Below, piece by piece: positions 1 to 64,000 of a stretch of DNA of 64,000 nucleotides; within the stretch, counting starts at the first letter, position 1, and every line of letters starts with the position of its first letter. Origin of the DNA: Sipunculus nudus (taxonomy: Eukaryota > Annelida > Sipuncula > Golfingiida > Sipunculidae). The notes beneath the pieces were generated by a model. That model was given only the letters and a program-made list of their open reading frames with translations, was not told the origin of the DNA and ran no database searches. The stretch lies in contig CM049309.1 of NCBI GenBank assembly GCA_026874595.1, positions 95,130,723 through 95,194,722 on the forward strand, in the 5' to 3' direction. Position numbers and translations under genes: made by a program.

Positions 1-3000
1 ATTACCTGTGTTCTCCTTGAACCAGTGTGGACTCATGATCAGTGGTATAATGAATTACCTGTGTTGTCCTTGAGCCAGTGTGGACTCATGATCAGTGGTA
101 TATCATAATGAATTACCTGTGTGGTCCTTGAACCAGTGTGGACTCATGATCAGTGGTATAATGAATTACCTGTGTTCTCCTTGAACCAGTGTGGACTCAT
201 GATCAGTGATATAATGAATTACCTGTGTTGTCCTTGAACCAGTGTGGACTCATGATCAGTGGTATATCATAATGAATTACCTGTGTGGTCCTTGAACCAG
301 TGTGGACTCATGATCAGTGGTATAATGAATTACCTGTGTTGTCCTTGAACCAGTGTGGACTCATGATCAGTGGTATATCATAATGAATTACCTGTGTTGT
401 CCTTGAACCAGTATGGACTCATGATCAGTGGTATCTCATAATGAATTACCTGTGTGGTCCTTGAACCAGTGTGGACTCATGATCAGTGGTATAATGAATT
501 ACCTGTGTTGTCCTTGAACCAGTGTGGACTCATGATCAGTGGTATAATGAATTACCTGTGTGGTCATTGAACCAGTGTGGACTCATGATCAGTGGTATAT
601 CATAATGAATTACCTGTGTTGTCCATGAACCAGTGCAGACTTATGTGTACAGTGCTACAATGAATTACCTGTGTGGTCCTTGAACCAGCGAGGACTCATG
701 TTCAGTGGTATAATAAATTACCTGTGTGGTCCTTGTACCAGCAAGGACTCATGTTCAGTGTTATCATAAATTACCTGTGTGGTCCTTGCACCAGTGTGGA
801 CTCATGATCAGTGGTATAATGAATTACCTGTGTTGTCCTTGAACCAGTGTGGACTCATGATCAGTGGTATATCATAGTGAATTACCTGTGTTGTCCATGA
901 ACCAGTGCAGACTTATGTGTACAGTGCTACAATGAATTACCTGTGTGGTCCATGAACCAGCGAGGACTCATGTTCAGTGGTATAATAAATTACCTGTGTG
1001 GTCCTTGAACCAGTGTGGACTCATGATCAGTGGTATAATGAATTACCTGTGTTGTCCTTGAACAAGTGTGGACTCATGATCAGTGGTATAATGAATTACC
1101 TGTGTGGTCATTGAACCAGTGTGGACTCATGATCAGTGGTATATCATAGTGAATTACCTGTGTTGTCCATGAACCAGTGCAGACTTATGTGTACAGTGCT
1201 ACAATGAATTACCTGTGTGGTCCTTGAACCAGCAAGGACTCATGTTCAGTGGTATAATAAATTACCTGTGTGGTCCTTGTACCAGCAAGGACTCATGTTC
1301 AGTGTTATCATAAATTACCTGTGTGGTCCTTGCACCAGTGTGGACTCATGATCAGTGGTATAATGAATTACCTGTGTTGTCCTTGAACCAGTGTGGACTC
1401 ATGATCAGTGGTATATCATAATGAATTACCTGTGTAGTCCGTTTACCAGTGCAGACATATGTGTACAGTACTTCAATGAATTACCTGCGTGGTCCTTGAA
1501 AAAGTGTGGACTCATGATCAGTGGTATATCATAATGAATTACCTGTGTAGTCCGTGAACCAGTGCAGACTTATGTGTACAGTACTTCAATGAATTACCTG
1601 TGTGGTCCTTGAACCAGCGAGGACTCATGTTCAGTGGTATAATAAATTACCTGTGTGGTCCTTGAACCAGTGTGGACTCATGATCAGTGGTATAATAAAT
1701 TACCTGTGTGGTCCTTGAACCAGTTTGGACTCATGATCAGTGGTATAATGAATTACCTGTGTGGTCCTTGTACCAGTGAGGACTCATGTTCAGTGGTATA
1801 ATAAATACCTGTGTGGTCCTTGAACCAGTATGGACTCATGATCAGTGGTATCTCATAATGAATTACCTGTGTTGTCCTTGAACCAGTGTGGACTCATGAT
1901 CAGTGGTATATCATAATGAATTACCTGTGTAGTCCGTTCACCAGTGCAGACATATGTGTACAGTACTTCAATGAATTACCTGTGTGGTCCTTGAAAAAGT
2001 GTGGACTCATGATCAGTGGTATATCATAATGAATTACCTGTGTTGTCCTTAAACCAGTGTGGACTCATGATCAGTGGTATATCATAATGAATTACCTGTG
2101 TAGTCCGTTCACCAGTGCAGACATATGTGCAGTGGTATAATAAATACCTGTGTGGTCCTTGAACCAGTATGGACTCATGATCAGTGGTATCTCATAATGA
2201 ATTACCTGTGTTGTCCTTGAACCAGTGTGGACTCATGATCAGTGGTATATCATAATGAATTACCTGTGTAGTCCGTTCACCAGTGCAGACATATGTGTAC
2301 AGTACTTCAATGAATTACCTGTGTGGTCCTTGAAAAAGTGTGGACTCATGATCAGTGGTATATCATAATGAATTACCTGTGTAGTCTGTGAACCAGTGCA
2401 GATTTATGTGTACAGTACTTCAATGAATTACCTGTGTGGTCCTTGAACCAGCGAGGACTCATGTTCAGTGGTATAATAAATTACCTGTGTGGTCCTTGAA
2501 CCAGTTTGGACTCATGATCAGTGGTATAATGAATTACCTGTGTGGTCCTTGTACCAGTGAGGACTCATGTTCAGTGGTATAATAAATACCTGTGTGGTCC
2601 TTGAACCAGTATGGACTCATGATCAGTGGTATCTCATAATGAATTACCTGTGTTGCCTTGAACCAGTGTGGACTCATGATCAGTGGTATAATGAATTACC
2701 TGTGTTCTCCTTGAACCAGTGTGGACTCATGATCAGTGATATAATGAATTACCTGTGTTGTCCTTGAACCAGTGTGGACTCATGATCAGTGGTATATCAT
2801 AATGAATTACCTGTGTGGTCCTTGAACCAGTGTGGACTCATGATCAGTGGTATAATGAATTACCTGTGTTGTCCTTGAACCAGTGTGGACTCATGATCAG
2901 TGGTATATCATAATGAATTACCTGTGTTGTCCTTGAACCAGTATGGACTCATGATCAGTGGTATCTCATAATGAATTACCTGTGTGGTCCTTGAACCAGT

Positions 3001-3726
3001 GTGGACTCATGATCAGTGGTATAATGAATTACCTGTGTTGTCCTTGAACCAGTGTGGACTCATGATCAGTGGTATAATGAATTACCTGTGTGGTTATTGA
3101 ACAAGTGTGGACTCATGATCAGTGGTATATCATAGTGAATTACCTGTGTTGTCCATGAACCAGTGCAGACTTATGTGTACAGTGCTACAATGAATTACCT
3201 GTGTGGTCCTTGAACCAGCGAGCCTCATGTTCAATGTTATCATAAATTACCTGTGTGGTCCTTGCACCAGTGTGGACTCATGATCAGTGGTATAATGAAT
3301 TACCTGTGTTGTCCTTGAACCAGTGTGGACTCATGATCAGTGGTATATCATAATGAATTACCTGTGTAGTCCGTTAACCAGTGCAGACATATGTGTACAG
3401 TACTTCAATGAATTACCTGTGTGGTCCTTGAACAAGTGTGGAATCATGATCAGTGGTATATCATAATGAATTACCTGTGTAGTCCGTGAACCAGTGCAGA
3501 CTTATGTGTACAGTACTTCAATGAATTACCTGTGTGGTCCTTGAACCAGCGAGGACTCATGATCAGTGGTATAATAAATTACCTGTGTGGTCCTTGAACC
3601 AGTGTGGACTCATGATCAGTGGTATAATGAATTACCTGTGTGGTCCTTGTACCAGCGAGGACTCATGTTCAGTGGTATAATAAATACCTGTGTGGTCCTT
3701 GAACCAGCGAGGACTCATGTTCAGTG
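1..3726 (-). repeat. 53/57-bp tandem array made of HSDL2 exon 4 end plus 5' splice site
   Basis: About 65-70 head-to-tail units fill this stretch, which is already in progress at base 1. Read on the minus strand a unit is about 40 bases matching the exon 4 end (coding PLxMSPxWFKDxT) followed by GTAATT or GTATTT and 7 more bases; many copies add four bases (TATC/ATCA). Three diverged classes are visible: exon-like units (GCGAGGACTCATGTTC on plus), the common TGTGGACTCATGATC class, and a GCAGACTTATGTGTACAG class. Classes recur in the same order, showing block duplication. Nearly every unit keeps ACACAG|GTA on the minus strand, so intron 4 opens with dozens of donor copies. Confidence 0.93.
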
Positions 3727-3791
3727 GGGGACTGTTGTTCAAGATGTGAGGGTTGCTGGCTTTCTTCAAATGTGGTACACAGTATTTTGAG
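3688..3791 (-). CDS. HSDL2: HSDL2 exon 4 (active-site serine region); source of the 53-bp array
   Basis: The acceptor is TTTCATCATTTCAG| and the donor is CACAG|GTATTT. Translation gives C-SKYCVPHLKKASNPHILN then NSPPLNMSPRWFKDHT, closely matching the HSDL2 stretch around the catalytic serine. It ends after one base of a codon expected to be Ala (AYTxAKYGM in relatives). The exon's last 40 bases with 13 intron bases make up the unit of the array that fills the rest of the window to base 1. The exon lies in the 290-bp non-array gap between two arrays and is too short and split to show as a long frame. Confidence 0.92.
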
Positions 3792-6700
3792 CTGAAATGA
3801 TGAAATAATGGTACTGTAGTTTTTTTCTATTAAACATACACTCTAATACTTATCTGCATTTTAATGTCTCAGGCAGTAAGGTTGAATATTAATTTTATTG
3901 CATCATCAATATACCTTTTTCATCTTAACAAAAGTCCCCTCAGTTTTACATTCACACACTGTTCTTTAATAAACAGGTTTTCTATCTTAAAACCATATGC
4001 TAGCTTACAAAATAAGGTTTGATGTTCATCATGAGGTCGTACTTACCAGAGGTATGTTCCTCTAGCCTTGATGTTCAACATGAGGTTGTACTTACCAGAT
4101 GTATGTTCCTCTAGCCTTGGTGTTAATCATGAGGTTGTACTTACCAGAGGTATGTTCCTCTAGCCTTGATGTTCATCATGAGGTTGTACTTACCAGATGT
4201 ATGTTCCTCTAGCCTTGGTGTTAATCATGAGGTTGTACTTACCAGAGGTATGTTCCTCTAGCCTTGATGTTCATCATGAGGTTGTACTTACCAGATGTAT
4301 GTTCCTCTAGCCTTGGTGTTAATCATGAGGTTGAACTTACCAGAGGTATGTTCCTCTAGCCTTGATGTTCATCATGAGGTTGTACTTACCAGAGGTATGT
4401 TCCTCTAGCCTTGGTGTTCATCATGAGGTTGTACTTACCAGATGTATGTTCCTCTAGCCTTGATGTTCATCATGAGGTTGTACTTACCAGAGGTATGTTC
4501 CTCTAGCCTTGGTGTTAATCATGAGGTCGTACTTACCAGATGTATGTTCCTCTACCCTTGGTGTTCATCATGAGGTTGAACTTACCAGAAGTATGTTCCT
4601 CTAGCCTTGGTGTTCATCATGAGGTTGAACTTACCAGAGGTATGTTCCTCTAGCCTTGATGTTCATCATGAGGTCGAACTTACCAGAGGTATGTTCCTCT
4701 AGCCTTGGTGTTCATCATGAGGTTGTACTTACCAGAAGTATGTTCCTCTAGCCTTGGTGTTCATCATGAGGTTGAACTTACCAGAGGTATGTTCCTCTAG
4801 CCTTGGTGTTCATCATGAGGTTGTACTTACCAGAAGTATGTTCCTCTAGCCTTGGTGTTCATCATGAGGTTGTACTTACCAGAAGTATGTTCCTCTAGCC
4901 TTGGTGTTCATCATAAGGTTGTACTTACCAGAGGTATGTTCCTCTTGTCTTGATGTTCATCATGAGGTTGAACTTACCAGAAGTATGTTCCTCTAGCCTT
5001 GGTGTTCATCATGAGGTTGAACTTACCAGAGGTATGTTCCTCTAGTCTTGATGTTCATCATGAGGTTGTACTTACCAGAGGTATGTTCCTCTAGTCTTGA
5101 TGTTCATCATGAGGTTGTACTTACCAGAGGTATGTTCCTCTAGTCTTGATGTTCATCATGAGGTTGAACTTACCAGAAGTATGTTCCTCTAGCCTTGGTG
5201 TTCATCATGAGGTTGTACTTACCAGAAGTATGTTCCTCTAGCCTTGGTGTTCATCATGAGGTTGTACTTACCAGAAGTATGTTCCTCTAGCCTTGGTGTT
5301 CATCATAAGGTTGTACTTACCAGAGGTATGTTCCTCTAGTCTTGATGTTCATCATGAGGTTGAACTTACCAGAAGTATGTTCCTCTAGCCTTGGTGTTCA
5401 TCATGAGGTTGAACTTACCAGAGGTATGTTCCTCTAGTCTTGATGTTCATCATGAGGTTGTACTAACCAGAGGTATGTTCCTCTAGTCTTGATGTTCATC
5501 ATGAGGTTGTACTTACCAGAGGTATGTTCCTCTAGTCTTGATGTTCATCATGAGGTTGAACTTACCAGAAGTATGTTCCTCTAGCCTTGGTGTTCATCAT
5601 GAGGTTGAACTTACCAGAGGTATGTTCCTCTAGCCTTGGTGTTCATCATAAGGTTGTACTTACCAGAGGTATGTTCCTCTAGCCTTGATGTTCATCATGA
5701 GGTCATACTTACCGGAGGTATGTTCATCTAGCCTTGATGTTCATCATGAGGTCATACTTACCGGAGGTATGTTCTTCTATTCTTGATGTTCATCATGAGG
5801 TCATACTTACCAGAGGTATGTTCTTCTATTCTTGATGTTCATCATGAGGTCATACTTACCAGAGGTATGTTCCTCTAGCCTTGGTGTTCATCATGAGGTC
5901 ATACTTACCAGAGGTATGTTCCTCTAGCCTTGGTGTTCATCATGAGGTTGTACTTACCAGAGGTATGTTCCTCTAGTCTTGATGTTTATCATGAGGTCAT
6001 ACTTACCAGAGGTATGTTCCTCTAGCCTTGGTGTTCATCATGAGGTCAAACTTACCAGAGGTATGTTCCTCTAGGGTTGATGTTCATCATGAGGTCGTAC
6101 TTACCAGAGGTAAGTTCCTCTAGCGTTGGTGTTCATCATGAGGTTGTACTTACCAGAGGTATGTTCCTCTAGCCTTGGTGTTCATCATGAGGTTGAACTT
6201 ACCAGAGGTATGTTCCTCTAGTCTTGATGTTCATCATGAGGTCATACTTACCGGAGGTATGTTCTTCTATTCTTGATGTTCATCATGAGGTCATACTTAC
6301 CAGAGGTATGTTCCTCTAGCCTTGGTGTTCATCATGAGGTTGAACTTACCAGAGGTATGTTCCTCTAGCCTTGGTGTTCATCATGAGGTCATACTAACCA
6401 GAGGTATGTTCCTCTAGCCTTGGTGTTCATCATGAGGTTGTACTTACCAGAGGTATGTTCCTCTAGTCGTGATGTTCATCATGAGGTCATACTTACCAGA
6501 GGTATGTTCCTCTAGCCTTGGTGTTCATCATGAGGTCAAACTTACCAGAGGTATGTTCCTCTAGGGTTGATGTTCATCATGAGGTCGTACTTACCAGAGG
6601 TAAGTTCCTCTAGCCTTGGTGTTCATCATGAGGTTGTACTTACCAGAGGTATGTTCCTCTAGCCTTGGTGTTCATCATGAGGTCGTACTAACCAGAATTA

Positions 6701-9700
6701 TGTTCCTCCAGCCTTGGTGTTCATCATGAGGTCAGACTTACCAGAGGTATGTTCCTCTAGCGTTGATGTTCATCATGAGGTTGTACTTACCAGAGGTATG
6801 TTCCTCTAGCCTTGGTGTTCATCATGAGGTCGTACTTACCAGAGGTATGTTCCTCTAGCCTTGATGTTCATCATGAGGTTGTACTTACCAGAGGTATGTT
6901 CCTCTAGCCTAAGTGTTCATCATGAGGTTGTACTTACCAGAGGTATGTTCCTCTAGCCTTGGTGTTAATCATGAGGTCGTACTTACCAGAGGTATGTTCC
7001 TCTAGCGTTGGTGTTCATCATGAGGTTGTACTTACCAGAGGTATGTTCCTCTAGCGTTGATGTTCATCATGAGGTCATATTTCTTCATGGAGGTAGCCTC
7101 AGTCCCGGTCAGACTGATGGCGCTTGCATTGTTCACCAGAATGTCAATGCCACCAAACTTGTCTACAGTCTGTTCTACAGCCCTCTTCACCTGATCTTCA
7201 TTCTGGATGTCAACAATACAGGGGAGACACTTCCCTCCAGCTGCCTCCACTAAAACAGAAACATCATCAGGTAAATGATGATCAATTCAGAGATAAAACA
7301 AGGGACCTATGGGTCACGACGCTCAGCTGTTATATATGATAAAAAAATATTATTTAGAAATGAGGCACATGCTGGTTTTGTGTGGTAATAAATATAAGCT
7401 GTATTATGAGTTGTTGTTGTTTAGCTTATGTATGATTTTGATAGTACAGGGAAGAGGATTGATTTCATTTATTTTATTAACATATGGAGTACTATTGTCA
7501 CACAGATTTTGACTTGGCCATATAACTTATAAGCAGAACATATAATATAAGTGTTTAACTATTTATTAAAAAAAATTACAAATATTGTCCCAAATATAAT
7601 TTTTATAAAAAGTAATAAGAGAATCATATGATTTTTTTAAATGAAATATAACTGATATGATTATTAAAAATTATATTAAAGAATATATTCATGAATGCAT
7701 TCATGAATACATTTTGAAAGTATTTGCACGAGTATTCATATACTTTCATTTTTACCTGAATTCCTATTCTTTATGCAAGAAATTTTATAATGGAGTACAT
7801 AATCATATTCGTATTTAAATACAATTACAAAGTATTCGCACCATGTCTGGTATTTATTCAGTTTCACCAACCAATGATGTTGAGAATCCAGAATATACAA
7901 AATTCACACATTTAAATAATGATCATAACTACCTGGTTTTATGGCTTTTATTTATATTAAAAAATAACTGTAAAAAATTCATTTTGGACTAATTTCACAT
8001 CAATGTACACACTAGACACAGTAGGAAGATTAATAGATTAATAGATTAATATTATCAACTGCATCTTTGTCTATCATTAATTTCCTTCATATGATCCCTA
8101 ATGATTAGTAATGAATAATATGATTTACTTCTTTATCATTAAAATTGAACTGAAAAATGCCATAGGTGACTGCATGGTGTTATTTGGAATATGTGACATT
8201 CTACCCATCGATACAAGATTCTTATATCATCAGTAACTGCAAGTTAATTTCCTGTTATTATAAACTAACAAATTCCTTTTCTATTTTTCTTTAATTTGTT
8301 ATTAAAAACCAATAAAAATTTATTAATTTATTGTTTATTGTTATGTTGTTGGTTAAAACTACTAGATGAGTTGGGTTGGACACCTGGATCAACTGTGGCT
8401 GGCCATAAGCTGCCTGGATTCCTGTATGCCTCGCCTCAAGCGTGCATAATTTGATGAAAGGTCAACAAGGTCAACATACAGGTGACTCAAGAGGGGCTTG
8501 AGAGAGCCAAAGTCTGACAGGGTCTCATAAAAAACATTAATAAAATTTCTTTCAGCTTTCTAAACTAAAAAGCTGAAATCCTAATGTGTGCATGATATGA
8601 AAATTATATCAACAGTGCTCACAGGACACAAACGTGCCATGGTCACAGTTGGGCAAAATTTAAGGTACTAATTTTATATTTATACTAATAACTTATAAAA
8701 TTTGAAAAATTCAGAACTAATTTTGGGTATTCAATTGAATCTTGATTAAATAATGTTACATCCCTGACAAAAAAATCTCTGGCTTCAGCAATGCCCTTGT
8801 TAAGGGAGTAAATAAATTTCTTGATTTTTTACAAAGTGCATTATGTTTGGGCCCATAACTTAAAACAATTACGCAATACTGACATCATTCTGGCATGTGC
8901 ATAGAGAATGAAAAATATGTATATTATTTATGATTAAAGTCAGATCAGTGGTTTTGATATTAGGCAGTCTTGAAGTGTGACAATGGGTTTTTAATGGAAA
9001 AATGAAGTTTTTCATTTATATCTTGAAGGTATTAAGTCCTAGTGACCAAATTCTTGGCATGGTAGGGGATTTTGGAGACATCTAACTGTATGCCGAATTT
9101 AAGGAACTAAGAGCTGAAGCTGGGGAGCTGAGCTCTTGCAAACTGCATAACACTAGCTTGATGTAAACAATATGTTACATGGTGCTTGAAAACTTATTAA
9201 AATCTACAGTTTTTGATCAACTGGTTTCAAATTTTTGGTGTTAACAGTTGAAATGCTAACAAAAACATGCTGTGAAAATTAAATCCACAGTACTTAGAGG
9301 AAAAAAACGTGCCATGGTCAAAGTTGGGCAAAATTTGAGGTACCAATTTTTTATTTTTATTAATATTTTAGAAAATTTAAAAGATTTTCATCTAATTTTG
9401 GGAATACAATTTAATTTTGATTAATTAAAGTTATATTACTGGAAAAAAGGTCGATAGCTTTAACATTTTTTGTGTTAAGTGATCAAATATCTTTCCTGAT
9501 TTTTTACAAAATGCATTATGTTTGGGCCCATAACTTTTTTAAATTAATTAATACAGACATAATTTCTGGCATGTACATAGGAACTATATAGAGGAATATT
9601 TATGGTAAATATGAGGAAAAACAGATGAGTGGTTTTGATATTAGACAGTCCTGAAGTGTGAAAATAGGTTTTTAATAAAAAATTGAGGTTTTTCCTTAAT

Positions 9701-12700
9701 TTCTCAAAGGAACGAAGTTGCAAAGACCCAGTTTTCCGCTTGGTAGGAGATCTTGGGGACATCTAACATTATGCCGAATTTTGGATTCCTAGGTCTTACG
9801 GTTTCAAAACGTGCCACATCTACGGACGGACGGACGGACGGACGGACGGACGGACGGACGGACGACGGACAATGGACCACGACTATAGCTCAGATGACTT
9901 ATAGTCAGCTGAGCTAAAAATGAATCACTAGATAGAAAAATGTTAAGTGAGAATTTATAATTAATGCATTAAGGTAAACATAGATGTAAAGGGGAAGAGT
10001 AACCCAGGTGTGGCTACATTTCAATAATCAATCAAAAATGGTATGAGCCAATCCATCAAGTCAACCTTGCTGCACCAATCAAGAGAGTTTTTTTTTTACT
10101 TTTTGTTTTTTAATGGTCTCATTTTACAACTTGTTTCAAACATGACAAACATGAACAGAGCTACTGTATAAAGGTTGGTAACTGGATAATCAGAAGAGGT
10201 GGTCTTAATGACAGGTTTTACAAGTGTTACCTTCTTTGGCTGCAGTGTAGATGGTCCCTGGCAGCTTTGGGTGGGGTTCTGCTGTTTTGGCAGCAATCGC
10301 GATATTGGCCCCATCCCTGGCACACTTAAGGGCGATGGCCTTCCCAATACCGCGACTTGCTCCTGATATGAAGATGGTCTTCCCTGCCAGTGCTCTGTAA
10401 CCATCAATGAACTTAATCACTAATTATCTAATACCATTAATAGTATACATAACTGGCATTTTATTAACTAGTATTGTAATTGCTAAAATGTTATTACTTA
10501 GTTTAACTGTATTAAAATCTCTTAATTTTAGGTTTAAATATATATGTTTGACTTAAGATATACTGCATTTTGCTTTTCTTATTCAGTTATAACAAGAATA
10601 TGATCCTCTCCTTGAGTATGCTTACTCAGCACTTGAGTAAACTTACCAGGTTAGTACAGTCATACTTAACTGTTACAACGGATCCAGATGATGGACCTAC
10701 CGTGTTAGGAAGGACCTGCATATGATGATTATAAACATGTTTAAATATTGTCATGTGGAACCAAGGGACTTTGTATAAACCTCATGAGGCTGACTTATCA
10801 TGTGTATTTTATATAACATGCAGGAAAATTAAAACAGAACGTCAAGGTGATCCATCTTCAAACTTGACCGTGAATAATTTGATATGCATTAGGACTGAAG
10901 AAATTAAATTCCTGAGTTGTATACTTTTAGAGATATCCCACTCAGAAGGTCAAATATGAGAAATCTGATAAAAATTTTTAAAAAATCAGAAATTGTAGGT
11001 GGCACCCCCACTCTTGTACAGCAGTTACAGACAATCAATGCCAATATTACAGGTTTGGGTTTTATCTTGATAAAACTTGTTTAATCCAGGACAATGGATT
11101 AAACTGGGTTTTATCCAGTTTAATCCAATTTTATCCAGATTATACAGGATTTAACTGGATCAAACTAATAATCACCTTGTTAAATATAATTAAATTAACC
11201 AAAATGCTAATCTGAAAAAATAAGTTCAGAAGGTTTATTAATATATTAACAATATGTTTTATATCCAATTGGCAATTGCCTTCAGGTTCATGTATCACTG
11301 TGCATATTGGCTAGTATTCAATTTCTCAATAGGATGTATAATTTTTATAGCATCATCCTCAGCCATCAAATATTTACTCATAGTCACAGGGCAGGCAAGC
11401 ATGGTGACTTTTGCAGCCCAATTGACCTATCCATGAACTCTATATGACCATAATTGCATATTCATTCAATGAATAATCATAAGCATTGGACTAATGAGCA
11501 ACCAATCAGGTGACCATAAACATTATACAGCATCAATCATCCGACAAAAACAAAATTTGCCTAATTTGACAGAGCTCTGTCAAACAGAACCCATGTAGTG
11601 TGTTCCAGTACCCATGTTGGCATGTTTTCCGGGATATTATTTTTTATACAAAGGAGACAGTATAAAAAGTTTTAGGCTATAGTTTGCATGAGCCATTTCT
11701 CAGACTCCCAAGTAAATAATAATGTCTTACCTGGCACGTAATTCGTATGAGACAAATAATCCAGAATATTGCAAGATAGTTCATAATGACCGCGATATAT
11801 GAAACTACAGCGATACAAGTTGATGACATCAGTCAATACGAAGTCAAGCGTCATCGACCTTTGTGAAGTCATTATTAAGTCGTTAGCAGCTCACTCTCAA
11901 CATGGGCATGGAAGACCTTCTATGTAGGAGTGTTTTGGGGGCTCATTATAATAATTATGTTAAAAGGGCTGAGTGTTTGGGCTGTGGTGGATAGGTCAAT
12001 TGTCAACAACTTGCAGATTCTTTGGAGGAGGATGCCTAAATGATTTTGATCCATGACTGGCTGTCATGACTTGCTGGTTGTCAAATGGTGACCCACTTTT
12101 GCTGCTTGTGTAAACATGTCTTACCAGTTGCGAAAGGGACAAGGAATCTACTACCCAACATTCAGAGAAACCAACTTGAGCAAGATAACTTTTCAAGCAT
12201 TTTATCATTTGTGTCTGACAGGTCACCCCCACAAAATAATGGACAGCTGATACCACTCAATATCTTAGGTCATTTATGTAAAAAATGATTGGATTATGCA
12301 CATCTCTCTCAACTACAGGAGTGTATACAAGCCAAGAGGTCAAACCACGCTTATATGAAATGTCATTTTAAACAGGCCTAAGCGGTTCAGCATTTTCTAC
12401 ACTGCGAATCATAAAATGCAACTACAAGGATACTGTACACGTTGCAATGCAACATAATAATAAATCAGATAATGTATTTTTACATAGGAAGTGCTTATTT
12501 CCACTCCCCCAGGGAGTGGAAAAAAGGGAAGCTAGGAGTTACCAAACCTCATGTTAGATGGAACAGATAAGCGTTTGTTAGAATAGATATTCATTTACAG
12601 CAGCTCTATAGGATAACATTGATAGATATAAATATAAAATAAACAAGGGACCCATGGGTCACGGCGCTTAGCTGTTATATATGATAAAATAAAATGATTT

Positions 12701-15700
12701 AGAAATGAGGCACATGCTTGTTTTGTGTGGAAATAAATATAAGCTGTATTACGAGTTGTGGGTGTTTAGCTCATGTATGATTTTGATAGTATCTTTGGAG
12801 ATAGGGAAGAGGATTGATTTCATTTAATTTATTAACAAATGGAGTGCTATTGTCACACAGATTTTGACTTGGCCATATAACTTATAAGCAGAACATATAA
12901 TATAAGAGTTTAACTATTTATTAAAAATAATTACAAAATGTCCCAAATATAATTTTTTTAAAAAGTAATAAGAGAATCGTATTATTTATTAAAATAAAAT
13001 ACAACTGAAATGATTATTAAAATAATATCAAAGAATATATTCATGAATGCATTCATGAATACATTTTGAAATTATTTGCACTGGTATTCATATACTTTCA
13101 TTTTTACTTGAATTCCCATTCTTATGCAAGAAATTTTATAATGGAGTACATTCATATTTGTATTCAAATACATTTGCAAAGTATTTGCAAATGTCTGGTA
13201 TTTATTCAGTTTTCACCAAACAATGATGTTGAGAATCCAGAATATACAAAATTCACACATTTAAATAATGATCATAAGTACCTGGTTTTATGGCTTTTAT
13301 TCATATTAAAAAAAAAATAAATGTAATATATTCATTTTGGACTAATTTCACATCAATGTACACACTAGACACAGCAGGAATCTAGATTAATATTATCAAC
13401 TGCATCTTTGTCTATCATTAATTTCCTTCATATGATCCCTAATGATTAGTGATGAATAATATGATTGATTTTTTTATCATTAAAATTGAACTGAAAAATA
13501 CCATAGGTGACTGCATGGTGTTATTTGGAATACGTGACATTCTATCAATCGATACAAGATTCTTATATCATCAGTAACTGCAAGTTAATTTCCTGTTATT
13601 ATCAATTAACAAATTCCTTTTCTATTTTTCTTTAATGTGTTATTAAAATCCAATATAAATTTATTAATTTATTGTTTATTGTTATGTTGTTAGTTAAAAC
13701 TACAAGATGAGTTGGGTTGGACACCTGGATTAACTGTGGCTGGCCATAAGCTGCCTGGCTGCCGAAGTGTATGCCTCGCGTCAAGCATGCATAATTTGAT
13801 GAAAGGTCAACAAGGTCAACATACAGGTGACTCAAGAGGGGCTGGGGAGAGCTAAGGTCTGACATGATCTCATAAAAACATTAATAAAAGCTTCAATTTT
13901 GGCCAATTTCTTTCAGCTTTCTAAACTAAAACGCTGAAATCCTTATGTGTGCATGATATGAAAATTATATCAACAGTGCTCACAGGAAACAAACGTGCCA
14001 TGGTCAAAGTTGGGCAAAATTTAAGGCACTAATTTTATATTTATACTAATAACTTATATAATTTGAAAAATTCAGAACTAATTTTGGGTATTCAATTGAA
14101 TCTTGATAAAATAATGTTACATCCCTGACAAAAAATCTCTAGCTACAGCAATCCTCTTGTTAAGGGAGTAAATATATTTCTTGATTTTTTACAAAGTGCA
14201 TTATTTTTGGGCCCATAACTTAAAACAATTAAGCAATACTGACATCATTTCTGGCATATGCATAGAGAATGTATAGAAAAATATGTATATTATATATGAT
14301 TAAAGTCAGATCAGTGGTTTTGATCAATTGGTTTTTATTGGAAAAATGAAGTTTTTCATTAATATCTCGAAGGTATTAAGTCCTAGTGACCAAATTCTTG
14401 GCATGGAAGGGGATTTTGGAGACATCTAATTGTATGCCAAATTTTAGGAACTGAGAGCTGAAGCTGGGGAGCTGAGCTCTTGCAAACTGCATAACACTAG
14501 CTTGATGTAAACAACATGTTACAAAGTGCGTGAAAACTTGAACAAAATCTACAGTTTTTGATCAACTGTTTCAAATTTTTGGTGTTAAAAGACAAAATGC
14601 TAAAAAAAAACATGATGTGAAAATTAAATCCACAGTATTTACAGGAAAAAAACGTGCCATGGTCAAAGTTGGGCAAAATTTAAGGTACCAATTTTTTATT
14701 TTTGTTAATATTTCAAAAAATTTAAAAGATTTTGATCTAATTTTGGGTATACAATTTAATTTTGATTAATTAAAGTTATATTGCTGGAAAAAAAAGTCCA
14801 TAGCTTTAACATGTTTTGTGTTAAGTAATCAAATATCTTTCCTGATTTTTTACAAAATGCATCATGTTTGGGCCCATAACTTTTTTAAATTATATAATAC
14901 AGACATAATTTCTGGCACGTACATAGAAACTATATAGGGGAATATTTATGGTAAATATGAGGAAAAACAGATGAGTAGTTTTGATATTAGGCAGTCCTGA
15001 AGTGTGAAAATAGGTTTTTAATAAAAAATGGAGGTTTTACCTTAATTTCTCAAAGGAACGAAGTTGCAAAGACCCAGTTTTCGGCTTGGAAGGAGATCTT
15101 GGGGACATCTAACATTATGCCAAATTTTGGATTCCTGGGTCTTACGGTTTCAAAACGTGCCACATCTACGGACGGACGGACGACGGACAATGGACCACGA
15201 CTATAGCTCAGATGACTTATAGTCAGCTGAGCTAAAAATGAATGATATTATGCTTACCTTTGAGAAGCAAATCTATCTATTAAATAAAGTGACAATTGTC
15301 TGGAAGCACCCCATGTTACATTTATAGTTTTAATTTTTCTTTTAATCAAAGTTCTAGCAATTTTTGCCTATTAAACACCACAGTAACATCACTGAAAATG
15401 TTTAAGATGAAATCAGTAGTATGGTAAATTACTGAAACAACCTACCAGGGTACAGGTGCCAGTCCAGTTTAACTGTCTGGGCTTTACCTTGTTTTCTGAG
15501 CCAAGAGCTGATGCACCAGTCTGAGCATATGGACACAAAACCAGAGCTCACTAATGAGGTGCCAATAGTCTACTGATAAGGACTCTCAGCCAGTTGATTA
15601 AGTAATGTCCAAATGTCTTACTCTTCATGTGCTACTTTCAGTTAGTTTTCATGATCCACATATAAATTTTCAAAATGAAACAACTAGACTGAAAAATGGC

Positions 15701-16742
15701 ACTGCAGAAATATACAAATCTATACGTCTTTTAAATTTTTTTTTTCACACATAATTGTAATATAATTGTAAGGGTAACTATGCAAATCATTATTGTTTTA
15801 AACTTTGATGTTAAATGGATTGAAATAAAAATGAATTTCAATATAAAAATTGAAAAACTTCATTGTGTAAAGAACTTGGTTCTAGAAATATGTAACTGTC
15901 TACTGTCCCAGCTGTCCCTATTGTGTCTATAGAAGTAGTTGAGAGAGGATTTTGTAAAGAAAAACAACTACGTTTATCACTGGAAAGAATAAACACTGAA
16001 GTCTTGGTCACTGAAACAGCCAAAATACTCCAGACTTTACCAGCTTTTAACACAAGGGGGAGTGGAAATAAGCATTCCTTATTTCCACTCCCGGGGAGTG
16101 GAAATAAGGCCTGCCTTATCATATATACCGTACATTGAAATACATTCCCGTGCAGCTCATGAAAAACCCACTTCTCATCAACCAACTGTTGAAATATAAC
16201 AATATTGAGGGAATAAGTAATATTCAAGTTTCATAAGAGCCGTCGGGTCCATGCCCAGCAGCACCAATTGCTATGTATAAATGTCCAGCCCTACCACACG
16301 AATCCTGACCACGCCCAGGAACCGCACACCCATCCCGACCGCGCTCATTGCAACCCTAATCAGTGGAAATAAGGCCTGCCTTTTACTTTTGGTTAGGTAT
16401 GGATTATACATTATCATTCCACTGATTTAAGCCCACAAAACAAGACTCAAGAGATTTTGAAATTAAGGTGTCTTATACTATATTACTTATAAACCTTAGG
16501 TCAAACCTCAGATTGGATTCAACCACAACATGTATACATCGATCTCACTATGAAAATAATACGATATGAACTCTAAAAGTTTATGAGTTTCGACCTGAAC
16601 TTGGACTCACTGTAGACGGTTGAACCTTGTCCCTGATGACACATGGGTCGTCAGGTACCGCTTACGGACATAGGGAGCGATAATGGGGTTAGAAGAGACT
16701 ACACTCATAAGAATAATGCACTTACCCCGTGTTGGCTGCCAT
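3688..16742 (-). CDS. HSDL2: HSDL2, hydroxysteroid dehydrogenase-like protein 2, 5' part (four exons, 3' end outside window)
   Basis: Four exons on the minus strand join in phase: 16742-16726, 10394-10231, 7249-7036 and 3791-3688 (17+164+214+104 nt, ending in phase 1). The protein starts MAANTG and continues LAGKT, the same spacing as the N-terminus of vertebrate HSDL2. Visible short-chain dehydrogenase motifs are the Rossmann glycine motif SGASRGIG, AAKTAEPHPKLPGTIYTAA, the NNASAI motif, and the active-site serine region HILNNSPPLNMSP. The YxxxK catalytic pair and the C-terminal SCP2 sterol-carrier domain, known for this family, would lie left of base 1. In mammals HSDL2 is a peroxisomal protein linked to fatty-acid metabolism; that role is inferred here from homology. 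The gene is unusual in that introns 3 and 4 both begin with long arrays of the preceding exon's end plus its donor site. Identification is secure; expression is untested. Confidence 0.95.
3792..4018 (-). other. HSDL2: End of HSDL2 intron 3 (unique sequence with 3' splice site)
   Basis: This AT-rich unique stretch lies between the 49-bp array and exon 4. On the minus strand it holds a T-rich tract and ends TTTCATCATTTCAG at the exon 4 acceptor. It is the only non-repetitive part of intron 3. Confidence 0.8.
4019..7076 (-). repeat. 49-bp tandem array made of HSDL2 exon 3 end plus 5' splice site
   Basis: About 62 units of 49 bp run head to tail. On the minus strand each is the last 41-44 bases of exon 3 (coding DLMMNINARGTYL, with the INA codons drifted in most copies) followed by GTAAGTAC. 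The first unit is the real exon end, and units closest to the exon keep the exon-type AGCGTTGATG (plus strand), so the origin is direct. CTG|GTAAGT is retained in the great majority of units, even though the coding part has drifted to AAGGCTAGAGG. A few units carry donor changes (for example GTTAGT from ACTAACC). Confidence 0.95.
7036..7249 (-). CDS. HSDL2: HSDL2 exon 3 (NNAS motif); source of the 49-bp array
   Basis: The acceptor is TTCTGTTTTAG| and the donor is CTCTG|GTAAGTAC. The 214 bases encode the segment from EAAGGKCLPCIVD through KFGGIDILVNNASAISLTG to DLMMNINARGTYL. The final two bases TG join with C from exon 4 to give Cys (GTYLC-SKYC). The last 41-44 coding bases plus the first 5-8 intron bases form the repeat unit of the array that follows immediately. 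Reading through the donor gives TAA in the second intron codon, so failure to splice here truncates the protein. Confidence 0.95.
7297..9925 (+). mobile_element. 2.6 kb dispersed repeat, copy 1 (HSDL2 intron 2)
   Basis: The stretch begins AACAAGGGACC with GACGCTCAGCTG and ends (GGAC)n, then GACTATAGCTCAGATGAC and CAGCTGAGCTAAAAATGAAT. It is matched nearly base for base by 12642-15243. No coding frame of use is seen, so it is probably a non-autonomous element. It contains an internal direct duplication: the section around 8610 (AACGTGCCATGGTC, GTTGGGCAAAATTT) recurs around 9300. The terminal (GACG)n plus AGCTCAG motif resembles repeats common in molluscs. Confidence 0.8.
9827..9864 (+). repeat. 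(GGAC)n microsatellite
   Basis: About nine perfect GGAC units sit at the 3' end of the 2.6 kb repeat. The second copy at 15173 has only about three, so the tract varies in length between copies. Confidence 0.9.
9926..10230. other. HSDL2 intron 2, unique part
   Basis: AT-rich intron sequence between the first 2.6 kb repeat and exon 2. The open frames on the minus strand here are extensions of exon 2 past its donor. Nothing else is seen. Confidence 0.6.
10231..10394 (-). CDS. HSDL2: HSDL2 exon 2 (Rossmann NAD(P)-binding motif)
   Basis: The acceptor is GGTTACAG| at 10395 and the donor is AAG|GTAACA at 10230. The 164 bases encode the glycine-rich SGASRGIGKAIALKCARDG segment and the AAKTAEPHPKLPGTIYTAAKE segment typical of HSDL2. 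The exon begins after two bases of a split codon and ends after one, matching exons 1 and 3. Unlike exons 3 and 4 it is not followed by a tandem array. Confidence 0.95.
10395..12641. other. HSDL2 intron 1, distal part; no gene seen
   Basis: AT-rich intron with short chance frames. Around 11060-11160 there is a local run of repeats of TTTTATCCAG/TTTAATCCAG. At 12499-12531 there is a palindrome related to the one at 16058. Confidence 0.5.
12499..12531. repeat. Palindromic module (CTTATTTCCACTCCC type)
   Basis: CTTATTTCCACTCCC is followed closely by AGGGAGTGGAAAAAAG, an imperfect inverted repeat with almost no loop. The same arms recur at 16058-16108, and a half-module at 16360. Confidence 0.75.
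12642..15243 (+). mobile_element. 2.6 kb dispersed repeat, copy 2 (HSDL2 intron 1)
   Basis: This is colinear with 7297-9925 over its whole length, in the same orientation and with the same ends (AACAAGGGACC to GAGCTAAAAATGAAT). It carries small indels and a short (GGAC)n tract. The two copies flank HSDL2 exon 2 as direct repeats, so unequal exchange between them could delete that exon. Confidence 0.82.
15244..16725. other. HSDL2 intron 1, proximal part
   Basis: No gene is seen here. It holds the hairpin modules at 16058-16108 and a short C-rich stretch at 16250-16350. The 129-residue minus-strand frame and its plus-strand partner across the hairpin are low-complexity chance frames. Confidence 0.5.
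16058..16108. repeat. Triple alternating hairpin module
   Basis: GGGAGTGGAAATAAG (16058-16072), loop CATTC, then its exact complement CTTATTTCCACTCCC (16078-16092), then GGGGAGTGGAAATAAG again (16093-16108). The middle arm can pair perfectly with either neighbour (15 bp stems). Related arms occur at 12499 and 16360, so this is a dispersed palindromic repeat. Confidence 0.85.
16726..16742 (-). CDS. HSDL2: HSDL2 coding exon 1 (start codon)
   Basis: Seventeen coding bases give MAANT plus two bases of the next codon, followed by the donor GG|GTAAGTGC. The ATG has A at -3 and G at +4 (good Kozak context), and an in-frame TAA lies five codons upstream, which fixes the start. The split codon completes with the first base of exon 2 to give MAANTGALAGKT, colinear with the human N-terminus. 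The 5' UTR lies above 16742 but its start is not evident. Confidence 0.88.
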
Positions 16743-17285
16743 ACTGGTTACTGGTTAATAAAGGTAATACTGAAATATGTGAAGCCACAGTTCAGAGACA
16801 GATGGACTTGTTTGTCAGTGCTGCCTGAACTTTAAACGACCCGGCTGGATCAGACTCCGCGTCACACTTCTTGACCTGTTGTCAGAGGAACTCCACATGG
16901 AGGCCAAGGAGGACCACTGCCACCGACTAAGCACACGCCAGGTTAAAGTCCCATCAACATTTGAACTAATTTAAACATAGGCCGAACTCAGGGGCGTCAA
17001 TATAAGGGGGGGGGGGGGATGGGGGTTACCCCCCCCCTCACTTTTTCGCAAGGGGGGGGGGGGATGATCTATGCTATGAAATTCTGAGAAGAATATTTAT
17101 ATATTGGAAATGAAATATATATCATAATTAGAATTATGCACTTTAGTTCAATTTCTGAGTTTAATATGAAATATTTTATATCTAAACCTGATTTACAATT
17201 AACATATACTGGAAACAGAATAGATTATTTTCAAAAACCTTATACTTAATTGTAATATATTTAAATGTTTCACACAGACAATAAA

Positions 17286-17323
<38 letters not shown>

Positions 17324-17900
17324 TGTGTGTTTGTGTGTGTGTTTGAAAAAAGTTGCGAGTCATCCACCCACCCTTGAAGACATATTGCATGACGCCACTG
17401 GCCGAACTCCTGTAATTACTGATTCTATTACAAGGGTTTAAAATTAAAATAAACTCAAATTCATCTTTACACAGATACATATGTTAAAAAGAATACATAT
17501 AAGCCTACCGTATACGTACTAAAAGGAATTTAATTAATACATATGGCATTACTACTAGACCTACTACTACCACTCCTACTGGGCCTACTAGTTCCTACTA
17601 CTTAACTACTACTACTACTACTAATAATAATAAATAATAATGATACTAATTATTAATTATATAAAAAATGACCAATTACATCATTACAGAAGAGACAGTT
17701 ACAAACTATGTTAAAAGACAGCATAAAAGCTGATCATTAAACTCAAGAAATATTGCAGAAGAGCGCCGCCCGGGAAGAAAAAAAAATAATGTATGGTGTA
17801 GGTACCCAAAGTTTTATAAAAGACTGACGTTGACCGACTAAGTCCACCAAAGGGCCGCAGATTTCCGGCAGGAAGGCAGAAACAGCAGTACCAGAGTCTC
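16743..17900. other. Region 5' of HSDL2; 5' UTR/promoter not resolved, simple repeats
   Basis: The stretch just above 16742 should hold the HSDL2 5' UTR and promoter, but no TATA box or clear start is visible. Poly-G and poly-C runs lie at 17007-17064. A (TA)n tract lies at about 17290-17320 followed by (TG)n. An (ACT)n/(AAT)n-rich tract lies at 17545-17640. Confidence 0.5.
17290..17320. repeat. (TA)n microsatellite
   Basis: About fifteen TA units are followed by a short TG tract to 17343. Confidence 0.9.
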
Positions 17901-17919
17901 GTAACAGCTAGATCCTATA

Positions 17920-18150
17920 CCACCAACGAATTACCAAGGATGGACAAGATCCGCGGCAGATTCGAGGAGACCATTGACCACATTATTGCAGGCATGACAG
18001 TATAGCTTGAACAGAAGCCAAACACTGTGAATGACACACTGGCAGAAGAAGTGATATTCTGTTGGACATGCCAATCCAAACTGATGAAGAGAAAAAAAGC
18101 CAACAGGTCAGACATAATCATCGAAGACATGCATAAGACAGAAAACCTGT
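17920..18150 (+). pseudogene. Non-LTR retrotransposon pol, C-terminal fragment with endonuclease start (left half)
   Basis: Translation gives FEETIDHIIAG, matching the zinc-finger-like ETIDHIISGCP segment seen in the C-terminal part of R2/NeSL-like retrotransposon proteins. An in-frame stop follows, then EEVIFCWTCQSKLMKRK and RSDIIIEDMHKT, which corresponds to the first half (RPDIVI.D) of a restriction-like PD-(D/E)xK endonuclease. The frame then runs into the 41-bp satellite. The right half of the same protein resumes at 29030. The fragment is 5' truncated and inactive. Confidence 0.7.
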
Positions 18151-19565
18151 GTCCTCATCAAATACATGTACATAGTACATGTCAGTGCCGTCAGACAGAA
18201 AACCTCTGCCCTCAGCGGTATATATTGTACATGTCAGTGCCGCCAGACAGGAAATCTGTGCCCTCATCAACATGTCAGTGCCGTCAGACAGAAAACCTGT
18301 GCTCTCAGCGATACACATTGTACATGTCAGTGCCGCCAGACAGGAAATCTGTGCTCTCAGCGATATACATTGTACATGTCAGTGCCGCCAGACAGAAATA
18401 TCTGTGCCCTCATCGATATGTCAGAGCCGCCAGACAGAAAACCTGTGCTCTCATCGATATGTCAGTGCCGCCAGACAGAAAACCTGTGCCCTCATCGATA
18501 TGTCAGTGCCGTCAGACAGAAAACCTGTGTCCTCATCGATATGTCAGAGCCGCCAGACAGAAAACCTGTGCTCTCATCGATATGTCAGTGCCGCCAGACA
18601 GAAAACCTGTGCCCTCATCGATATGTCAGTGCCGTCAGACAGAAAACCTGTGTCCTCATCGATATGTCAGTGCCGTCAGACAAAACACCTGTGCCCTCAT
18701 CGATATGTCAGTGCCGTCAGACAGAAAACCTGTGCCCTCATCGATATGTCGGTGCCGTCAGACATAAAACCTATGCCCTCATCGATATGTCGGTGCCGTC
18801 AGACATAAAACTTGTGCCCTTATCGATATGTCAGTGCCGTTAGACAGAAAACCTGTGTCCTCATCGATATGTCAGTGCCGTCAGACAGAAAACCTGTGCC
18901 CTCATCGATATGTCAGTGCCGTCAGACAGAAAACCTCTGTCTTCATCGATATACATTGTACATTTCAGTGCCGTCAGACAGGAAACCTGTGCCCTCATCG
19001 ATATGTCAGTACCGTCAGACAGAAAACATGTGCCCTCATCGATATGTCAGTGCCGTTAGACAGAAAACCTGTGTCCTCATCGATATGTCAGTGCCGCCAG
19101 ACAGGAAACCTGTGCCCTCATCGATATGTCAGTGCCGTCAGAGAGAAAACCTCTGTCTTCATCGATATACATTGTACATGTCAGTGCCGTCATACAGGAA
19201 ACCTGTGCCCTCATCGATATGTCAGTGCCGTCAGACAGAAAATCTGTGTCTTTGTCGATATGTCAGTGCCGTTAGACAGAAAACCTGTGCTCTCATCGAT
19301 ATGTCAGTGCCGCCAGACAGAAAACCTGTGCTCTCATCGATATGTCAGTGCCGTCAGACAGAAATCCTGTGTCCTCATCGATATACATTGTACATGTCAG
19401 TGCCGTAAAACAGAAAACCTGTGTTCTCATCGATTTACGTGTCAGTGCCGTCAGACAGAAAACCGGTGTCCTCATTGATATCTCAGTGCCGCCGGACAGA
19501 AAACCTGTGTCCTCATCGATATGTCAGTGTTGCCAGACGAAAAACCTGTGTCCTTATCGGTATAC
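18137..19565 (+). repeat. 41-bp satellite, left block (derived from LINE endonuclease codons)
   Basis: About 33 units of 41 bp, some with an 11-bp insertion (ATACATTGTAC) making 52 bp. In one frame a unit reads KTCVLIDMSVPSDR, the second conserved block (LIDxxVPxD) of the restriction-like endonuclease of the flanking non-LTR element. Because 3x41 is divisible by three, all three frames stay open for hundreds of bases, giving false proteins of about 200 residues. The block ends where the LTR element begins. Confidence 0.92.
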
Positions 19566-20468
19566 TGTTACAGATGTCTGTTTTATTGTGAGCTGTGTAC
19601 ATGTCTCTTTTATTGTGCGCTGTTGACATTCTGATTCGTGTTTGGCTCAAGCCCTGGGCGTTGTTATGCTACAACGTTCCTTGTTCTAGCTGGCCGTGTG
19701 CGCCCTACGTGTAAACACAGCGGTCATGCTAGTCTGGGGCTCTCGCCTGGCCGAGCCGGGCCGGCTCACGTGTAACCCTGACATGTAGAAACACAGCATT
19801 CTTATTCTAGATGTTTCCTGTAACGTGTGTAGTATTGGGTTATTTGGATAGTTCCAGAAACGGAAAGTTCTCGGCTTGAGGAAAAGTTATAATAAGGGGG
19901 CTGTGATTTAGAGCCGGGAGAGAGGGGAGAAAAATTCCAGCGGACACAGAAGTGTGTGTCAGTTTGTAGACCTTTTCCGATAATTGTGGCAGTTATAGAT
20001 TTTCTTCTAAATTTGTGACGGATCTTATATAGTCTTCAGTTTGCTTTCGGGATTATAACAAGAACTTCACTTTTGGATTACAACGGATTGATATGTGAAT
20101 GAACTGGACTGTTATTCTCTGAGAAGATTTATGTGAACTATTCATCTGGGTTTTACGTTATAAAGGACTTGTTGTCGCTGTGACAGTAGTGGTATCCAGG
20201 TACTGTACACTTTATCTATATACTTGTATTGATTTGCTGTTGTACTGTTGTTATACTGTGAAATTGTATTGATTTAGTGTATTGTAATGTTAGGATTGTT
20301 TAAAGAATAAATTATAGTTACTTGTTTACAAAAAACACTGACTTCTTTATTCATTCCCCTAGACATTTCACGCTGCCTTGTGTTACAGAATCTGATTTTT
20401 TTTTATCTCCATTACAGAATTTGTGTTCATCACGAATATGTGAACTGTTGATATTAGGTTCCGTAACA
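19566..20468 (+). repeat. 5' LTR
   Basis: Begins TGTTACAG and ends CCGTAACA, giving 6-bp terminal inverted repeats. A TATA-like TTATAATAAG lies near 19888-19897 and an AATAAA polyadenylation signal at 20306-20311. Its counterpart is 25363-26256. The element's primer site follows at once. Confidence 0.9.
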
Positions 20469-20473
20469 TAAAT

Positions 20474-20491
20474 TGGAGGCTCGTCCGGGAT
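20474..20491 (+). promoter_or_regulatory. Primer-binding site, tRNA-Pro type
   Basis: TGGAGGCTCGTCCGGGAT, five bases after the 5' LTR, differs by one base from the well-known tRNA-Pro primer site (TGGGGGCTCGTCCGGGAT). Confidence 0.88.
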
Positions 20492-20634
20492 GCTTAATAG
20501 TTTTTAAAATTTATTAGGCCTTGCCCTAGACATATCATTTACAATACATTGTTTATAAGATTACACATTGTTAACATTCCATTGTTTATAAGATTTATCT
20601 CAGTGGTTTTTTGTTATTGTTTAAACATCTTAAT

Positions 20635-21830
20635 ATGGCAGATTTCAAACCTGAGACATTTGTTGAAGATCCCGACCCTGATCAACTTGAACAGTTACCT
20701 AAGGAATAGTTGTTGCGTTTGGGTCAACACTTAGGGCTTAGTGTGAAAAAAAGCTTTGAGAAAGCCTGATATCCTTGCTGAAATCATGCAGGATCTAGTT
20801 AGCAAAGGTTTAATTGAAGAGAGTGAAGTGGAAACATAAAAAAATGACAGCCTTGCTATGCAGTTGGAATTAAAAAAGTTAGAAATGCAACATGAGCTAG
20901 CATTAAAACAGTTAGAAAGGGAAGAACATGAGAAAGAAAAATAAAAATAAATTTAGTTAAAACGACTGGAATTAGAAAGACTTAAACTAGAACATAGTCT
21001 ACGTGCTGCCTCAACTCACAGTTTTGATGTTTCTAAACACATTAGACTTGTCCCACCTTTTCAAGAAAAAGAGGTTGATAAATATTTCTTATACTTTGAG
21101 AAGGTAGCTGAAAATTTAAAATGGCCTAAGGAAAATTGGACTATGCTATAACAAAGTGTATTGACTTGCAAGGCCAGTGAAATTTACACAGAGCTTTCAG
21201 TAGAAGCCGCTGCTGACTATGACCAGGTTAAACGGTTAATCCTAAAAGGTTATGAGTTAGTTCCGGAGGCTTACCGCCAGAAATTCAGAAATTGGGAAAA
21301 GCGCAAAGAACAGACCTATGTCGAATTTGCTAGGACAAAAGAGCAGTTGTTTGATCGCAGGTGTAATTCTAAAACTGTAATGAAAAATTATGACAATTGC
21401 CGCCAGTTGATTTTGCATGAAGAATTTAGGCGCTGCATTAACGCAGGTGTTAAAACTTTTCTGGATGAGAAAACCCTGAAACAGTTGACATTGCTGCTCA
21501 ATAAGCTGATGATTATTCATTAACACACAAAATATTCTTTACTAGTCATTCACAAACAAGAATGTAAATCAGTATGGTCAAAAGAAGTTTAAGGCGCAGT
21601 CACCCGGTACTAGTAGTCCTGATAGTTCAGCAAAGTCCATTGCTACACCTCAGTCCACGTCCACTGTGTCTAAATCCAACCAAGGTCAGCCATTTTCAAA
21701 GAAAATCTGTAATTACTGCAAAAAGGAAGGTCATCTAAAATCTGACTGCTCGAAACTTGCAAATAAACCAAAGGGTAAACCTTCTAGTTTTGTTTCAAAA
21801 TCTATGCATAGCATAGATTAGTACAAGAGC
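20635..21830 (+). pseudogene. gag pseudogene (SCAN-like capsid plus zinc knuckle)
   Basis: Starts MADFKPETF, with an in-frame stop after 24 codons and several more in the following charged coiled-coil stretch. The capsid part (about 21040-21520) includes VPPFQEKEVDKYF, KGYELVPEAYRQKFRNW and YVEFARTKEQLFDR, resembling the retroviral-type capsid from which vertebrate SCAN domains arose. A CCHC zinc knuckle (CNYCKKEGHLKSDC) is at 21708-21749. Nothing here could be translated as a whole. Confidence 0.85.
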
Positions 21831-22230
21831 CAGGCTCTTTTCATGTAAATAAGGGATACAACTCCTTTATTGACTCTAATAAAGAGTTTGATGCTACGGA
21901 GGCCAACGTGCCGTCTGAATCCAAAGAAGAATCCGTAGCTTGCGGGTAAAAACCTCAGTTGATTCCTGCGAGGAATTTAATAAGGCTAGGTCCTTTCAAG
22001 ACTCCTGCGAGGAGTATCCTTTACATAAGGTAAAGGTCCTTTAATGACTCTTGCGAGAGTATTTCAAATGAGGCCAGGTCCTCTTATGACAAACAGAAGT
22101 TTGTTTCTGCTGAGGAAATTTCCTCTGTTGACTCCCATGAGGAGTTTGATGGTAAAAAGGATGTAGATTCCTCTAATGACTCTGAAAAAGAGTTTATGAC
22201 TGACACTAGACACTATCAGTGTCAGTTCTT
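21830..22230 (+). pseudogene. Gag-protease linker with short internal repeats
   Basis: A serine/acidic spacer with several frameshifts holds repeated short motifs of the type GACTC-T-GCGAGGAGT (reading SxDSxEEF). It is probably the flexible region between gag and protease. Confidence 0.6.
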
Positions 22231-22625
22231 TGTTTGATGAAACTGAGGTAGTAGATTCCTCTTCTGACTCTGAAATTGAGTTATTTGAGCCATTCATACA
22301 TGATGGTTTTGTATCACTTTCAAGTGATTCTTCAGATTCTACCCCTATTAGAATTTTGAGGGACACTGGTTCAGGCCAGACTCGCATGTTAGCAAACACT
22401 TTGCCATTTTCTAATAGGTCTTTTACTGGTGCACATGCACTTGTTAATGGTGTTTTCAGACAAGCACACTTCAGTTCCGCTTCACAGTATCCAATTAAAG
22501 TCAGATTTGATTTCTTGGAAAATTACTGTGGGCATAAGAGCTACTTTACCTTTTAAGGGAATTCAGTTGCTGTTAGGCAATGATGTTGCAGGTGACAAAG
22601 TACAGCCTGTACCAATAGTGACAGA
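22230..22625 (+). pseudogene. Aspartic protease remnant
   Basis: Contains the active-site turn DTGSG (codons near 22361) in the context IRILRDTGSGQTRML. After a frameshift near 22520 comes LPFKGIQLLLGNDVAG, matching the usual C-terminal LLGND motif of gypsy proteases. The frame continues towards integrase. Confidence 0.8.
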
Positions 22626-22899
22626 AAAACCGTCACTTGATCAGGACACTGATCCTGAAAGTCAGGAAATTCCTGGTTTGTATCCTTCATGTGCTGTAAC
22701 TAGATCTTTGGCCAAGAAAAACACACATGAGGATAATGGTCCAGATAATAACACTCTTGGAGTCACTAGTGACTCGTCTAACGACTCGCCCGTACAGGAT
22801 GCAGCATTTTCAAGGTCAGAACGTATCGCAGAACAGCATAAGGACCCTAATATTTCATGTTTGTTTCCCAGGGCAGTTTCTAAAGATGAACCGTCACAG

Positions 22900-23860
22900 A
22901 ACCCTGTTTGTTTCTATGTCAAAAATGGAGTGCTTATGCGTAAATGGCGACCACCTGATGTTTGCGCTGATGATGAGTGGGCCATCAAACAGCAAATAGT
23001 AATGCCCAAAAGTTATCGCAATGAAATTCTAAGCATGGCACATGAGGCTCCTTTGTCTGGCCATCTAGGTATAAATAAAACTTATCAGAAAGTAAGTACA
23101 CACTTCTATTGGCCTAACCTCAGGACAGATGTTGTACAATATTGTAAATCATGCCATACATGCCAGATGGTAGGCAAGCCCAATCAGAATCCTCCTTAGG
23201 CCCCACTTAGGCCTATTCCTGCTTTCGAGGAACCATTGAGTAGGTACATTGTTGATTGTGATGGACCACTGCCCAAAACAAAATCTTGACATGAATACTT
23301 GCTGACAATTATGTGCGCATCTACCAGGTTCCCTGAGGCAATACCATTGCGCAAAATTAATACCAAAAGTGTTGTCAAGGTTCTGACCAATTTTTTTACA
23401 ACTTTTGGATTACCAAAATCCGTCAAGTCTGACCAAGGGTCTAGTTTTATGTCAGGCTTATTCTAACAAGTTATGCTTGAGCTAGATATAAAACAGTACA
23501 ACTCTTCGCCATACCATCCTGAAAGTCAGGGCGCCCTCGAACGTTTTCACCTGACATTAAAAAAACATGATTAGGATCTATTGTTATGACACACAGAAAG
23601 ACTGGGATGAAGGAATCCACCCATTGCTGTTTGCTGTCAGATAATCATTTCAAGAGTCCTTGGGTTTCAGTCCCTTTGAACTAGTTTTTGGACATTCAGT
23701 TCGCGATCCATTAAAACTGCTTGAAGAAAAACTCTTGTGGGAAAATCCTGATTCTCTTAGTTTGTTGCAGTATCTCAGACTTTCGCACTAAACTACACAA
23801 TGCTTGTGAGATTGCAAAGTCTAATCTAAAATCTGCACAACAGTACCACTAAAACTCAGA
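22900..23860 (+). pseudogene. Integrase remnant (HHCC finger and DDE core), upstream of RT
   Basis: The HHCC zinc finger reads HLGINKTYQKVSTHFYWPNL then CKSCHTC (23060-23165). The core follows with the first Asp in IVDCDGP, the second in SDQGSSF, and the Glu in GALERFH, broken by stops near 23207, 23288 and 23464. The family is clearly Ty3/gypsy-like. Its position before reverse transcriptase is the diagnostic oddity. Confidence 0.87.
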
Positions 23861-24774
23861 CGTTCTCAACAAACTGGATGCCAAACTGTCACACCTTACC
23901 GCACAACAACAACAAGACCTCAAGAACCTGCTGTGGAATTATGAGCATTCGTTTAGTGACATTCCAACGCGAACTTACATATTGTGCCATGACGTCGATG
24001 TTTGTGAGGCAAGCGCAGTCAAGCAGCCTCCTTATAGACTGAATCCAGAGAAGCAAAAGAATCTACAGGATGAGATTCAATATTTGCTGGACAATGATTT
24101 TATTGAACCTAGTAACAGTAACTGGAGTTCACCATGTATTTTTGGGCCAAAACCTGATTGAAGTTACTGTATGTTCACAGATTATCGTAATTTTAACTCT
24201 GTCACCAAGACTGATACGTTCCCGATTCCGAGGATCGATGATTGTATTGATAGAGTCGGTAGCTCCAGATATGTTTGACTTGCTAAAAGGATTCTGGCAA
24301 GTTCCGCTGACAGAACGAGCGAAAGAAGTGTCCGCATTTGTGACGCCGCAAGGACTGTATAAGTATAAAGTTATGCCGTTTGGCATGAAGAACCCGCCAG
24401 CCACAATCCAGCGCCTCGTCCATATGGCTGTCAAGGACATTCAGGGCTGCGACGCATATATTGATGACCTTATCGTGTACAGCGACACCTGGCAGAAACA
24501 TCTGCAAATTCTTAGCGACCTCTTCGAAAGACTCAGTGTATCACGTCTGACCATCAACTCAGTAAAATCTGAGTTTTGTCATGCACAAGTAACAATTTTG
24601 GGTCATATTGTACGGCAGGGTCTAGTAAAACCTGTTGATGCTAAAATAAGTGCTATTTCTGCATTTCCTAGACCAGAAAACAAAAAGCAAGTAATGCGTT
24701 TTCTTGGTATGGTTGGATACTACAGAAAGTTTTGTCCAAATTTTTCTGCTGTAGCTGAACCTTTGACTTATTAA
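23860..24774 (+). pseudogene. Reverse transcriptase remnant
   Basis: N-terminal part: PPYRLNPEKQ and EPSNSNWSSPCIF, then a stop, FTDYRNFNSVTKTDTFPIPR, GFWQVPLTERAKEVSAFVTP, the motif B region MPFGMKN, and the catalytic YIDD (about 24459-24470) in DAYIDDLIVYSD. A small deletion near 24270 removes part of motif A, including its catalytic region, and shifts frame. The thumb (RFLGMVGYYRKFCPNF) is intact. Confidence 0.9.
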
Positions 24775-25250
24775 AGAAGAAACAAAAGTTTGTATGGAAT
24801 GTTCATTGTGAAAATGCATGTCAGAATTTGAAAGCAATTCTGCAAAGTTCACCAGTTTTGGTAGCTCCAGACTTTTCTGTACCTTTAAAGTTAGCTGTAG
24901 ATGCTAGTGATACTGCTGTTGGTGCTGTGTTGTTACAAGAAAGCAGTGATGGCATAGATCATACAATTTGTTATTTTTCAAGAAAGTTTAATGCAAACCA
25001 GAGAAACTACTCCACTGTTGAAAAAGAATGTTTGGCTTTGATTTTGGCATTGCAACATTTTGAAGTTTATGTTACTTCATCAGTCAAGCCTATCATTGTC
25101 TTCAGTGATCACAATCCCCTCACGTTCATGAACAAGTTGAAGTGTAAAAATCAAAGACTGTTGTGATGGAGTTTCTTTTTACAGGATTACAACCTTGAAA
25201 TCAGACACATTAATGGGAAAGACAATGTACTTGCTGATTGCTAATCGAGA
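24775..25250 (+). pseudogene. RNase H remnant
   Basis: LAVDASDTAVGAVLLQ, YFSRKFNANQRNYSTVEKEC, IVFSDHNPLTF and, after a stop near 25165, INGKDNVLADC give the D-E-D-D catalytic set of gypsy RNase H. It is the last pol domain; no integrase follows. Confidence 0.9.
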
Positions 25251-25362
25251 TGTTTATGAAATGTTTTAAAGAGATGTTTATGTAATTTTGTAAAAAAAGA
25301 TGGTTTTTGAGATACTGAAAAGATTTAGTGATTGTGATCCCAAAAAGAAAGTTTTCCGAGAA

Positions 25363-26256
25363 ATTTATTGTGAACTCTTGACATGTCTCTTTTATTGTGC
25401 GCTGTTGACATTCTGATTCGTATTTGGCTCAAGCCCTGGGCGTTGCTTTGCTACAGCGTTCCATGTTCTAGCTGGCCGGTTGCGGCCCAAGTGTTAACAC
25501 AGCGGTCATGCTAGTCTGGGGCTTTCTCGCCTGGCCGAGCCGGGCCGGCGCACGTGTGAACCATGACTTGTAGAAACACAGCATTCTTATTCTAGATTTT
25601 TCCTGTAACGTGTGTAGTATTGAGTTCTTTGGATTGTTCGAGAAATGGAAAGTTCTCGGCTTGAGGAAAAGTTATAAATAAGGGGGCTGTGTTTTAGAGC
25701 CGGGAGAGAGGAAAGAAAAATTCCAGCGGACACAGAAAAGTGTGTGCAAGTTTGTAGACCTTTTCCGATAATTGCGGCAGTTATAGATTTTCTTCTTAAT
25801 TTGTGACGGATCTTATATAGTCTTCAGTTTGCTTTCGGGATTATAACAAGAACTTCACTTTTGGATTACCAAGGATTGATTTTGTGAATGAACTGGACTG
25901 TTATTCTCTGAGAAGATTTATGTGAACTATTCATCTGTGTTTTACGTTATAAAGGACTTGTTGTCGCTGTGACAGTAGTGGTATCCAGGTACTGTACACT
26001 TTATTTATATACTTGTATTGATTTGCTGTTGTATTGTTGTTATATTGGGAAATTGTATTGATAAAGTGTAATGTAATGTTAGAATTTTTTAAAGAGTAAA
26101 TTATAATTATTTGTTAATAAAAACCACTGACTACTTTATTCATTCCCCTAGACAATTCACGTTGCCTAGTGTTACAGAATCTGATGCTTTTTTATCTCCA
26201 TTACAGAATTTGTGTTCATCACGAATACATGATCTATTGATATAAGTTCCGTAACA
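25363..26256 (+). repeat. 3' LTR
   Basis: Alignable to the 5' LTR from TTTATTGTGA onward; the first 15 or so bases, including TGTTAC, are not recognisable here, so the left edge is eroded. TATAAATA at 25673-25680 is a better TATA box than in the 5' copy, while AATAAA has become AGTAAA. Ends GTAACA, then TSD ATAC. Confidence 0.87.
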
Positions 26257-29037
26257 ATACATTGTAAACCTGTGCCCTCATCGATATGTCAGTGCCGTCA
26301 GAAGGAAAACCTGTGCCCTCATCGATACGCCAGTGCCGCCAGACAGAAAACCTGTGTCCTCATCGGTATGTCAGTGCCGCCAGACAAAATACCTGTGCAC
26401 TCATCGATATGTCAGTGCCGCCAGACGGAAAACCTGTGTCCTCATCGATATGTCAGTGCCGTCAGACAGAAAACATGTGTCCTCATCGATATGTCAGTGC
26501 CGCCAGACAGAAAACCTGTGCCCTCATCGATATCTCAGTGCCATCAGCCAGAAAACCTGTGTCCTCATCGATATGTCAGTGCCGTCAGACAGAAAACCTG
26601 TGTCCTGGTCCATATGTCAGTGCCGTCAGGCAGAAAACCTGTGTCCTCATCGATATACATTGTACATGTCAGTGCCGCCAGACAGAAAACCTGTGTCCTC
26701 ATCGATATGTCAGTGCCGTCAGACAGAAAACTTGTGTCCTCATCGATATGTCAGTGCCGTCAGACAGAAAACCTGTGTCCTCATCGATATAAATTTCAGT
26801 GCCGTCAGACAGAAAACCTGTGGCCTCATCGATATGTCAGTGCCGTCGAACAGAAAACTGTGTCCTCATCGATATAAATGTCAGTGCCGTCAGACAGAAA
26901 ACCTGTGTCCTCGTCAATATGTCAGTGCCGTCAGACAGAAAACCTGTGCCCTCATAAATTTACATTGTACATGTCAGTGCAGTCAGAAAGAAAACCTATT
27001 TTCTCATCGATTTACATGTCAGTTCCGTTAGACAGAAAAACGGTGTCCTCATTGATATCTCAGTGCGGTCAGACAGAAATCCTGTGTCCTCATCGATATA
27101 CATGTCAGTGCTGTCAGACAGAAAACCTGTGCTCTCATCCATATGTCAGTGCCGTCAGGCAGAAAACCTGTGGCCTCATCGATATACATGTCATTGCCGT
27201 CAGACAGGAAACCTGTGTCCTCATCGATATACATGTCAGTGCCGTCAGACACAAAACCTGTGGCCTCATCGATATACATGTCAGTGCCGTCAGACAGAAA
27301 ACCTGTGCCCTCATAAATTTACATTGTACATGTCAGTGCAGTTAGAAAGAAAACCTATGTTCTCATCGATTTACATGTCAGTTCCGTTAGACAGAAAAAC
27401 GGTGTCCTCATTGATATCTCAGTGGGTCAGACAGAAATCCTGTGTCCTCATCGATATACATGTCAGTGCTGTCAGACAGAAAACCTGTGTCCTCATCGAT
27501 ATACATTGTACATGTCAGTGCCGCCAAACAGAAAACCTGTGTCCTCATCGATATGTCAGTGCCGTCAGACAGAAAACCTGTGTCCTCATCGATATGTCAG
27601 TGCCGTCAGACAGATAACCTGTGTCCTCATCGATATGTCAGTGCCGTCAGACAGATAACCTGTTTCCTCATCGATATGTCAGTGCCGTCAGGCAGAAAAC
27701 CTGTGGCCTCATCGATATGTCAGTGCCGTCAGACAGATAACCTGTGTCCTCATCGATATGTCAGTGCCGTCAGACAGAAAACCTGTGTCCTCATCGATAT
27801 GTCAGTGCCGTCAGACAGAAAACCTGTGTCCTCATCGATATGTCAGTGCCGTCAGACAGATAACCTGTGTCCTCATCGATATGTCAGTGCCGTCAGACAG
27901 ATAACCTGTGTCCTCATCGATATGTCAGTGCCGTCAGACAGATAACCTGTGTCCTCATCGATATGTCAGTGCCGTCAGACAGATAACCTGTGTCCTCATC
28001 GATATGTCAGTGCCGTCAGACAGATAACCTGTGTCCTCATCGATATGTCAGTGCCGTCAGACAGATAACCTGTGTCCTAATCGATATGTCAGTGCCGTCA
28101 GACAGATAACCTGTGTCCTCATCGATATGTCAGTGCCGTCAGACAGATAACCTGTGTCCTCATCGATATGTCAGTGCCGCCAGACAGAAAACATGTGTCC
28201 TCATCGATATGTCAGTGCCGCCAGACAGAAAACCTGTGCTCTCATCGATATGTCAGTGCCGCCAGACAGATAACCTGTGTCCTCATCGATATGTCAGTGC
28301 CGTCAGACAGATAACCTGTGTCCTCATCGATATGTCAGTGCCGTCAGACAGATAACCTGTGTCCTCATCGATATGTCAGTGCCGTCAGACAGATAACCTG
28401 TGTCCTCATCAATATGTCAGTGCCGTCAGACAGATAACCTGTGTCCTCATCGATATGTCAGTGCCGTCAGACAGATAACCTGTGTCCTCATCGATATGTC
28501 AGTGCCGCCAGACAGAAAACCTGTGTCCTCATCGATATGTCAGTGCCGTCAGACAGAAAACCTGTGCTCTCATCGATATGTCAGTGCCGCCAGACAGATA
28601 ACCTGGGTCCTCATCGATATGTCAGTGCCGTCAGACAGATAACCTGTGTCCTCATCGATATGTCAGTGCCGTCAGACAGATAACCTGTGTCCTCATCGAT
28701 ATGTCAGTGCCGTCAGACAGATAACCTGTGTCCTCATCGATATGTCAGTGCCGCCAGACAGATAACCTGTGTCCTCATCGATATGTCAGTGCCGTCAGAC
28801 AGAAAACCTGTGCTCTCATCGATATGTCAGTGCCGCCAGACAGATAACCTGGGTCCTCATCGATATGTCAGTGCCGTCAGACAGATAACCTGTGTCCTCA
28901 TCGATATGTCAGTGCCGTCAGACAGATAACCTGTGTCCTCATCGATATGTCAGTGCCGTCAGACAGATAACCTGTGTCCTCATCGATATGTCAGTGCCGC
29001 CAGACAGATAACCTGTGTCCTCATCGATATGTCAGTG
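26257..29037 (+). repeat. 41-bp satellite, right block
   Basis: About 67 units continue the array interrupted by the LTR element. The first ATACATTGTA completes the split unit. From about 27540 units are highly uniform, alternating AGAAAACC and AGATAACC variants. A 246-bp (six-unit) block is duplicated: the private variant ACCTGGGTCC recurs at 28601 and 28847. Open frames of 80 or more residues are by-products of the period. Confidence 0.92.
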
Positions 29038-29370
29038 CATCAAACAGAAAGAAACTCTGAAGATCGAATGGCTGATAACTGACAAAGTACAAAGATCTGA
29101 AGAGTGGTATAAACAAGATGTAAGGAATAATAATATAAAAAAGTGACGGCAGTCACAAGGGCACTAGGTTTTATAAAGAAAGGCCTCGAGAAGTACACTG
29201 ATTCCTGGAGAAATTAACATTCTAGAACTACAGAAGTTCACCATCCCTAGAATAGCCCAGGTGCGTGCATGTAGGCCTACTGAGAAGAGCAGGCTAAATC
29301 ACGATTCAAAATCTCAACTTCAGGACCACAGAACCGTGGAATGGACCCGGCTTTTCAAGAAGAAACATTT
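29030..29370 (+). pseudogene. Non-LTR retrotransposon pol, C-terminal end (right half)
   Basis: After the last satellite unit the frame reads IKQKETLKIEWLITDKVQ, then after a stop ALGFIKKGLEKY and, with a frameshift, GEINILELQKFTIPRIAQVR. These match the terminal VIGALG..KxLEKY..L.LQK block of R2/NeSL-like retroelement proteins and continue the fragment at 17920-18150. An (AAT)n tract follows at 29390-29430, as at many LINE 3' ends. Confidence 0.72.
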
Positions 29371-29387
29371 ACAAGAAAGAGTTAGTC

Positions 29388-29434
29388 AATAATAATAATA
29401 ATAATAATAATAACAATAATAATAATAACAACAA
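29388..29434 (+). repeat. (AAT)n microsatellite
   Basis: About fifteen AAT/AAC units just after the LINE tail. The poly-Leu frame read on the minus strand is an artefact of this tract. Confidence 0.9.
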
Positions 29435-30385
29435 TCTGGGAGGATTTGGTGTATGGTGTAAGAAGATATTGGACCCTGCATTGTGCTGTTTATGAGCAGG
29501 GGCCAGGTGTGGCGCAGGATCGTCCGAAATAACCTCAGCTACCCATGCTGCTGCCCCAGCACCCCTCGCCTGCAAAAGAAACCATTTGCCTTCAAACGTT
29601 CTGTCGCCCAATACTTCATCAACACCTTCTCCATGTCAATATCTGTTCAGATTATTATAAACCTACAACTCTTGATCTGAATCGCTCTTGCACATTGCCT
29701 GGTGATTTGCTTCCACATTGCTGGCCCCGACTGCATGCACAGTTCCTGCTACTAAAACCAATAGCTCCAAAACATTTGAAATAATTTATCTTGACAGTGT
29801 CAGGCTTAGGGTTAATATGATCCCCTGTAGCTCCGGAGTATGGCCCATTTATAGGCCACGAAAGAAAAGATATTTAGTCCTATATATCTAAATTCTGCGG
29901 TTCATTCTGAAGTAAGATGGGGTACTATACATGCTGGGCAGAAACCGACAATCTGATTTCAGGCCCCGGTAGAACGAGGATCTATACTTCTATACTTGCT
30001 TTCTACACAAAATTAAAAAAAATACATATAAAGAGTTATGACTGAATATTTATTGGCCATCTTACATTTATTTTTCTGCATACTTAGCCAAGTACAATGT
30101 TTGTTAAATTACCGGACCGAGCACTTCAAGAAGACACACAGGTGTTGCTGCAAATAGGCCGATATGATTCACGCTGTTCCAAATAATATGAGATTTAGAT
30201 ATTTTGTGAAGTCTGCGACACACAATACAACATGTGATTTTTATGACTTCATCTTTAGAAAGTTAATCTTAAACATTTGTTAATAATACCTAAGAAGGGC
30301 CTCTTAATGATAAATCTGTAAATGTGCGCGCGCAGGCCCTCGGCTGCAGAATAATAGACGCATGCATGCACCCAGGCCCGTGTTT
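29435..30385. other. No gene seen
   Basis: Unique sequence with chance frames only. GC content and CpG rise towards 30310-30470, where a promoter is suggested. Confidence 0.5.
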
Positions 30386-30390
30386 AAACT

Positions 30391-30405
30391 GTTGCCATAG
30401 GAAAC
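30391..30405 (+). promoter_or_regulatory. X-box-like (RFX) motif
   Basis: GTTGCC, spacer ATA, GGAAAC. The half-sites fit the loose X-box pattern RYYNYY(1-3)RRNRAC used by RFX factors on cilium genes; GGAAAC departs by one base from the stronger GGYAAC. It lies about 80 bp before a candidate first-exon donor in a CpG-rich stretch. Confidence 0.45.
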
Positions 30406-30409
30406 GATT

Positions 30410-30473
30410 TGTGAACACTGTCGTCGCGTTCTCGTACGCTCTAACATCCTAAAGAAGTCGGTTGGCGTGGCAG
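30410..30473 (+). other. Candidate non-coding first exon
   Basis: A CpG-rich stretch (CGTCGCGTT, CGTACGCT) ends GGCAG|GTATGC, a good donor. It pairs with the acceptor TTTTTTTTAACAG| at 30947. The start is not defined by sequence. Confidence 0.4.
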
Positions 30474-30990
30474 GTATGCTTTAAATTCTATTTGTCCTCA
30501 GTAACCTAATATCCTGATCTGTGTATCCTGAGTTGTGTGAGCTTTATAATTAATTAATAGTTGATTACTCCTCTGGTGTACAGAATAATTTAAAGATGTG
30601 GATTTAAACAGGGGGGCTGAAAAGGTAAAATAGATTCATAAAATATATTTTATCATCGATTAACACAAGATTTTGTCAGATATTATTTTGTTTTTAAACA
30701 AGAGGATTGTTTTTCACCTCAGCCTGCTGCTTTTCAGCTGATGTTTCACAGCATATAATGTTTTTCTAACTGTAAACCAATGTATATGTAAATTGTTTCT
30801 CATATATCAGCAAGTCCCCAAGGACTCAAAGCTCGCTCATGTGGCAATAATGGGATCATTCTATTTCATTCTGGAAACTTCTTAGAATTTAATAAATTCT
30901 TATGAAACTAAGGAATTTCAACATAAATTTCTTGTTTTTTTTAACAGTTTGAAATTTCCTTTGGCTAATATATGTTGAGATATAACAAAT

Positions 30991-31093
30991 ATGGACATGG
31001 ACAATTATGAAGAAACAGCTGGACTGACTCTCATTAAAGCTCACATGGATATTATATATCGCATAATGGATGAACATATTTACTTCTCTTGTG
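30991..31093 (+). CDS. Candidate coding exon, unknown protein
   Basis: After a strong acceptor (T-rich tract, AACAG| at 30947) a short leader precedes ATG at 30991, in A-rich context. It encodes MDMDNYEETAGLTLIKAH then MDIIYRIMDEHIYFSC, a plausible alpha-helical start. A possible donor G|GTAACC is at 31094. If not spliced, the frame stops nine codons later. The family is not recognised. With the upstream exon and X-box a ciliary gene is possible, but that is inference. Confidence 0.4.
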
Positions 31094-31146
31094 GTAACCA
31101 ACTTGTACCAAGAAATTAACATATTGTGCACAATTATGTGAAAACG

Positions 31147-32255
31147 TAAGCTGGACCTGAAAACACTACACAAACAGAGGACTAGTCTTACTGGACTGTT
31201 TCAATGTAGGAGTAGACCTGAAAACACTACACAAACAGAGGACTCGTCTTACTGGACTGTTTCAATGTAAGAGTGGACCTGAAAACACTACACAAACAGA
31301 GGACTAGTCTTACTTGACTGTTTCAATGTAGGAGTGGACCTGGAAACCCTACACAAACAGAGGACTGGTCTTACTGGACTGTTTCAATGTAGAAGTGGAC
31401 CTGAAAACCCTACACAAACAGAGGACTAGTCTTACTGGACTGTTTCAATGTAGGAGTGGACCTGAAAACCCTACACAAACAGAGGACTAGTCTTACTGGA
31501 CTGTTTCAATGTAGGAGTGGACCTGAAAACCCTACACAAACAGAGGACTAGTCTTACTGGACTGTTTCAATGTAGGAGTGGACCTGAAAACACTCAACAA
31601 ACAGAGGACTATAGTCTTACTGGACTGTTTCAATATAGGAGTGGACCTGAAAACACTACACAAACAGAGGACTGGTCTTACTGGACTGTTTCAATGTAGG
31701 AGTGGACCTGAAAACACTACATAAACAGAGGACTAGTCTTACTGGACTGTTTTAATGTAGGAATGGACCTGAAAACACTACACAAACAGGGGACTAGTCT
31801 TACTGGACTGTTTCAATGTAGGAGTGGACCTGAAAACACTACACAAACAGAGGACTAGCATTACTGGACTGTTTCAATGTAGGAGTGGACCTGAAAACAC
31901 TACATAAACAGAGGACTAGTCTTACTGGAGTGTTTTAATGTAGGAGTGGACCTGAAAACACTACACAAACAGAGGACTAGTCTTACTGGACTGTTTCAGT
32001 GTAGGAGTGGACCTGAAAACACTACACAAACAGAGGACTAGCCTTACTGGACTGTTTCAATGTAGGAGTGGACCTGAAAACACTACATAAACAGAGGACT
32101 AGTCTTACTGGACTGTTTCAATGTAGGAGTGGACCTGAAAACACTACACAAACAGAGGACTAGTCTTACTGGACTGTTTCAGTGTAGGAGTGGACCTGAA
32201 AACACTACACAAACAGAGGACTAGTCTTACTGGACTGTTTTAATGTAGGTGTGGA
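31147..32255 (+). repeat. 61-bp tandem array ending at a candidate 3' splice site
   Basis: About 18 units of 61 bp. Each contains CTTACTGGACTGTTTCAATGTAG| (branch-point-like CTTAC, T-rich tract, TAG) followed by GAGTGGACCTG. The last unit runs to TTTTAATGTAG at 32248 and then GTGTGGAATG, a possible exon. Minor variants (CAGTGTAG, ACATAAAC) recur in blocks. The acceptor reading is plausible but weaker than in the Ly6 array. Confidence 0.85.
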
Positions 32256-32289
32256 ATGTTCCAGGATAATACATCTGCTGCAAACACAG
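32249..32289 (+). CDS. Candidate small exon after the 61-bp array
   Basis: The 41 bases following TTTTAATGTAG| keep the frame of the 30991 exon (G|GT, then VECSRIIHLLQTQ) and end at CACAG|GTCTCT, a poor donor. Support is only frame compatibility and the array-edge acceptor. Confidence 0.22.
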
Positions 32290-32299
32290 GTCTCTGTTT

Positions 32300-32930
32300 T
32301 TTTTTGTTTGTTTTTTTTTTGTTGCAAATGGCGTTGTATTTCCAAACATTGTGATCCCGCTTTAAAATTAACCCATTTGTTGAAGCCAATGTTTTTGTAC
32401 CTTACATGTATGTTTTGTTAAATATATATGAAGATGTCCAAAATGAGCCCGTGGACCACATCTGAGCATATAGATATTTCAAAGAAACGAGAAATATTAG
32501 TTTGTGGATTTATAGTGTTGGATGGACAAACTACATATACAGAACTTATAAATGAGTAGATGGGTTTGGTAGTACTCCTGTGTTTCCTTTAACTGGCTTA
32601 ACGATTAATGTCAGGTCATTAAAACAGGTGTCAACTATTTATATTAAATTTCAAACAGATGTGGCAAATTTTTACAGTATTGATTGAAACATGGAGATTT
32701 CAGAAAGCCCCCAGCTTGCACATTGTATTTGTTATTCTCTCTGATCCTGTGTCTAAATCTTGTATCGATAGACTTTGTGCCGCGCCCCTCTATCTTCAAA
32801 CCCTGGATACGCAACTTCAACTGATTTTCAGAACAATCCATCCAGCCTAATGTTTTTGCGAGTTTCACCCAAAATGAATCTATTAAGAGTCATAGTCATG
32901 GCACTCTAATAATGGAAATCACGATCCTAT
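32300..32930. other. No gene seen
   Basis: T-rich tract at 32298-32322, then unique AT-rich sequence with chance frames. Confidence 0.5.
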
Positions 32931-32934
32931 AAAA

Positions 32935-34300
32935 ACCAGTGGCCTATTGGCCATGACGCTCAGTTGAATTCAAGGAACCTTGAACAATGGGGAACATGAC
33001 TCCCAGACTGCCTGCAATAATGCATTTGCCAATGGACCTTATAGGTTACAGTGACCTTATTCTACATCCAGCTGCTACCATGCGCCAATTTGACTAATAA
33101 AGTGTTAAAATCATGTTCTTCCACACAGCTTGCAGGATAAAGGTAACAGTGACATTATTTCAATTTTCTGAGAATTTTTTTACTGGAAACTCTCTGGATC
33201 TTAATCAAATTAGAAGTTTCTACGACCAACTGTAACCAGTCATGCAAATTTGTCCTATAGGGTGCTCAAATCATGTTCTTTCATATATCTTGCAGAATAT
33301 AGGTCCCTATGACCTAATATTAGGTTTCCAAGGAAATTTGCCGAGGACCTCCCTGGATGGACAGTTAAAAGATTTTACGTCTAACGGTTACAGTTTGTGC
33401 CCTATTAACATCCATATTGATTAATATGAAGGTTTCAAAAATAAAGAAAAAAAGTGTAAAAATTTGAAAAACTACGGGGGGGGGGGGGGGGGGGTACGTA
33501 CGAGCCCATAGCTCAAAGGATACGGGTAACAGAGACCTTATTCCAGGTTTCCAGGAAGATGTGCCTATGATCTCCCTGGATGTACTGGTGGAAGATTCTA
33601 GGTCCAACGGTTACGATTTGTGCACTGTTAACGGGCGACCTCTTTATTTGAAGGACTCAATAAATAGATAGAAAAATGTGTTAAATTTCGAAAATATACA
33701 GGTGGCGCCACCAGTCTGTCGGTACTGATGTAACAAAGAATAGTGAATATTCATGCAAAGATTCATGGCGATCAGTTCATTAGTTATTCAGATACTGGAG
33801 CTTTTGTATCTAATTTTTAATCATTCGGGAGGGGGGGGGGGGGGGATAATATATACCATTCCAAGGAGATTTTTTTTCATGGACCTCCCTGGATTCAAGT
33901 TAGAAGGTTCTAGGTCAAACGGTTACTATTTGTGCCCTGTAAACGGACATCCTTTTCATTTGAAGGTCAAAAATAGAGAAATAATGTGTAAAAATTCGAA
34001 AAAAATAGAAGTGGCGCCACAAGTCTGCAGGAACTGATGGAACACTGCATGGTTAATATGCATGCAAAGAATCTTGGCGATCAATGCAGATACTGGAGCT
34101 TTTGCATCATTTTTTAAAATCATTCTTTTTTTTTTGGGGGGGGGGGGGGGGGGTTATTTGCTCCATAACTCGGAGGATATGGGTAACAGAGACCTTTCCA
34201 AGGAGATTTTTCATGGACTTATCTGGATTCAAGTTAGAAGGTTCTAGGTCAGATCCTGGTTTGTTTGCCTGTTAGCAACCAGTGATCACAATAAAGGAAA
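32935..34300 (+). mobile_element. Dispersed repeat with internal units and poly-G tracts
   Basis: The head GGCCTATTGGCCATGACGCTCAG resembles those at 7300 and 50590. It holds three successive related units of about 300-360 bp (GGTAACAGAGACCTT, CCTCCCTGGAT, TAGGTCxAACGGTTAC, GTGGCGCCACxAGTCTG), each preceded by a poly-G run at 33477, 33829 and 34136. A fourth related unit with its own poly-G lies at 51720-52080. No coding capacity is seen. Confidence 0.7.
33477..33494 (+). repeat. Poly-G tract in dispersed repeat
   Basis: About 18 G in a row, repeated at 33829-33845 and 34136-34153 in the same position of successive units. Lengths of such runs are prone to sequencing error. Confidence 0.85.
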
Positions 34301-35225
34301 GCTTGATGATTGGGCCTGGAGTGGTTGGCCGGGTATAGTCCTACGACTGCACACACATCTAGTTATATAGATATTTACTTCTAAAATTATAAATGAAGGC
34401 CAGCCTTGTTGGCATATATTTGACAACATATGTTTATATGAGTTGAAAATGCAATGATTTGGTCACTCATTTTCCAAGAAATATTCTTGTAAAATTAAAA
34501 AATACATTAATGTCTTTATAAGAAAATAACTGCCTTTCATACACATGCAATGGCTTATTAAACATGCTTGTTTTTTTCAAAATATATGTAAACTGGTCCC
34601 AGGACAGCAGTTTCAATAATATTTTGGGAAAACGGAAACCATTTTTACACACTTTGTGCTCAAATGTGCCAAATTTGTTATTGTCTCGGAACACATGCAT
34701 AAAAACGCTATAATACACCCAAAATACAGGAGAAAAGCTGTACGTTATGAGCCGGAAGGAAGACAACGGTAGGCAGGTACAGAGCTTTCCCTTACATCTG
34801 CCAACAAAATTGAAGCCCTTACTCCGTCTAATGTAATGTTAAATGTGTTAATGTACTTTTATGTAAAACATTTTGATAGCGAACCCCTGACCCTATAGGA
34901 CACACACATACACACAACGTATAAGTATAAACACCATAAAAAGAAAATTATATGAGGTCTTATCGAGCTGCGTCCGTACAGCTACACGGCAGCGTGCGTG
35001 CTGTGACAGGAACGATGGGACATGAATACGGAACTTATTGGGCATACAGCCCCACATCCCGGGTGGACACAGGGGGCGCAAAATCATTTGAAGTCAGCAC
35101 ACTTTTGAAAATGATGTTACACTAAAGCCTCCTAAAACTATGTGTCCATTTGTGACCCCTTAAAGTCTTGATTTAAAAATATCTCCATATAAATATATAT
35201 TCGTTAGTTTGGCATACACCCTCCT
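34301..35225. other. No gene seen
   Basis: AT-rich unique sequence. The 99-codon minus-strand frame at 34467-34766 has no family resemblance and AT-driven composition, so it is treated as chance. Confidence 0.5.
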
Positions 35226-35231
35226 GTATGA

Positions 35232-35730
35232 ACTCGGGACAGCAGGCTCCTCTTGAGGGACAGCAGGCTCCTCTTGAGGGACAATAGGCGTCTCTTGAGG
35301 GACAGCAGGCTCCTCTTGAGGGACAGCAGGCTCCTCTTGAGGGACAGCAGGCTCCTCTTGAGGGACAATAGGCTTCTCTTGAGGGACAGCAGGCTCTTCT
35401 TGAGGGACAGCAGGCTCCTCTTGAGGGACAATAGGCGTCTCTTGAGGGACAGCAGGCTCCTCTTGAGGGACAGCAGGCTCCTCTTGAGGGACAGCAGGCT
35501 CCTCTTGAGGGACAATAGGCTCCTCTTGAGGGACAATAGGCTTCTCTTGAGGGACAGCAGGCTCCTCTTGAGGGACAGCAGGCTCCTCTTGAGGGACAGC
35601 AGGCTCCTCTTGAGGGACAGCAGGCTCCTCTTGAGGGACAGTAGGCTCCTCTTGAGGGACAGCAGGCTCCTCTTGAGGGACAGTAGGCTCCTCTTGAGGG
35701 ACAGTAGGCTCCTCTCGAGGGACAGCAAGG
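35232..35730 (+). repeat. 21-bp tandem array
   Basis: About 23-24 units of GACAGCAGGCTCCTCTTGAGG with GACAATAGGC and GACAGTAGGC variants. The period is a multiple of three, so four frames stay open (LLLRDSR, CCPSRGA, SLKRSLL). No start, flanking exon or splice signal marks any as a gene. A poly-G run follows at 35731. Confidence 0.93.
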
Positions 35731-35799
35731 GGGGGGGGGCATGGTCTGGGTTACAAGTATGTGCACACCTTGATACCATTCAGCCGTAAGGGAGGGAGG

Positions 35800-36890
35800 G
35801 GGCAGCATTAAGACAGGGCGTGTGTTTGCGGCAGGAAGTAGAATGAGTATAGGCCTACTTTCTGCCCAAGTCAGGGCAGGATAACAACAGATGGCCTGAA
35901 AATAAAATGTGTATCGGAAACTAACGTCAGATTCAGACTAATGAACGGCTCTATATCCACAGTGCCTTGGCTGATTGGTAGTCATCATGATCACACACAG
36001 ATTACTGGAACAATTAAGACCAAGGGGCAATCTCCTTTCTCATCATGGAAGTTACTTGGAAGTTACTCAGGGTACCTGAGTGTACAATATGACAGCTATT
36101 GGTTCAAGGGAACAGTCTGAGAATTGCTGATACCCTTCTACCGAGACAGTGAAAGCAACAGGTTTATAAGTAAACTTGGCACACCACTTTCGGTTAATTC
36201 TCAATATTAAAAACATAATGTACAAATTCTGTATTTTTGGCATTACAGCAAAAGTTAGGATGACTAACACCATGCTTAAATCGACCTGCTTAATGTTCAT
36301 TATACCAACAGTAAACGCAAAATAATTTTAAAAACATATTTAAATAGCAAAATATAAATTTAAGAAAGAAATTTAAAATCATATTAAACATTCAATAGTC
36401 TACAAAGTACATAAAAGGTATAGGGCATATGTCAGGTAAACATGTAAACCGCACACTGACAGTGGACAGTCAGAGTTATTGAATAAACACGGTGACATCC
36501 CGCCATAAAGGGTGTTTCGGCTTCATCTATACAAACGTGAAAAAGATTATACATGGAGAATTAAAAAAATGATATAAATGTTAATATGAAGCCATGTAGC
36601 GTCTGCATGTGGTTGCCATGTTTGCACGTGGTTTGAAGACAGGGTTGCCCAGGTGTGCCTGCATAACTGTCAGTGAGAGAGATACACTAATGTGTGCACA
36701 CAATTAAATCTGTGAACAATTGATCACTAACTGATGCCTTGGCACTGTTATATTTTGGCATAATGCCAGGTTTAAACGGCTATGGCCGAAATCGATGCAA
36801 TATACAGATCTAGATTTCCTCTGAATAAATGTAAGACAAATATACCAACACAAACAATTGAAACACTGCGTTTAACACACATTTCCAAAT
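35800..36890. other. No gene seen
   Basis: Unique sequence with short chance frames. It ends at a poly-C run (36892-36909). Confidence 0.5.
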
Positions 36891-36891
36891 C

Positions 36892-36909
36892 ACCCCCCCC
36901 CCCCCCCCC
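36892..36909 (+). repeat. Poly-C tract
   Basis: About 18 C in a row, that is, poly-G on the minus strand. Confidence 0.9.
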
Positions 36910-36954
36910 GAAAACATGTGTATAATATTTGATCAAAAATGTTAATGTAAACAT

Positions 36955-37740
36955 TGCTATTCCAGGCCTATACCGGGGCCTGAAGGGACCAAAAATTTGG
37001 GATGGGGTGGCCAATAATTTCCTTTAGGGCACAAAATATTTAAAAATGTAGAAATCTCATTCTTTTGTTTTTATATAATTTTGTCAAGAGAGCCTGAGAG
37101 GGCCCGGGCCGGTCAGTAGTTTGTCCTGTAGGCACTTGAAAATGCGCGAGTTTCGTTTTTCTTTTAAATTTGTGCTTTTTTTCACCGGGCCCGGGGAAGT
37201 TATGGTGTTTCAAATAGTGGCTAGTTAAACGCCCGGGGAATTAAGTCTCATTTGATATCTGTATTAGCTAACATACAGTTTTCAATCAGGAGCCTACAAG
37301 GGGGTCTGCATGGGCCAACTAAGTCCTTCCTTTGACGCACAAGATATTGCTTAAAAATGAGGACGTCTCTTTTGGCTTTTATGTTGACTTACATATATGT
37401 AGCTTTTCACCAGGGGACTCAGCGAGGTCATGTTCGACCGTGGAGTCACCTAGGGCACAGTAAAATCCTTGAAAATACGGAATTTTTATTTGTTGTAATT
37501 TGTATATATTTAATCATGAGTGCTAAGAAGGGCATGAGGGGGCTAGGGCTCAGAGGCTAACAAAGGTTAAAGAAAATGCATGAACGAATACACAAACAAA
37601 AAATCTCATTTGTCTTCAATTTGGTTAAATAACGTATGTATGTAGGTTTTAATCCGGTGGGCCTAATGGGGCCCCGCTGGACAAAGTTTCACACGACCCC
37701 AAAATGCTTGAAAATGTCGTAAATTCAAGGTGATTGGAAA
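36955..37740 (+). repeat. Degenerate tandem repeat of about 150-170 bp
   Basis: Roughly five diverged units share a T-rich stretch, TTCACC(A/G)GG or close variants, a G-rich core (GGGCCC, GGGGACTCA) and CTTGAAAATG/CTTAAAAATG. No frame stays open through the units. Confidence 0.5.
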
Positions 37741-37936
37741 CCTTTGATTATATCATTATGGACAGTCAGGTTTTTCGCACTGATATTTTTTTAATAGTTA
37801 TAGTTTTCTGTGATTTTTTTTATTTCAAAACAATACAGATACATAACAGTATATTCCTATACGACAAGATTTCAATATATTATATTTTTGTCATTCAGAG
37901 TAAAATTTACAGTAATAATCAATCATCTACACTCAG

Positions 37937-40900
37937 GTTAACTTCTTGTATCTTGCTTGCTGTTGTGTGGGTAACCTCTTGCACCTCGCTTCCTTTTTTG
38001 TGGCTAACCTCTTGTACCTTGCTTGCTGTTGTGTGGGTAACCTCTTGTACCTTGCTTGCTGGTGTATGGGTAACATCTTGTACCTTGCTTGCTGTTGTGT
38101 GGGTAACCTCTTGTACCTTGCTTGCTGTTGTGTGGGTAACCTCTTGTATCTTGCTTGCTTTTTTGTGGGTAACCTCTTGTATCTTGCTTGCTGTTGGGTG
38201 GGTAACCTCTTGTACCTTGCTTGCTGTTGTGTGGGTAACATCTTGTACCTTGCTTGCTGTTGTGTGGGTAACCTCTTGTACCTCGCTTGCTTTTCTGTGG
38301 CTAACCTCTTGTACCTTGCTTGCTGTTGTGTGGGTAACCTCTTGTACCTCGCTTGCTTTTTTGTGGTTAACCTCTTGTACCTTGCTTGCTGTTGGGTGGG
38401 TAACCTCTTGTACCTTGCTTGCATTTGTGTGGGTAACCTCTTGAACCTTGCTTGCTGTTCTGTGGGTTAACCTCATGTATTTTGCTTGCTGTTGGGTGGG
38501 TAACCTCTTGTACCTTGATTGCTGTTCTGTGGGTAACCTCTTGTACCTTGCTTGCTATTGTGTGGGTAACCTCTTGTACCTTGCTTGCATTTGTGTGGGT
38601 AACCTCTTGTACCTTGCTTGCTGTTGTGTGGGTAACCTCTTGTACCTTGCTTGCTGTTGGGTGGGTAACCTCTTGTACCTTGATTGCTGGCATATGGGTA
38701 ACATCTTGTACCTTGCTTGCTGTTGTGTGGGTAACCTCTTGTACCTCGCTTGCTTTTCTGTGGCTAACCTCTTGTACCTTGCTTGCTGTTGTGTGGGTAA
38801 CCTCTTGTACCTTGCTTGCTGTTCTGTGGGTAACCTCTTGTACCTTGCTTGCTGTTGTGTGGGTAACCTCTTGTACCTCGCTTGCTTTTCTGTGGCTTAC
38901 CTCTTGTACCTTGCTTGCTGTTGTGTGGGTAACCTCTTGTACCTTGCTTGCTGTTCTGTGGGTAACCTCTTGTACCTTGCTTGCTGTTGGGTGGGTAACC
39001 TCTTGTACCTTGATTGCTGGCATATGGGTTACATCTTGTACCTTTGCTTGCTGTTCTGTGGCTAACCTCTTGTACCTTGCTTGCTGTTGTGTGGGTAACC
39101 TCTTGTACCTCGCTTGCTCTTCTGTGGCTAACCTCTTGTACCTTGCTTGCTGTTGTGTGGGTAACCTCTTGTACCTTGCCTACTGTTCTGTGGGTAACCT
39201 CTTGTACCTTGCTTGCTGTTGGGTGGGTAACCTCTTGTACCTTGATTGCTGGCATATGGGTAACATCTTGTACCTTGCTTGCTGTTGTGTGGGTAACCTC
39301 TTGTACCTTGCTTGCTGTTGTGTGGGTAACCTCTTGTTCCTTGCTTGCTGTTGTGTGGGTAACCTCTTGTACCTTGCTTGCTGTTGTGTGGGTAACCTCT
39401 TGTACCTTGCTTGCTGTTGTGTGGGTAACCTCTTGTACCTTGCTTGCTGTTGTGTGGGTAACTTCTTGTATCTTGCTTGCTGTTGTGTGGGTAACCTCTT
39501 GTACCTTGCTTGCTGTTGTGTGGGTAACCTCTTGTACCTTGCTTGCTGTTGTGTGGGTAACCTCTTGTACCTTGCTTGCTGTTGTGTGGGTAACCTCATG
39601 TACCTTGCTTGCTGTTGTGTGGGTAACCTCTTGTACCTTGCCTGCATTTGTGTGGGTAACCTCTTGTACCTTGCTTGCTGTTCTGTGGGTAACCTCTTGT
39701 ACCTAGCTTGCTGTTGGGTGGGTAACCTCTTGTACCTTGATTGCTGGCATATGGGTAACATCTTGTACCTTGCTTGCTGTTGTTTGGGTAACCTCTTGTA
39801 CCTTGCTTGCTGTTGTGTGGGTAACCTCTTGTACCTTGCTTGCTGTTGTGTGGGTAACCTCTTGTACCTTGCTTGCTGTTGTGTGGGTAACCTCTTGTAT
39901 CTTGCTTGCTGTTGTGTGGGTAACCTCTTGTATCTTGCTTGCTGTTTTGTGGGTAACCTCTTGTATCTTGCTTGCTGTTTTGTGGGTAACCTCTTGTATC
40001 TTGCTTGCTGTTGTGTTGGTAACCTCTTGTACCTTGCTTGCTGTTGGGTGGGTAACCTCTTGTATCTTGCTTGCTGTTGTGTGGGTAACCTGTTGTATCT
40101 TGCTTGGTGGTGTGAGGGTAACTTCATGTATCTTGCTTGCTGTTGTGTCGGTAACTTCTTGTACCTTGCTTGCTGTTGTGTGGGTAACCTCTTGCATCTT
40201 GCTTGGTGGTGTGTGGGTAACCTCTTGTATCTTGCTTGCTGTTCTGTGGGTAACCTCTTGTACCTTGCTTGCTGTTGGGTGGGTAACCTCTTGTACCTTG
40301 ATTGCTGGCATATGGGTTACATCTTGTACCTTGCTTGCTGTTCTGTGGCTAACCTCTTGTACCTTGCTTGCTGTTGTATGGGTAACCTCTTGTACCTCGC
40401 TTGCTCTTCTGTGGCTAACCTCTTGTACCTTGCTTGCTGTTGTGTGGGTAACCTCTTTCACCTTGCCTGCTGTTCTGTGGGTAACCTCTTGTACCTTGCT
40501 TGCTGTTGGGTGGGTAACCTCTTGTACCTTGATTGCTGGCATATGGGTAACATCTTGTACCTTGCTTGCTGTTGTGTGGGTAACCTCTTGTACCTTGCTT
40601 GCTGTTCTGTGGGTAACCTCTTGTACCTTGCTTGCTGTTGTGTGGGTAACCTCTTGTACCTTGCTTGCTGTGGTTTGGGTAACCTCTTGTACCTTGCTTG
40701 CTGGCATATGGGTAACATCTTGTACCTTGCTTGCTGTTGTGTGGGTAACCTCTTGTACCTTGCTTGCTGTTGTGTGGGTAACCTCTTGTACCTTGCTTGC
40801 TGTTGTGTGGGTAACCTCTTGTACCTTGCTTGCTGTGGTTTGGGTAACCTCTTGTATCTTGCTTGCTGTTGTGTGGGTAACCTCTTGTATCTTGCTTGCT

Positions 40901-41890
40901 GTTGTGTGGGTAACCTCTTGTATCTTGCTTGCTGTTGTGTGGGTAACCTCTTGTATCTTGCTTGCTGTTGTGTGGGTAACCTCTTGTATCTTGCTTGCTG
41001 TTTTGTGGGTAACCTCTTGTATCTTGCTTGCTGTTTTATGGGTAACCTCTTGTATCTTGCTTGCTGTTGTGTGGGTAACGTCTTGTACCTTGCTTGGTGG
41101 TGTGTGGGTAAACTATTGTATCTTGCTTGCTGTTGTGTGGGTAACTTCTTGTAACTTGCTTGCTGTTGTGTGGGTAACCACTTGTACCTTGCTTGCTGTT
41201 GTGTGGGTTACCTCTTGTACCTTGCTTGCTGTTGTGTGGGTAACCTCTTGTATCTTGCTTGCTGTTGTGTGGGTAACCTCTTGTATCTTGCTTGCTGTTG
41301 TGTGGGTAACCTCTTGTATCTTGCTTGGTGGTGTGTGGGTAACCTCTTGTATCTTGCTTGCTGTTGTGTGGGTAACCTCTTGTATCTTGCTTGGTGGTGT
41401 GTGGGTAACCTCTTGTACCTTGCTTGCTGTTGTGTGGGTAACCTCTTGTATCTTGCTTGCTGTTGTGTGGGTAACCTGTTGTATCTTGCTTGGTGGTGTG
41501 AGGGTAACTTCATGTATCTTGCTTGCTGTTGTGTGGGTAACTTCTTGTACCTTGCTTGCTGTTGTGTGGGTAACCTCTTGCATCTTGCTTGGTGGTGTGT
41601 GGGTAACTCTTGTATCTTGCTTGCATTTGTGTGGGTAATCTCTTGTACCTTGCTTGCTGTTGTGTGGGTAACTTCTTGTACCTTGCTTGCTGTTGTGTGG
41701 GTAACCTCTTGTACCTTGCTTGCTGTTGTGTGGGTAACCTCTTGTATCTTGCTTGGTGGTGTGTGGGTAACCTCTTGTATCTTGCTTGGTGGTGTGTGGG
41801 TAACCTCTTGTACCTTGCTTGCTGTTGTGTGGGTAACCTCTTGTACCTTGCTTGCTGTTGTGTGGGTAACCTCTTGTACCTTGCTTGTTT
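37937..41890 (+). repeat. 33-bp minisatellite, about 120 copies
   Basis: The unit is GTGGGTAACCTCTTGTACCT plus TGCTTGCTGTTGT (33 bp). As 33 is a multiple of three, several frames on both strands are open for hundreds of codons, including a 900-codon plus frame with Cys/Leu-rich LLYLACCCVGN units and a minus frame TASKVQEVTHT. Frame slips occur inside it. A three-variant block (TTCTGTGGG, then TTGGGTGGG, then GATTGCTGGCATATGGG) recurs at least six times, showing higher-order duplication. On the left it starts at CTCAG|GTTAAC after a short acceptor-like stretch. Confidence 0.94.
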
Positions 41891-41899
41891 TGTGGCTGT

Positions 41900-43575
41900 A
41901 CTGATGCCTGCTTTTTTTATCTATTATTTTACTTTGTTTATTGAACAATTAGGCCTAATCTGTCATGTGTTTAAGGTCTGGTCTACGTGAATAATATAAC
42001 TGAAGAATTATAATATATTTATATACAGTAGCATACTAGTAAAAATACCTTTCATCACTTTCATACACGAAATGTTTCGTGCGTATTTGTGTATTAATAT
42101 GCATTAGAACATCCTAGTACAAAGTCTCAAATACAGTCAAACATTCCTGTGGATCGGATCCCTCCCCCATAGTCAATTTTCTGTTACCCCTTCCATAGGC
42201 TACATTCTCTCGGCCTTAAACCGAATTCATATTTGATTGGATCCCCATAGCTGAGGGGGCCCGGGAACCTTCTTGTAACGCCTCTAAATTTTCCTCTCGG
42301 AGGTCCTTTGCTATTCTACCATTTGTCATTAATAAAAAATGCGATGGTTTCTCCCTGTGGTTACCACACTATATAGCCAAATAATTTGTGTGTAGTCTTT
42401 AATTGAGAGATAGAAAAATATAATATACGGGTTTAAAGCCACACAATTCGCTGCAAAATTAATGCCTAAAATATTCTGTTTTTTTTTTTTTATCATTTCC
42501 TGCACTACACGAAGTGCCTTCCACGTCTAGATTTAATTTTACATGTTGACCAATAACAGAAAAATGACAATTAAATATATAAAAATCATTGTGAAAATGG
42601 TAATATCAATATATGACCATTTATTACTAATCTACAAATGCTCTCCGCTTGGATGTCGAGCGTTGAACGTGACACACACATTCAACAAAGCTGCGTTCAT
42701 GAACCGATGGCTGACAGGATGAAGACTGCACGTGCCAGTGCTGCACGTGTCAGGGCTAGGACGAATCATGGAGGGCAAGCAATATGAATGTATCTCAAAT
42801 GAAATGCATTATCAAAATGACTTCTTCAAATAACGAAAAAAAATATGACTTCCTTCTTACACGCTAAACCTAAAGAGTGCTCGCAAACATACAAAGAAAT
42901 AGGACGAATACTTCTGACGTCAGGTGTTCTTCAAAGGCGCTACACGCAACGTAGTTATATTACACCGACAACAGCTCTTATATTCATCTTTTCCCTCGAA
43001 TTGCAGCATAAATTTTTATACAGTTCAAATTGGTGCTTGCCATGCTGCAGGTTTAACCTGTTTCCTACAATCGTTCACTATAATGATATCCATAATAAAA
43101 TAAAACAACTGCCATTTTACCCCGAAGTGCAGTTCAGCAAAAGTTGATATCATTAGAAAAAAAAATCTATACATAAGAATAAAGTAATGATTATTTCCAA
43201 AACTTTAAGTCAAACCACTATGAAAGGATGCCTTAAGGTGATATTTAACCTAATCAACGACGAAGTGACAAAAAAAGATAAGATACAATGAAAACCAGAT
43301 GTAACCTGGGAGTGACGGAGCTATACAGATAAATAGATCAATAGAGAGGGAATCCGTCGTATATATCTAAAGCATGTAGGGACGACCAACAAATTATATG
43401 TAGTGACAATATATAATGTATACATGTTTGCATTTGCACTCGATGTTAACTTCATTTTGGATTCAAAGTAAATTCGAACATAAATTAAGGGAGTGTGAAT
43501 TCATTCCCTGTTCAGTTGCTGTTCAATTACCCATTATATGAATCTATGTGCTTGTCACTATATATGCTTATTCAA
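41900..43575. other. No gene recognised
   Basis: Unique sequence. A 100-codon plus frame (42845-43147, MTSFLHAKPKEC...) has a start codon but no recognisable family. The upstream promoter and first exon of the Ly6-like gene could lie here or in the array's left flank; no clear candidate is seen. Confidence 0.45.
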
Positions 43576-43579
43576 ACAA

Positions 43580-45935
43580 AGCGTCTCTGCTGTGACCCGG
43601 ATGGTTTTGTTTTGTTCTGCAGGATCCGTCTTTGTTGTATCCCGGATGGTTTTGTTTTGTTCTGCAGGATCCGTCTTTGTTGTGACCAAGGATGGTTAAT
43701 TTCTTTTGTTCTGCAGGATCCGTCTTTGTTGTGACCAAGGATGGTTAATTTCTTTTGTTCTGCAGGATCCGTCTTTGTTGTATCCCGGATGGTTTTGTTT
43801 TGTTCTACAGGATCCTTCTTTGATGTGACCAAGGATGGTTAATTTCTTTTGTTCTGCAGGATCCGTCTTTGAGGTGACCCCGGGTGGTTTTGTATTGTCC
43901 TACAGGATCCGTCTTTGTTGTGACCCCGGGTGGTTTTTTTTAAGGATCCTTCTTTGATGTGATCCAGGATGGTTTTGTTTTGTTCTGAAGGATCCGTCTT
44001 TGTTGTGACCCTGGGTGGTTTTGTATTGTCCTACAGGATCCGTCTTTGTTGTGACCCCGGGTGGTTTTGTATTGTCCTACAGGACCCGTCTTTGTTGTAT
44101 CCCGGATGGTTTTGTTTTGTTCTGCAGGATCCGTCTTTGTTGTGAACCCGGGTTTTGTTTTTTTTTCTGCAGGATCCGCCTTTGATGTGACCCCAGATGG
44201 TTTTGATTTGTTCTACAGGATCCTTCTTTGATGTGACCAAGGATGGTTAATTTGTTTTGTTCTGCAGGATCCGTCTTTGAGGTGACCCCGGGTGGTTTTG
44301 TTTTGTTCTGCAGGACCCGTCTTTGTTGTGACCCAGGGTGGTTTTGTTTTTTTCTGCAGGATCCGTCTTTGTTGTGACCCCGGGTGGTTATGTTTTGTTC
44401 TGCAGGACCCGTCTTTGTTGTGACCCAGGGTGGTTTTATTTTGTTCTACTGGATCCGTCTTTGTTGTGACCCAGGGTGGTTTTGTATTGTCCTACAGGAT
44501 CCGTCTTTGTTGTGACCCCGGGTGGTTTTGTATTGTCCTACAGGACCCGTCTTTGTTGTATCCCGGATGGTTTTGTTTTGTTCTGCAGGATCCGTCTTTG
44601 TTGTGACCCCGGGTTTTGTTTTTTTTTCTGCAGGATCCGCCTTTGATGTGACCCCAGATGGTTTTGATTTGTTCTACAGGATCCTTCTTTGATGTGACCA
44701 AGGATGGTTAATTTGTTTTGTTCTGCAGGATCCGTCTTTGAGGTGACCCCGGGTGGTTTTGTTTTGTTCTGCAGGACCCGTTTTTGTTGTGACCCAGGGT
44801 GGTTTTGTTTTTTTCTGCAGGATCCGTCTTTGTTGTGACCCCGGGTGGTTATGTTTTGTTCTGCAGGACCCGTCTTTGTTGTGACCCAGGGTGGTTTTAT
44901 TTTGTTCTACTGGATCCGTCTTTGTTGTGACCCAGGGTGGTTTTGTATTGTCCTACAGGACCCGTCTTTGTTGTATCCCGGATGGTTTTGTTTTGTTCTG
45001 CAGGATCCGTCTTTGTTGTGACCCCGGGTTTTGTTTTTCTTTCTGCAGGAAATGCCTTTGATGTGACCCCAGATGGTTTTGATTTGTTCTACAGGATCCT
45101 TCTTTGATGTGACCAAGGATGGTTAATTTGTTTTGTTCTGCAGGATCCGTCTTTGAGGTGACCCCGGGTGGTTTTGTTTTGTTCTGCAGGACCCGTTTTT
45201 GTTGTGACCCAGGGTGGTTTAGTTTTTTTCTGCAGGATCCGTCTTTGTTGTGACCCCGGGTGGTTATGTTTTGTTCTGCAGGACCCGTCTTTGTTGTGAC
45301 CCAGGGTGGTTTTATTTTGTTCTACTGGATCCGTCTTTGTTGTGACCCCGGGTGGTTTTGTATTGTTCTGCAGGATCCGTCTTTGTTGTGACCCTGGGTG
45401 GTTCTGTTTTGTTCTGCAGGATCCATCTTTGTTGTGACCCCGGGTGGTTTTGTTTTGTTCTGCAGGACCCGTCTTTGTTGTGACCCCGGGTGGTTATGTT
45501 TTGTTCTGCAGGACCCGTCTTTGTTGTGACCCAGGGTGGTTTTATTTTGTTCTACTGGATCCGTCTTTGTTGTGACCCAGGGTGGTTTTGTATTGTTCTG
45601 CAGGATCCGTCTTTGTTGTGACCCTGGGTGGTTCTGTTTTGTTCTGCAGGATCCATCTTTGTTGTGACCCCGGGTGGTTTTGTTTTGTTCTGCAGGACCC
45701 GTCTTTGTTGTGACCCAGGGTGGTTTTGTTTTGTTCTGCATGATCCGTCTTTGTTGTGACCCCCGTAGTCTTTGTTTTGTTCTGCAGGATCCGTCTTTGT
45801 TGTGACCCCGGGTGGTTTTGATCTGTTCTGCAGGATCCGTTTTTGTTGTGACCCTGGGTGGTTTTGTTTTGTTCTGCAGGATACGTCTTTGATGTGACCC
45901 CGGATGTTTTTGTTTTGTTCTGCAGGATCCAAGAA
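43580..45935 (+). repeat. 46-bp tandem array made of the Ly6 gene's 3' splice site
   Basis: About 51 units of roughly 46 bp. Each contains GGTTTTGTTTTGTTCTGCAG|GATCC, a T-rich tract and CAG followed by the first five bases of the downstream exon, then GTCTTTGTTGTGACCCCGG. The last unit runs straight into the real exon (TTTTGTTCTGCAG|GATCCAAG). Blocks of about 460 bp (10 units) and 415 bp (9 units) are repeated almost unchanged (44031, 44492, 44907). Long minus-strand frames here have no independent support. Confidence 0.93.
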
Positions 45936-46000
45936 TAACATGAAGATGGACGTTAGGATTATAGCGTTCCTGGCACTGGGGTTGGCCGGGACGGCTGTCA
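45926..46000 (+). CDS. Ly6/uPAR-like protein, exon 1 of coding region (signal peptide)
   Basis: The exon begins GATCCAAGAATAAC after the last array acceptor; ATG is at 45940. It encodes MKMDVRIIAFLALGLAGTAV, a typical secretory signal peptide, and ends at GTCA|GTGAGT with one base of a Ser codon. The presence of an acceptor just before it implies an upstream non-coding exon. Confidence 0.88.
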
Positions 46001-48117
46001 GTGAGTCTGGGCATTTTTGTTTGATCACTTATCTGTTTTAAGTCACTAAGGGATACCATTTATTTAGATTATTCATTTAATATCTCCTTAATATACAGGA
46101 CTGAACCAATGCATGTAATAAATAAGCTCGCATGCTTGCAAGATTTTCGTGTTACATTGTTTGGCTTATATTTAAACTGATCTCACAAAAATTCCAATTC
46201 CTGTACGGCATACAATATGACTGCTGGTTTCAGTTTTAAATTCATGACTCTTCTTAGGATGTGCCGGTTTATAAATTTTTTGGCATATAATTATATTTTA
46301 TTGGACATTTATGTCTTGTTACGATGTGAAGCCAGTCACGTCCGTTTGAGGATGCAAGTCCTTGATATTGAAATATTAAATTATCATCAGTCCATGTTTC
46401 CTTAGAGCTGTGTTCTCTCTGTCCAGGTTTAAAGTGCTACACGTGCTCATCTACCGCCACTGCTGTGGCCAAAGGTGAATGCGGTGATCATTTTGAACCC
46501 AAAACAGATGAACTTCTCACAACTTGCAACGCAACGGCGGAGGAATTCTTCTGTCGCGTGAGTATTTAGACCATAAACCGTCCTTTAGATATCAAGACTT
46601 AGTCTTCGACCTTAAACATCCAAAAACAAGTCCAACACACCTTATGTTATGTTATGTTATGTTTGACTGACTCTCGTGAACACAAATGCAGGCAAAGTGG
46701 TTATGGTTAATTATTCAGACAGGTTATTGTGAAAATTTCTGAGAAAGAAAAATTAAACTGTGTTACTATTCTACGAGCTTCACATGTTTTATATCACATA
46801 GCGAAGTTGTTATATTATCTTGATGACTTTATGGAGTATGTCCTTGAAACTTTAACAGACAGTTTATTCAGTTGAACGTCACACTTACAGCTTCACAGTT
46901 GAACAAGACAGGAGCCAGTGCCTGATGACATTAAGGTTACACATTCCGGTTGTACACACAGTTTCACATATACTAACAAAACTCTGGTAGGAGGCAGCTC
47001 CTGGTTCACAATGATTGTCATAACTCTTCTGGTTATTATTTGAGAGGGAAGTCCATTACTTACTTATATATTATTCCAAGCTTGCAACCAGTTCCATCTT
47101 AGTGTGCCACACGTCCGCCATGTCCTACAAGGGTGGTCAGATTTGCACGAGGTGTACATCTCTGTCTCTTAGTTCTTCTCTCTCCTATGTCTGGATTTCC
47201 AATCCTTGTATACACATCACTGGTCATTATTGCTTTGATAACTAATCAGCTTGAATGCTTTGATTAACTGCAGTAGCATTAAGTGTGAACATCTCTCAGC
47301 CTGACTGGCACTATAAATAAAGGTTTGATTTTCTTTAAAAGATTCAATTGCCATTCCCTGAACTCCATGTGTCTTCCTGCTTGAACATAGTTTGCCTACA
47401 CTGAACTGCTAATTATATCTACAGGTAATTAGCCATACAGATACATATTTAAAATTACAAAGAATCTTATGCACACTTTCATACATTTACAACCAAGTAA
47501 TAAATTGGTAATAACACGTCTGTCATATTTATACAATGATTCGAAACTATATAGAATGTTTAAAGCTGTTTCCCAGACTAGAGTTCCCTTGAACAGTTTT
47601 CAGGAATCATGCAAACTAAGGCGTCATATCGATATTCTGTAATAATCAGGTGACCCTCATGGTATGCTAAACGGTTGTCCTGTACCATAACAGAGACTGG
47701 CCTCCGTCGTCTCTGAAAGGAATATCAACTCGTGACCACGACAAGCAAAAATATAAATCAAAACCGTTGTGCATTCATTTATGTGTGGTAGTTGACGTCA
47801 AGGTCCGTTGTTCTACCAAAAGGGAAAAATGTGATCTATGACCTTCCATTCAAGTAGCCCAAAGAGTTGCTTCTCTGTCGATTTGTGCATTCTGTGCTAG
47901 TTAAGCTGTAATGATAAAAGTTGTTATTTTGAAACGTACAGCGGGCCTGGACATATTCTGACGTATATTATATGTCCTATATAGGCCGAAGAGCTTCAAC
48001 GGCTGCTTCTCTCTCTCTGTTGGATCATGATAGCCGAGCACAAAAGGTGTTTCCTGTGAGTGTGCGCTCTCTCTGTCTTGGAAAAATGACAGCCGAGTGC
48101 TGACTGTGATGTTAGCA

Positions 48118-48156
<39 letters not shown>

Positions 48157-50057
48157 GAGATGTAAAAACTTCTTTACATCAAGAAAGGCGCCTAATCTTC
48201 GCTTATATGAGGAATGTTATCTCAGTTTTTATCCTAAAAGTTAAAAGAAAATATAGATTTTCAGTGGGATACTGTCATAATAAGATATGTACAAATATTT
48301 TTGCATTTTTTTATGGCGCTGCGGTCACGGTAAGAAATTTATATACCGGTATGTTTTCATTGAAGACCTGGCGAGTGATGATTTTAATATTTGCGAACCT
48401 GAAAGGGACGCTGGGGCATCCAGGTTTTCGATTAATTTTATTGGTAACTATTATTTGACGTATAAATAATAGGTTGATGAAGACATGAACGATGAATTTA
48501 ATGGACGTTAAAAGGAAGGAAACTATTCCTGGAGAAAGAAACGGAAATATGTGTCGCGGACCGGGGGTAAGGCAGGTCCGCCCCATGTCACAGGAAGAAC
48601 CCAAGACAAAGTGGATGGATGAACTTTATTCTGAAGAAGAAAGACCGTGGTCAGCTTGTTGCCAACAAGAGGAGCAAGGCTGGACTGACGTGACAGTTCC
48701 GAGACCTCGTAGACGTTCCGGAGCTGTCACGCCTCATTGCCCAAACCACCCCAAAACCGGTCCGACAAAACATCGTATTCTTTCTCCCAGGATTTTCGTC
48801 GGCCACGTATGCAGGCCATACTACGCAAGGGAAACCGTTTAATGACCCTTGACCAGGAGGGACTTTTCTCGAGTGTCACTCCGGATTGACAGACAAAATG
48901 AAAAAAAAAACATGGGGGTTTATTTCCCCGTGTTACATATGCATACCATGTTAGTAGCAGAAGCGGACAAAAGTGAAGCCGAAACCGTTTTTTAAACCGT
49001 ATAAGACCAATTTTGAGTCCTGGAAACCCCGCCGCCACCCTACCCCCATTCCTTTACCGGAAATGCTGACCTTGTATTAGGTCCTGTCATTTGTGCCCCT
49101 GAGTTGAACCCCTCCTTTTCATAAAGTGAGAGTTACGTGTTTTTCACATTTACTGACCGCGCTCGAGGGCCAGAGCCTGGGTCAAATGTCAGACCAAACA
49201 TGCTTGAATCCCTCACTGTAAGCTTGGTTTATTCATTTGCACAATATAATTCTTAATTCTGTGCTGCATTAGACCGCACAGGCAATCCGGTCTTTGCTTA
49301 GGCAGTTCGGCTGTTTTCGGTGGAAACCTCCATGCAGATCATAAAAAAAAATGTAAAAATCGCTCAAAATTAAGTATGCATTAAAATTATTTATTCTCCG
49401 ATGCAAAACAAACAACATGGTTAAAATAATAAATTGCAAAACATTATCCAAAGGTTTGCATAAATGCTTTTCAAAATTGCTTCATTCTAATGTGTTATCT
49501 TAGGCGGAACGAACTGAAATGATTTGTGGTTGAATAATCAAACAGTAATTTCTATGTCAATTAAAATAAAGATAAGGGTAAAAACTATTACGACCTGGAC
49601 TATATGAACCAGACTAGGAAATAAAACTGTAGGACACAAGATTAGTTCTGGCAACACCTTGATATTCGTCTACAATTTATCAAGGATTATTCAATTATAA
49701 ATCAGTATAAATCTTTAAGGAATCTGTGTTTGATAAGTCTCTTGGGAGAGGGTTATTCTTGTGACGAAAGCTAGGACAGCCAACTTTTAGTTACATTTTC
49801 TTTTCATAACATAGTTACTTTCCAGAAATTTCGGGATTAACATATCCATTTATAATTGCTTTCAGAAAGAGAAGACTGGGGTTAATTCAGCGTGGAACAG
49901 GGTGACACGGAGCTGCGCAAGGGAGTGTGAAACCCGGAACGTCGCCTACATCAAGCGAGTCACGTGTTGTAAAACTGACATGTGTAACGGCGCAGGCGCG
50001 GTCACCTTTGGGGTGATGACCATGACCTTTGCTCTCATGTCAGCAATTTGCTTTTAA
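45940..50057 (+). CDS. Ly6/uPAR (three-finger) domain GPI-anchored protein, three exons
   Basis: Joining 45940-46000, 46427-46557 and 49866-50057 gives 384 nt, a 127-residue protein. After the signal peptide comes one LU domain with ten cysteines: LKCYTC, GECG, LLTTCNAT (with an N-glycosylation site), FFCR, RSCARECE, VTCCKTDMCNG. It ends in a hydrophobic tail (VMTMTFALMSAICF) after NGAGA, the usual arrangement for GPI attachment at the outer cell surface. Partner and role are unknown; family members are receptors, ligands or ion-channel modulators. Exon phases (1, 0) and splice sites are clean. The unusual feature is the array of acceptor copies before exon 1. Confidence 0.9.
46427..46557 (+). 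CDS. Ly6-like gene, exon 2
   Basis: The acceptor is TTCTCTCTGTCCAG| and the donor CGC|GTGAGT. The 131 bases encode the first half of the LU domain, from LKCYTC to EEFFCR, carrying cysteines 1-5. Confidence 0.92.
48118..48150 (+). repeat. (CT)n microsatellite
   Basis: About 16 CT units; the poly-RE frame on the minus strand is its artefact. Confidence 0.92.
48492..48842 (+). other. Isolated 116-codon frame in the intron, possibly element-derived
   Basis: Starts MNLMDVKRKETIPGERNG and includes RPRRRSG and HCPNHPKTGPTKHRILSP. It has an ATG, balanced composition and no introns, but no recognised domain. It could be a remnant of a retroelement ORF1 or a chance frame. Confidence 0.3.
49866..50057 (+). 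CDS. Ly6-like gene, exon 3 (LU domain end and GPI signal)
   Basis: The acceptor is ATTGCTTTCAG|. The 192 bases encode KEKTGVNSAWNRVTRSC through CCKTDMCNG and the hydrophobic C-terminus, ending in TAA at 50055-50057. An AATAAA polyadenylation signal lies near 50457. Confidence 0.92.
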   Translation, partial: KEKTGVNSAWNRVTRSCARECETRNVAYIKRVTCCKTDMCNGAGAVTFGVMTMTFALMSAICF

Positions 50058-50580
50058 AGGTGTGAAGGCACCATTCAAATCGGTTATGGATTTATGCAAC
50101 TATAGTGTATTGGAGGGTGACCATTTTTAAGGTGACCACGGGACGGACACTGGAAATCGAGTCGCTGAACATTATGAAAAACTGCATGATGGTTTTTATT
50201 ATTAGTTATCATTGTTCTACTTGCTTGTTTACTGACATGCTGAGGGCTGGCTAATTCACCTGGTCGGGCATTTATAATTAACTAGATATTGTAGGTTTTG
50301 TAGACACGGGGTTTGTAAGCCATCGGATTTAAACAAAAAGAAAACAAAAAACAAAAGTTTGCAATCGCCGACGGATCACTGGAGCCTCCTCCGGCTAGCG
50401 ATAATCGAAGAATCGGCTATGAACTGTACGACCTTGGACATTAGGTAATAGCCAGAAATAAATACCAGGTCCAAATCCGTCACCGTTGATTTATATTGTA
50501 CCCAAAGGTCAGGTTTAGAAAATCAGCCATATTTTAAACCGACGGGCTTGCACTTGGTGGGGCGTAAGAACCACCTACAG
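50058..50580 (+). other. 3' UTR of Ly6-like gene and flank
   Basis: Unique sequence after the stop codon with AATAAA near 50457. No other gene is seen. Confidence 0.6.
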
Positions 50581-50582
50581 GA

Positions 50583-51650
50583 AACTAGGGACCAATAGGT
50601 CTGGACGCTCAGCTGAATTTCTCTATAAGGACATTTTTATGAGCTTTTCAACATGTGGGTCCTGTGACCTTCACCCTTGACGTTGTGGCTTAAAAATCTG
50701 CGGAGTTACTATTCTTGAATTTACACCATTCTGATTTTAACATTCATTAACCCATTCTTGACATAACTAGAATACATATATACAGGTCAGGAAGGGTCCC
50801 CCAAAAGGACCATGGATTTCCAGTGCGGTCTGAGAGATGCTTGAAAATAAATTGAAGGACCTGATTACATGCAGAGACAGACGGAACTGACTCAAACAGT
50901 ATTTAAACAACTAACAAAGATGATATAAGGTTAATCAGCGTTAATTCTATATAAAGGCATAATAACATCTGATGTGTTAAACTGTATGCCTGGTCAGCAA
51001 ATAAATCGACAACATGACCTTGACTTTTGAATGTCAAAATCAACACGATTCTTCCCCTATTGTTAGGTGATCCATATGTGAAAGATGGAAGGTTTGGGAT
51101 TAAATGTTTGGTTTATAAAGCATCCATAATCTTTATAAAGATGTGGGTCTTGTTACCTTCACCTTTGACCTCAAGACCTCAAAATCGAAATGATTCCTAT
51201 TTCAGTGGTGAGCCATTAATAAATCATGTTTGAAACCAATCTGTCTACCAGTTATCATTTATAAACCAATTTGTGAACGGATTGGCCCTGTGACCTTGAC
51301 CTTTGACCCTGTGACACCAAAATAAAAAACAATCTCTCCTTTATTGGCAGATGAGCCACATGTGGAGGATGGAAGATTTGTTAAAGTGATTAAAGTTTGG
51401 CTTAAAATGCACCCACAATCTTTTTATAGAAGTGAGGCTTGTGACCTTGAACTATGACCTCATGAACCCAAAATCAATAAGTTTATTACTTTAGTGGTGG
51501 GTAATCTGTAAGTCGAATTTCAAACCAATATTTCAATCCGAACTGGAGTTATAATTCAGAAACAAATTTGTGGACGGACGGACGAACAGAAAGTAAGACG
51601 AATAGACGTACGACAGGGTGATCACTATAGGGCACCTGCTTATAATCAAT
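50583..51650 (+). mobile_element. 1.1 kb dispersed repeat with internal GTGACCTTGACC units
   Basis: The head AGGGACCAATAGGTCTGGACGCTCAGCTG matches the head type of the 2.6 kb repeats. It holds about four diverged units containing GTGACCTT(G/C)ACCTTTGACC and CAAAATC(A/G)A, then GGACGGACGGACG and GATCACTATAGGGCACCTGC at the end. This kind of repeat is common in molluscan genomes as far as I know it. It is non-coding. Confidence 0.7.
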
Positions 51651-51719
51651 AAACAAACCAGGTTTTGGGAAACTAGATGAAACTACAGCTGAGAAACTAA
51701 CAAACTGTCATTTGACTGT

Positions 51720-52080
51720 CTCTAAAATACCCCTCAAAAATCGAAATATTTAGAAAACTACAGGTGGTGCCACCAGTTTTCGTTAACTGACAAAACTAGT
51801 CATGGTCAATATTCAAGGCAAGGTTCATGGCAATCCATGCATTAATTTTCAAGATACTTGAGGTTTTGTATGAAAGTTTTAATTATTCGGGGGGGGGGGG
51901 GGGTACTTACAGCCTCAGAGCTCGGAGGATATAGGTTGCAGTGACCTAATGTCATGTTTCCAAGGATGTTTTATATTGGTTTCCCTGGATGTTTAGTTAG
52001 AGGTGTTTAGTGTTAGCGGTTACGATTTGTGCCTTGCAAACGGAAGGCCGGAAGCCGACGAACAAAACGCCATTCCTATA
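51720..52080 (+). repeat. Single unit of the poly-G dispersed repeat
   Basis: Shares GGTGCCACCAGT, TCATGGCAATC, a poly-G run (51891-51903) and CGGTTACGATTTGTGCC with the units at 33400-34270. Confidence 0.75.
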
Positions 52081-53755
52081 CCTTAATAACTAAAACTATT
52101 GATATAGAAATAAACTCATCAACCTCTACAAGCTTTCTGTGGATAATGGTCTTACATAAGGCATCATGATGGATAATGGGCTTACATAATGCATCTGGAA
52201 TATATTAATGTCTTCTTTGTCCACAGTACCCTAGTAACAAAAAATTTTTGTAAAAGGGGCGGAGTAAATGACAATCTAGGTACATTTTGAAGAATCCTTT
52301 TTTCAAATTTTTAATTTTATAAATTTTCCTTTAGTATTTTCGTTGCTACCCCTCCCCCGAAAAAAAGTTTGGAAATTATCATATTGTTGAATGGTTTATC
52401 TTGTTTCATATTCTTCATAAATATATTGGAGATGAAAGTTCATATATTTGAATATTATTTCTACAGGAATCCGTTTAAAATATTCGGAACATTCCATGTT
52501 TTTATGCTGCGTTTATCAAACACCAATTTGTCTGATATGCTTTGTGAACCTGTCTCCATTTTAATTTCTGATATGCCTATAGTGAAGCTGTAATCAAAAT
52601 GTTTATTATGCAAATGTAAACTTTCGTTTTTCATTATTAACAGATGCTGATTTAAATGTGAATTGGCGTGTCAGGTTTTATTTGTCATATTGTTTTGTAA
52701 ACTGTTTTTTGACTTATTAAAGATGTCAGAAAAAGGGGGTTTGTTTCTCCTTATACGACGTTCTATATCATAGAGCGCCCTCTGTATGAACTTACATGAA
52801 TGACTTATTAATTATTTCTGTTTGGACCCGATCTCTGAAGTTCAGAATGCAGGAGACCATACTCTGACGTGTCACAGCTTGTAATCACGTGTTTACCTGC
52901 GAGAAGCGAAGTTATTGTTTTCACTCGATTCTCTGTGTGTGTATGTCCGCAAGATATCTGAAGAACGGTATCCGGGATGTTATTAAAATTTATCATATAG
53001 GTTGTTATTGTGAAATAACCAAGAAGTTCAAGTTTGGTGTAAAGCCATTAATCCCGGAATGAGTGTTTTATGGTTTTTTTATGGCACATATGTTTACACT
53101 AGGACGTAACATGTGACGACACGCCATCTTTGGAGAGCGAGTCATGATATCACACCGCACAATTATGAGGGAACTCAGTGTGCCTTCCTAAAAGGTGTCA
53201 GGGAGGGGGGGGGGGCATGGTTGTTGTTCGTTGTGTTCATAGCTAGGGGCAGCAGTATCACAATATCCAGGGTGTTTTTAGTGAAATTAAACAGTTCCAA
53301 GCAATAACACAGGTTTAAACTTTGAAAACTATCTTCCACGCAGGGTTTGCGTCCTCATATGGCACAAATGCAACGCGGAAGGACTGATCGTTAAGATAAT
53401 GTCCAATGTGTCCCGTATGCCTGGAGCACCATACTGTCAACAAAACAAGTCCAATGTTTAGCCTCTGGGATGAGGTTAATGTTTAGCCTCTTATTTCAGA
53501 TGAAAAATAAGAAATATAAGAATGGAGCACTCACAATGTCCATTTGTAATGAGCGGGGTGTGCGTGTATGAGTGCATCTATCTTTTTGGGTGCATACTTG
53601 ACTAATTATATCATTCAAGTTCTAATTCTGTTTAGATTCGAACACATTTATCACGTGACCGGGTTGTCTGGCTGAGGGAAGGTTTTTAGTATATGCAGTC
53701 ACAGGAGGATGTTTTGGTGAAAATGATGAGAAAGAATTTTTTTAGATTTTCCTTG
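52081..53755. other. No gene recognised
   Basis: AT-rich unique sequence with only short chance frames; a poly-G run at about 53207-53216. The end (TTTAGATTTTCCTTGTCAG) is the acceptor of the next exon. Confidence 0.5.
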
Positions 53756-53759
53756 TCAG

Positions 53760-53844
53760 GTGGAGCCACCGGAAACTCATCTTCAAATGTTTGATGCGAC
53801 TTGCTCTGTTTATCTATTCGGAGGAGATTTAGAGGTGGGGACAG
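53760..53844 (+). CDS. Candidate coding exon, unknown protein
   Basis: Follows a strong acceptor (TTTTTTTAGATTTTCCTTGTCAG|) and is open from its first base: VEPPETHLQMFDATCSVYLF then GGDLEVGTG. The best phase-compatible donor is ACAG|GTGGGG at 53845; without splicing the frame stays open to 54002 into the array. The family is not recognised. Upstream exons must exist but are not identified. Confidence 0.45.
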
Positions 53845-53884
53845 GTGGGGTTGAAAAATATGCTCTAGAGATTCGAGAAGTTAA

Positions 53885-54468
53885 GACCATCCGGCATCAA
53901 TGTTATTTACTTTGCACCGCAGGCCCATTGGCATCAATGATATTTTGGGTCACCAGCATCAATGTTATTTTGTTAAGACAATCAGGTAAACGGCATCAAT
54001 GATATTTTGTTAATATCATCAGGTCCCCGGCATCAATGTTATTTTTATGTACACCATCAAGTCACCGACATCAATGTTATTTTGTTTAGACCATCAGGTC
54101 CCCGGAATCAATGTTATTTTGTTTAGACCATCAGGTCACCGGCATCAATGATATTTTGTGTACACCATCAGGTCATCAGCATCAATTATATTTTGTGTAA
54201 ACCATCAAGTCACCGACATAAATGTTATTTTGTTTAGACCATCAAGTCACCGGCATCAATGATATTTTGTTTAGACCATCAGGTCACCGGCATCAATGAT
54301 ATTTTGTTTAGACCATCAGGTCACCGGCATCAATGATATTTTGTGTACACCATCAAGTCACCAGCATCAATGTTATTTTGTGTACACCTTCAGGTCACCG
54401 ACATCAATGATATTTTTTTAGACCATCAGGACACCGATATCAATGTTATTTTGTTTATACATCATCAG
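53885..54468 (+). repeat. 37-bp tandem array carrying a 3' splice site, ending at an exon
   Basis: About 15-16 units of 37 bp. Each has ATCAATGATATTTTGTTTAGACC then ATCAG|GTCACCGGC, a T-rich tract and CAG. The last unit ends TTTATACATCATCAG| at 54468, immediately followed by a candidate exon. Confidence 0.88.
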
Positions 54469-54551
54469 GCCATATGGGGATCAAGATTACCATGGTTTCA
54501 TCAGGAAGCTTTATTCTCGGTCTGCTGCTGATGGCCCAGACCGCTTTTTGA
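54469..54551 (+). CDS. Candidate terminal exon with hydrophobic C-terminus
   Basis: Joined in phase to 53760-53844 this gives GHMGIKITMVSSGSF then ILGLLLMAQTAF and a TGA at 54549-54551, a tail resembling a GPI-attachment or membrane signal. Alternatively ATG at 54474 could open a signal peptide. Other frames are also short and open, so the reading is uncertain. Confidence 0.4.
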
Positions 54552-56042
54552 AGTTTTAAAGAAAATTATATCATTTTTAACTAAAGTCTTTTTCCTATTA
54601 TTTATGAATTATTTCAAATAAGACCGAATCTATGTATGCATATTAAAACGCGTGTGTCTATATGTGTGTGTTCGTGTGTTTCGGTATGTCGGTGTGTGTG
54701 TGTGTCTGTGTGCTTGTCTGGGTGTGTGTTGATGACATGCGGTGTAACCTGTGTTATCGTTAGTTTCGGCGATGTCCCTAAACAACCAGTTGTGAAAGTG
54801 AGAATCGCAGGCCTTCTCAGAGGATCATCAAGTGTCTCGAATTTTCTTTTAAATATAAAAGGCATATGTAGTGATCTGCAGCCATATGACATTATATAAA
54901 CAGTATGATCCTGTAGATCTGTCCATGGGGGGGGGGGGGGGGGGGGGGGTTAATATGTATGATAGGGAGTAATATGTAAAATGTGTACATTTAAACTCCT
55001 TTGCGTGTGTGTGTGAGTGGGAGGGGGAGGGGGTGTGTTTGTGTGTGAAAATGACGGTATGTTAGTGCTGTGTGTAACGTTATGTGTCACGTTTGGAGGC
55101 CAAGGACGTCAGTGAAAGATAACACGCTGTAATCCCTTGCCCCGGCTTACTGGATCAACGCTTCTGGTTACCAAAATAGGTAACGTGGCCACGCCCAGGT
55201 AGACAGGGCCGGGAATAATGTTCTGCACATGTTATCTTCCCCCAGGTTCAACCGAAGCTGATAGGGTGTTACGACATGCTTACCGGCAAGCTGCCCCTCA
55301 GCCCGCAGAGCTGACACCTGGTGGAAGCTACACTGATCTACACCTGCCAGGCAACACCAACATTCAGCGTGGTCCCTAATAAACAAAGACATTCAATGTT
55401 ATATTTCATATCAGTATTAAAATGAACTTTTTCTCCAATGTTTTAACTTATGAAGGCTATACATTTGACATTTAATATTATACTAAGGTATATTATCCAA
55501 TGTGGTTAGTCTTGCAATGAATTCGTTTACCCATGCATTGTCATATGTGACGCACTATCAAATTGGAATTCCACACTATGGTATCCCATATATGAGAAGC
55601 ACAGAAATAAAGTTATAAAGATAATTTCCTATATTATGTAAATATAATATTTAAATCAATGACGATTAAAGTACTTCATTTATAGTCAAATGTCAACGGG
55701 TATGAAATACATGTATCCCTAAAAAAAATAATAATATATGTGAGACTCATTTCGGATCATGATAACTGACGGGGCGAATGGGGGTTGGAGAGGTTTAAAT
55801 AAACATGTTTGTGCTCCAGTTGTTAATGACTGCATGTTTCTCGCCCTCTCCTCCTTATCTCAACGGAAATGTGAAGTGTGCATATCATACAACCTTTGAT
55901 GAACAGGTATATTTAGGTAAACCTTTTATGTTAATTGTAGTCCTTAGAATATCTTCATTATAATAACCCGTAATTACATGTAATATTCAACATGCGAACA
56001 CATAAACATATGGTACTATAGCAGACAAAAGAAAGAGTTAAG
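54552..56042. other. No gene recognised; simple repeats
   Basis: TG-rich stretch at 54655-54735, poly-G of about 22 at 54927-54948, another TG/G-rich stretch at 55000-55050, then AT-rich unique sequence. Minus-strand frames here lack family resemblance. Confidence 0.5.
54927..54948 (+). repeat. Poly-G tract
   Basis: About 22 G in a row, the longest homopolymer in the window. Confidence 0.9.
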
Positions 56043-57905
56043 CCATTACATGAACTTGGTGCGTTGATACTTGATCATGGTTACATTATACTTACTCATT
56101 ACATGAACTTGGTGCGTTGATACTTGATCATGGTTACATTATACATACTCATTACATGAATTTGGTGCGTTGATACTTGATCATGGTTACATTATACATA
56201 CTCATTACATGAACTTGGTGCGTTGATACTTGATCATGGTTACATTATACATACTCATTACATGAACTTGGTGCGTTGATACTTGATCATGGTTACATTA
56301 TACATACTCACTACATGAATTTGGTGCGTTGATACTTGATCATGGTTACATTATACATACTCATTACATGAATTTGGTGCGTTGATACTTGATCATGGTT
56401 ACATTATACATACTCATTACATGAATTTGGTGCGTTGATACTTGATCATGGTTACATTATACATACTCATTACATGAATTTGGTGCGTTGATACTTGATC
56501 ATGGTTACATTATACATACTCATTACATGAACTTGGTGCGTTGATACTTGATCATGGTTACATTATACATACTCATTACATGAAATTGGTGCGTTGATAC
56601 TTGATCATGGTTACATTATACATACTCATTACATGAACTTGGTGCGTTGATACTTGATCATGGTTACATTATACATTCTCATTACATGAATTTGGTGCGT
56701 TGATACTTGATCATGGTTACATTATACATACTCATTACTTGAATTTGGTGCGTTGATACTTGATCATGGTTACATTATACATACTCATTACATGAACTTG
56801 GTGCGTTGATACTTGATCATGGTTACATTATACATACTCATTACATGAATTTGGTGCGTTGATACTTGATCATGGTTACATTATACATACTCATTACATG
56901 AATTTGGTGCGTTGATACTTGATCATGGTTACATTATACATACTCATTACATGAACTTGGTGCGTTGATACTTGATCATGGTTACATTATACATACTCAT
57001 TACATGAATTTTGTGCGTTGATACTTGATCATGGTTACATTATACATACTCATTACATGAATTTGGTGCGTTGATACTTGATCATGGTTACATTATACAT
57101 ACTCATTACATGAATTTGGTGCGTTGATACTTGATCATGGTTACATTATACATACTCATTACATGAATTTGGTGCGTTGATACTTGATCATGGTTACATT
57201 ATACATACTCATTACATGAATTTGGTGCGTTGATACTTGATCATGGTTACATTATACATACTCATTACATGAACTTGGTGCGTTGATACTTGATCATGGT
57301 TACATTATACATACTCACTACATGAATTTGGTGCGTTGATACTTGATCATGGTTACATTATACATACTCATTACATGAATTTGGTGCGTTGATACTTGAT
57401 CATGGTTACATTATACATACTCATTACATGAACTTGGTGCGTTGATACTTGATCATGGTTACATTATACATACTCATTACATGAATTTGGTGCGTTAATA
57501 CTTGATCATGGTTACATTATACATACTCATTACATGAATTTGGTGCGTTGATACTTGATCATGGTTACATTATACATACTCATTACATGAACTTGGTGCG
57601 TTGATACTTGATCATGGTTACATTATACATACTCATAACATGAATTTGGTGCGTTGATACTTGATCATGGTTACATTATACATACTCATTACATGAATTT
57701 GGTGCGTTGATACTTGATCATGGTTACATTATACATACTCATTACATGAATTTTGTGCGTTGATACTTGATCATGGTTACATAATACATACTCATTACAT
57801 GAATTTGGTACGTTGATACTTGATCATGGTTACATTATACATACTCATTACATGAACTTGGTGCGTTGATACTTGATCATGGTTACATTATACTTACTCA
57901 TTCAG
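56043..57905 (+). repeat. 53-bp tandem array, very uniform
   Basis: About 35 units of TCATTACATGAACTTGGTGC plus GTTGATACTTGATCATGGTT and ACATTATACATAC. Only one or two positions vary (AACTTGG or AATTTGG; TTTTGTG), so it is young or actively homogenised. The outermost units have TATACTTACTC, which on the minus strand reads GAGTAAGTATA, a good 5' splice site, whereas inner units read GAGTATGTATA. Confidence 0.95.
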
Positions 57906-58328
57906 CACAGCAGAAGTAAATGGTCAGTCAGACAAGTTGACGTCATCATGTCAGAGATGATGTCATTATGTCACCACAATCTCCGGCAAAACATCCTGGA
58001 CGGAAAAAAGCGGCTGGCGAGATGGTAAACCCACATGAGCAGCATCGACTTGATTGAAGTTTACTCAGTGCCTGTCGCAGTACCGTGAGCCAAGCAGTTA
58101 CTGCAGAGCTGTGCTGGAATCAGCACCTCATCAATTTATATGTGATCAATTCCATGATCACATAATATAATATATATTCAGCAATGTTTTCGTACGTCTT
58201 TTCTTCCCTGAACTTCGTTTTCCATCGAGGCTCCACTTTGGTATACGGCCAAATAATAAAACATATCACAGTCAAGTTGTATGTGGAAAATTTCAAAAAC
58301 TTTACATGGTCCTGTTCTATCCAAGTTC

Positions 58329-58389
<61 letters not shown>

Positions 58390-58748
58390 AACACAAATGG
58401 ACATACTAGCATACCAATTATATAGATGCCAAAAATAAAATTAGTTTTTACTTAAGTCCGAAAATCCTAAAGGTTTGGTTGCCTGGGAAACCTCAGGTGA
58501 GGTTGCCTTACGTTTCACAGATGAGGTGATTGATGATTCAAGAAAACAGTGAGAGCAGGGTGCTGATGATATTATTCACCTAATTCAAAATCCCTCGTGT
58601 CTTAAAATAGTGTCTGCGCCGTGTAGTCTAAGAGGAAATTTAGACACCACACGAAGGTCCAGAAGACCAGTGTGACAACATTTCTCGTTTAGACAGGATA
58701 ATGACTCCGTATCCCTGGAGCTTGTCAGTGTGACTGGCCTGGTCTTAC
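57906..58748. other. Flank of array with open frames; (CT)n tract
   Basis: From 57906 to 58025 both strands are open for about 120 bases: plus KWSVRQVDVIMSEMMSLCHH, minus SSRCCSCGFTISPAAFF ending in a stop. Either could be an exon, but none is supported by family resemblance. A (CT)n tract lies at 58331-58385. Confidence 0.4.
58331..58385 (+). repeat. (CT)n microsatellite
   Basis: About 27 CT units. Confidence 0.93.
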
Positions 58749-59003
58749 CTTGCAGAGGAACTGGCAGTTCGTCACTGGTATATCACCGGGCCATTGACAG
58801 TATCGTTCAACGTTTAATGGCATAATTCCCTCGCGATAAATCAGCATTCCGCCTTGACTAGCTTTTACGTGCTTTGTGTCCAAAGTGGACTTGTTAGACA
58901 AAAGACCTTTCAAAGTAAGCCCTGCCCGGAGCAGTGACTGAAACTCCTGTGAACCGGGAGGGAAAATCCATATGAAGCCCGTAAGGAATGAAGAGATTCT
59001 TTT
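58749..59003 (-). CDS. Well-formed internal exon of an unrecognised gene
   Basis: The minus-strand acceptor TTTTCCCCCATCAG| and donor TGCAAG|GTAAGACC bound 255 bases that are open and in phase 0 at both ends (85 codons). It reads KRISSFLTGFIWIFPPGSQE, then SLLRAGLTLKGLLSNKS, then GGMLIYREGIMPLNVERYC and QWPGDIPVTNCQFLCK. An in-frame stop lies just before the acceptor, so this is not a long open frame by chance extension. I do not recognise the family; the gene's other exons are not identified. Confidence 0.6.
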
Positions 59004-60229
59004 CTGATGGGGGAAAAGTCACAGGATGACGTCGCTTAATAGATCGATAGCTACACAACGAGTTTGCTGCCTGCCGTGGGCGGCCAAAGTGTTCCTGAAA
59101 GACAGGAATCCAAGAAACGCCTATCAGAGCCAGGGAACCGCTCTCAGCTCATCCACTCCAGATAGGCTCAAGGGTGGGATCATATATTAATTAGCAGGTT
59201 TAGCCAGACTGGTGCAACCAGCTGTTTGCGGGAGCGCCTCCTGACGTAGTGTTGCACTCAGGCCACGTGCTGGTGGGAGCAACATACACTCTTGACAGAC
59301 CCAAGCAGGTCCAGGATTATATTTCAACTTCCCTAATGACAAGCTGAACGTGAAGCTTAGTCAACAACTCGTAGTCAGCAAACAGGAATTAAGTTACCAA
59401 ACCACTTTATATTCAGGAAATACAATATCTACAACTTTTCGCAACTTTTTTCAAGTTACCTAAGCTACTGGAGGTTACATTGCTTGGAAGACGTGTATGT
59501 ATCCCATGCAGTGCTTCAGTTCGATAGTGCTAATTGCGCACACGGAGGCGTAGCCTTAGACAGAGGAGTCCTAGTGGAGAGTACGCGGAGCTAGCATACC
59601 TTGTGACGAGATTATTTACATATGTATGTGTGTGGAGTGAGGCATGATAAAGGTGAACAACAGGAGTGTCCCAGTGGTTTACTTGTGTCCTCACAAACAT
59701 GGCCGGCCACAAAACTAACTAATGTATCCGGGATATACGCAATACTTTATCAGCCTTCATACCACATTCACTTCTTATACTCAATTCATCATCACATGGC
59801 TGAACAAGCGGCATGGACCTCTTACCGACTTTAAACGTTTGGGGGATTATTTTGGTGATAGGTAAGTGTATATTTTATAAATATTGTTCAGGTGTGCTCG
59901 CAAAATGCAGTCGACCTCGTTTGTGTACTGTACAACGTACGTCAATACAGAAATAACTACGCAGGTACGAATGCATCTAGAGCGTTACAACCTAATAACC
60001 ATACACAGTTGATACCTTCTAAAGGTATACCTGTACAACACGACCCACTGATATTCAGACACCAGATTACTATTATTCTAAAATCTGTGAAGATTCGTTT
60101 AAACAGCATAAGCTGTGATATAACTTCACTTTAAAGTCAGTTCGTTCGACCCAAAAATATTTTTTTTAAACTGATTTCATTAATTTTTCTGCTACGTGAC
60201 AATACTTTATTTTATGAGTAGTGAAGAGT

Positions 60230-60245
60230 AATAGTAATAATAATA

Positions 60246-60277
<32 letters not shown>

Positions 60278-60290
60278 TTTATAATAAGGA
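60230..60290 (+). repeat. (AAT)n microsatellite
   Basis: About 18 AAT/ATA units with one interruption. Confidence 0.9.
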
Positions 60291-61222
60291 ATATTAAACG
60301 TTTCAGTCATCCTATAGGTCTACTTGATATAAGCGGGGATGGGGGATATATTATACATTACGTCATGCGCTTGTACCTGCCTGCCCACATATCTCCCATC
60401 CCGCGTGTCCATATAGTGTCCGTGTAGTCCAGATGTATGGAAACGCTTTGAGTGGACTCTTTTAATGTTTACAATGTGACCTGGGAACACCTTTTGGCAT
60501 GTTCAAAATATTTACGCCGTGTACTTTATCGACGTTTAAGTGAGCATGCTTTTCCACTCTCTGGCAAGTGACGTTTACAGACATTTTCGTTTGGAGTGTG
60601 CCCCGGTGACGTTTTTTTATAAATCTCTAGTATACATGTACAGCGGTGGGTTTGTGAAAAGGGTAGATTTGCTCGGATTTATTACTCGACAAGCTTAGAC
60701 ATGACACAAGGTAGAAAAAGAACACTGATATATAGTTCTTTCTCTTTCCCTGGTCTGTGCATGCCGCCGCCCGGTGATACCTGGCATTCCCGAGCCGGTG
60801 GTATATATATAAATGTATATATTTATCCTACACCGCTCAACAGTTGGCTTGTCGTCATAGGGTGGTAATCATTGCCCACAAAGAAATAGCCACCTTTACA
60901 AAGGCTCGGCCCGGGCGCTCTGATTCCAGCTGACAGGTAGACAGTCCGGGAAATGAAAAAGACCACCTTGTGCTAACTGCCTTCAGCAGACGACAGCAAG
61001 GTCACGTGGCCTGACACCTGGAGCCCGCAATACAGCTTGGGTGAATAAAACGGTTCATTATTGCGTGCATCAACACCTGTTGTTGGTATTTTACTGTATA
61101 TGCCACAACCACCATGCCTGGACAGTTTTATACAGGAAGCGGGGTATGTCTTCCACGATGCACACACATCTAAGTATAAAAAGATGCTTTGTTAATTATC
61201 CTATAAGATCCAATAAAGTTGA

Positions 61223-61241
61223 GTTTACACACACACACACG

Positions 61242-61305
<64 letters not shown>
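61223..61305 (+). repeat. (CA)n(TA)n compound microsatellite
   Basis: ACACAC with one GC interruption passes directly into about 27 TA units. Confidence 0.93.
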
Positions 61306-61307
<2 letters not shown>

Positions 61308-61576
61308 ATGTATGTATATAAGTATGTGTGAAAGGCAGATACTGTATGTTTTATCAGACCCTGTCCTTGATGTTGTCTCGATTCATCAATCACGTCATGT
61401 TTGAAACACTTAAGTTATTTTTATACAGGTTCACCATGCATGGTCAGTCATTCTACCTATATTTATACAGGGAGTAGGGCCAAAGGCTGATGGTGCATAC
61501 ATGACACTTTTCACACCATATATGGTGTTAATCACTCTTTGCGAGGATAAAAAACAAATAACATATTTTATATGCA

Positions 61577-61578
<2 letters not shown>

Positions 61579-61615
<37 letters not shown>
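61579..61615 (+). repeat. (TA)n microsatellite
   Basis: About 18 TA units. Confidence 0.92.
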
Positions 61616-61617
<2 letters not shown>

Positions 61618-61854
61618 GTGTTTGCGTGTAAAACACATACTTATCTCTCCACACTACCAATTCACCGACATGGGTTTCAACTCCAACATAAAAATAACAT
61701 TATAACTGATTAACGTTTTCAAAAGGCGTGTGTTACGGGTTGGATATAAGGCGGACAAACCGGTCTCGCCAGTAAAGCTATATAGGCGAAGTGTTTTGAA
61801 CGCCGGACGCCGGACACGCCTCCATTTGTTATAGAAATTTTAGATACCAAGAGA

Positions 61855-63180
61855 ATTCTTGCCTGCATGCTTAAACGTACGCAAGGCGGCTGGTCCTGAT
61901 AGTATCACGTCGCGACTGTTAAGAACTTGCGCCGATGAAATATCTGGTGTTCTCACTCTTCTTTTTAACTATAGTCCTTTCCGATCGTGTACAGTGCCAG
62001 AGCTCTTTAAACGATCAGTGATTATTCCAGTCCCGAAAAAATCTCATGCATCATGTTATAATGACTATCGTCCTGTTGCATTAACTTCTGTAATTGCCAA
62101 GAGTTTTGAGCGACTGGTGTTAAATTATCTCAAACGCTGTATTTCAGAAACTTTTGATCCTTTTCAGTTCGCTTATCGTAGTAACCGCTCAACAGATGAC
62201 GCTGTATCATTCACACTTTACAGTATTTTAAAACATCTCGACTTACAAGAAACTACCTATGTAAGGGTTTTATTCATTGATTTCAGCTCAGCTTTTAACA
62301 CTATCCTTCCCCATAAATTATTCGGAAAACTATCAGAAATGACCTGGGTCTTAATATTAACATGTGTAACTAGATCTTAGACTTTTTAACAAATCGGCCT
62401 CAAGTGGTTAAGATTGGTAACATTATTTCCGAGGAATTGGTCTTAAACCCTGGAGCACCCCAATTATTAAGGTTGTGTGCTTTCACCAAAATTATACTCT
62501 CTATTAACCTATGACTCTGTCTCTACTTCTTATGATTGCCTCTTTGTAAAATTTGCAGATGACACAACAGTTTCTGGGCTCATCCGGGGAAATAACGAAA
62601 GTGTTTACCGCAATGAAATTAAAACTTTAACTTCGTGGTGCTCTGAAAATAATCTGGAGTTAAATGTAAAGAAAACCAAGGAGGTGATAATTGATTTAAG
62701 ACGGAAAAAACTGAAATATTACCCTTGAAATCGTTGACTGTTTTAAATTTTTAGGAATGTTTATTTCTTCTGATTTGAAGTGGGCCGAAAATGTTAATTA
62801 CTGCGTAAAGAAGGCACAACAACGTTTATTCTTTCTATCATTGGGGTTCCTTTACCTATAGTTCACACCATATTTCAAACTCGCTTGTTGAAGAAAGCAA
62901 ACGACATTATAGAAGACTATAGTCATCCGGTGCACTATTTGTTTAAAAAAATAAAATCGGGGGTTCGCTATAGGTCGCTATCAGGCAATTCCAAAAGAAC
63001 TCAAACTAGCACATACGCGTCAGCCGTTCGGGAATTAAACATATCACTTTCAACACAATAATCTAGTCAAACATTCTTAGTCATACGTCTTTTTTTCTAT
63101 ACACAATTTTATTTTATTATTTCTTGTTTAATGTGTTTGTTTAAGCAATCCAGGCAAGCCAAATACTATTGTATGTGATG
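61855..63180 (+). pseudogene. Truncated CR1/L2/Rex1-like LINE, reverse transcriptase remnant
   Basis: Reads RKAAGPDSITSRLLRTCAD, IIPVPKKS, YNDYRPVALTSVIAKSFERL, FQFAYRSNRSTDDAV and FIDFSSAFNTILP (catalytic motif A). After a frameshift come RPQVVKIGN and GAPQ (motif B), then KFADDTT (motif C), NNLELNVKKTKEVIIDLRR and FKFLGMFISSDLKWAENVN. A deletion follows, and the end resembles the LINE tail DYSHPVHYLFKKIKSGVRYRS. The endonuclease and 5' part are absent. It is inactive, and typical of jockey-superfamily LINEs. Confidence 0.9.
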
Positions 63181-64000
63181 ATTTTATTTATATATAGCAA
63201 TAAACTATATATGATGTGGGCCACAGGCTTGGGTTCGTTTCTGGGATCAACCCATCGCGTTTGTTACTATCCCCGATCAGACATTAAGTCAGCTAGTAAA
63301 ACAGGTACATTTTTTTTAATATCCAGGATTTAAGCCTAGATCCTGTTCCATGAAAGCCAACAGATACATCACTGGCGGCATATTTATGTTTTTTTATCCG
63401 TTCTTGCGGTATAAATTGTAACCAATAGTACCCCTGAGTCCCGGATGTGTTAGAATTCGGCTTGATATATGTTAATAAATGATGTCATCCAACGGGCTAT
63501 ATATTAATGACAGCAGGCATGCTCACATGTTTTTGCTTATCGCAAAGTGACTCATGTATTAGAAATACATTTCTCACTTTTGATGGACCTAAAAATCAAG
63601 ATAAAACTGATACAAAGCTACTTGTACACATAAATTTGACATATTGCTAATACTAAAAAAAAAAAAAGAGAAGAACAGAAATAATTTATCAAACATATCA
63701 GAGTAGGTCCTGGTCTACTGAAGACTCTCAACTAAATCGTCATATTTTGTATTATTTGTTATCTATTGCCTTAAATGTATTTGACACCAGAAAAACACTC
63801 AGAGAGTGTAGCCCTCCGCCAAGGCTGGACATAAACCCGACAGAAATGCAGCATTTTTCTTTTAAAAGAGTCCTGGATCCAGATGGTGACCCCCCCCCCC
63901 TTTTTTTTGTTATCAATTGTTCCCTTTATCATTGCTGAGCTATCCTGAAAATGTCATTAGCATCCGTTCTTAACTTTTTGAGAAATGTCGCTAAAAGACA
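63181..64000. other. No gene seen
   Basis: AT-rich unique sequence to the window end with chance frames and a poly-C/poly-T run at 63890-63909. Confidence 0.5.

What the first reader, a model, noticed from the sequence alone, without database searches (positions are those of the whole stretch)
1..54551. Splice-junction satellites as a recurrent class in this genome
At least three arrays (1-3726, 4019-7076, 43580-45935) and probably a fourth (53885-54468) start or end exactly at an exon edge, with the splice site inside the repeat unit. Unit lengths (49, 53, 46, 37) and sequences are unrelated, so this is a repeated mechanism rather than one element. Tandem duplication across AG|GT junctions is known as a route to intron gain; massive expansion at existing junctions is not something I can name as described. 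Possible causes are replication slippage at R-loops or selection for redundant splice sites.
Basis: inference. Interest (0 to 1): 0.93.

Follow-up and report, generated by a model that had tools for sequence, protein, structure and literature searches.

The report
Minisatellites spanning exon-intron junctions
In this animal genome, short stretches that contain the end of an exon and its splice site have been copied head-to-tail, up to dozens of times, into the neighbouring intron; this is seen at a few percent of the exons sampled and resembles the "mirages" already described in amphioxus.

Summary
Arrays 1-3727 and 4019-7075 (minus strand) are units of exon end plus 5' splice site of two consecutive exons of an HSDL2-type gene; the spliced product aligns to human HSDL2 without a gap at either junction. 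Array 43582-45930 carries the inferred 3' splice site of a Ly6-like gene. The fourth array is unproven. No confirmed array ends exactly at the exon edge; they reach 5-40 nt into the exon.

The genome is held (1.43 Gb), so I tested myosin and kinesin exons elsewhere. Of 115 exons (230 edges), 5 edges carry a junction-spanning array of at least 2.5 copies and 2 more a two-copy version: a recurrent class. A dedicated mechanism is not shown. Junctions lie in arrays no more often than nearby intron and less often than introns at large, although array ends are placed there three to four times more often than at random (4 or 5 against 1.1-1.2; P 0.006-0.03).

Best explanation: ordinary minisatellite birth in introns, junction-spanning duplications surviving because they regenerate an intact splice site.

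The parts
7036..7248 (-). HSDL2-type gene, coding exon A (ends ...KYDLMMNINARGTYL); donor GT at 7035-7034
   Evidence: sequence read; alignment to human HSDL2 3kvo; tblastn
4019..7075 (-). Array 2: 62 x 49 bp; each unit = last 40 nt of exon A + 9 nt of intron (GTAAGTACA and variants); GT kept in 62/62 units, GTAAGT in 59/62
3688..3790 (-). HSDL2-type gene, coding exon B (SKYCVPHLKKASNPHILNNSPPLNMSPRWFKDHT); donor GT at 3687-3686
1..3727 (-). Array 1: 67-68 units of 52-58 bp; each = about 39 nt of exon B end + 13-19 nt of intron; runs a short way past the window's left end
   Evidence: seven consecutive units repeated identically 46 units away
10231..10394 (-). HSDL2-type gene, exon upstream of exon A (ISGASRGIGKAIAL...); no array at its donor
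   Evidence: read; TRF table; tblastn
43582..45930 (+). Array 3: about 51 x 46 bp; unit = 41 nt intron ending in a 3' splice site (TTTTGTTCTGCAG) + 5 nt of exon (GATCC); AG kept in 46/51 units
   Evidence: 45 of 50 in the cruder count; splice site inferred, no RNA
45926..46000 (+). Ly6-like gene, first coding exon (ATG at 45940)
   Evidence: read; Pfam PF17064 E 1.9e-5 for the spliced product, just under the curated cut-off
46427..46557 (+). Ly6-like gene, second coding exon
   Evidence: read
49876..50057 (+). Ly6-like gene, third coding exon with stop
   Evidence: read
53948..54464 (+). Array 4: 14 x 37 bp; claimed junction array, not confirmed (adjoining ORF 54411-54548 ends in a hydrophobic tail but has no family match)

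Best explanation
These are ordinary minisatellites born inside genes. A short tandem duplication (about 30-80 bp) that happens to span an exon-intron junction carries the exon end plus a complete 5' or 3' splice site. The copy that stays next to the exon is still an intact junction, so splicing and protein are unharmed and the duplication survives. It then expands on the intron side by slippage, unequal exchange or conversion to tens of copies, while coding constraint fixes the exon side. The spliceosome must use the exon-proximal site, because the neighbouring copies would break the protein. Shown: anatomy, private units (arrays 2 and 3), recurrence, block duplication inside array 1, collinearity with human HSDL2. 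Inferred: the order of events, the survival filter and splice-site choice.
For: Unit anatomy in the window. Same anatomy at independent exons: a myosin-XVIII-like 5'ss (36 bp x 28), kinesin 3'ss (31 bp x 15, cut off by the fetched stretch), KIF17-like 3'ss (61 bp x 13, likewise cut off), myosin 3'ss (82 bp x about 6), weak kinesin 3'ss (41 bp x 2.9), and two two-copy 5'ss duplications that look like early stages, C12:77121957 (35 bp) and C4:13958886. Units of arrays 2 and 3 private to their locus. Tandem copies (two or more) at the junction are about as frequent as 6-110 bp into the intron and absent at 24, 40 and 60 nt into the exon (0 of 220 each), as expected if arrays arise in introns and exon interiors are protected. 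Splice dinucleotides show no extra conservation. HSDL2 donor copies 1-3 give a stop or frameshift. The window is array-rich (33% of bases against 4.6% in the sample) and lies about 2.3 Mb from the end of contig C4, so several junction arrays in one gene need no special cause.
Against: Array ends sit at exon edges three to four times more often than random placement gives (4 or 5 against 1.1-1.2; P 0.02-0.03 or 0.006). In HSDL2, with seven exon matches in the region read, three junctions are spanned and a fourth nearly touched; local array density must account for that. The survival-filter idea can absorb the excess but was not tested on its own. Array 2 shows no fall in identity with distance from the exon (0.91-0.94 in blocks of ten units), so its growth direction is not visible. 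No RNA data; one assembly only.
Confidence: 0.72

Rival explanations
1. A junction-directed mutational process: co-transcriptional splicing, U1/spliceosome occupancy or R-loops at exon-intron boundaries provoke tandem duplication there, so junctions are a true hot spot of array birth.
For: Three- to fourfold excess of array ends at exon edges; both 5' and 3' splice sites affected; three consecutive HSDL2 donors have arrays at or within about 10 bp of them; two two-copy, possibly young, duplications in the sample both span a donor.
Against: Coverage at the junction is not above the adjoining intron and below that of introns at large (4 edges against 10.8 expected). Coding-strand GC skew has opposite sign at 5'ss and 3'ss arrays, so a G-rich R-loop is not common to them. 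Only 22 TRF arrays in the sample.
Confidence: 0.17
2. Selection for redundant or regulatory splice sites: the extra copies act as back-up sites, decoys or U1-binding arrays and are kept for that.
For: Donor GT is kept in 62/62, 67/67 and 28/28 units of the three 5'ss arrays.
Against: In array 2, 28 of 49 columns are invariant, GT among them without being special; 23-63% of adjacent position pairs are at least as conserved as the splice dinucleotide in the eight arrays; 5 of 51 Ly6 units do not keep AG; using HSDL2 donor copies 1-3 breaks the frame.
Confidence: 0.06
3. Chance: arrays are so dense that some must touch exons; nothing links them to junctions.
For: Expected number by random placement is 1.1-1.2, not zero; coverage at junctions is no higher than in nearby intron. 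In the long segments with full flanks TRF has only 2 of 18 arrays on an edge; the other 2 come from the short stretches (4 arrays, 38 edges). For five of the nine large array loci of the window I know of no adjoining exon, though I searched little.
Against: Observed 4 (TRF) or 5 of 22 arrays; P 0.02-0.03 or 0.006. The units contain the exon end and splice site rather than merely adjoining them.
Confidence: 0.05

Closest known systems
Amphioxus 'mirages' (Adh3, globin, TnC and PGBD5 genes; passages read in PMC3087553 and PMC3902484; Canestro et al. 2002, cited there, was not held)
   Same: Tandem repeats spanning exon-intron boundaries, at both 5' and 3' boundaries, with splice signals in many but not all units; units of 10-160 bp.
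   Different: Copy numbers that I saw printed are small (6 and 3 in two haplotypes of BflGb6); here up to 62-68 copies over 3-4 kb. The paper reports that cluster boundaries escape homogenisation; here the KIF17-like array shows diverged copies next to the exon but array 2 shows no such gradient. The present genome (1.43 Gb, lineage not identified) is larger than I recall for Branchiostoma, and its HSDL2 is only about 80% identical to Branchiostoma's.
Human CBS 31-bp VNTR, c.1444_1467+7(16_21) (passages read in PMC2630376)
   Same: By its name the unit is the last 24 nt of an exon + 7 nt of intron, 16-21 copies: the same architecture as array 2 (40 + 9), with the 5' splice site inside.
   Different: One human locus; shorter and polymorphic; here many loci and longer arrays.
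Intron gain by tandem genomic duplication of AGGT (review passages in PMC3443670; human examples, passages in PMC2812944)
   Same: Tandem duplication of splice-site-bearing sequence.
   Different: There duplication of exon sequence creates a new intron; here introns are enlarged. Whether the HSDL2 intron positions are old was not tested.
Ordinary intronic minisatellites (for example the 38-bp repeat of human TERT intron 6, start of abstract seen in the listing; the CeRep25B repeat in worm introns, passages in PMC4039745)
   Same: Unit length, copy number, tandem growth.
   Different: Not described there as containing a splice junction.

Membership tests
Mirage (minisatellite of an exon-intron boundary) | Tandem units that contain the exon edge and adjoining intron | tested here: met
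Mirage (minisatellite of an exon-intron boundary) | Splice signals in many but not all units | tested here: met
   62/62, 67/67, 11/12, 46/51, 28/28, 15/15, 12/13, 7/7 units keep the splice dinucleotide
Mirage (minisatellite of an exon-intron boundary) | Regular mRNA is still made from the exon-proximal site | not testable with these tools
   Indirect only: the product is collinear with human HSDL2 and donor copies 1-3 break the frame
Mirage (minisatellite of an exon-intron boundary) | Length polymorphism, germline or somatic | not testable with these tools
   single assembly
Mirage (minisatellite of an exon-intron boundary) | Cluster boundaries less homogenised than the inside | tested here: inconclusive
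   Diverged exon-proximal copies in the KIF17-like array (read); no gradient in array 2; other arrays not measured
Mirage (minisatellite of an exon-intron boundary) | Described in cephalochordates | tested here: inconclusive
   Lineage not identified; HSDL2 is 79-81% identical to Branchiostoma and 81% to a sponge, Dysidea avara; the Ly6-like protein found no relative at E 1e-3
Dispersed satellite or mobile introner | Same unit at many loci | tested here: not met
   Units of arrays 2 and 3 found only in their own array (one pattern each, up to 2 mismatches); the other arrays were not tested
Intron gain by tandem genomic duplication | Intron newly created inside an ancestral exon | not tested
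   No intron positions of relatives were available

The most novel reading that the evidence does not exclude
Exon-intron junctions are a genuine birth site of minisatellites in this genome: a process linked to splicing or transcription duplicates junction-spanning segments, giving thousands of genes arrays of ready-made splice sites, a standing supply for new exons, shifted boundaries and intron growth.
Probability: 0.17. Interest if true: 0.8.

Novelty: new member of a known kind. Interest (0 to 1): 0.45.

Why it matters
If about 2% of exon edges carry such arrays genome-wide (5 of 230 here, 95% interval 0.7-5%), the spliceosome of this animal routinely picks one site out of many near-identical copies spaced 31-82 bp apart, and keeps the frame. 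That makes splice-site choice by exon definition, and intron growth or sliding by tandem duplication, directly testable with RNA and population long reads. It also warns that gene predictors may mis-call exon ends there.

Tried and rejected
(1) Genome-wide download: not available; replaced by loci and stretches around Pfam-matched exons.

(2) Dispersed satellite or mobile element: rejected for arrays 2 and 3, whose units were found only in their own array.

(3) R-loop and redundant-site readings: tested and not supported.

(4) Array 4 and the end of the 53-bp array at 57902 as junction arrays: no family match for the adjoining ORFs. The other four array loci without a known exon were not searched systematically.

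(5) Kinesin exon C13:59088609: my automatic splice finder first placed its acceptor inside a degenerate 17-bp array; reading it puts the acceptor further on, so I dropped it. In one search the 'any tandem duplication' count of 7 (P 0.002) contains this case and one duplication lying within an exon (C2:52516382); I do not rely on it. Arrays of at least 5 copies gave 3 against 0.74 (P 0.033).

(6) Case C14:65442721 was counted by eye; TRF ends that array 86 bp short of the edge because two copies have diverged. The probe test finds it independently.

(7) C1:7594162 is weak (2.9 copies, 67% identity); after edge correction it reaches only 1 nt into the exon by TRF, and the probe test does not find it. 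Nor does that test find the two-copy case C12:77121957, whose unit has only 3 nt of exon. The two-copy case C4:13958886 was flagged and read.

(8) Species: I first thought of a mollusc from recall of repeat motifs; no mollusc is among the names shown in the best 120 (many rows have no name) and one search found nothing, so the lineage is left open.

(9) Rfam (gathering threshold) and tRNA scans of the window: no match.

(10) Scripts that failed: 64 (part), 75 (time limit), 85 (part); repeated in 66, 77, 88.
Full report
WHAT IS THERE. The window is animal nuclear DNA (G000:C4:95130723-95194722 of a 1.43-Gb assembly in 153 contigs). Besides shorter repeats, TRF lists nine large minisatellite loci with periods of 21-61 bp (the 41-bp one is cut in two by a retroelement), together 21.3 of 64 kb. 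Read on the minus strand, 4019-7075 is 62 units of exactly 49 nt, the first being the last 40 nt of a coding exon plus GTAAGTACA. 1-3727 is a chain of 52-58-nt units, the first being about 39 nt of the next exon's end plus its 5' splice site. The exons belong to an HSDL2-type SDR gene: the joined peptide matches human HSDL2 (3kvo, E 1.4e-86) and runs through both junctions without a gap. On the plus strand, 43582-45930 repeats a 46-bp unit that ends in TTTTGTTCTGCAG|GATCC and meets an exon with the start codon of a three-exon gene with a weak Ly6/Quiver-type match (just under Pfam's cut-off). The fourth array has no proven exon. The edges are not exact: the arrays include 5-40 nt of exon.

BEYOND THE WINDOW, SAME GENE. 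In 16 kb to the left (L039, L040) a 43-bp x 13.9 array spans the 3' splice site of a later HSDL2 exon (unit contains ATTAATCCTCAG|GTATATGGAC), and a 75-bp x 10.5 array starts about 10 bp after the 5' splice site of another exon without including it. Of the junctions of the seven HSDL2 exon matches found, three are spanned and a fourth is nearly touched.

INDEPENDENT SAMPLE. They were chosen by score or by contig order, apart from three 10-kb stretches chosen because exons lie close together there (L041-L043). 110 of the 201 matches fell in the 219,603 bases fetched by then and 5 more were added (a sixth, L094, had been counted already): 115 exons, 230 edges. Dynein and SNF2 matches came without DNA and were not used. 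TRF finds 22 arrays (at least 2.5 copies, 4.6% of bases) in the first 110 exons' stretches, and 4 of their 220 edges lie inside one. Reading them: a myosin-XVIII-like donor...AGCATACTGACAG|GTCAGTTATAGC..., 36 bp x 28; a kinesin acceptor, TTACAG|GCATTGTTCCAC, 31 bp x 15 (cut off by the end of the stretch); a myosin acceptor, TTACAG|ATGAAGGATGAGAGG, 82 bp x about 6; a weak kinesin acceptor, 41 bp x 2.9. A fifth, a KIF17-like acceptor, GATTGCAG|AGCATTTGATCATATTTTT, 61 bp x 13, is plain to the eye but TRF stops 86 bp short because two copies have diverged. Two further edges have just two copies of a donor-spanning unit: C12:77121957, 35 bp, and C4:13958886...GAAAAGTCCAG|GTATGTA... followed by ...GAAAAGTCCAG|GTAGGTA.... 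The 5 added exons have none by TRF. Family names beyond myosin and kinesin are my reading of the translated exons. So 5 of 230 edges, on 5 of 115 exons, carry an array: a recurrent class, measured on two gene families in one genome (95% interval for edges 0.7-5%).

IS THE JUNCTION A TARGET? The measures disagree in part. (a) Coverage: a 24-nt probe has at least two near copies within 260 bp at 4 of 219 junctions (1.8%), at 1.4-2.4% of points 6-110 bp into introns, at 2.8-5.5% of points 150-1000 bp in, and at 0 of 220 points 24, 40 and 60 nt into exons. If edges were random intron points, 10.8 of 220 would lie in TRF arrays; 4 do. The junction is not a peak; it is simply not avoided. (b) Placement: when the 22 arrays are thrown at random on the same sequence, forbidden to enter exons by more than 30-32 nt, 1.1-1.2 span an edge on average; observed 4 (P 0.02-0.03) or 5 with the C14 case (P 0.006). 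The tolerance was taken from the data, so these P values are lenient, and two of the four TRF cases come from the 19 exons of the short stretches. The two measures fit together if arrays that come near an exon tend to include its edge rather than stop just short.

HOW IT MOST LIKELY WORKS. A duplication that stops a few nucleotides inside the intron can part a splice site from its branch point or exon; one that contains the whole junction hands the exon an intact copy. The second kind therefore survives more often (inference). After that, growth is ordinary: array 1 contains a block of seven consecutive units repeated identically 46 units away, and TRF reports higher-order periods of 272 and 415 bp in arrays 1 and 3. 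Growth is one-sided because exon interiors are protected (inference; array 2 has no identity gradient that would show it). For HSDL2, splicing at donor copies 1, 2 or 3 instead of the first gives a stop or frameshift, so the exon-proximal donor must be the working one (inference from frame; no RNA seen). Mirage genes in amphioxus are reported to be spliced normally (passages read in PMC3087553, and PMC3902484).

Redundant splice sites: in eight junction arrays 23-63% of neighbouring position pairs are at least as conserved as the splice dinucleotide, and 5 of 51 Ly6 units, 1 of 12 and 1 of 13 in two other arrays do not keep it. R-loops: coding-strand GC skew is -0.06, -0.13, -0.07 for the three 5'ss arrays and +0.12, +0.18, +0.05, +0.12, +0.20 for the five 3'ss arrays. 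Neither is supported as a general cause; a splicing-linked cause of another kind remains possible.

WHY SO MANY HERE. The window is seven times richer in array bases than the sample (33% against 4.6%; the sample lies close to exons of conserved genes, so the comparison is rough) and lies about 2.3 Mb from the end of a 97.5-Mb contig. Enrichment of minisatellites towards chromosome ends is known in some animals (recalled), so local density alone may explain the cluster; I did not test other chromosome ends. The window was also picked because it was striking.

KNOWN KIND. Nine paper searches found two close precedents: mirages, and the human CBS c.1444_1467+7(16_21) repeat, 24 nt of exon plus 7 of intron, 16-21 copies (passages read in PMC2630376). 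I found no report of 60-copy junction arrays or of a genome-wide frequency in those searches; subscription papers are mostly not held, and Canestro et al. 2002 was not held. The lineage of this genome is unknown to me: nearest named HSDL2 proteins are from Dysidea avara (81%) and Branchiostoma (79-81%) (which scored the 8000 candidates sharing most words).

Noticed in passing
window 19565-26265: An LTR retroelement (reverse transcriptase, integrase-like and zinc-knuckle coding remnants, broken frames, LTR-like ends, all read by eye) sits inside a 41-bp minisatellite that continues on both sides (18136-19563 and 26266-29050).
   Followed up: no
window 7296-9843 and 12641-15188: Two direct copies, 91% identical over about 2.6 kb (blastn), on either side of an HSDL2 exon (10231-10394), with ACGG-rich tracts near their ends: an interspersed element or segmental duplication.
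   Followed up: partly
window 61844-62858: Decayed non-LTR-like reverse transcriptase frames, seen in the ORF list.
   Followed up: no
G000 contigs C101, C108, C62, C77, C138, C130, C61, C66, C69, C72, C74, C83, C89, C90: SNF2-domain matches in long uninterrupted frames (625-5066 aa) on small contigs, unlike most of the exon-sized matches on C1-C15: probably bacterial contigs (symbionts or contaminants) in the assembly.
   Followed up: no
G000:C2:44849337-44852248 and C6:39308505-39316227: Four successive exon matches to the same part of the myosin head (profile 109-153) and four to the same part of the dynein AAA_6 domain (73-123): possible sets of mutually exclusive exons.
   Followed up: no
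window 31152-32255, 35236-35727, 37939-41894, 56044-57902: Four further large minisatellites (61, 21, 33, 53 bp); the 33-bp one is strongly strand-asymmetric (AT skew about -0.6). I know of no exon next to them, but only the ORF after the last one was tested (no Pfam match).
   Followed up: partly
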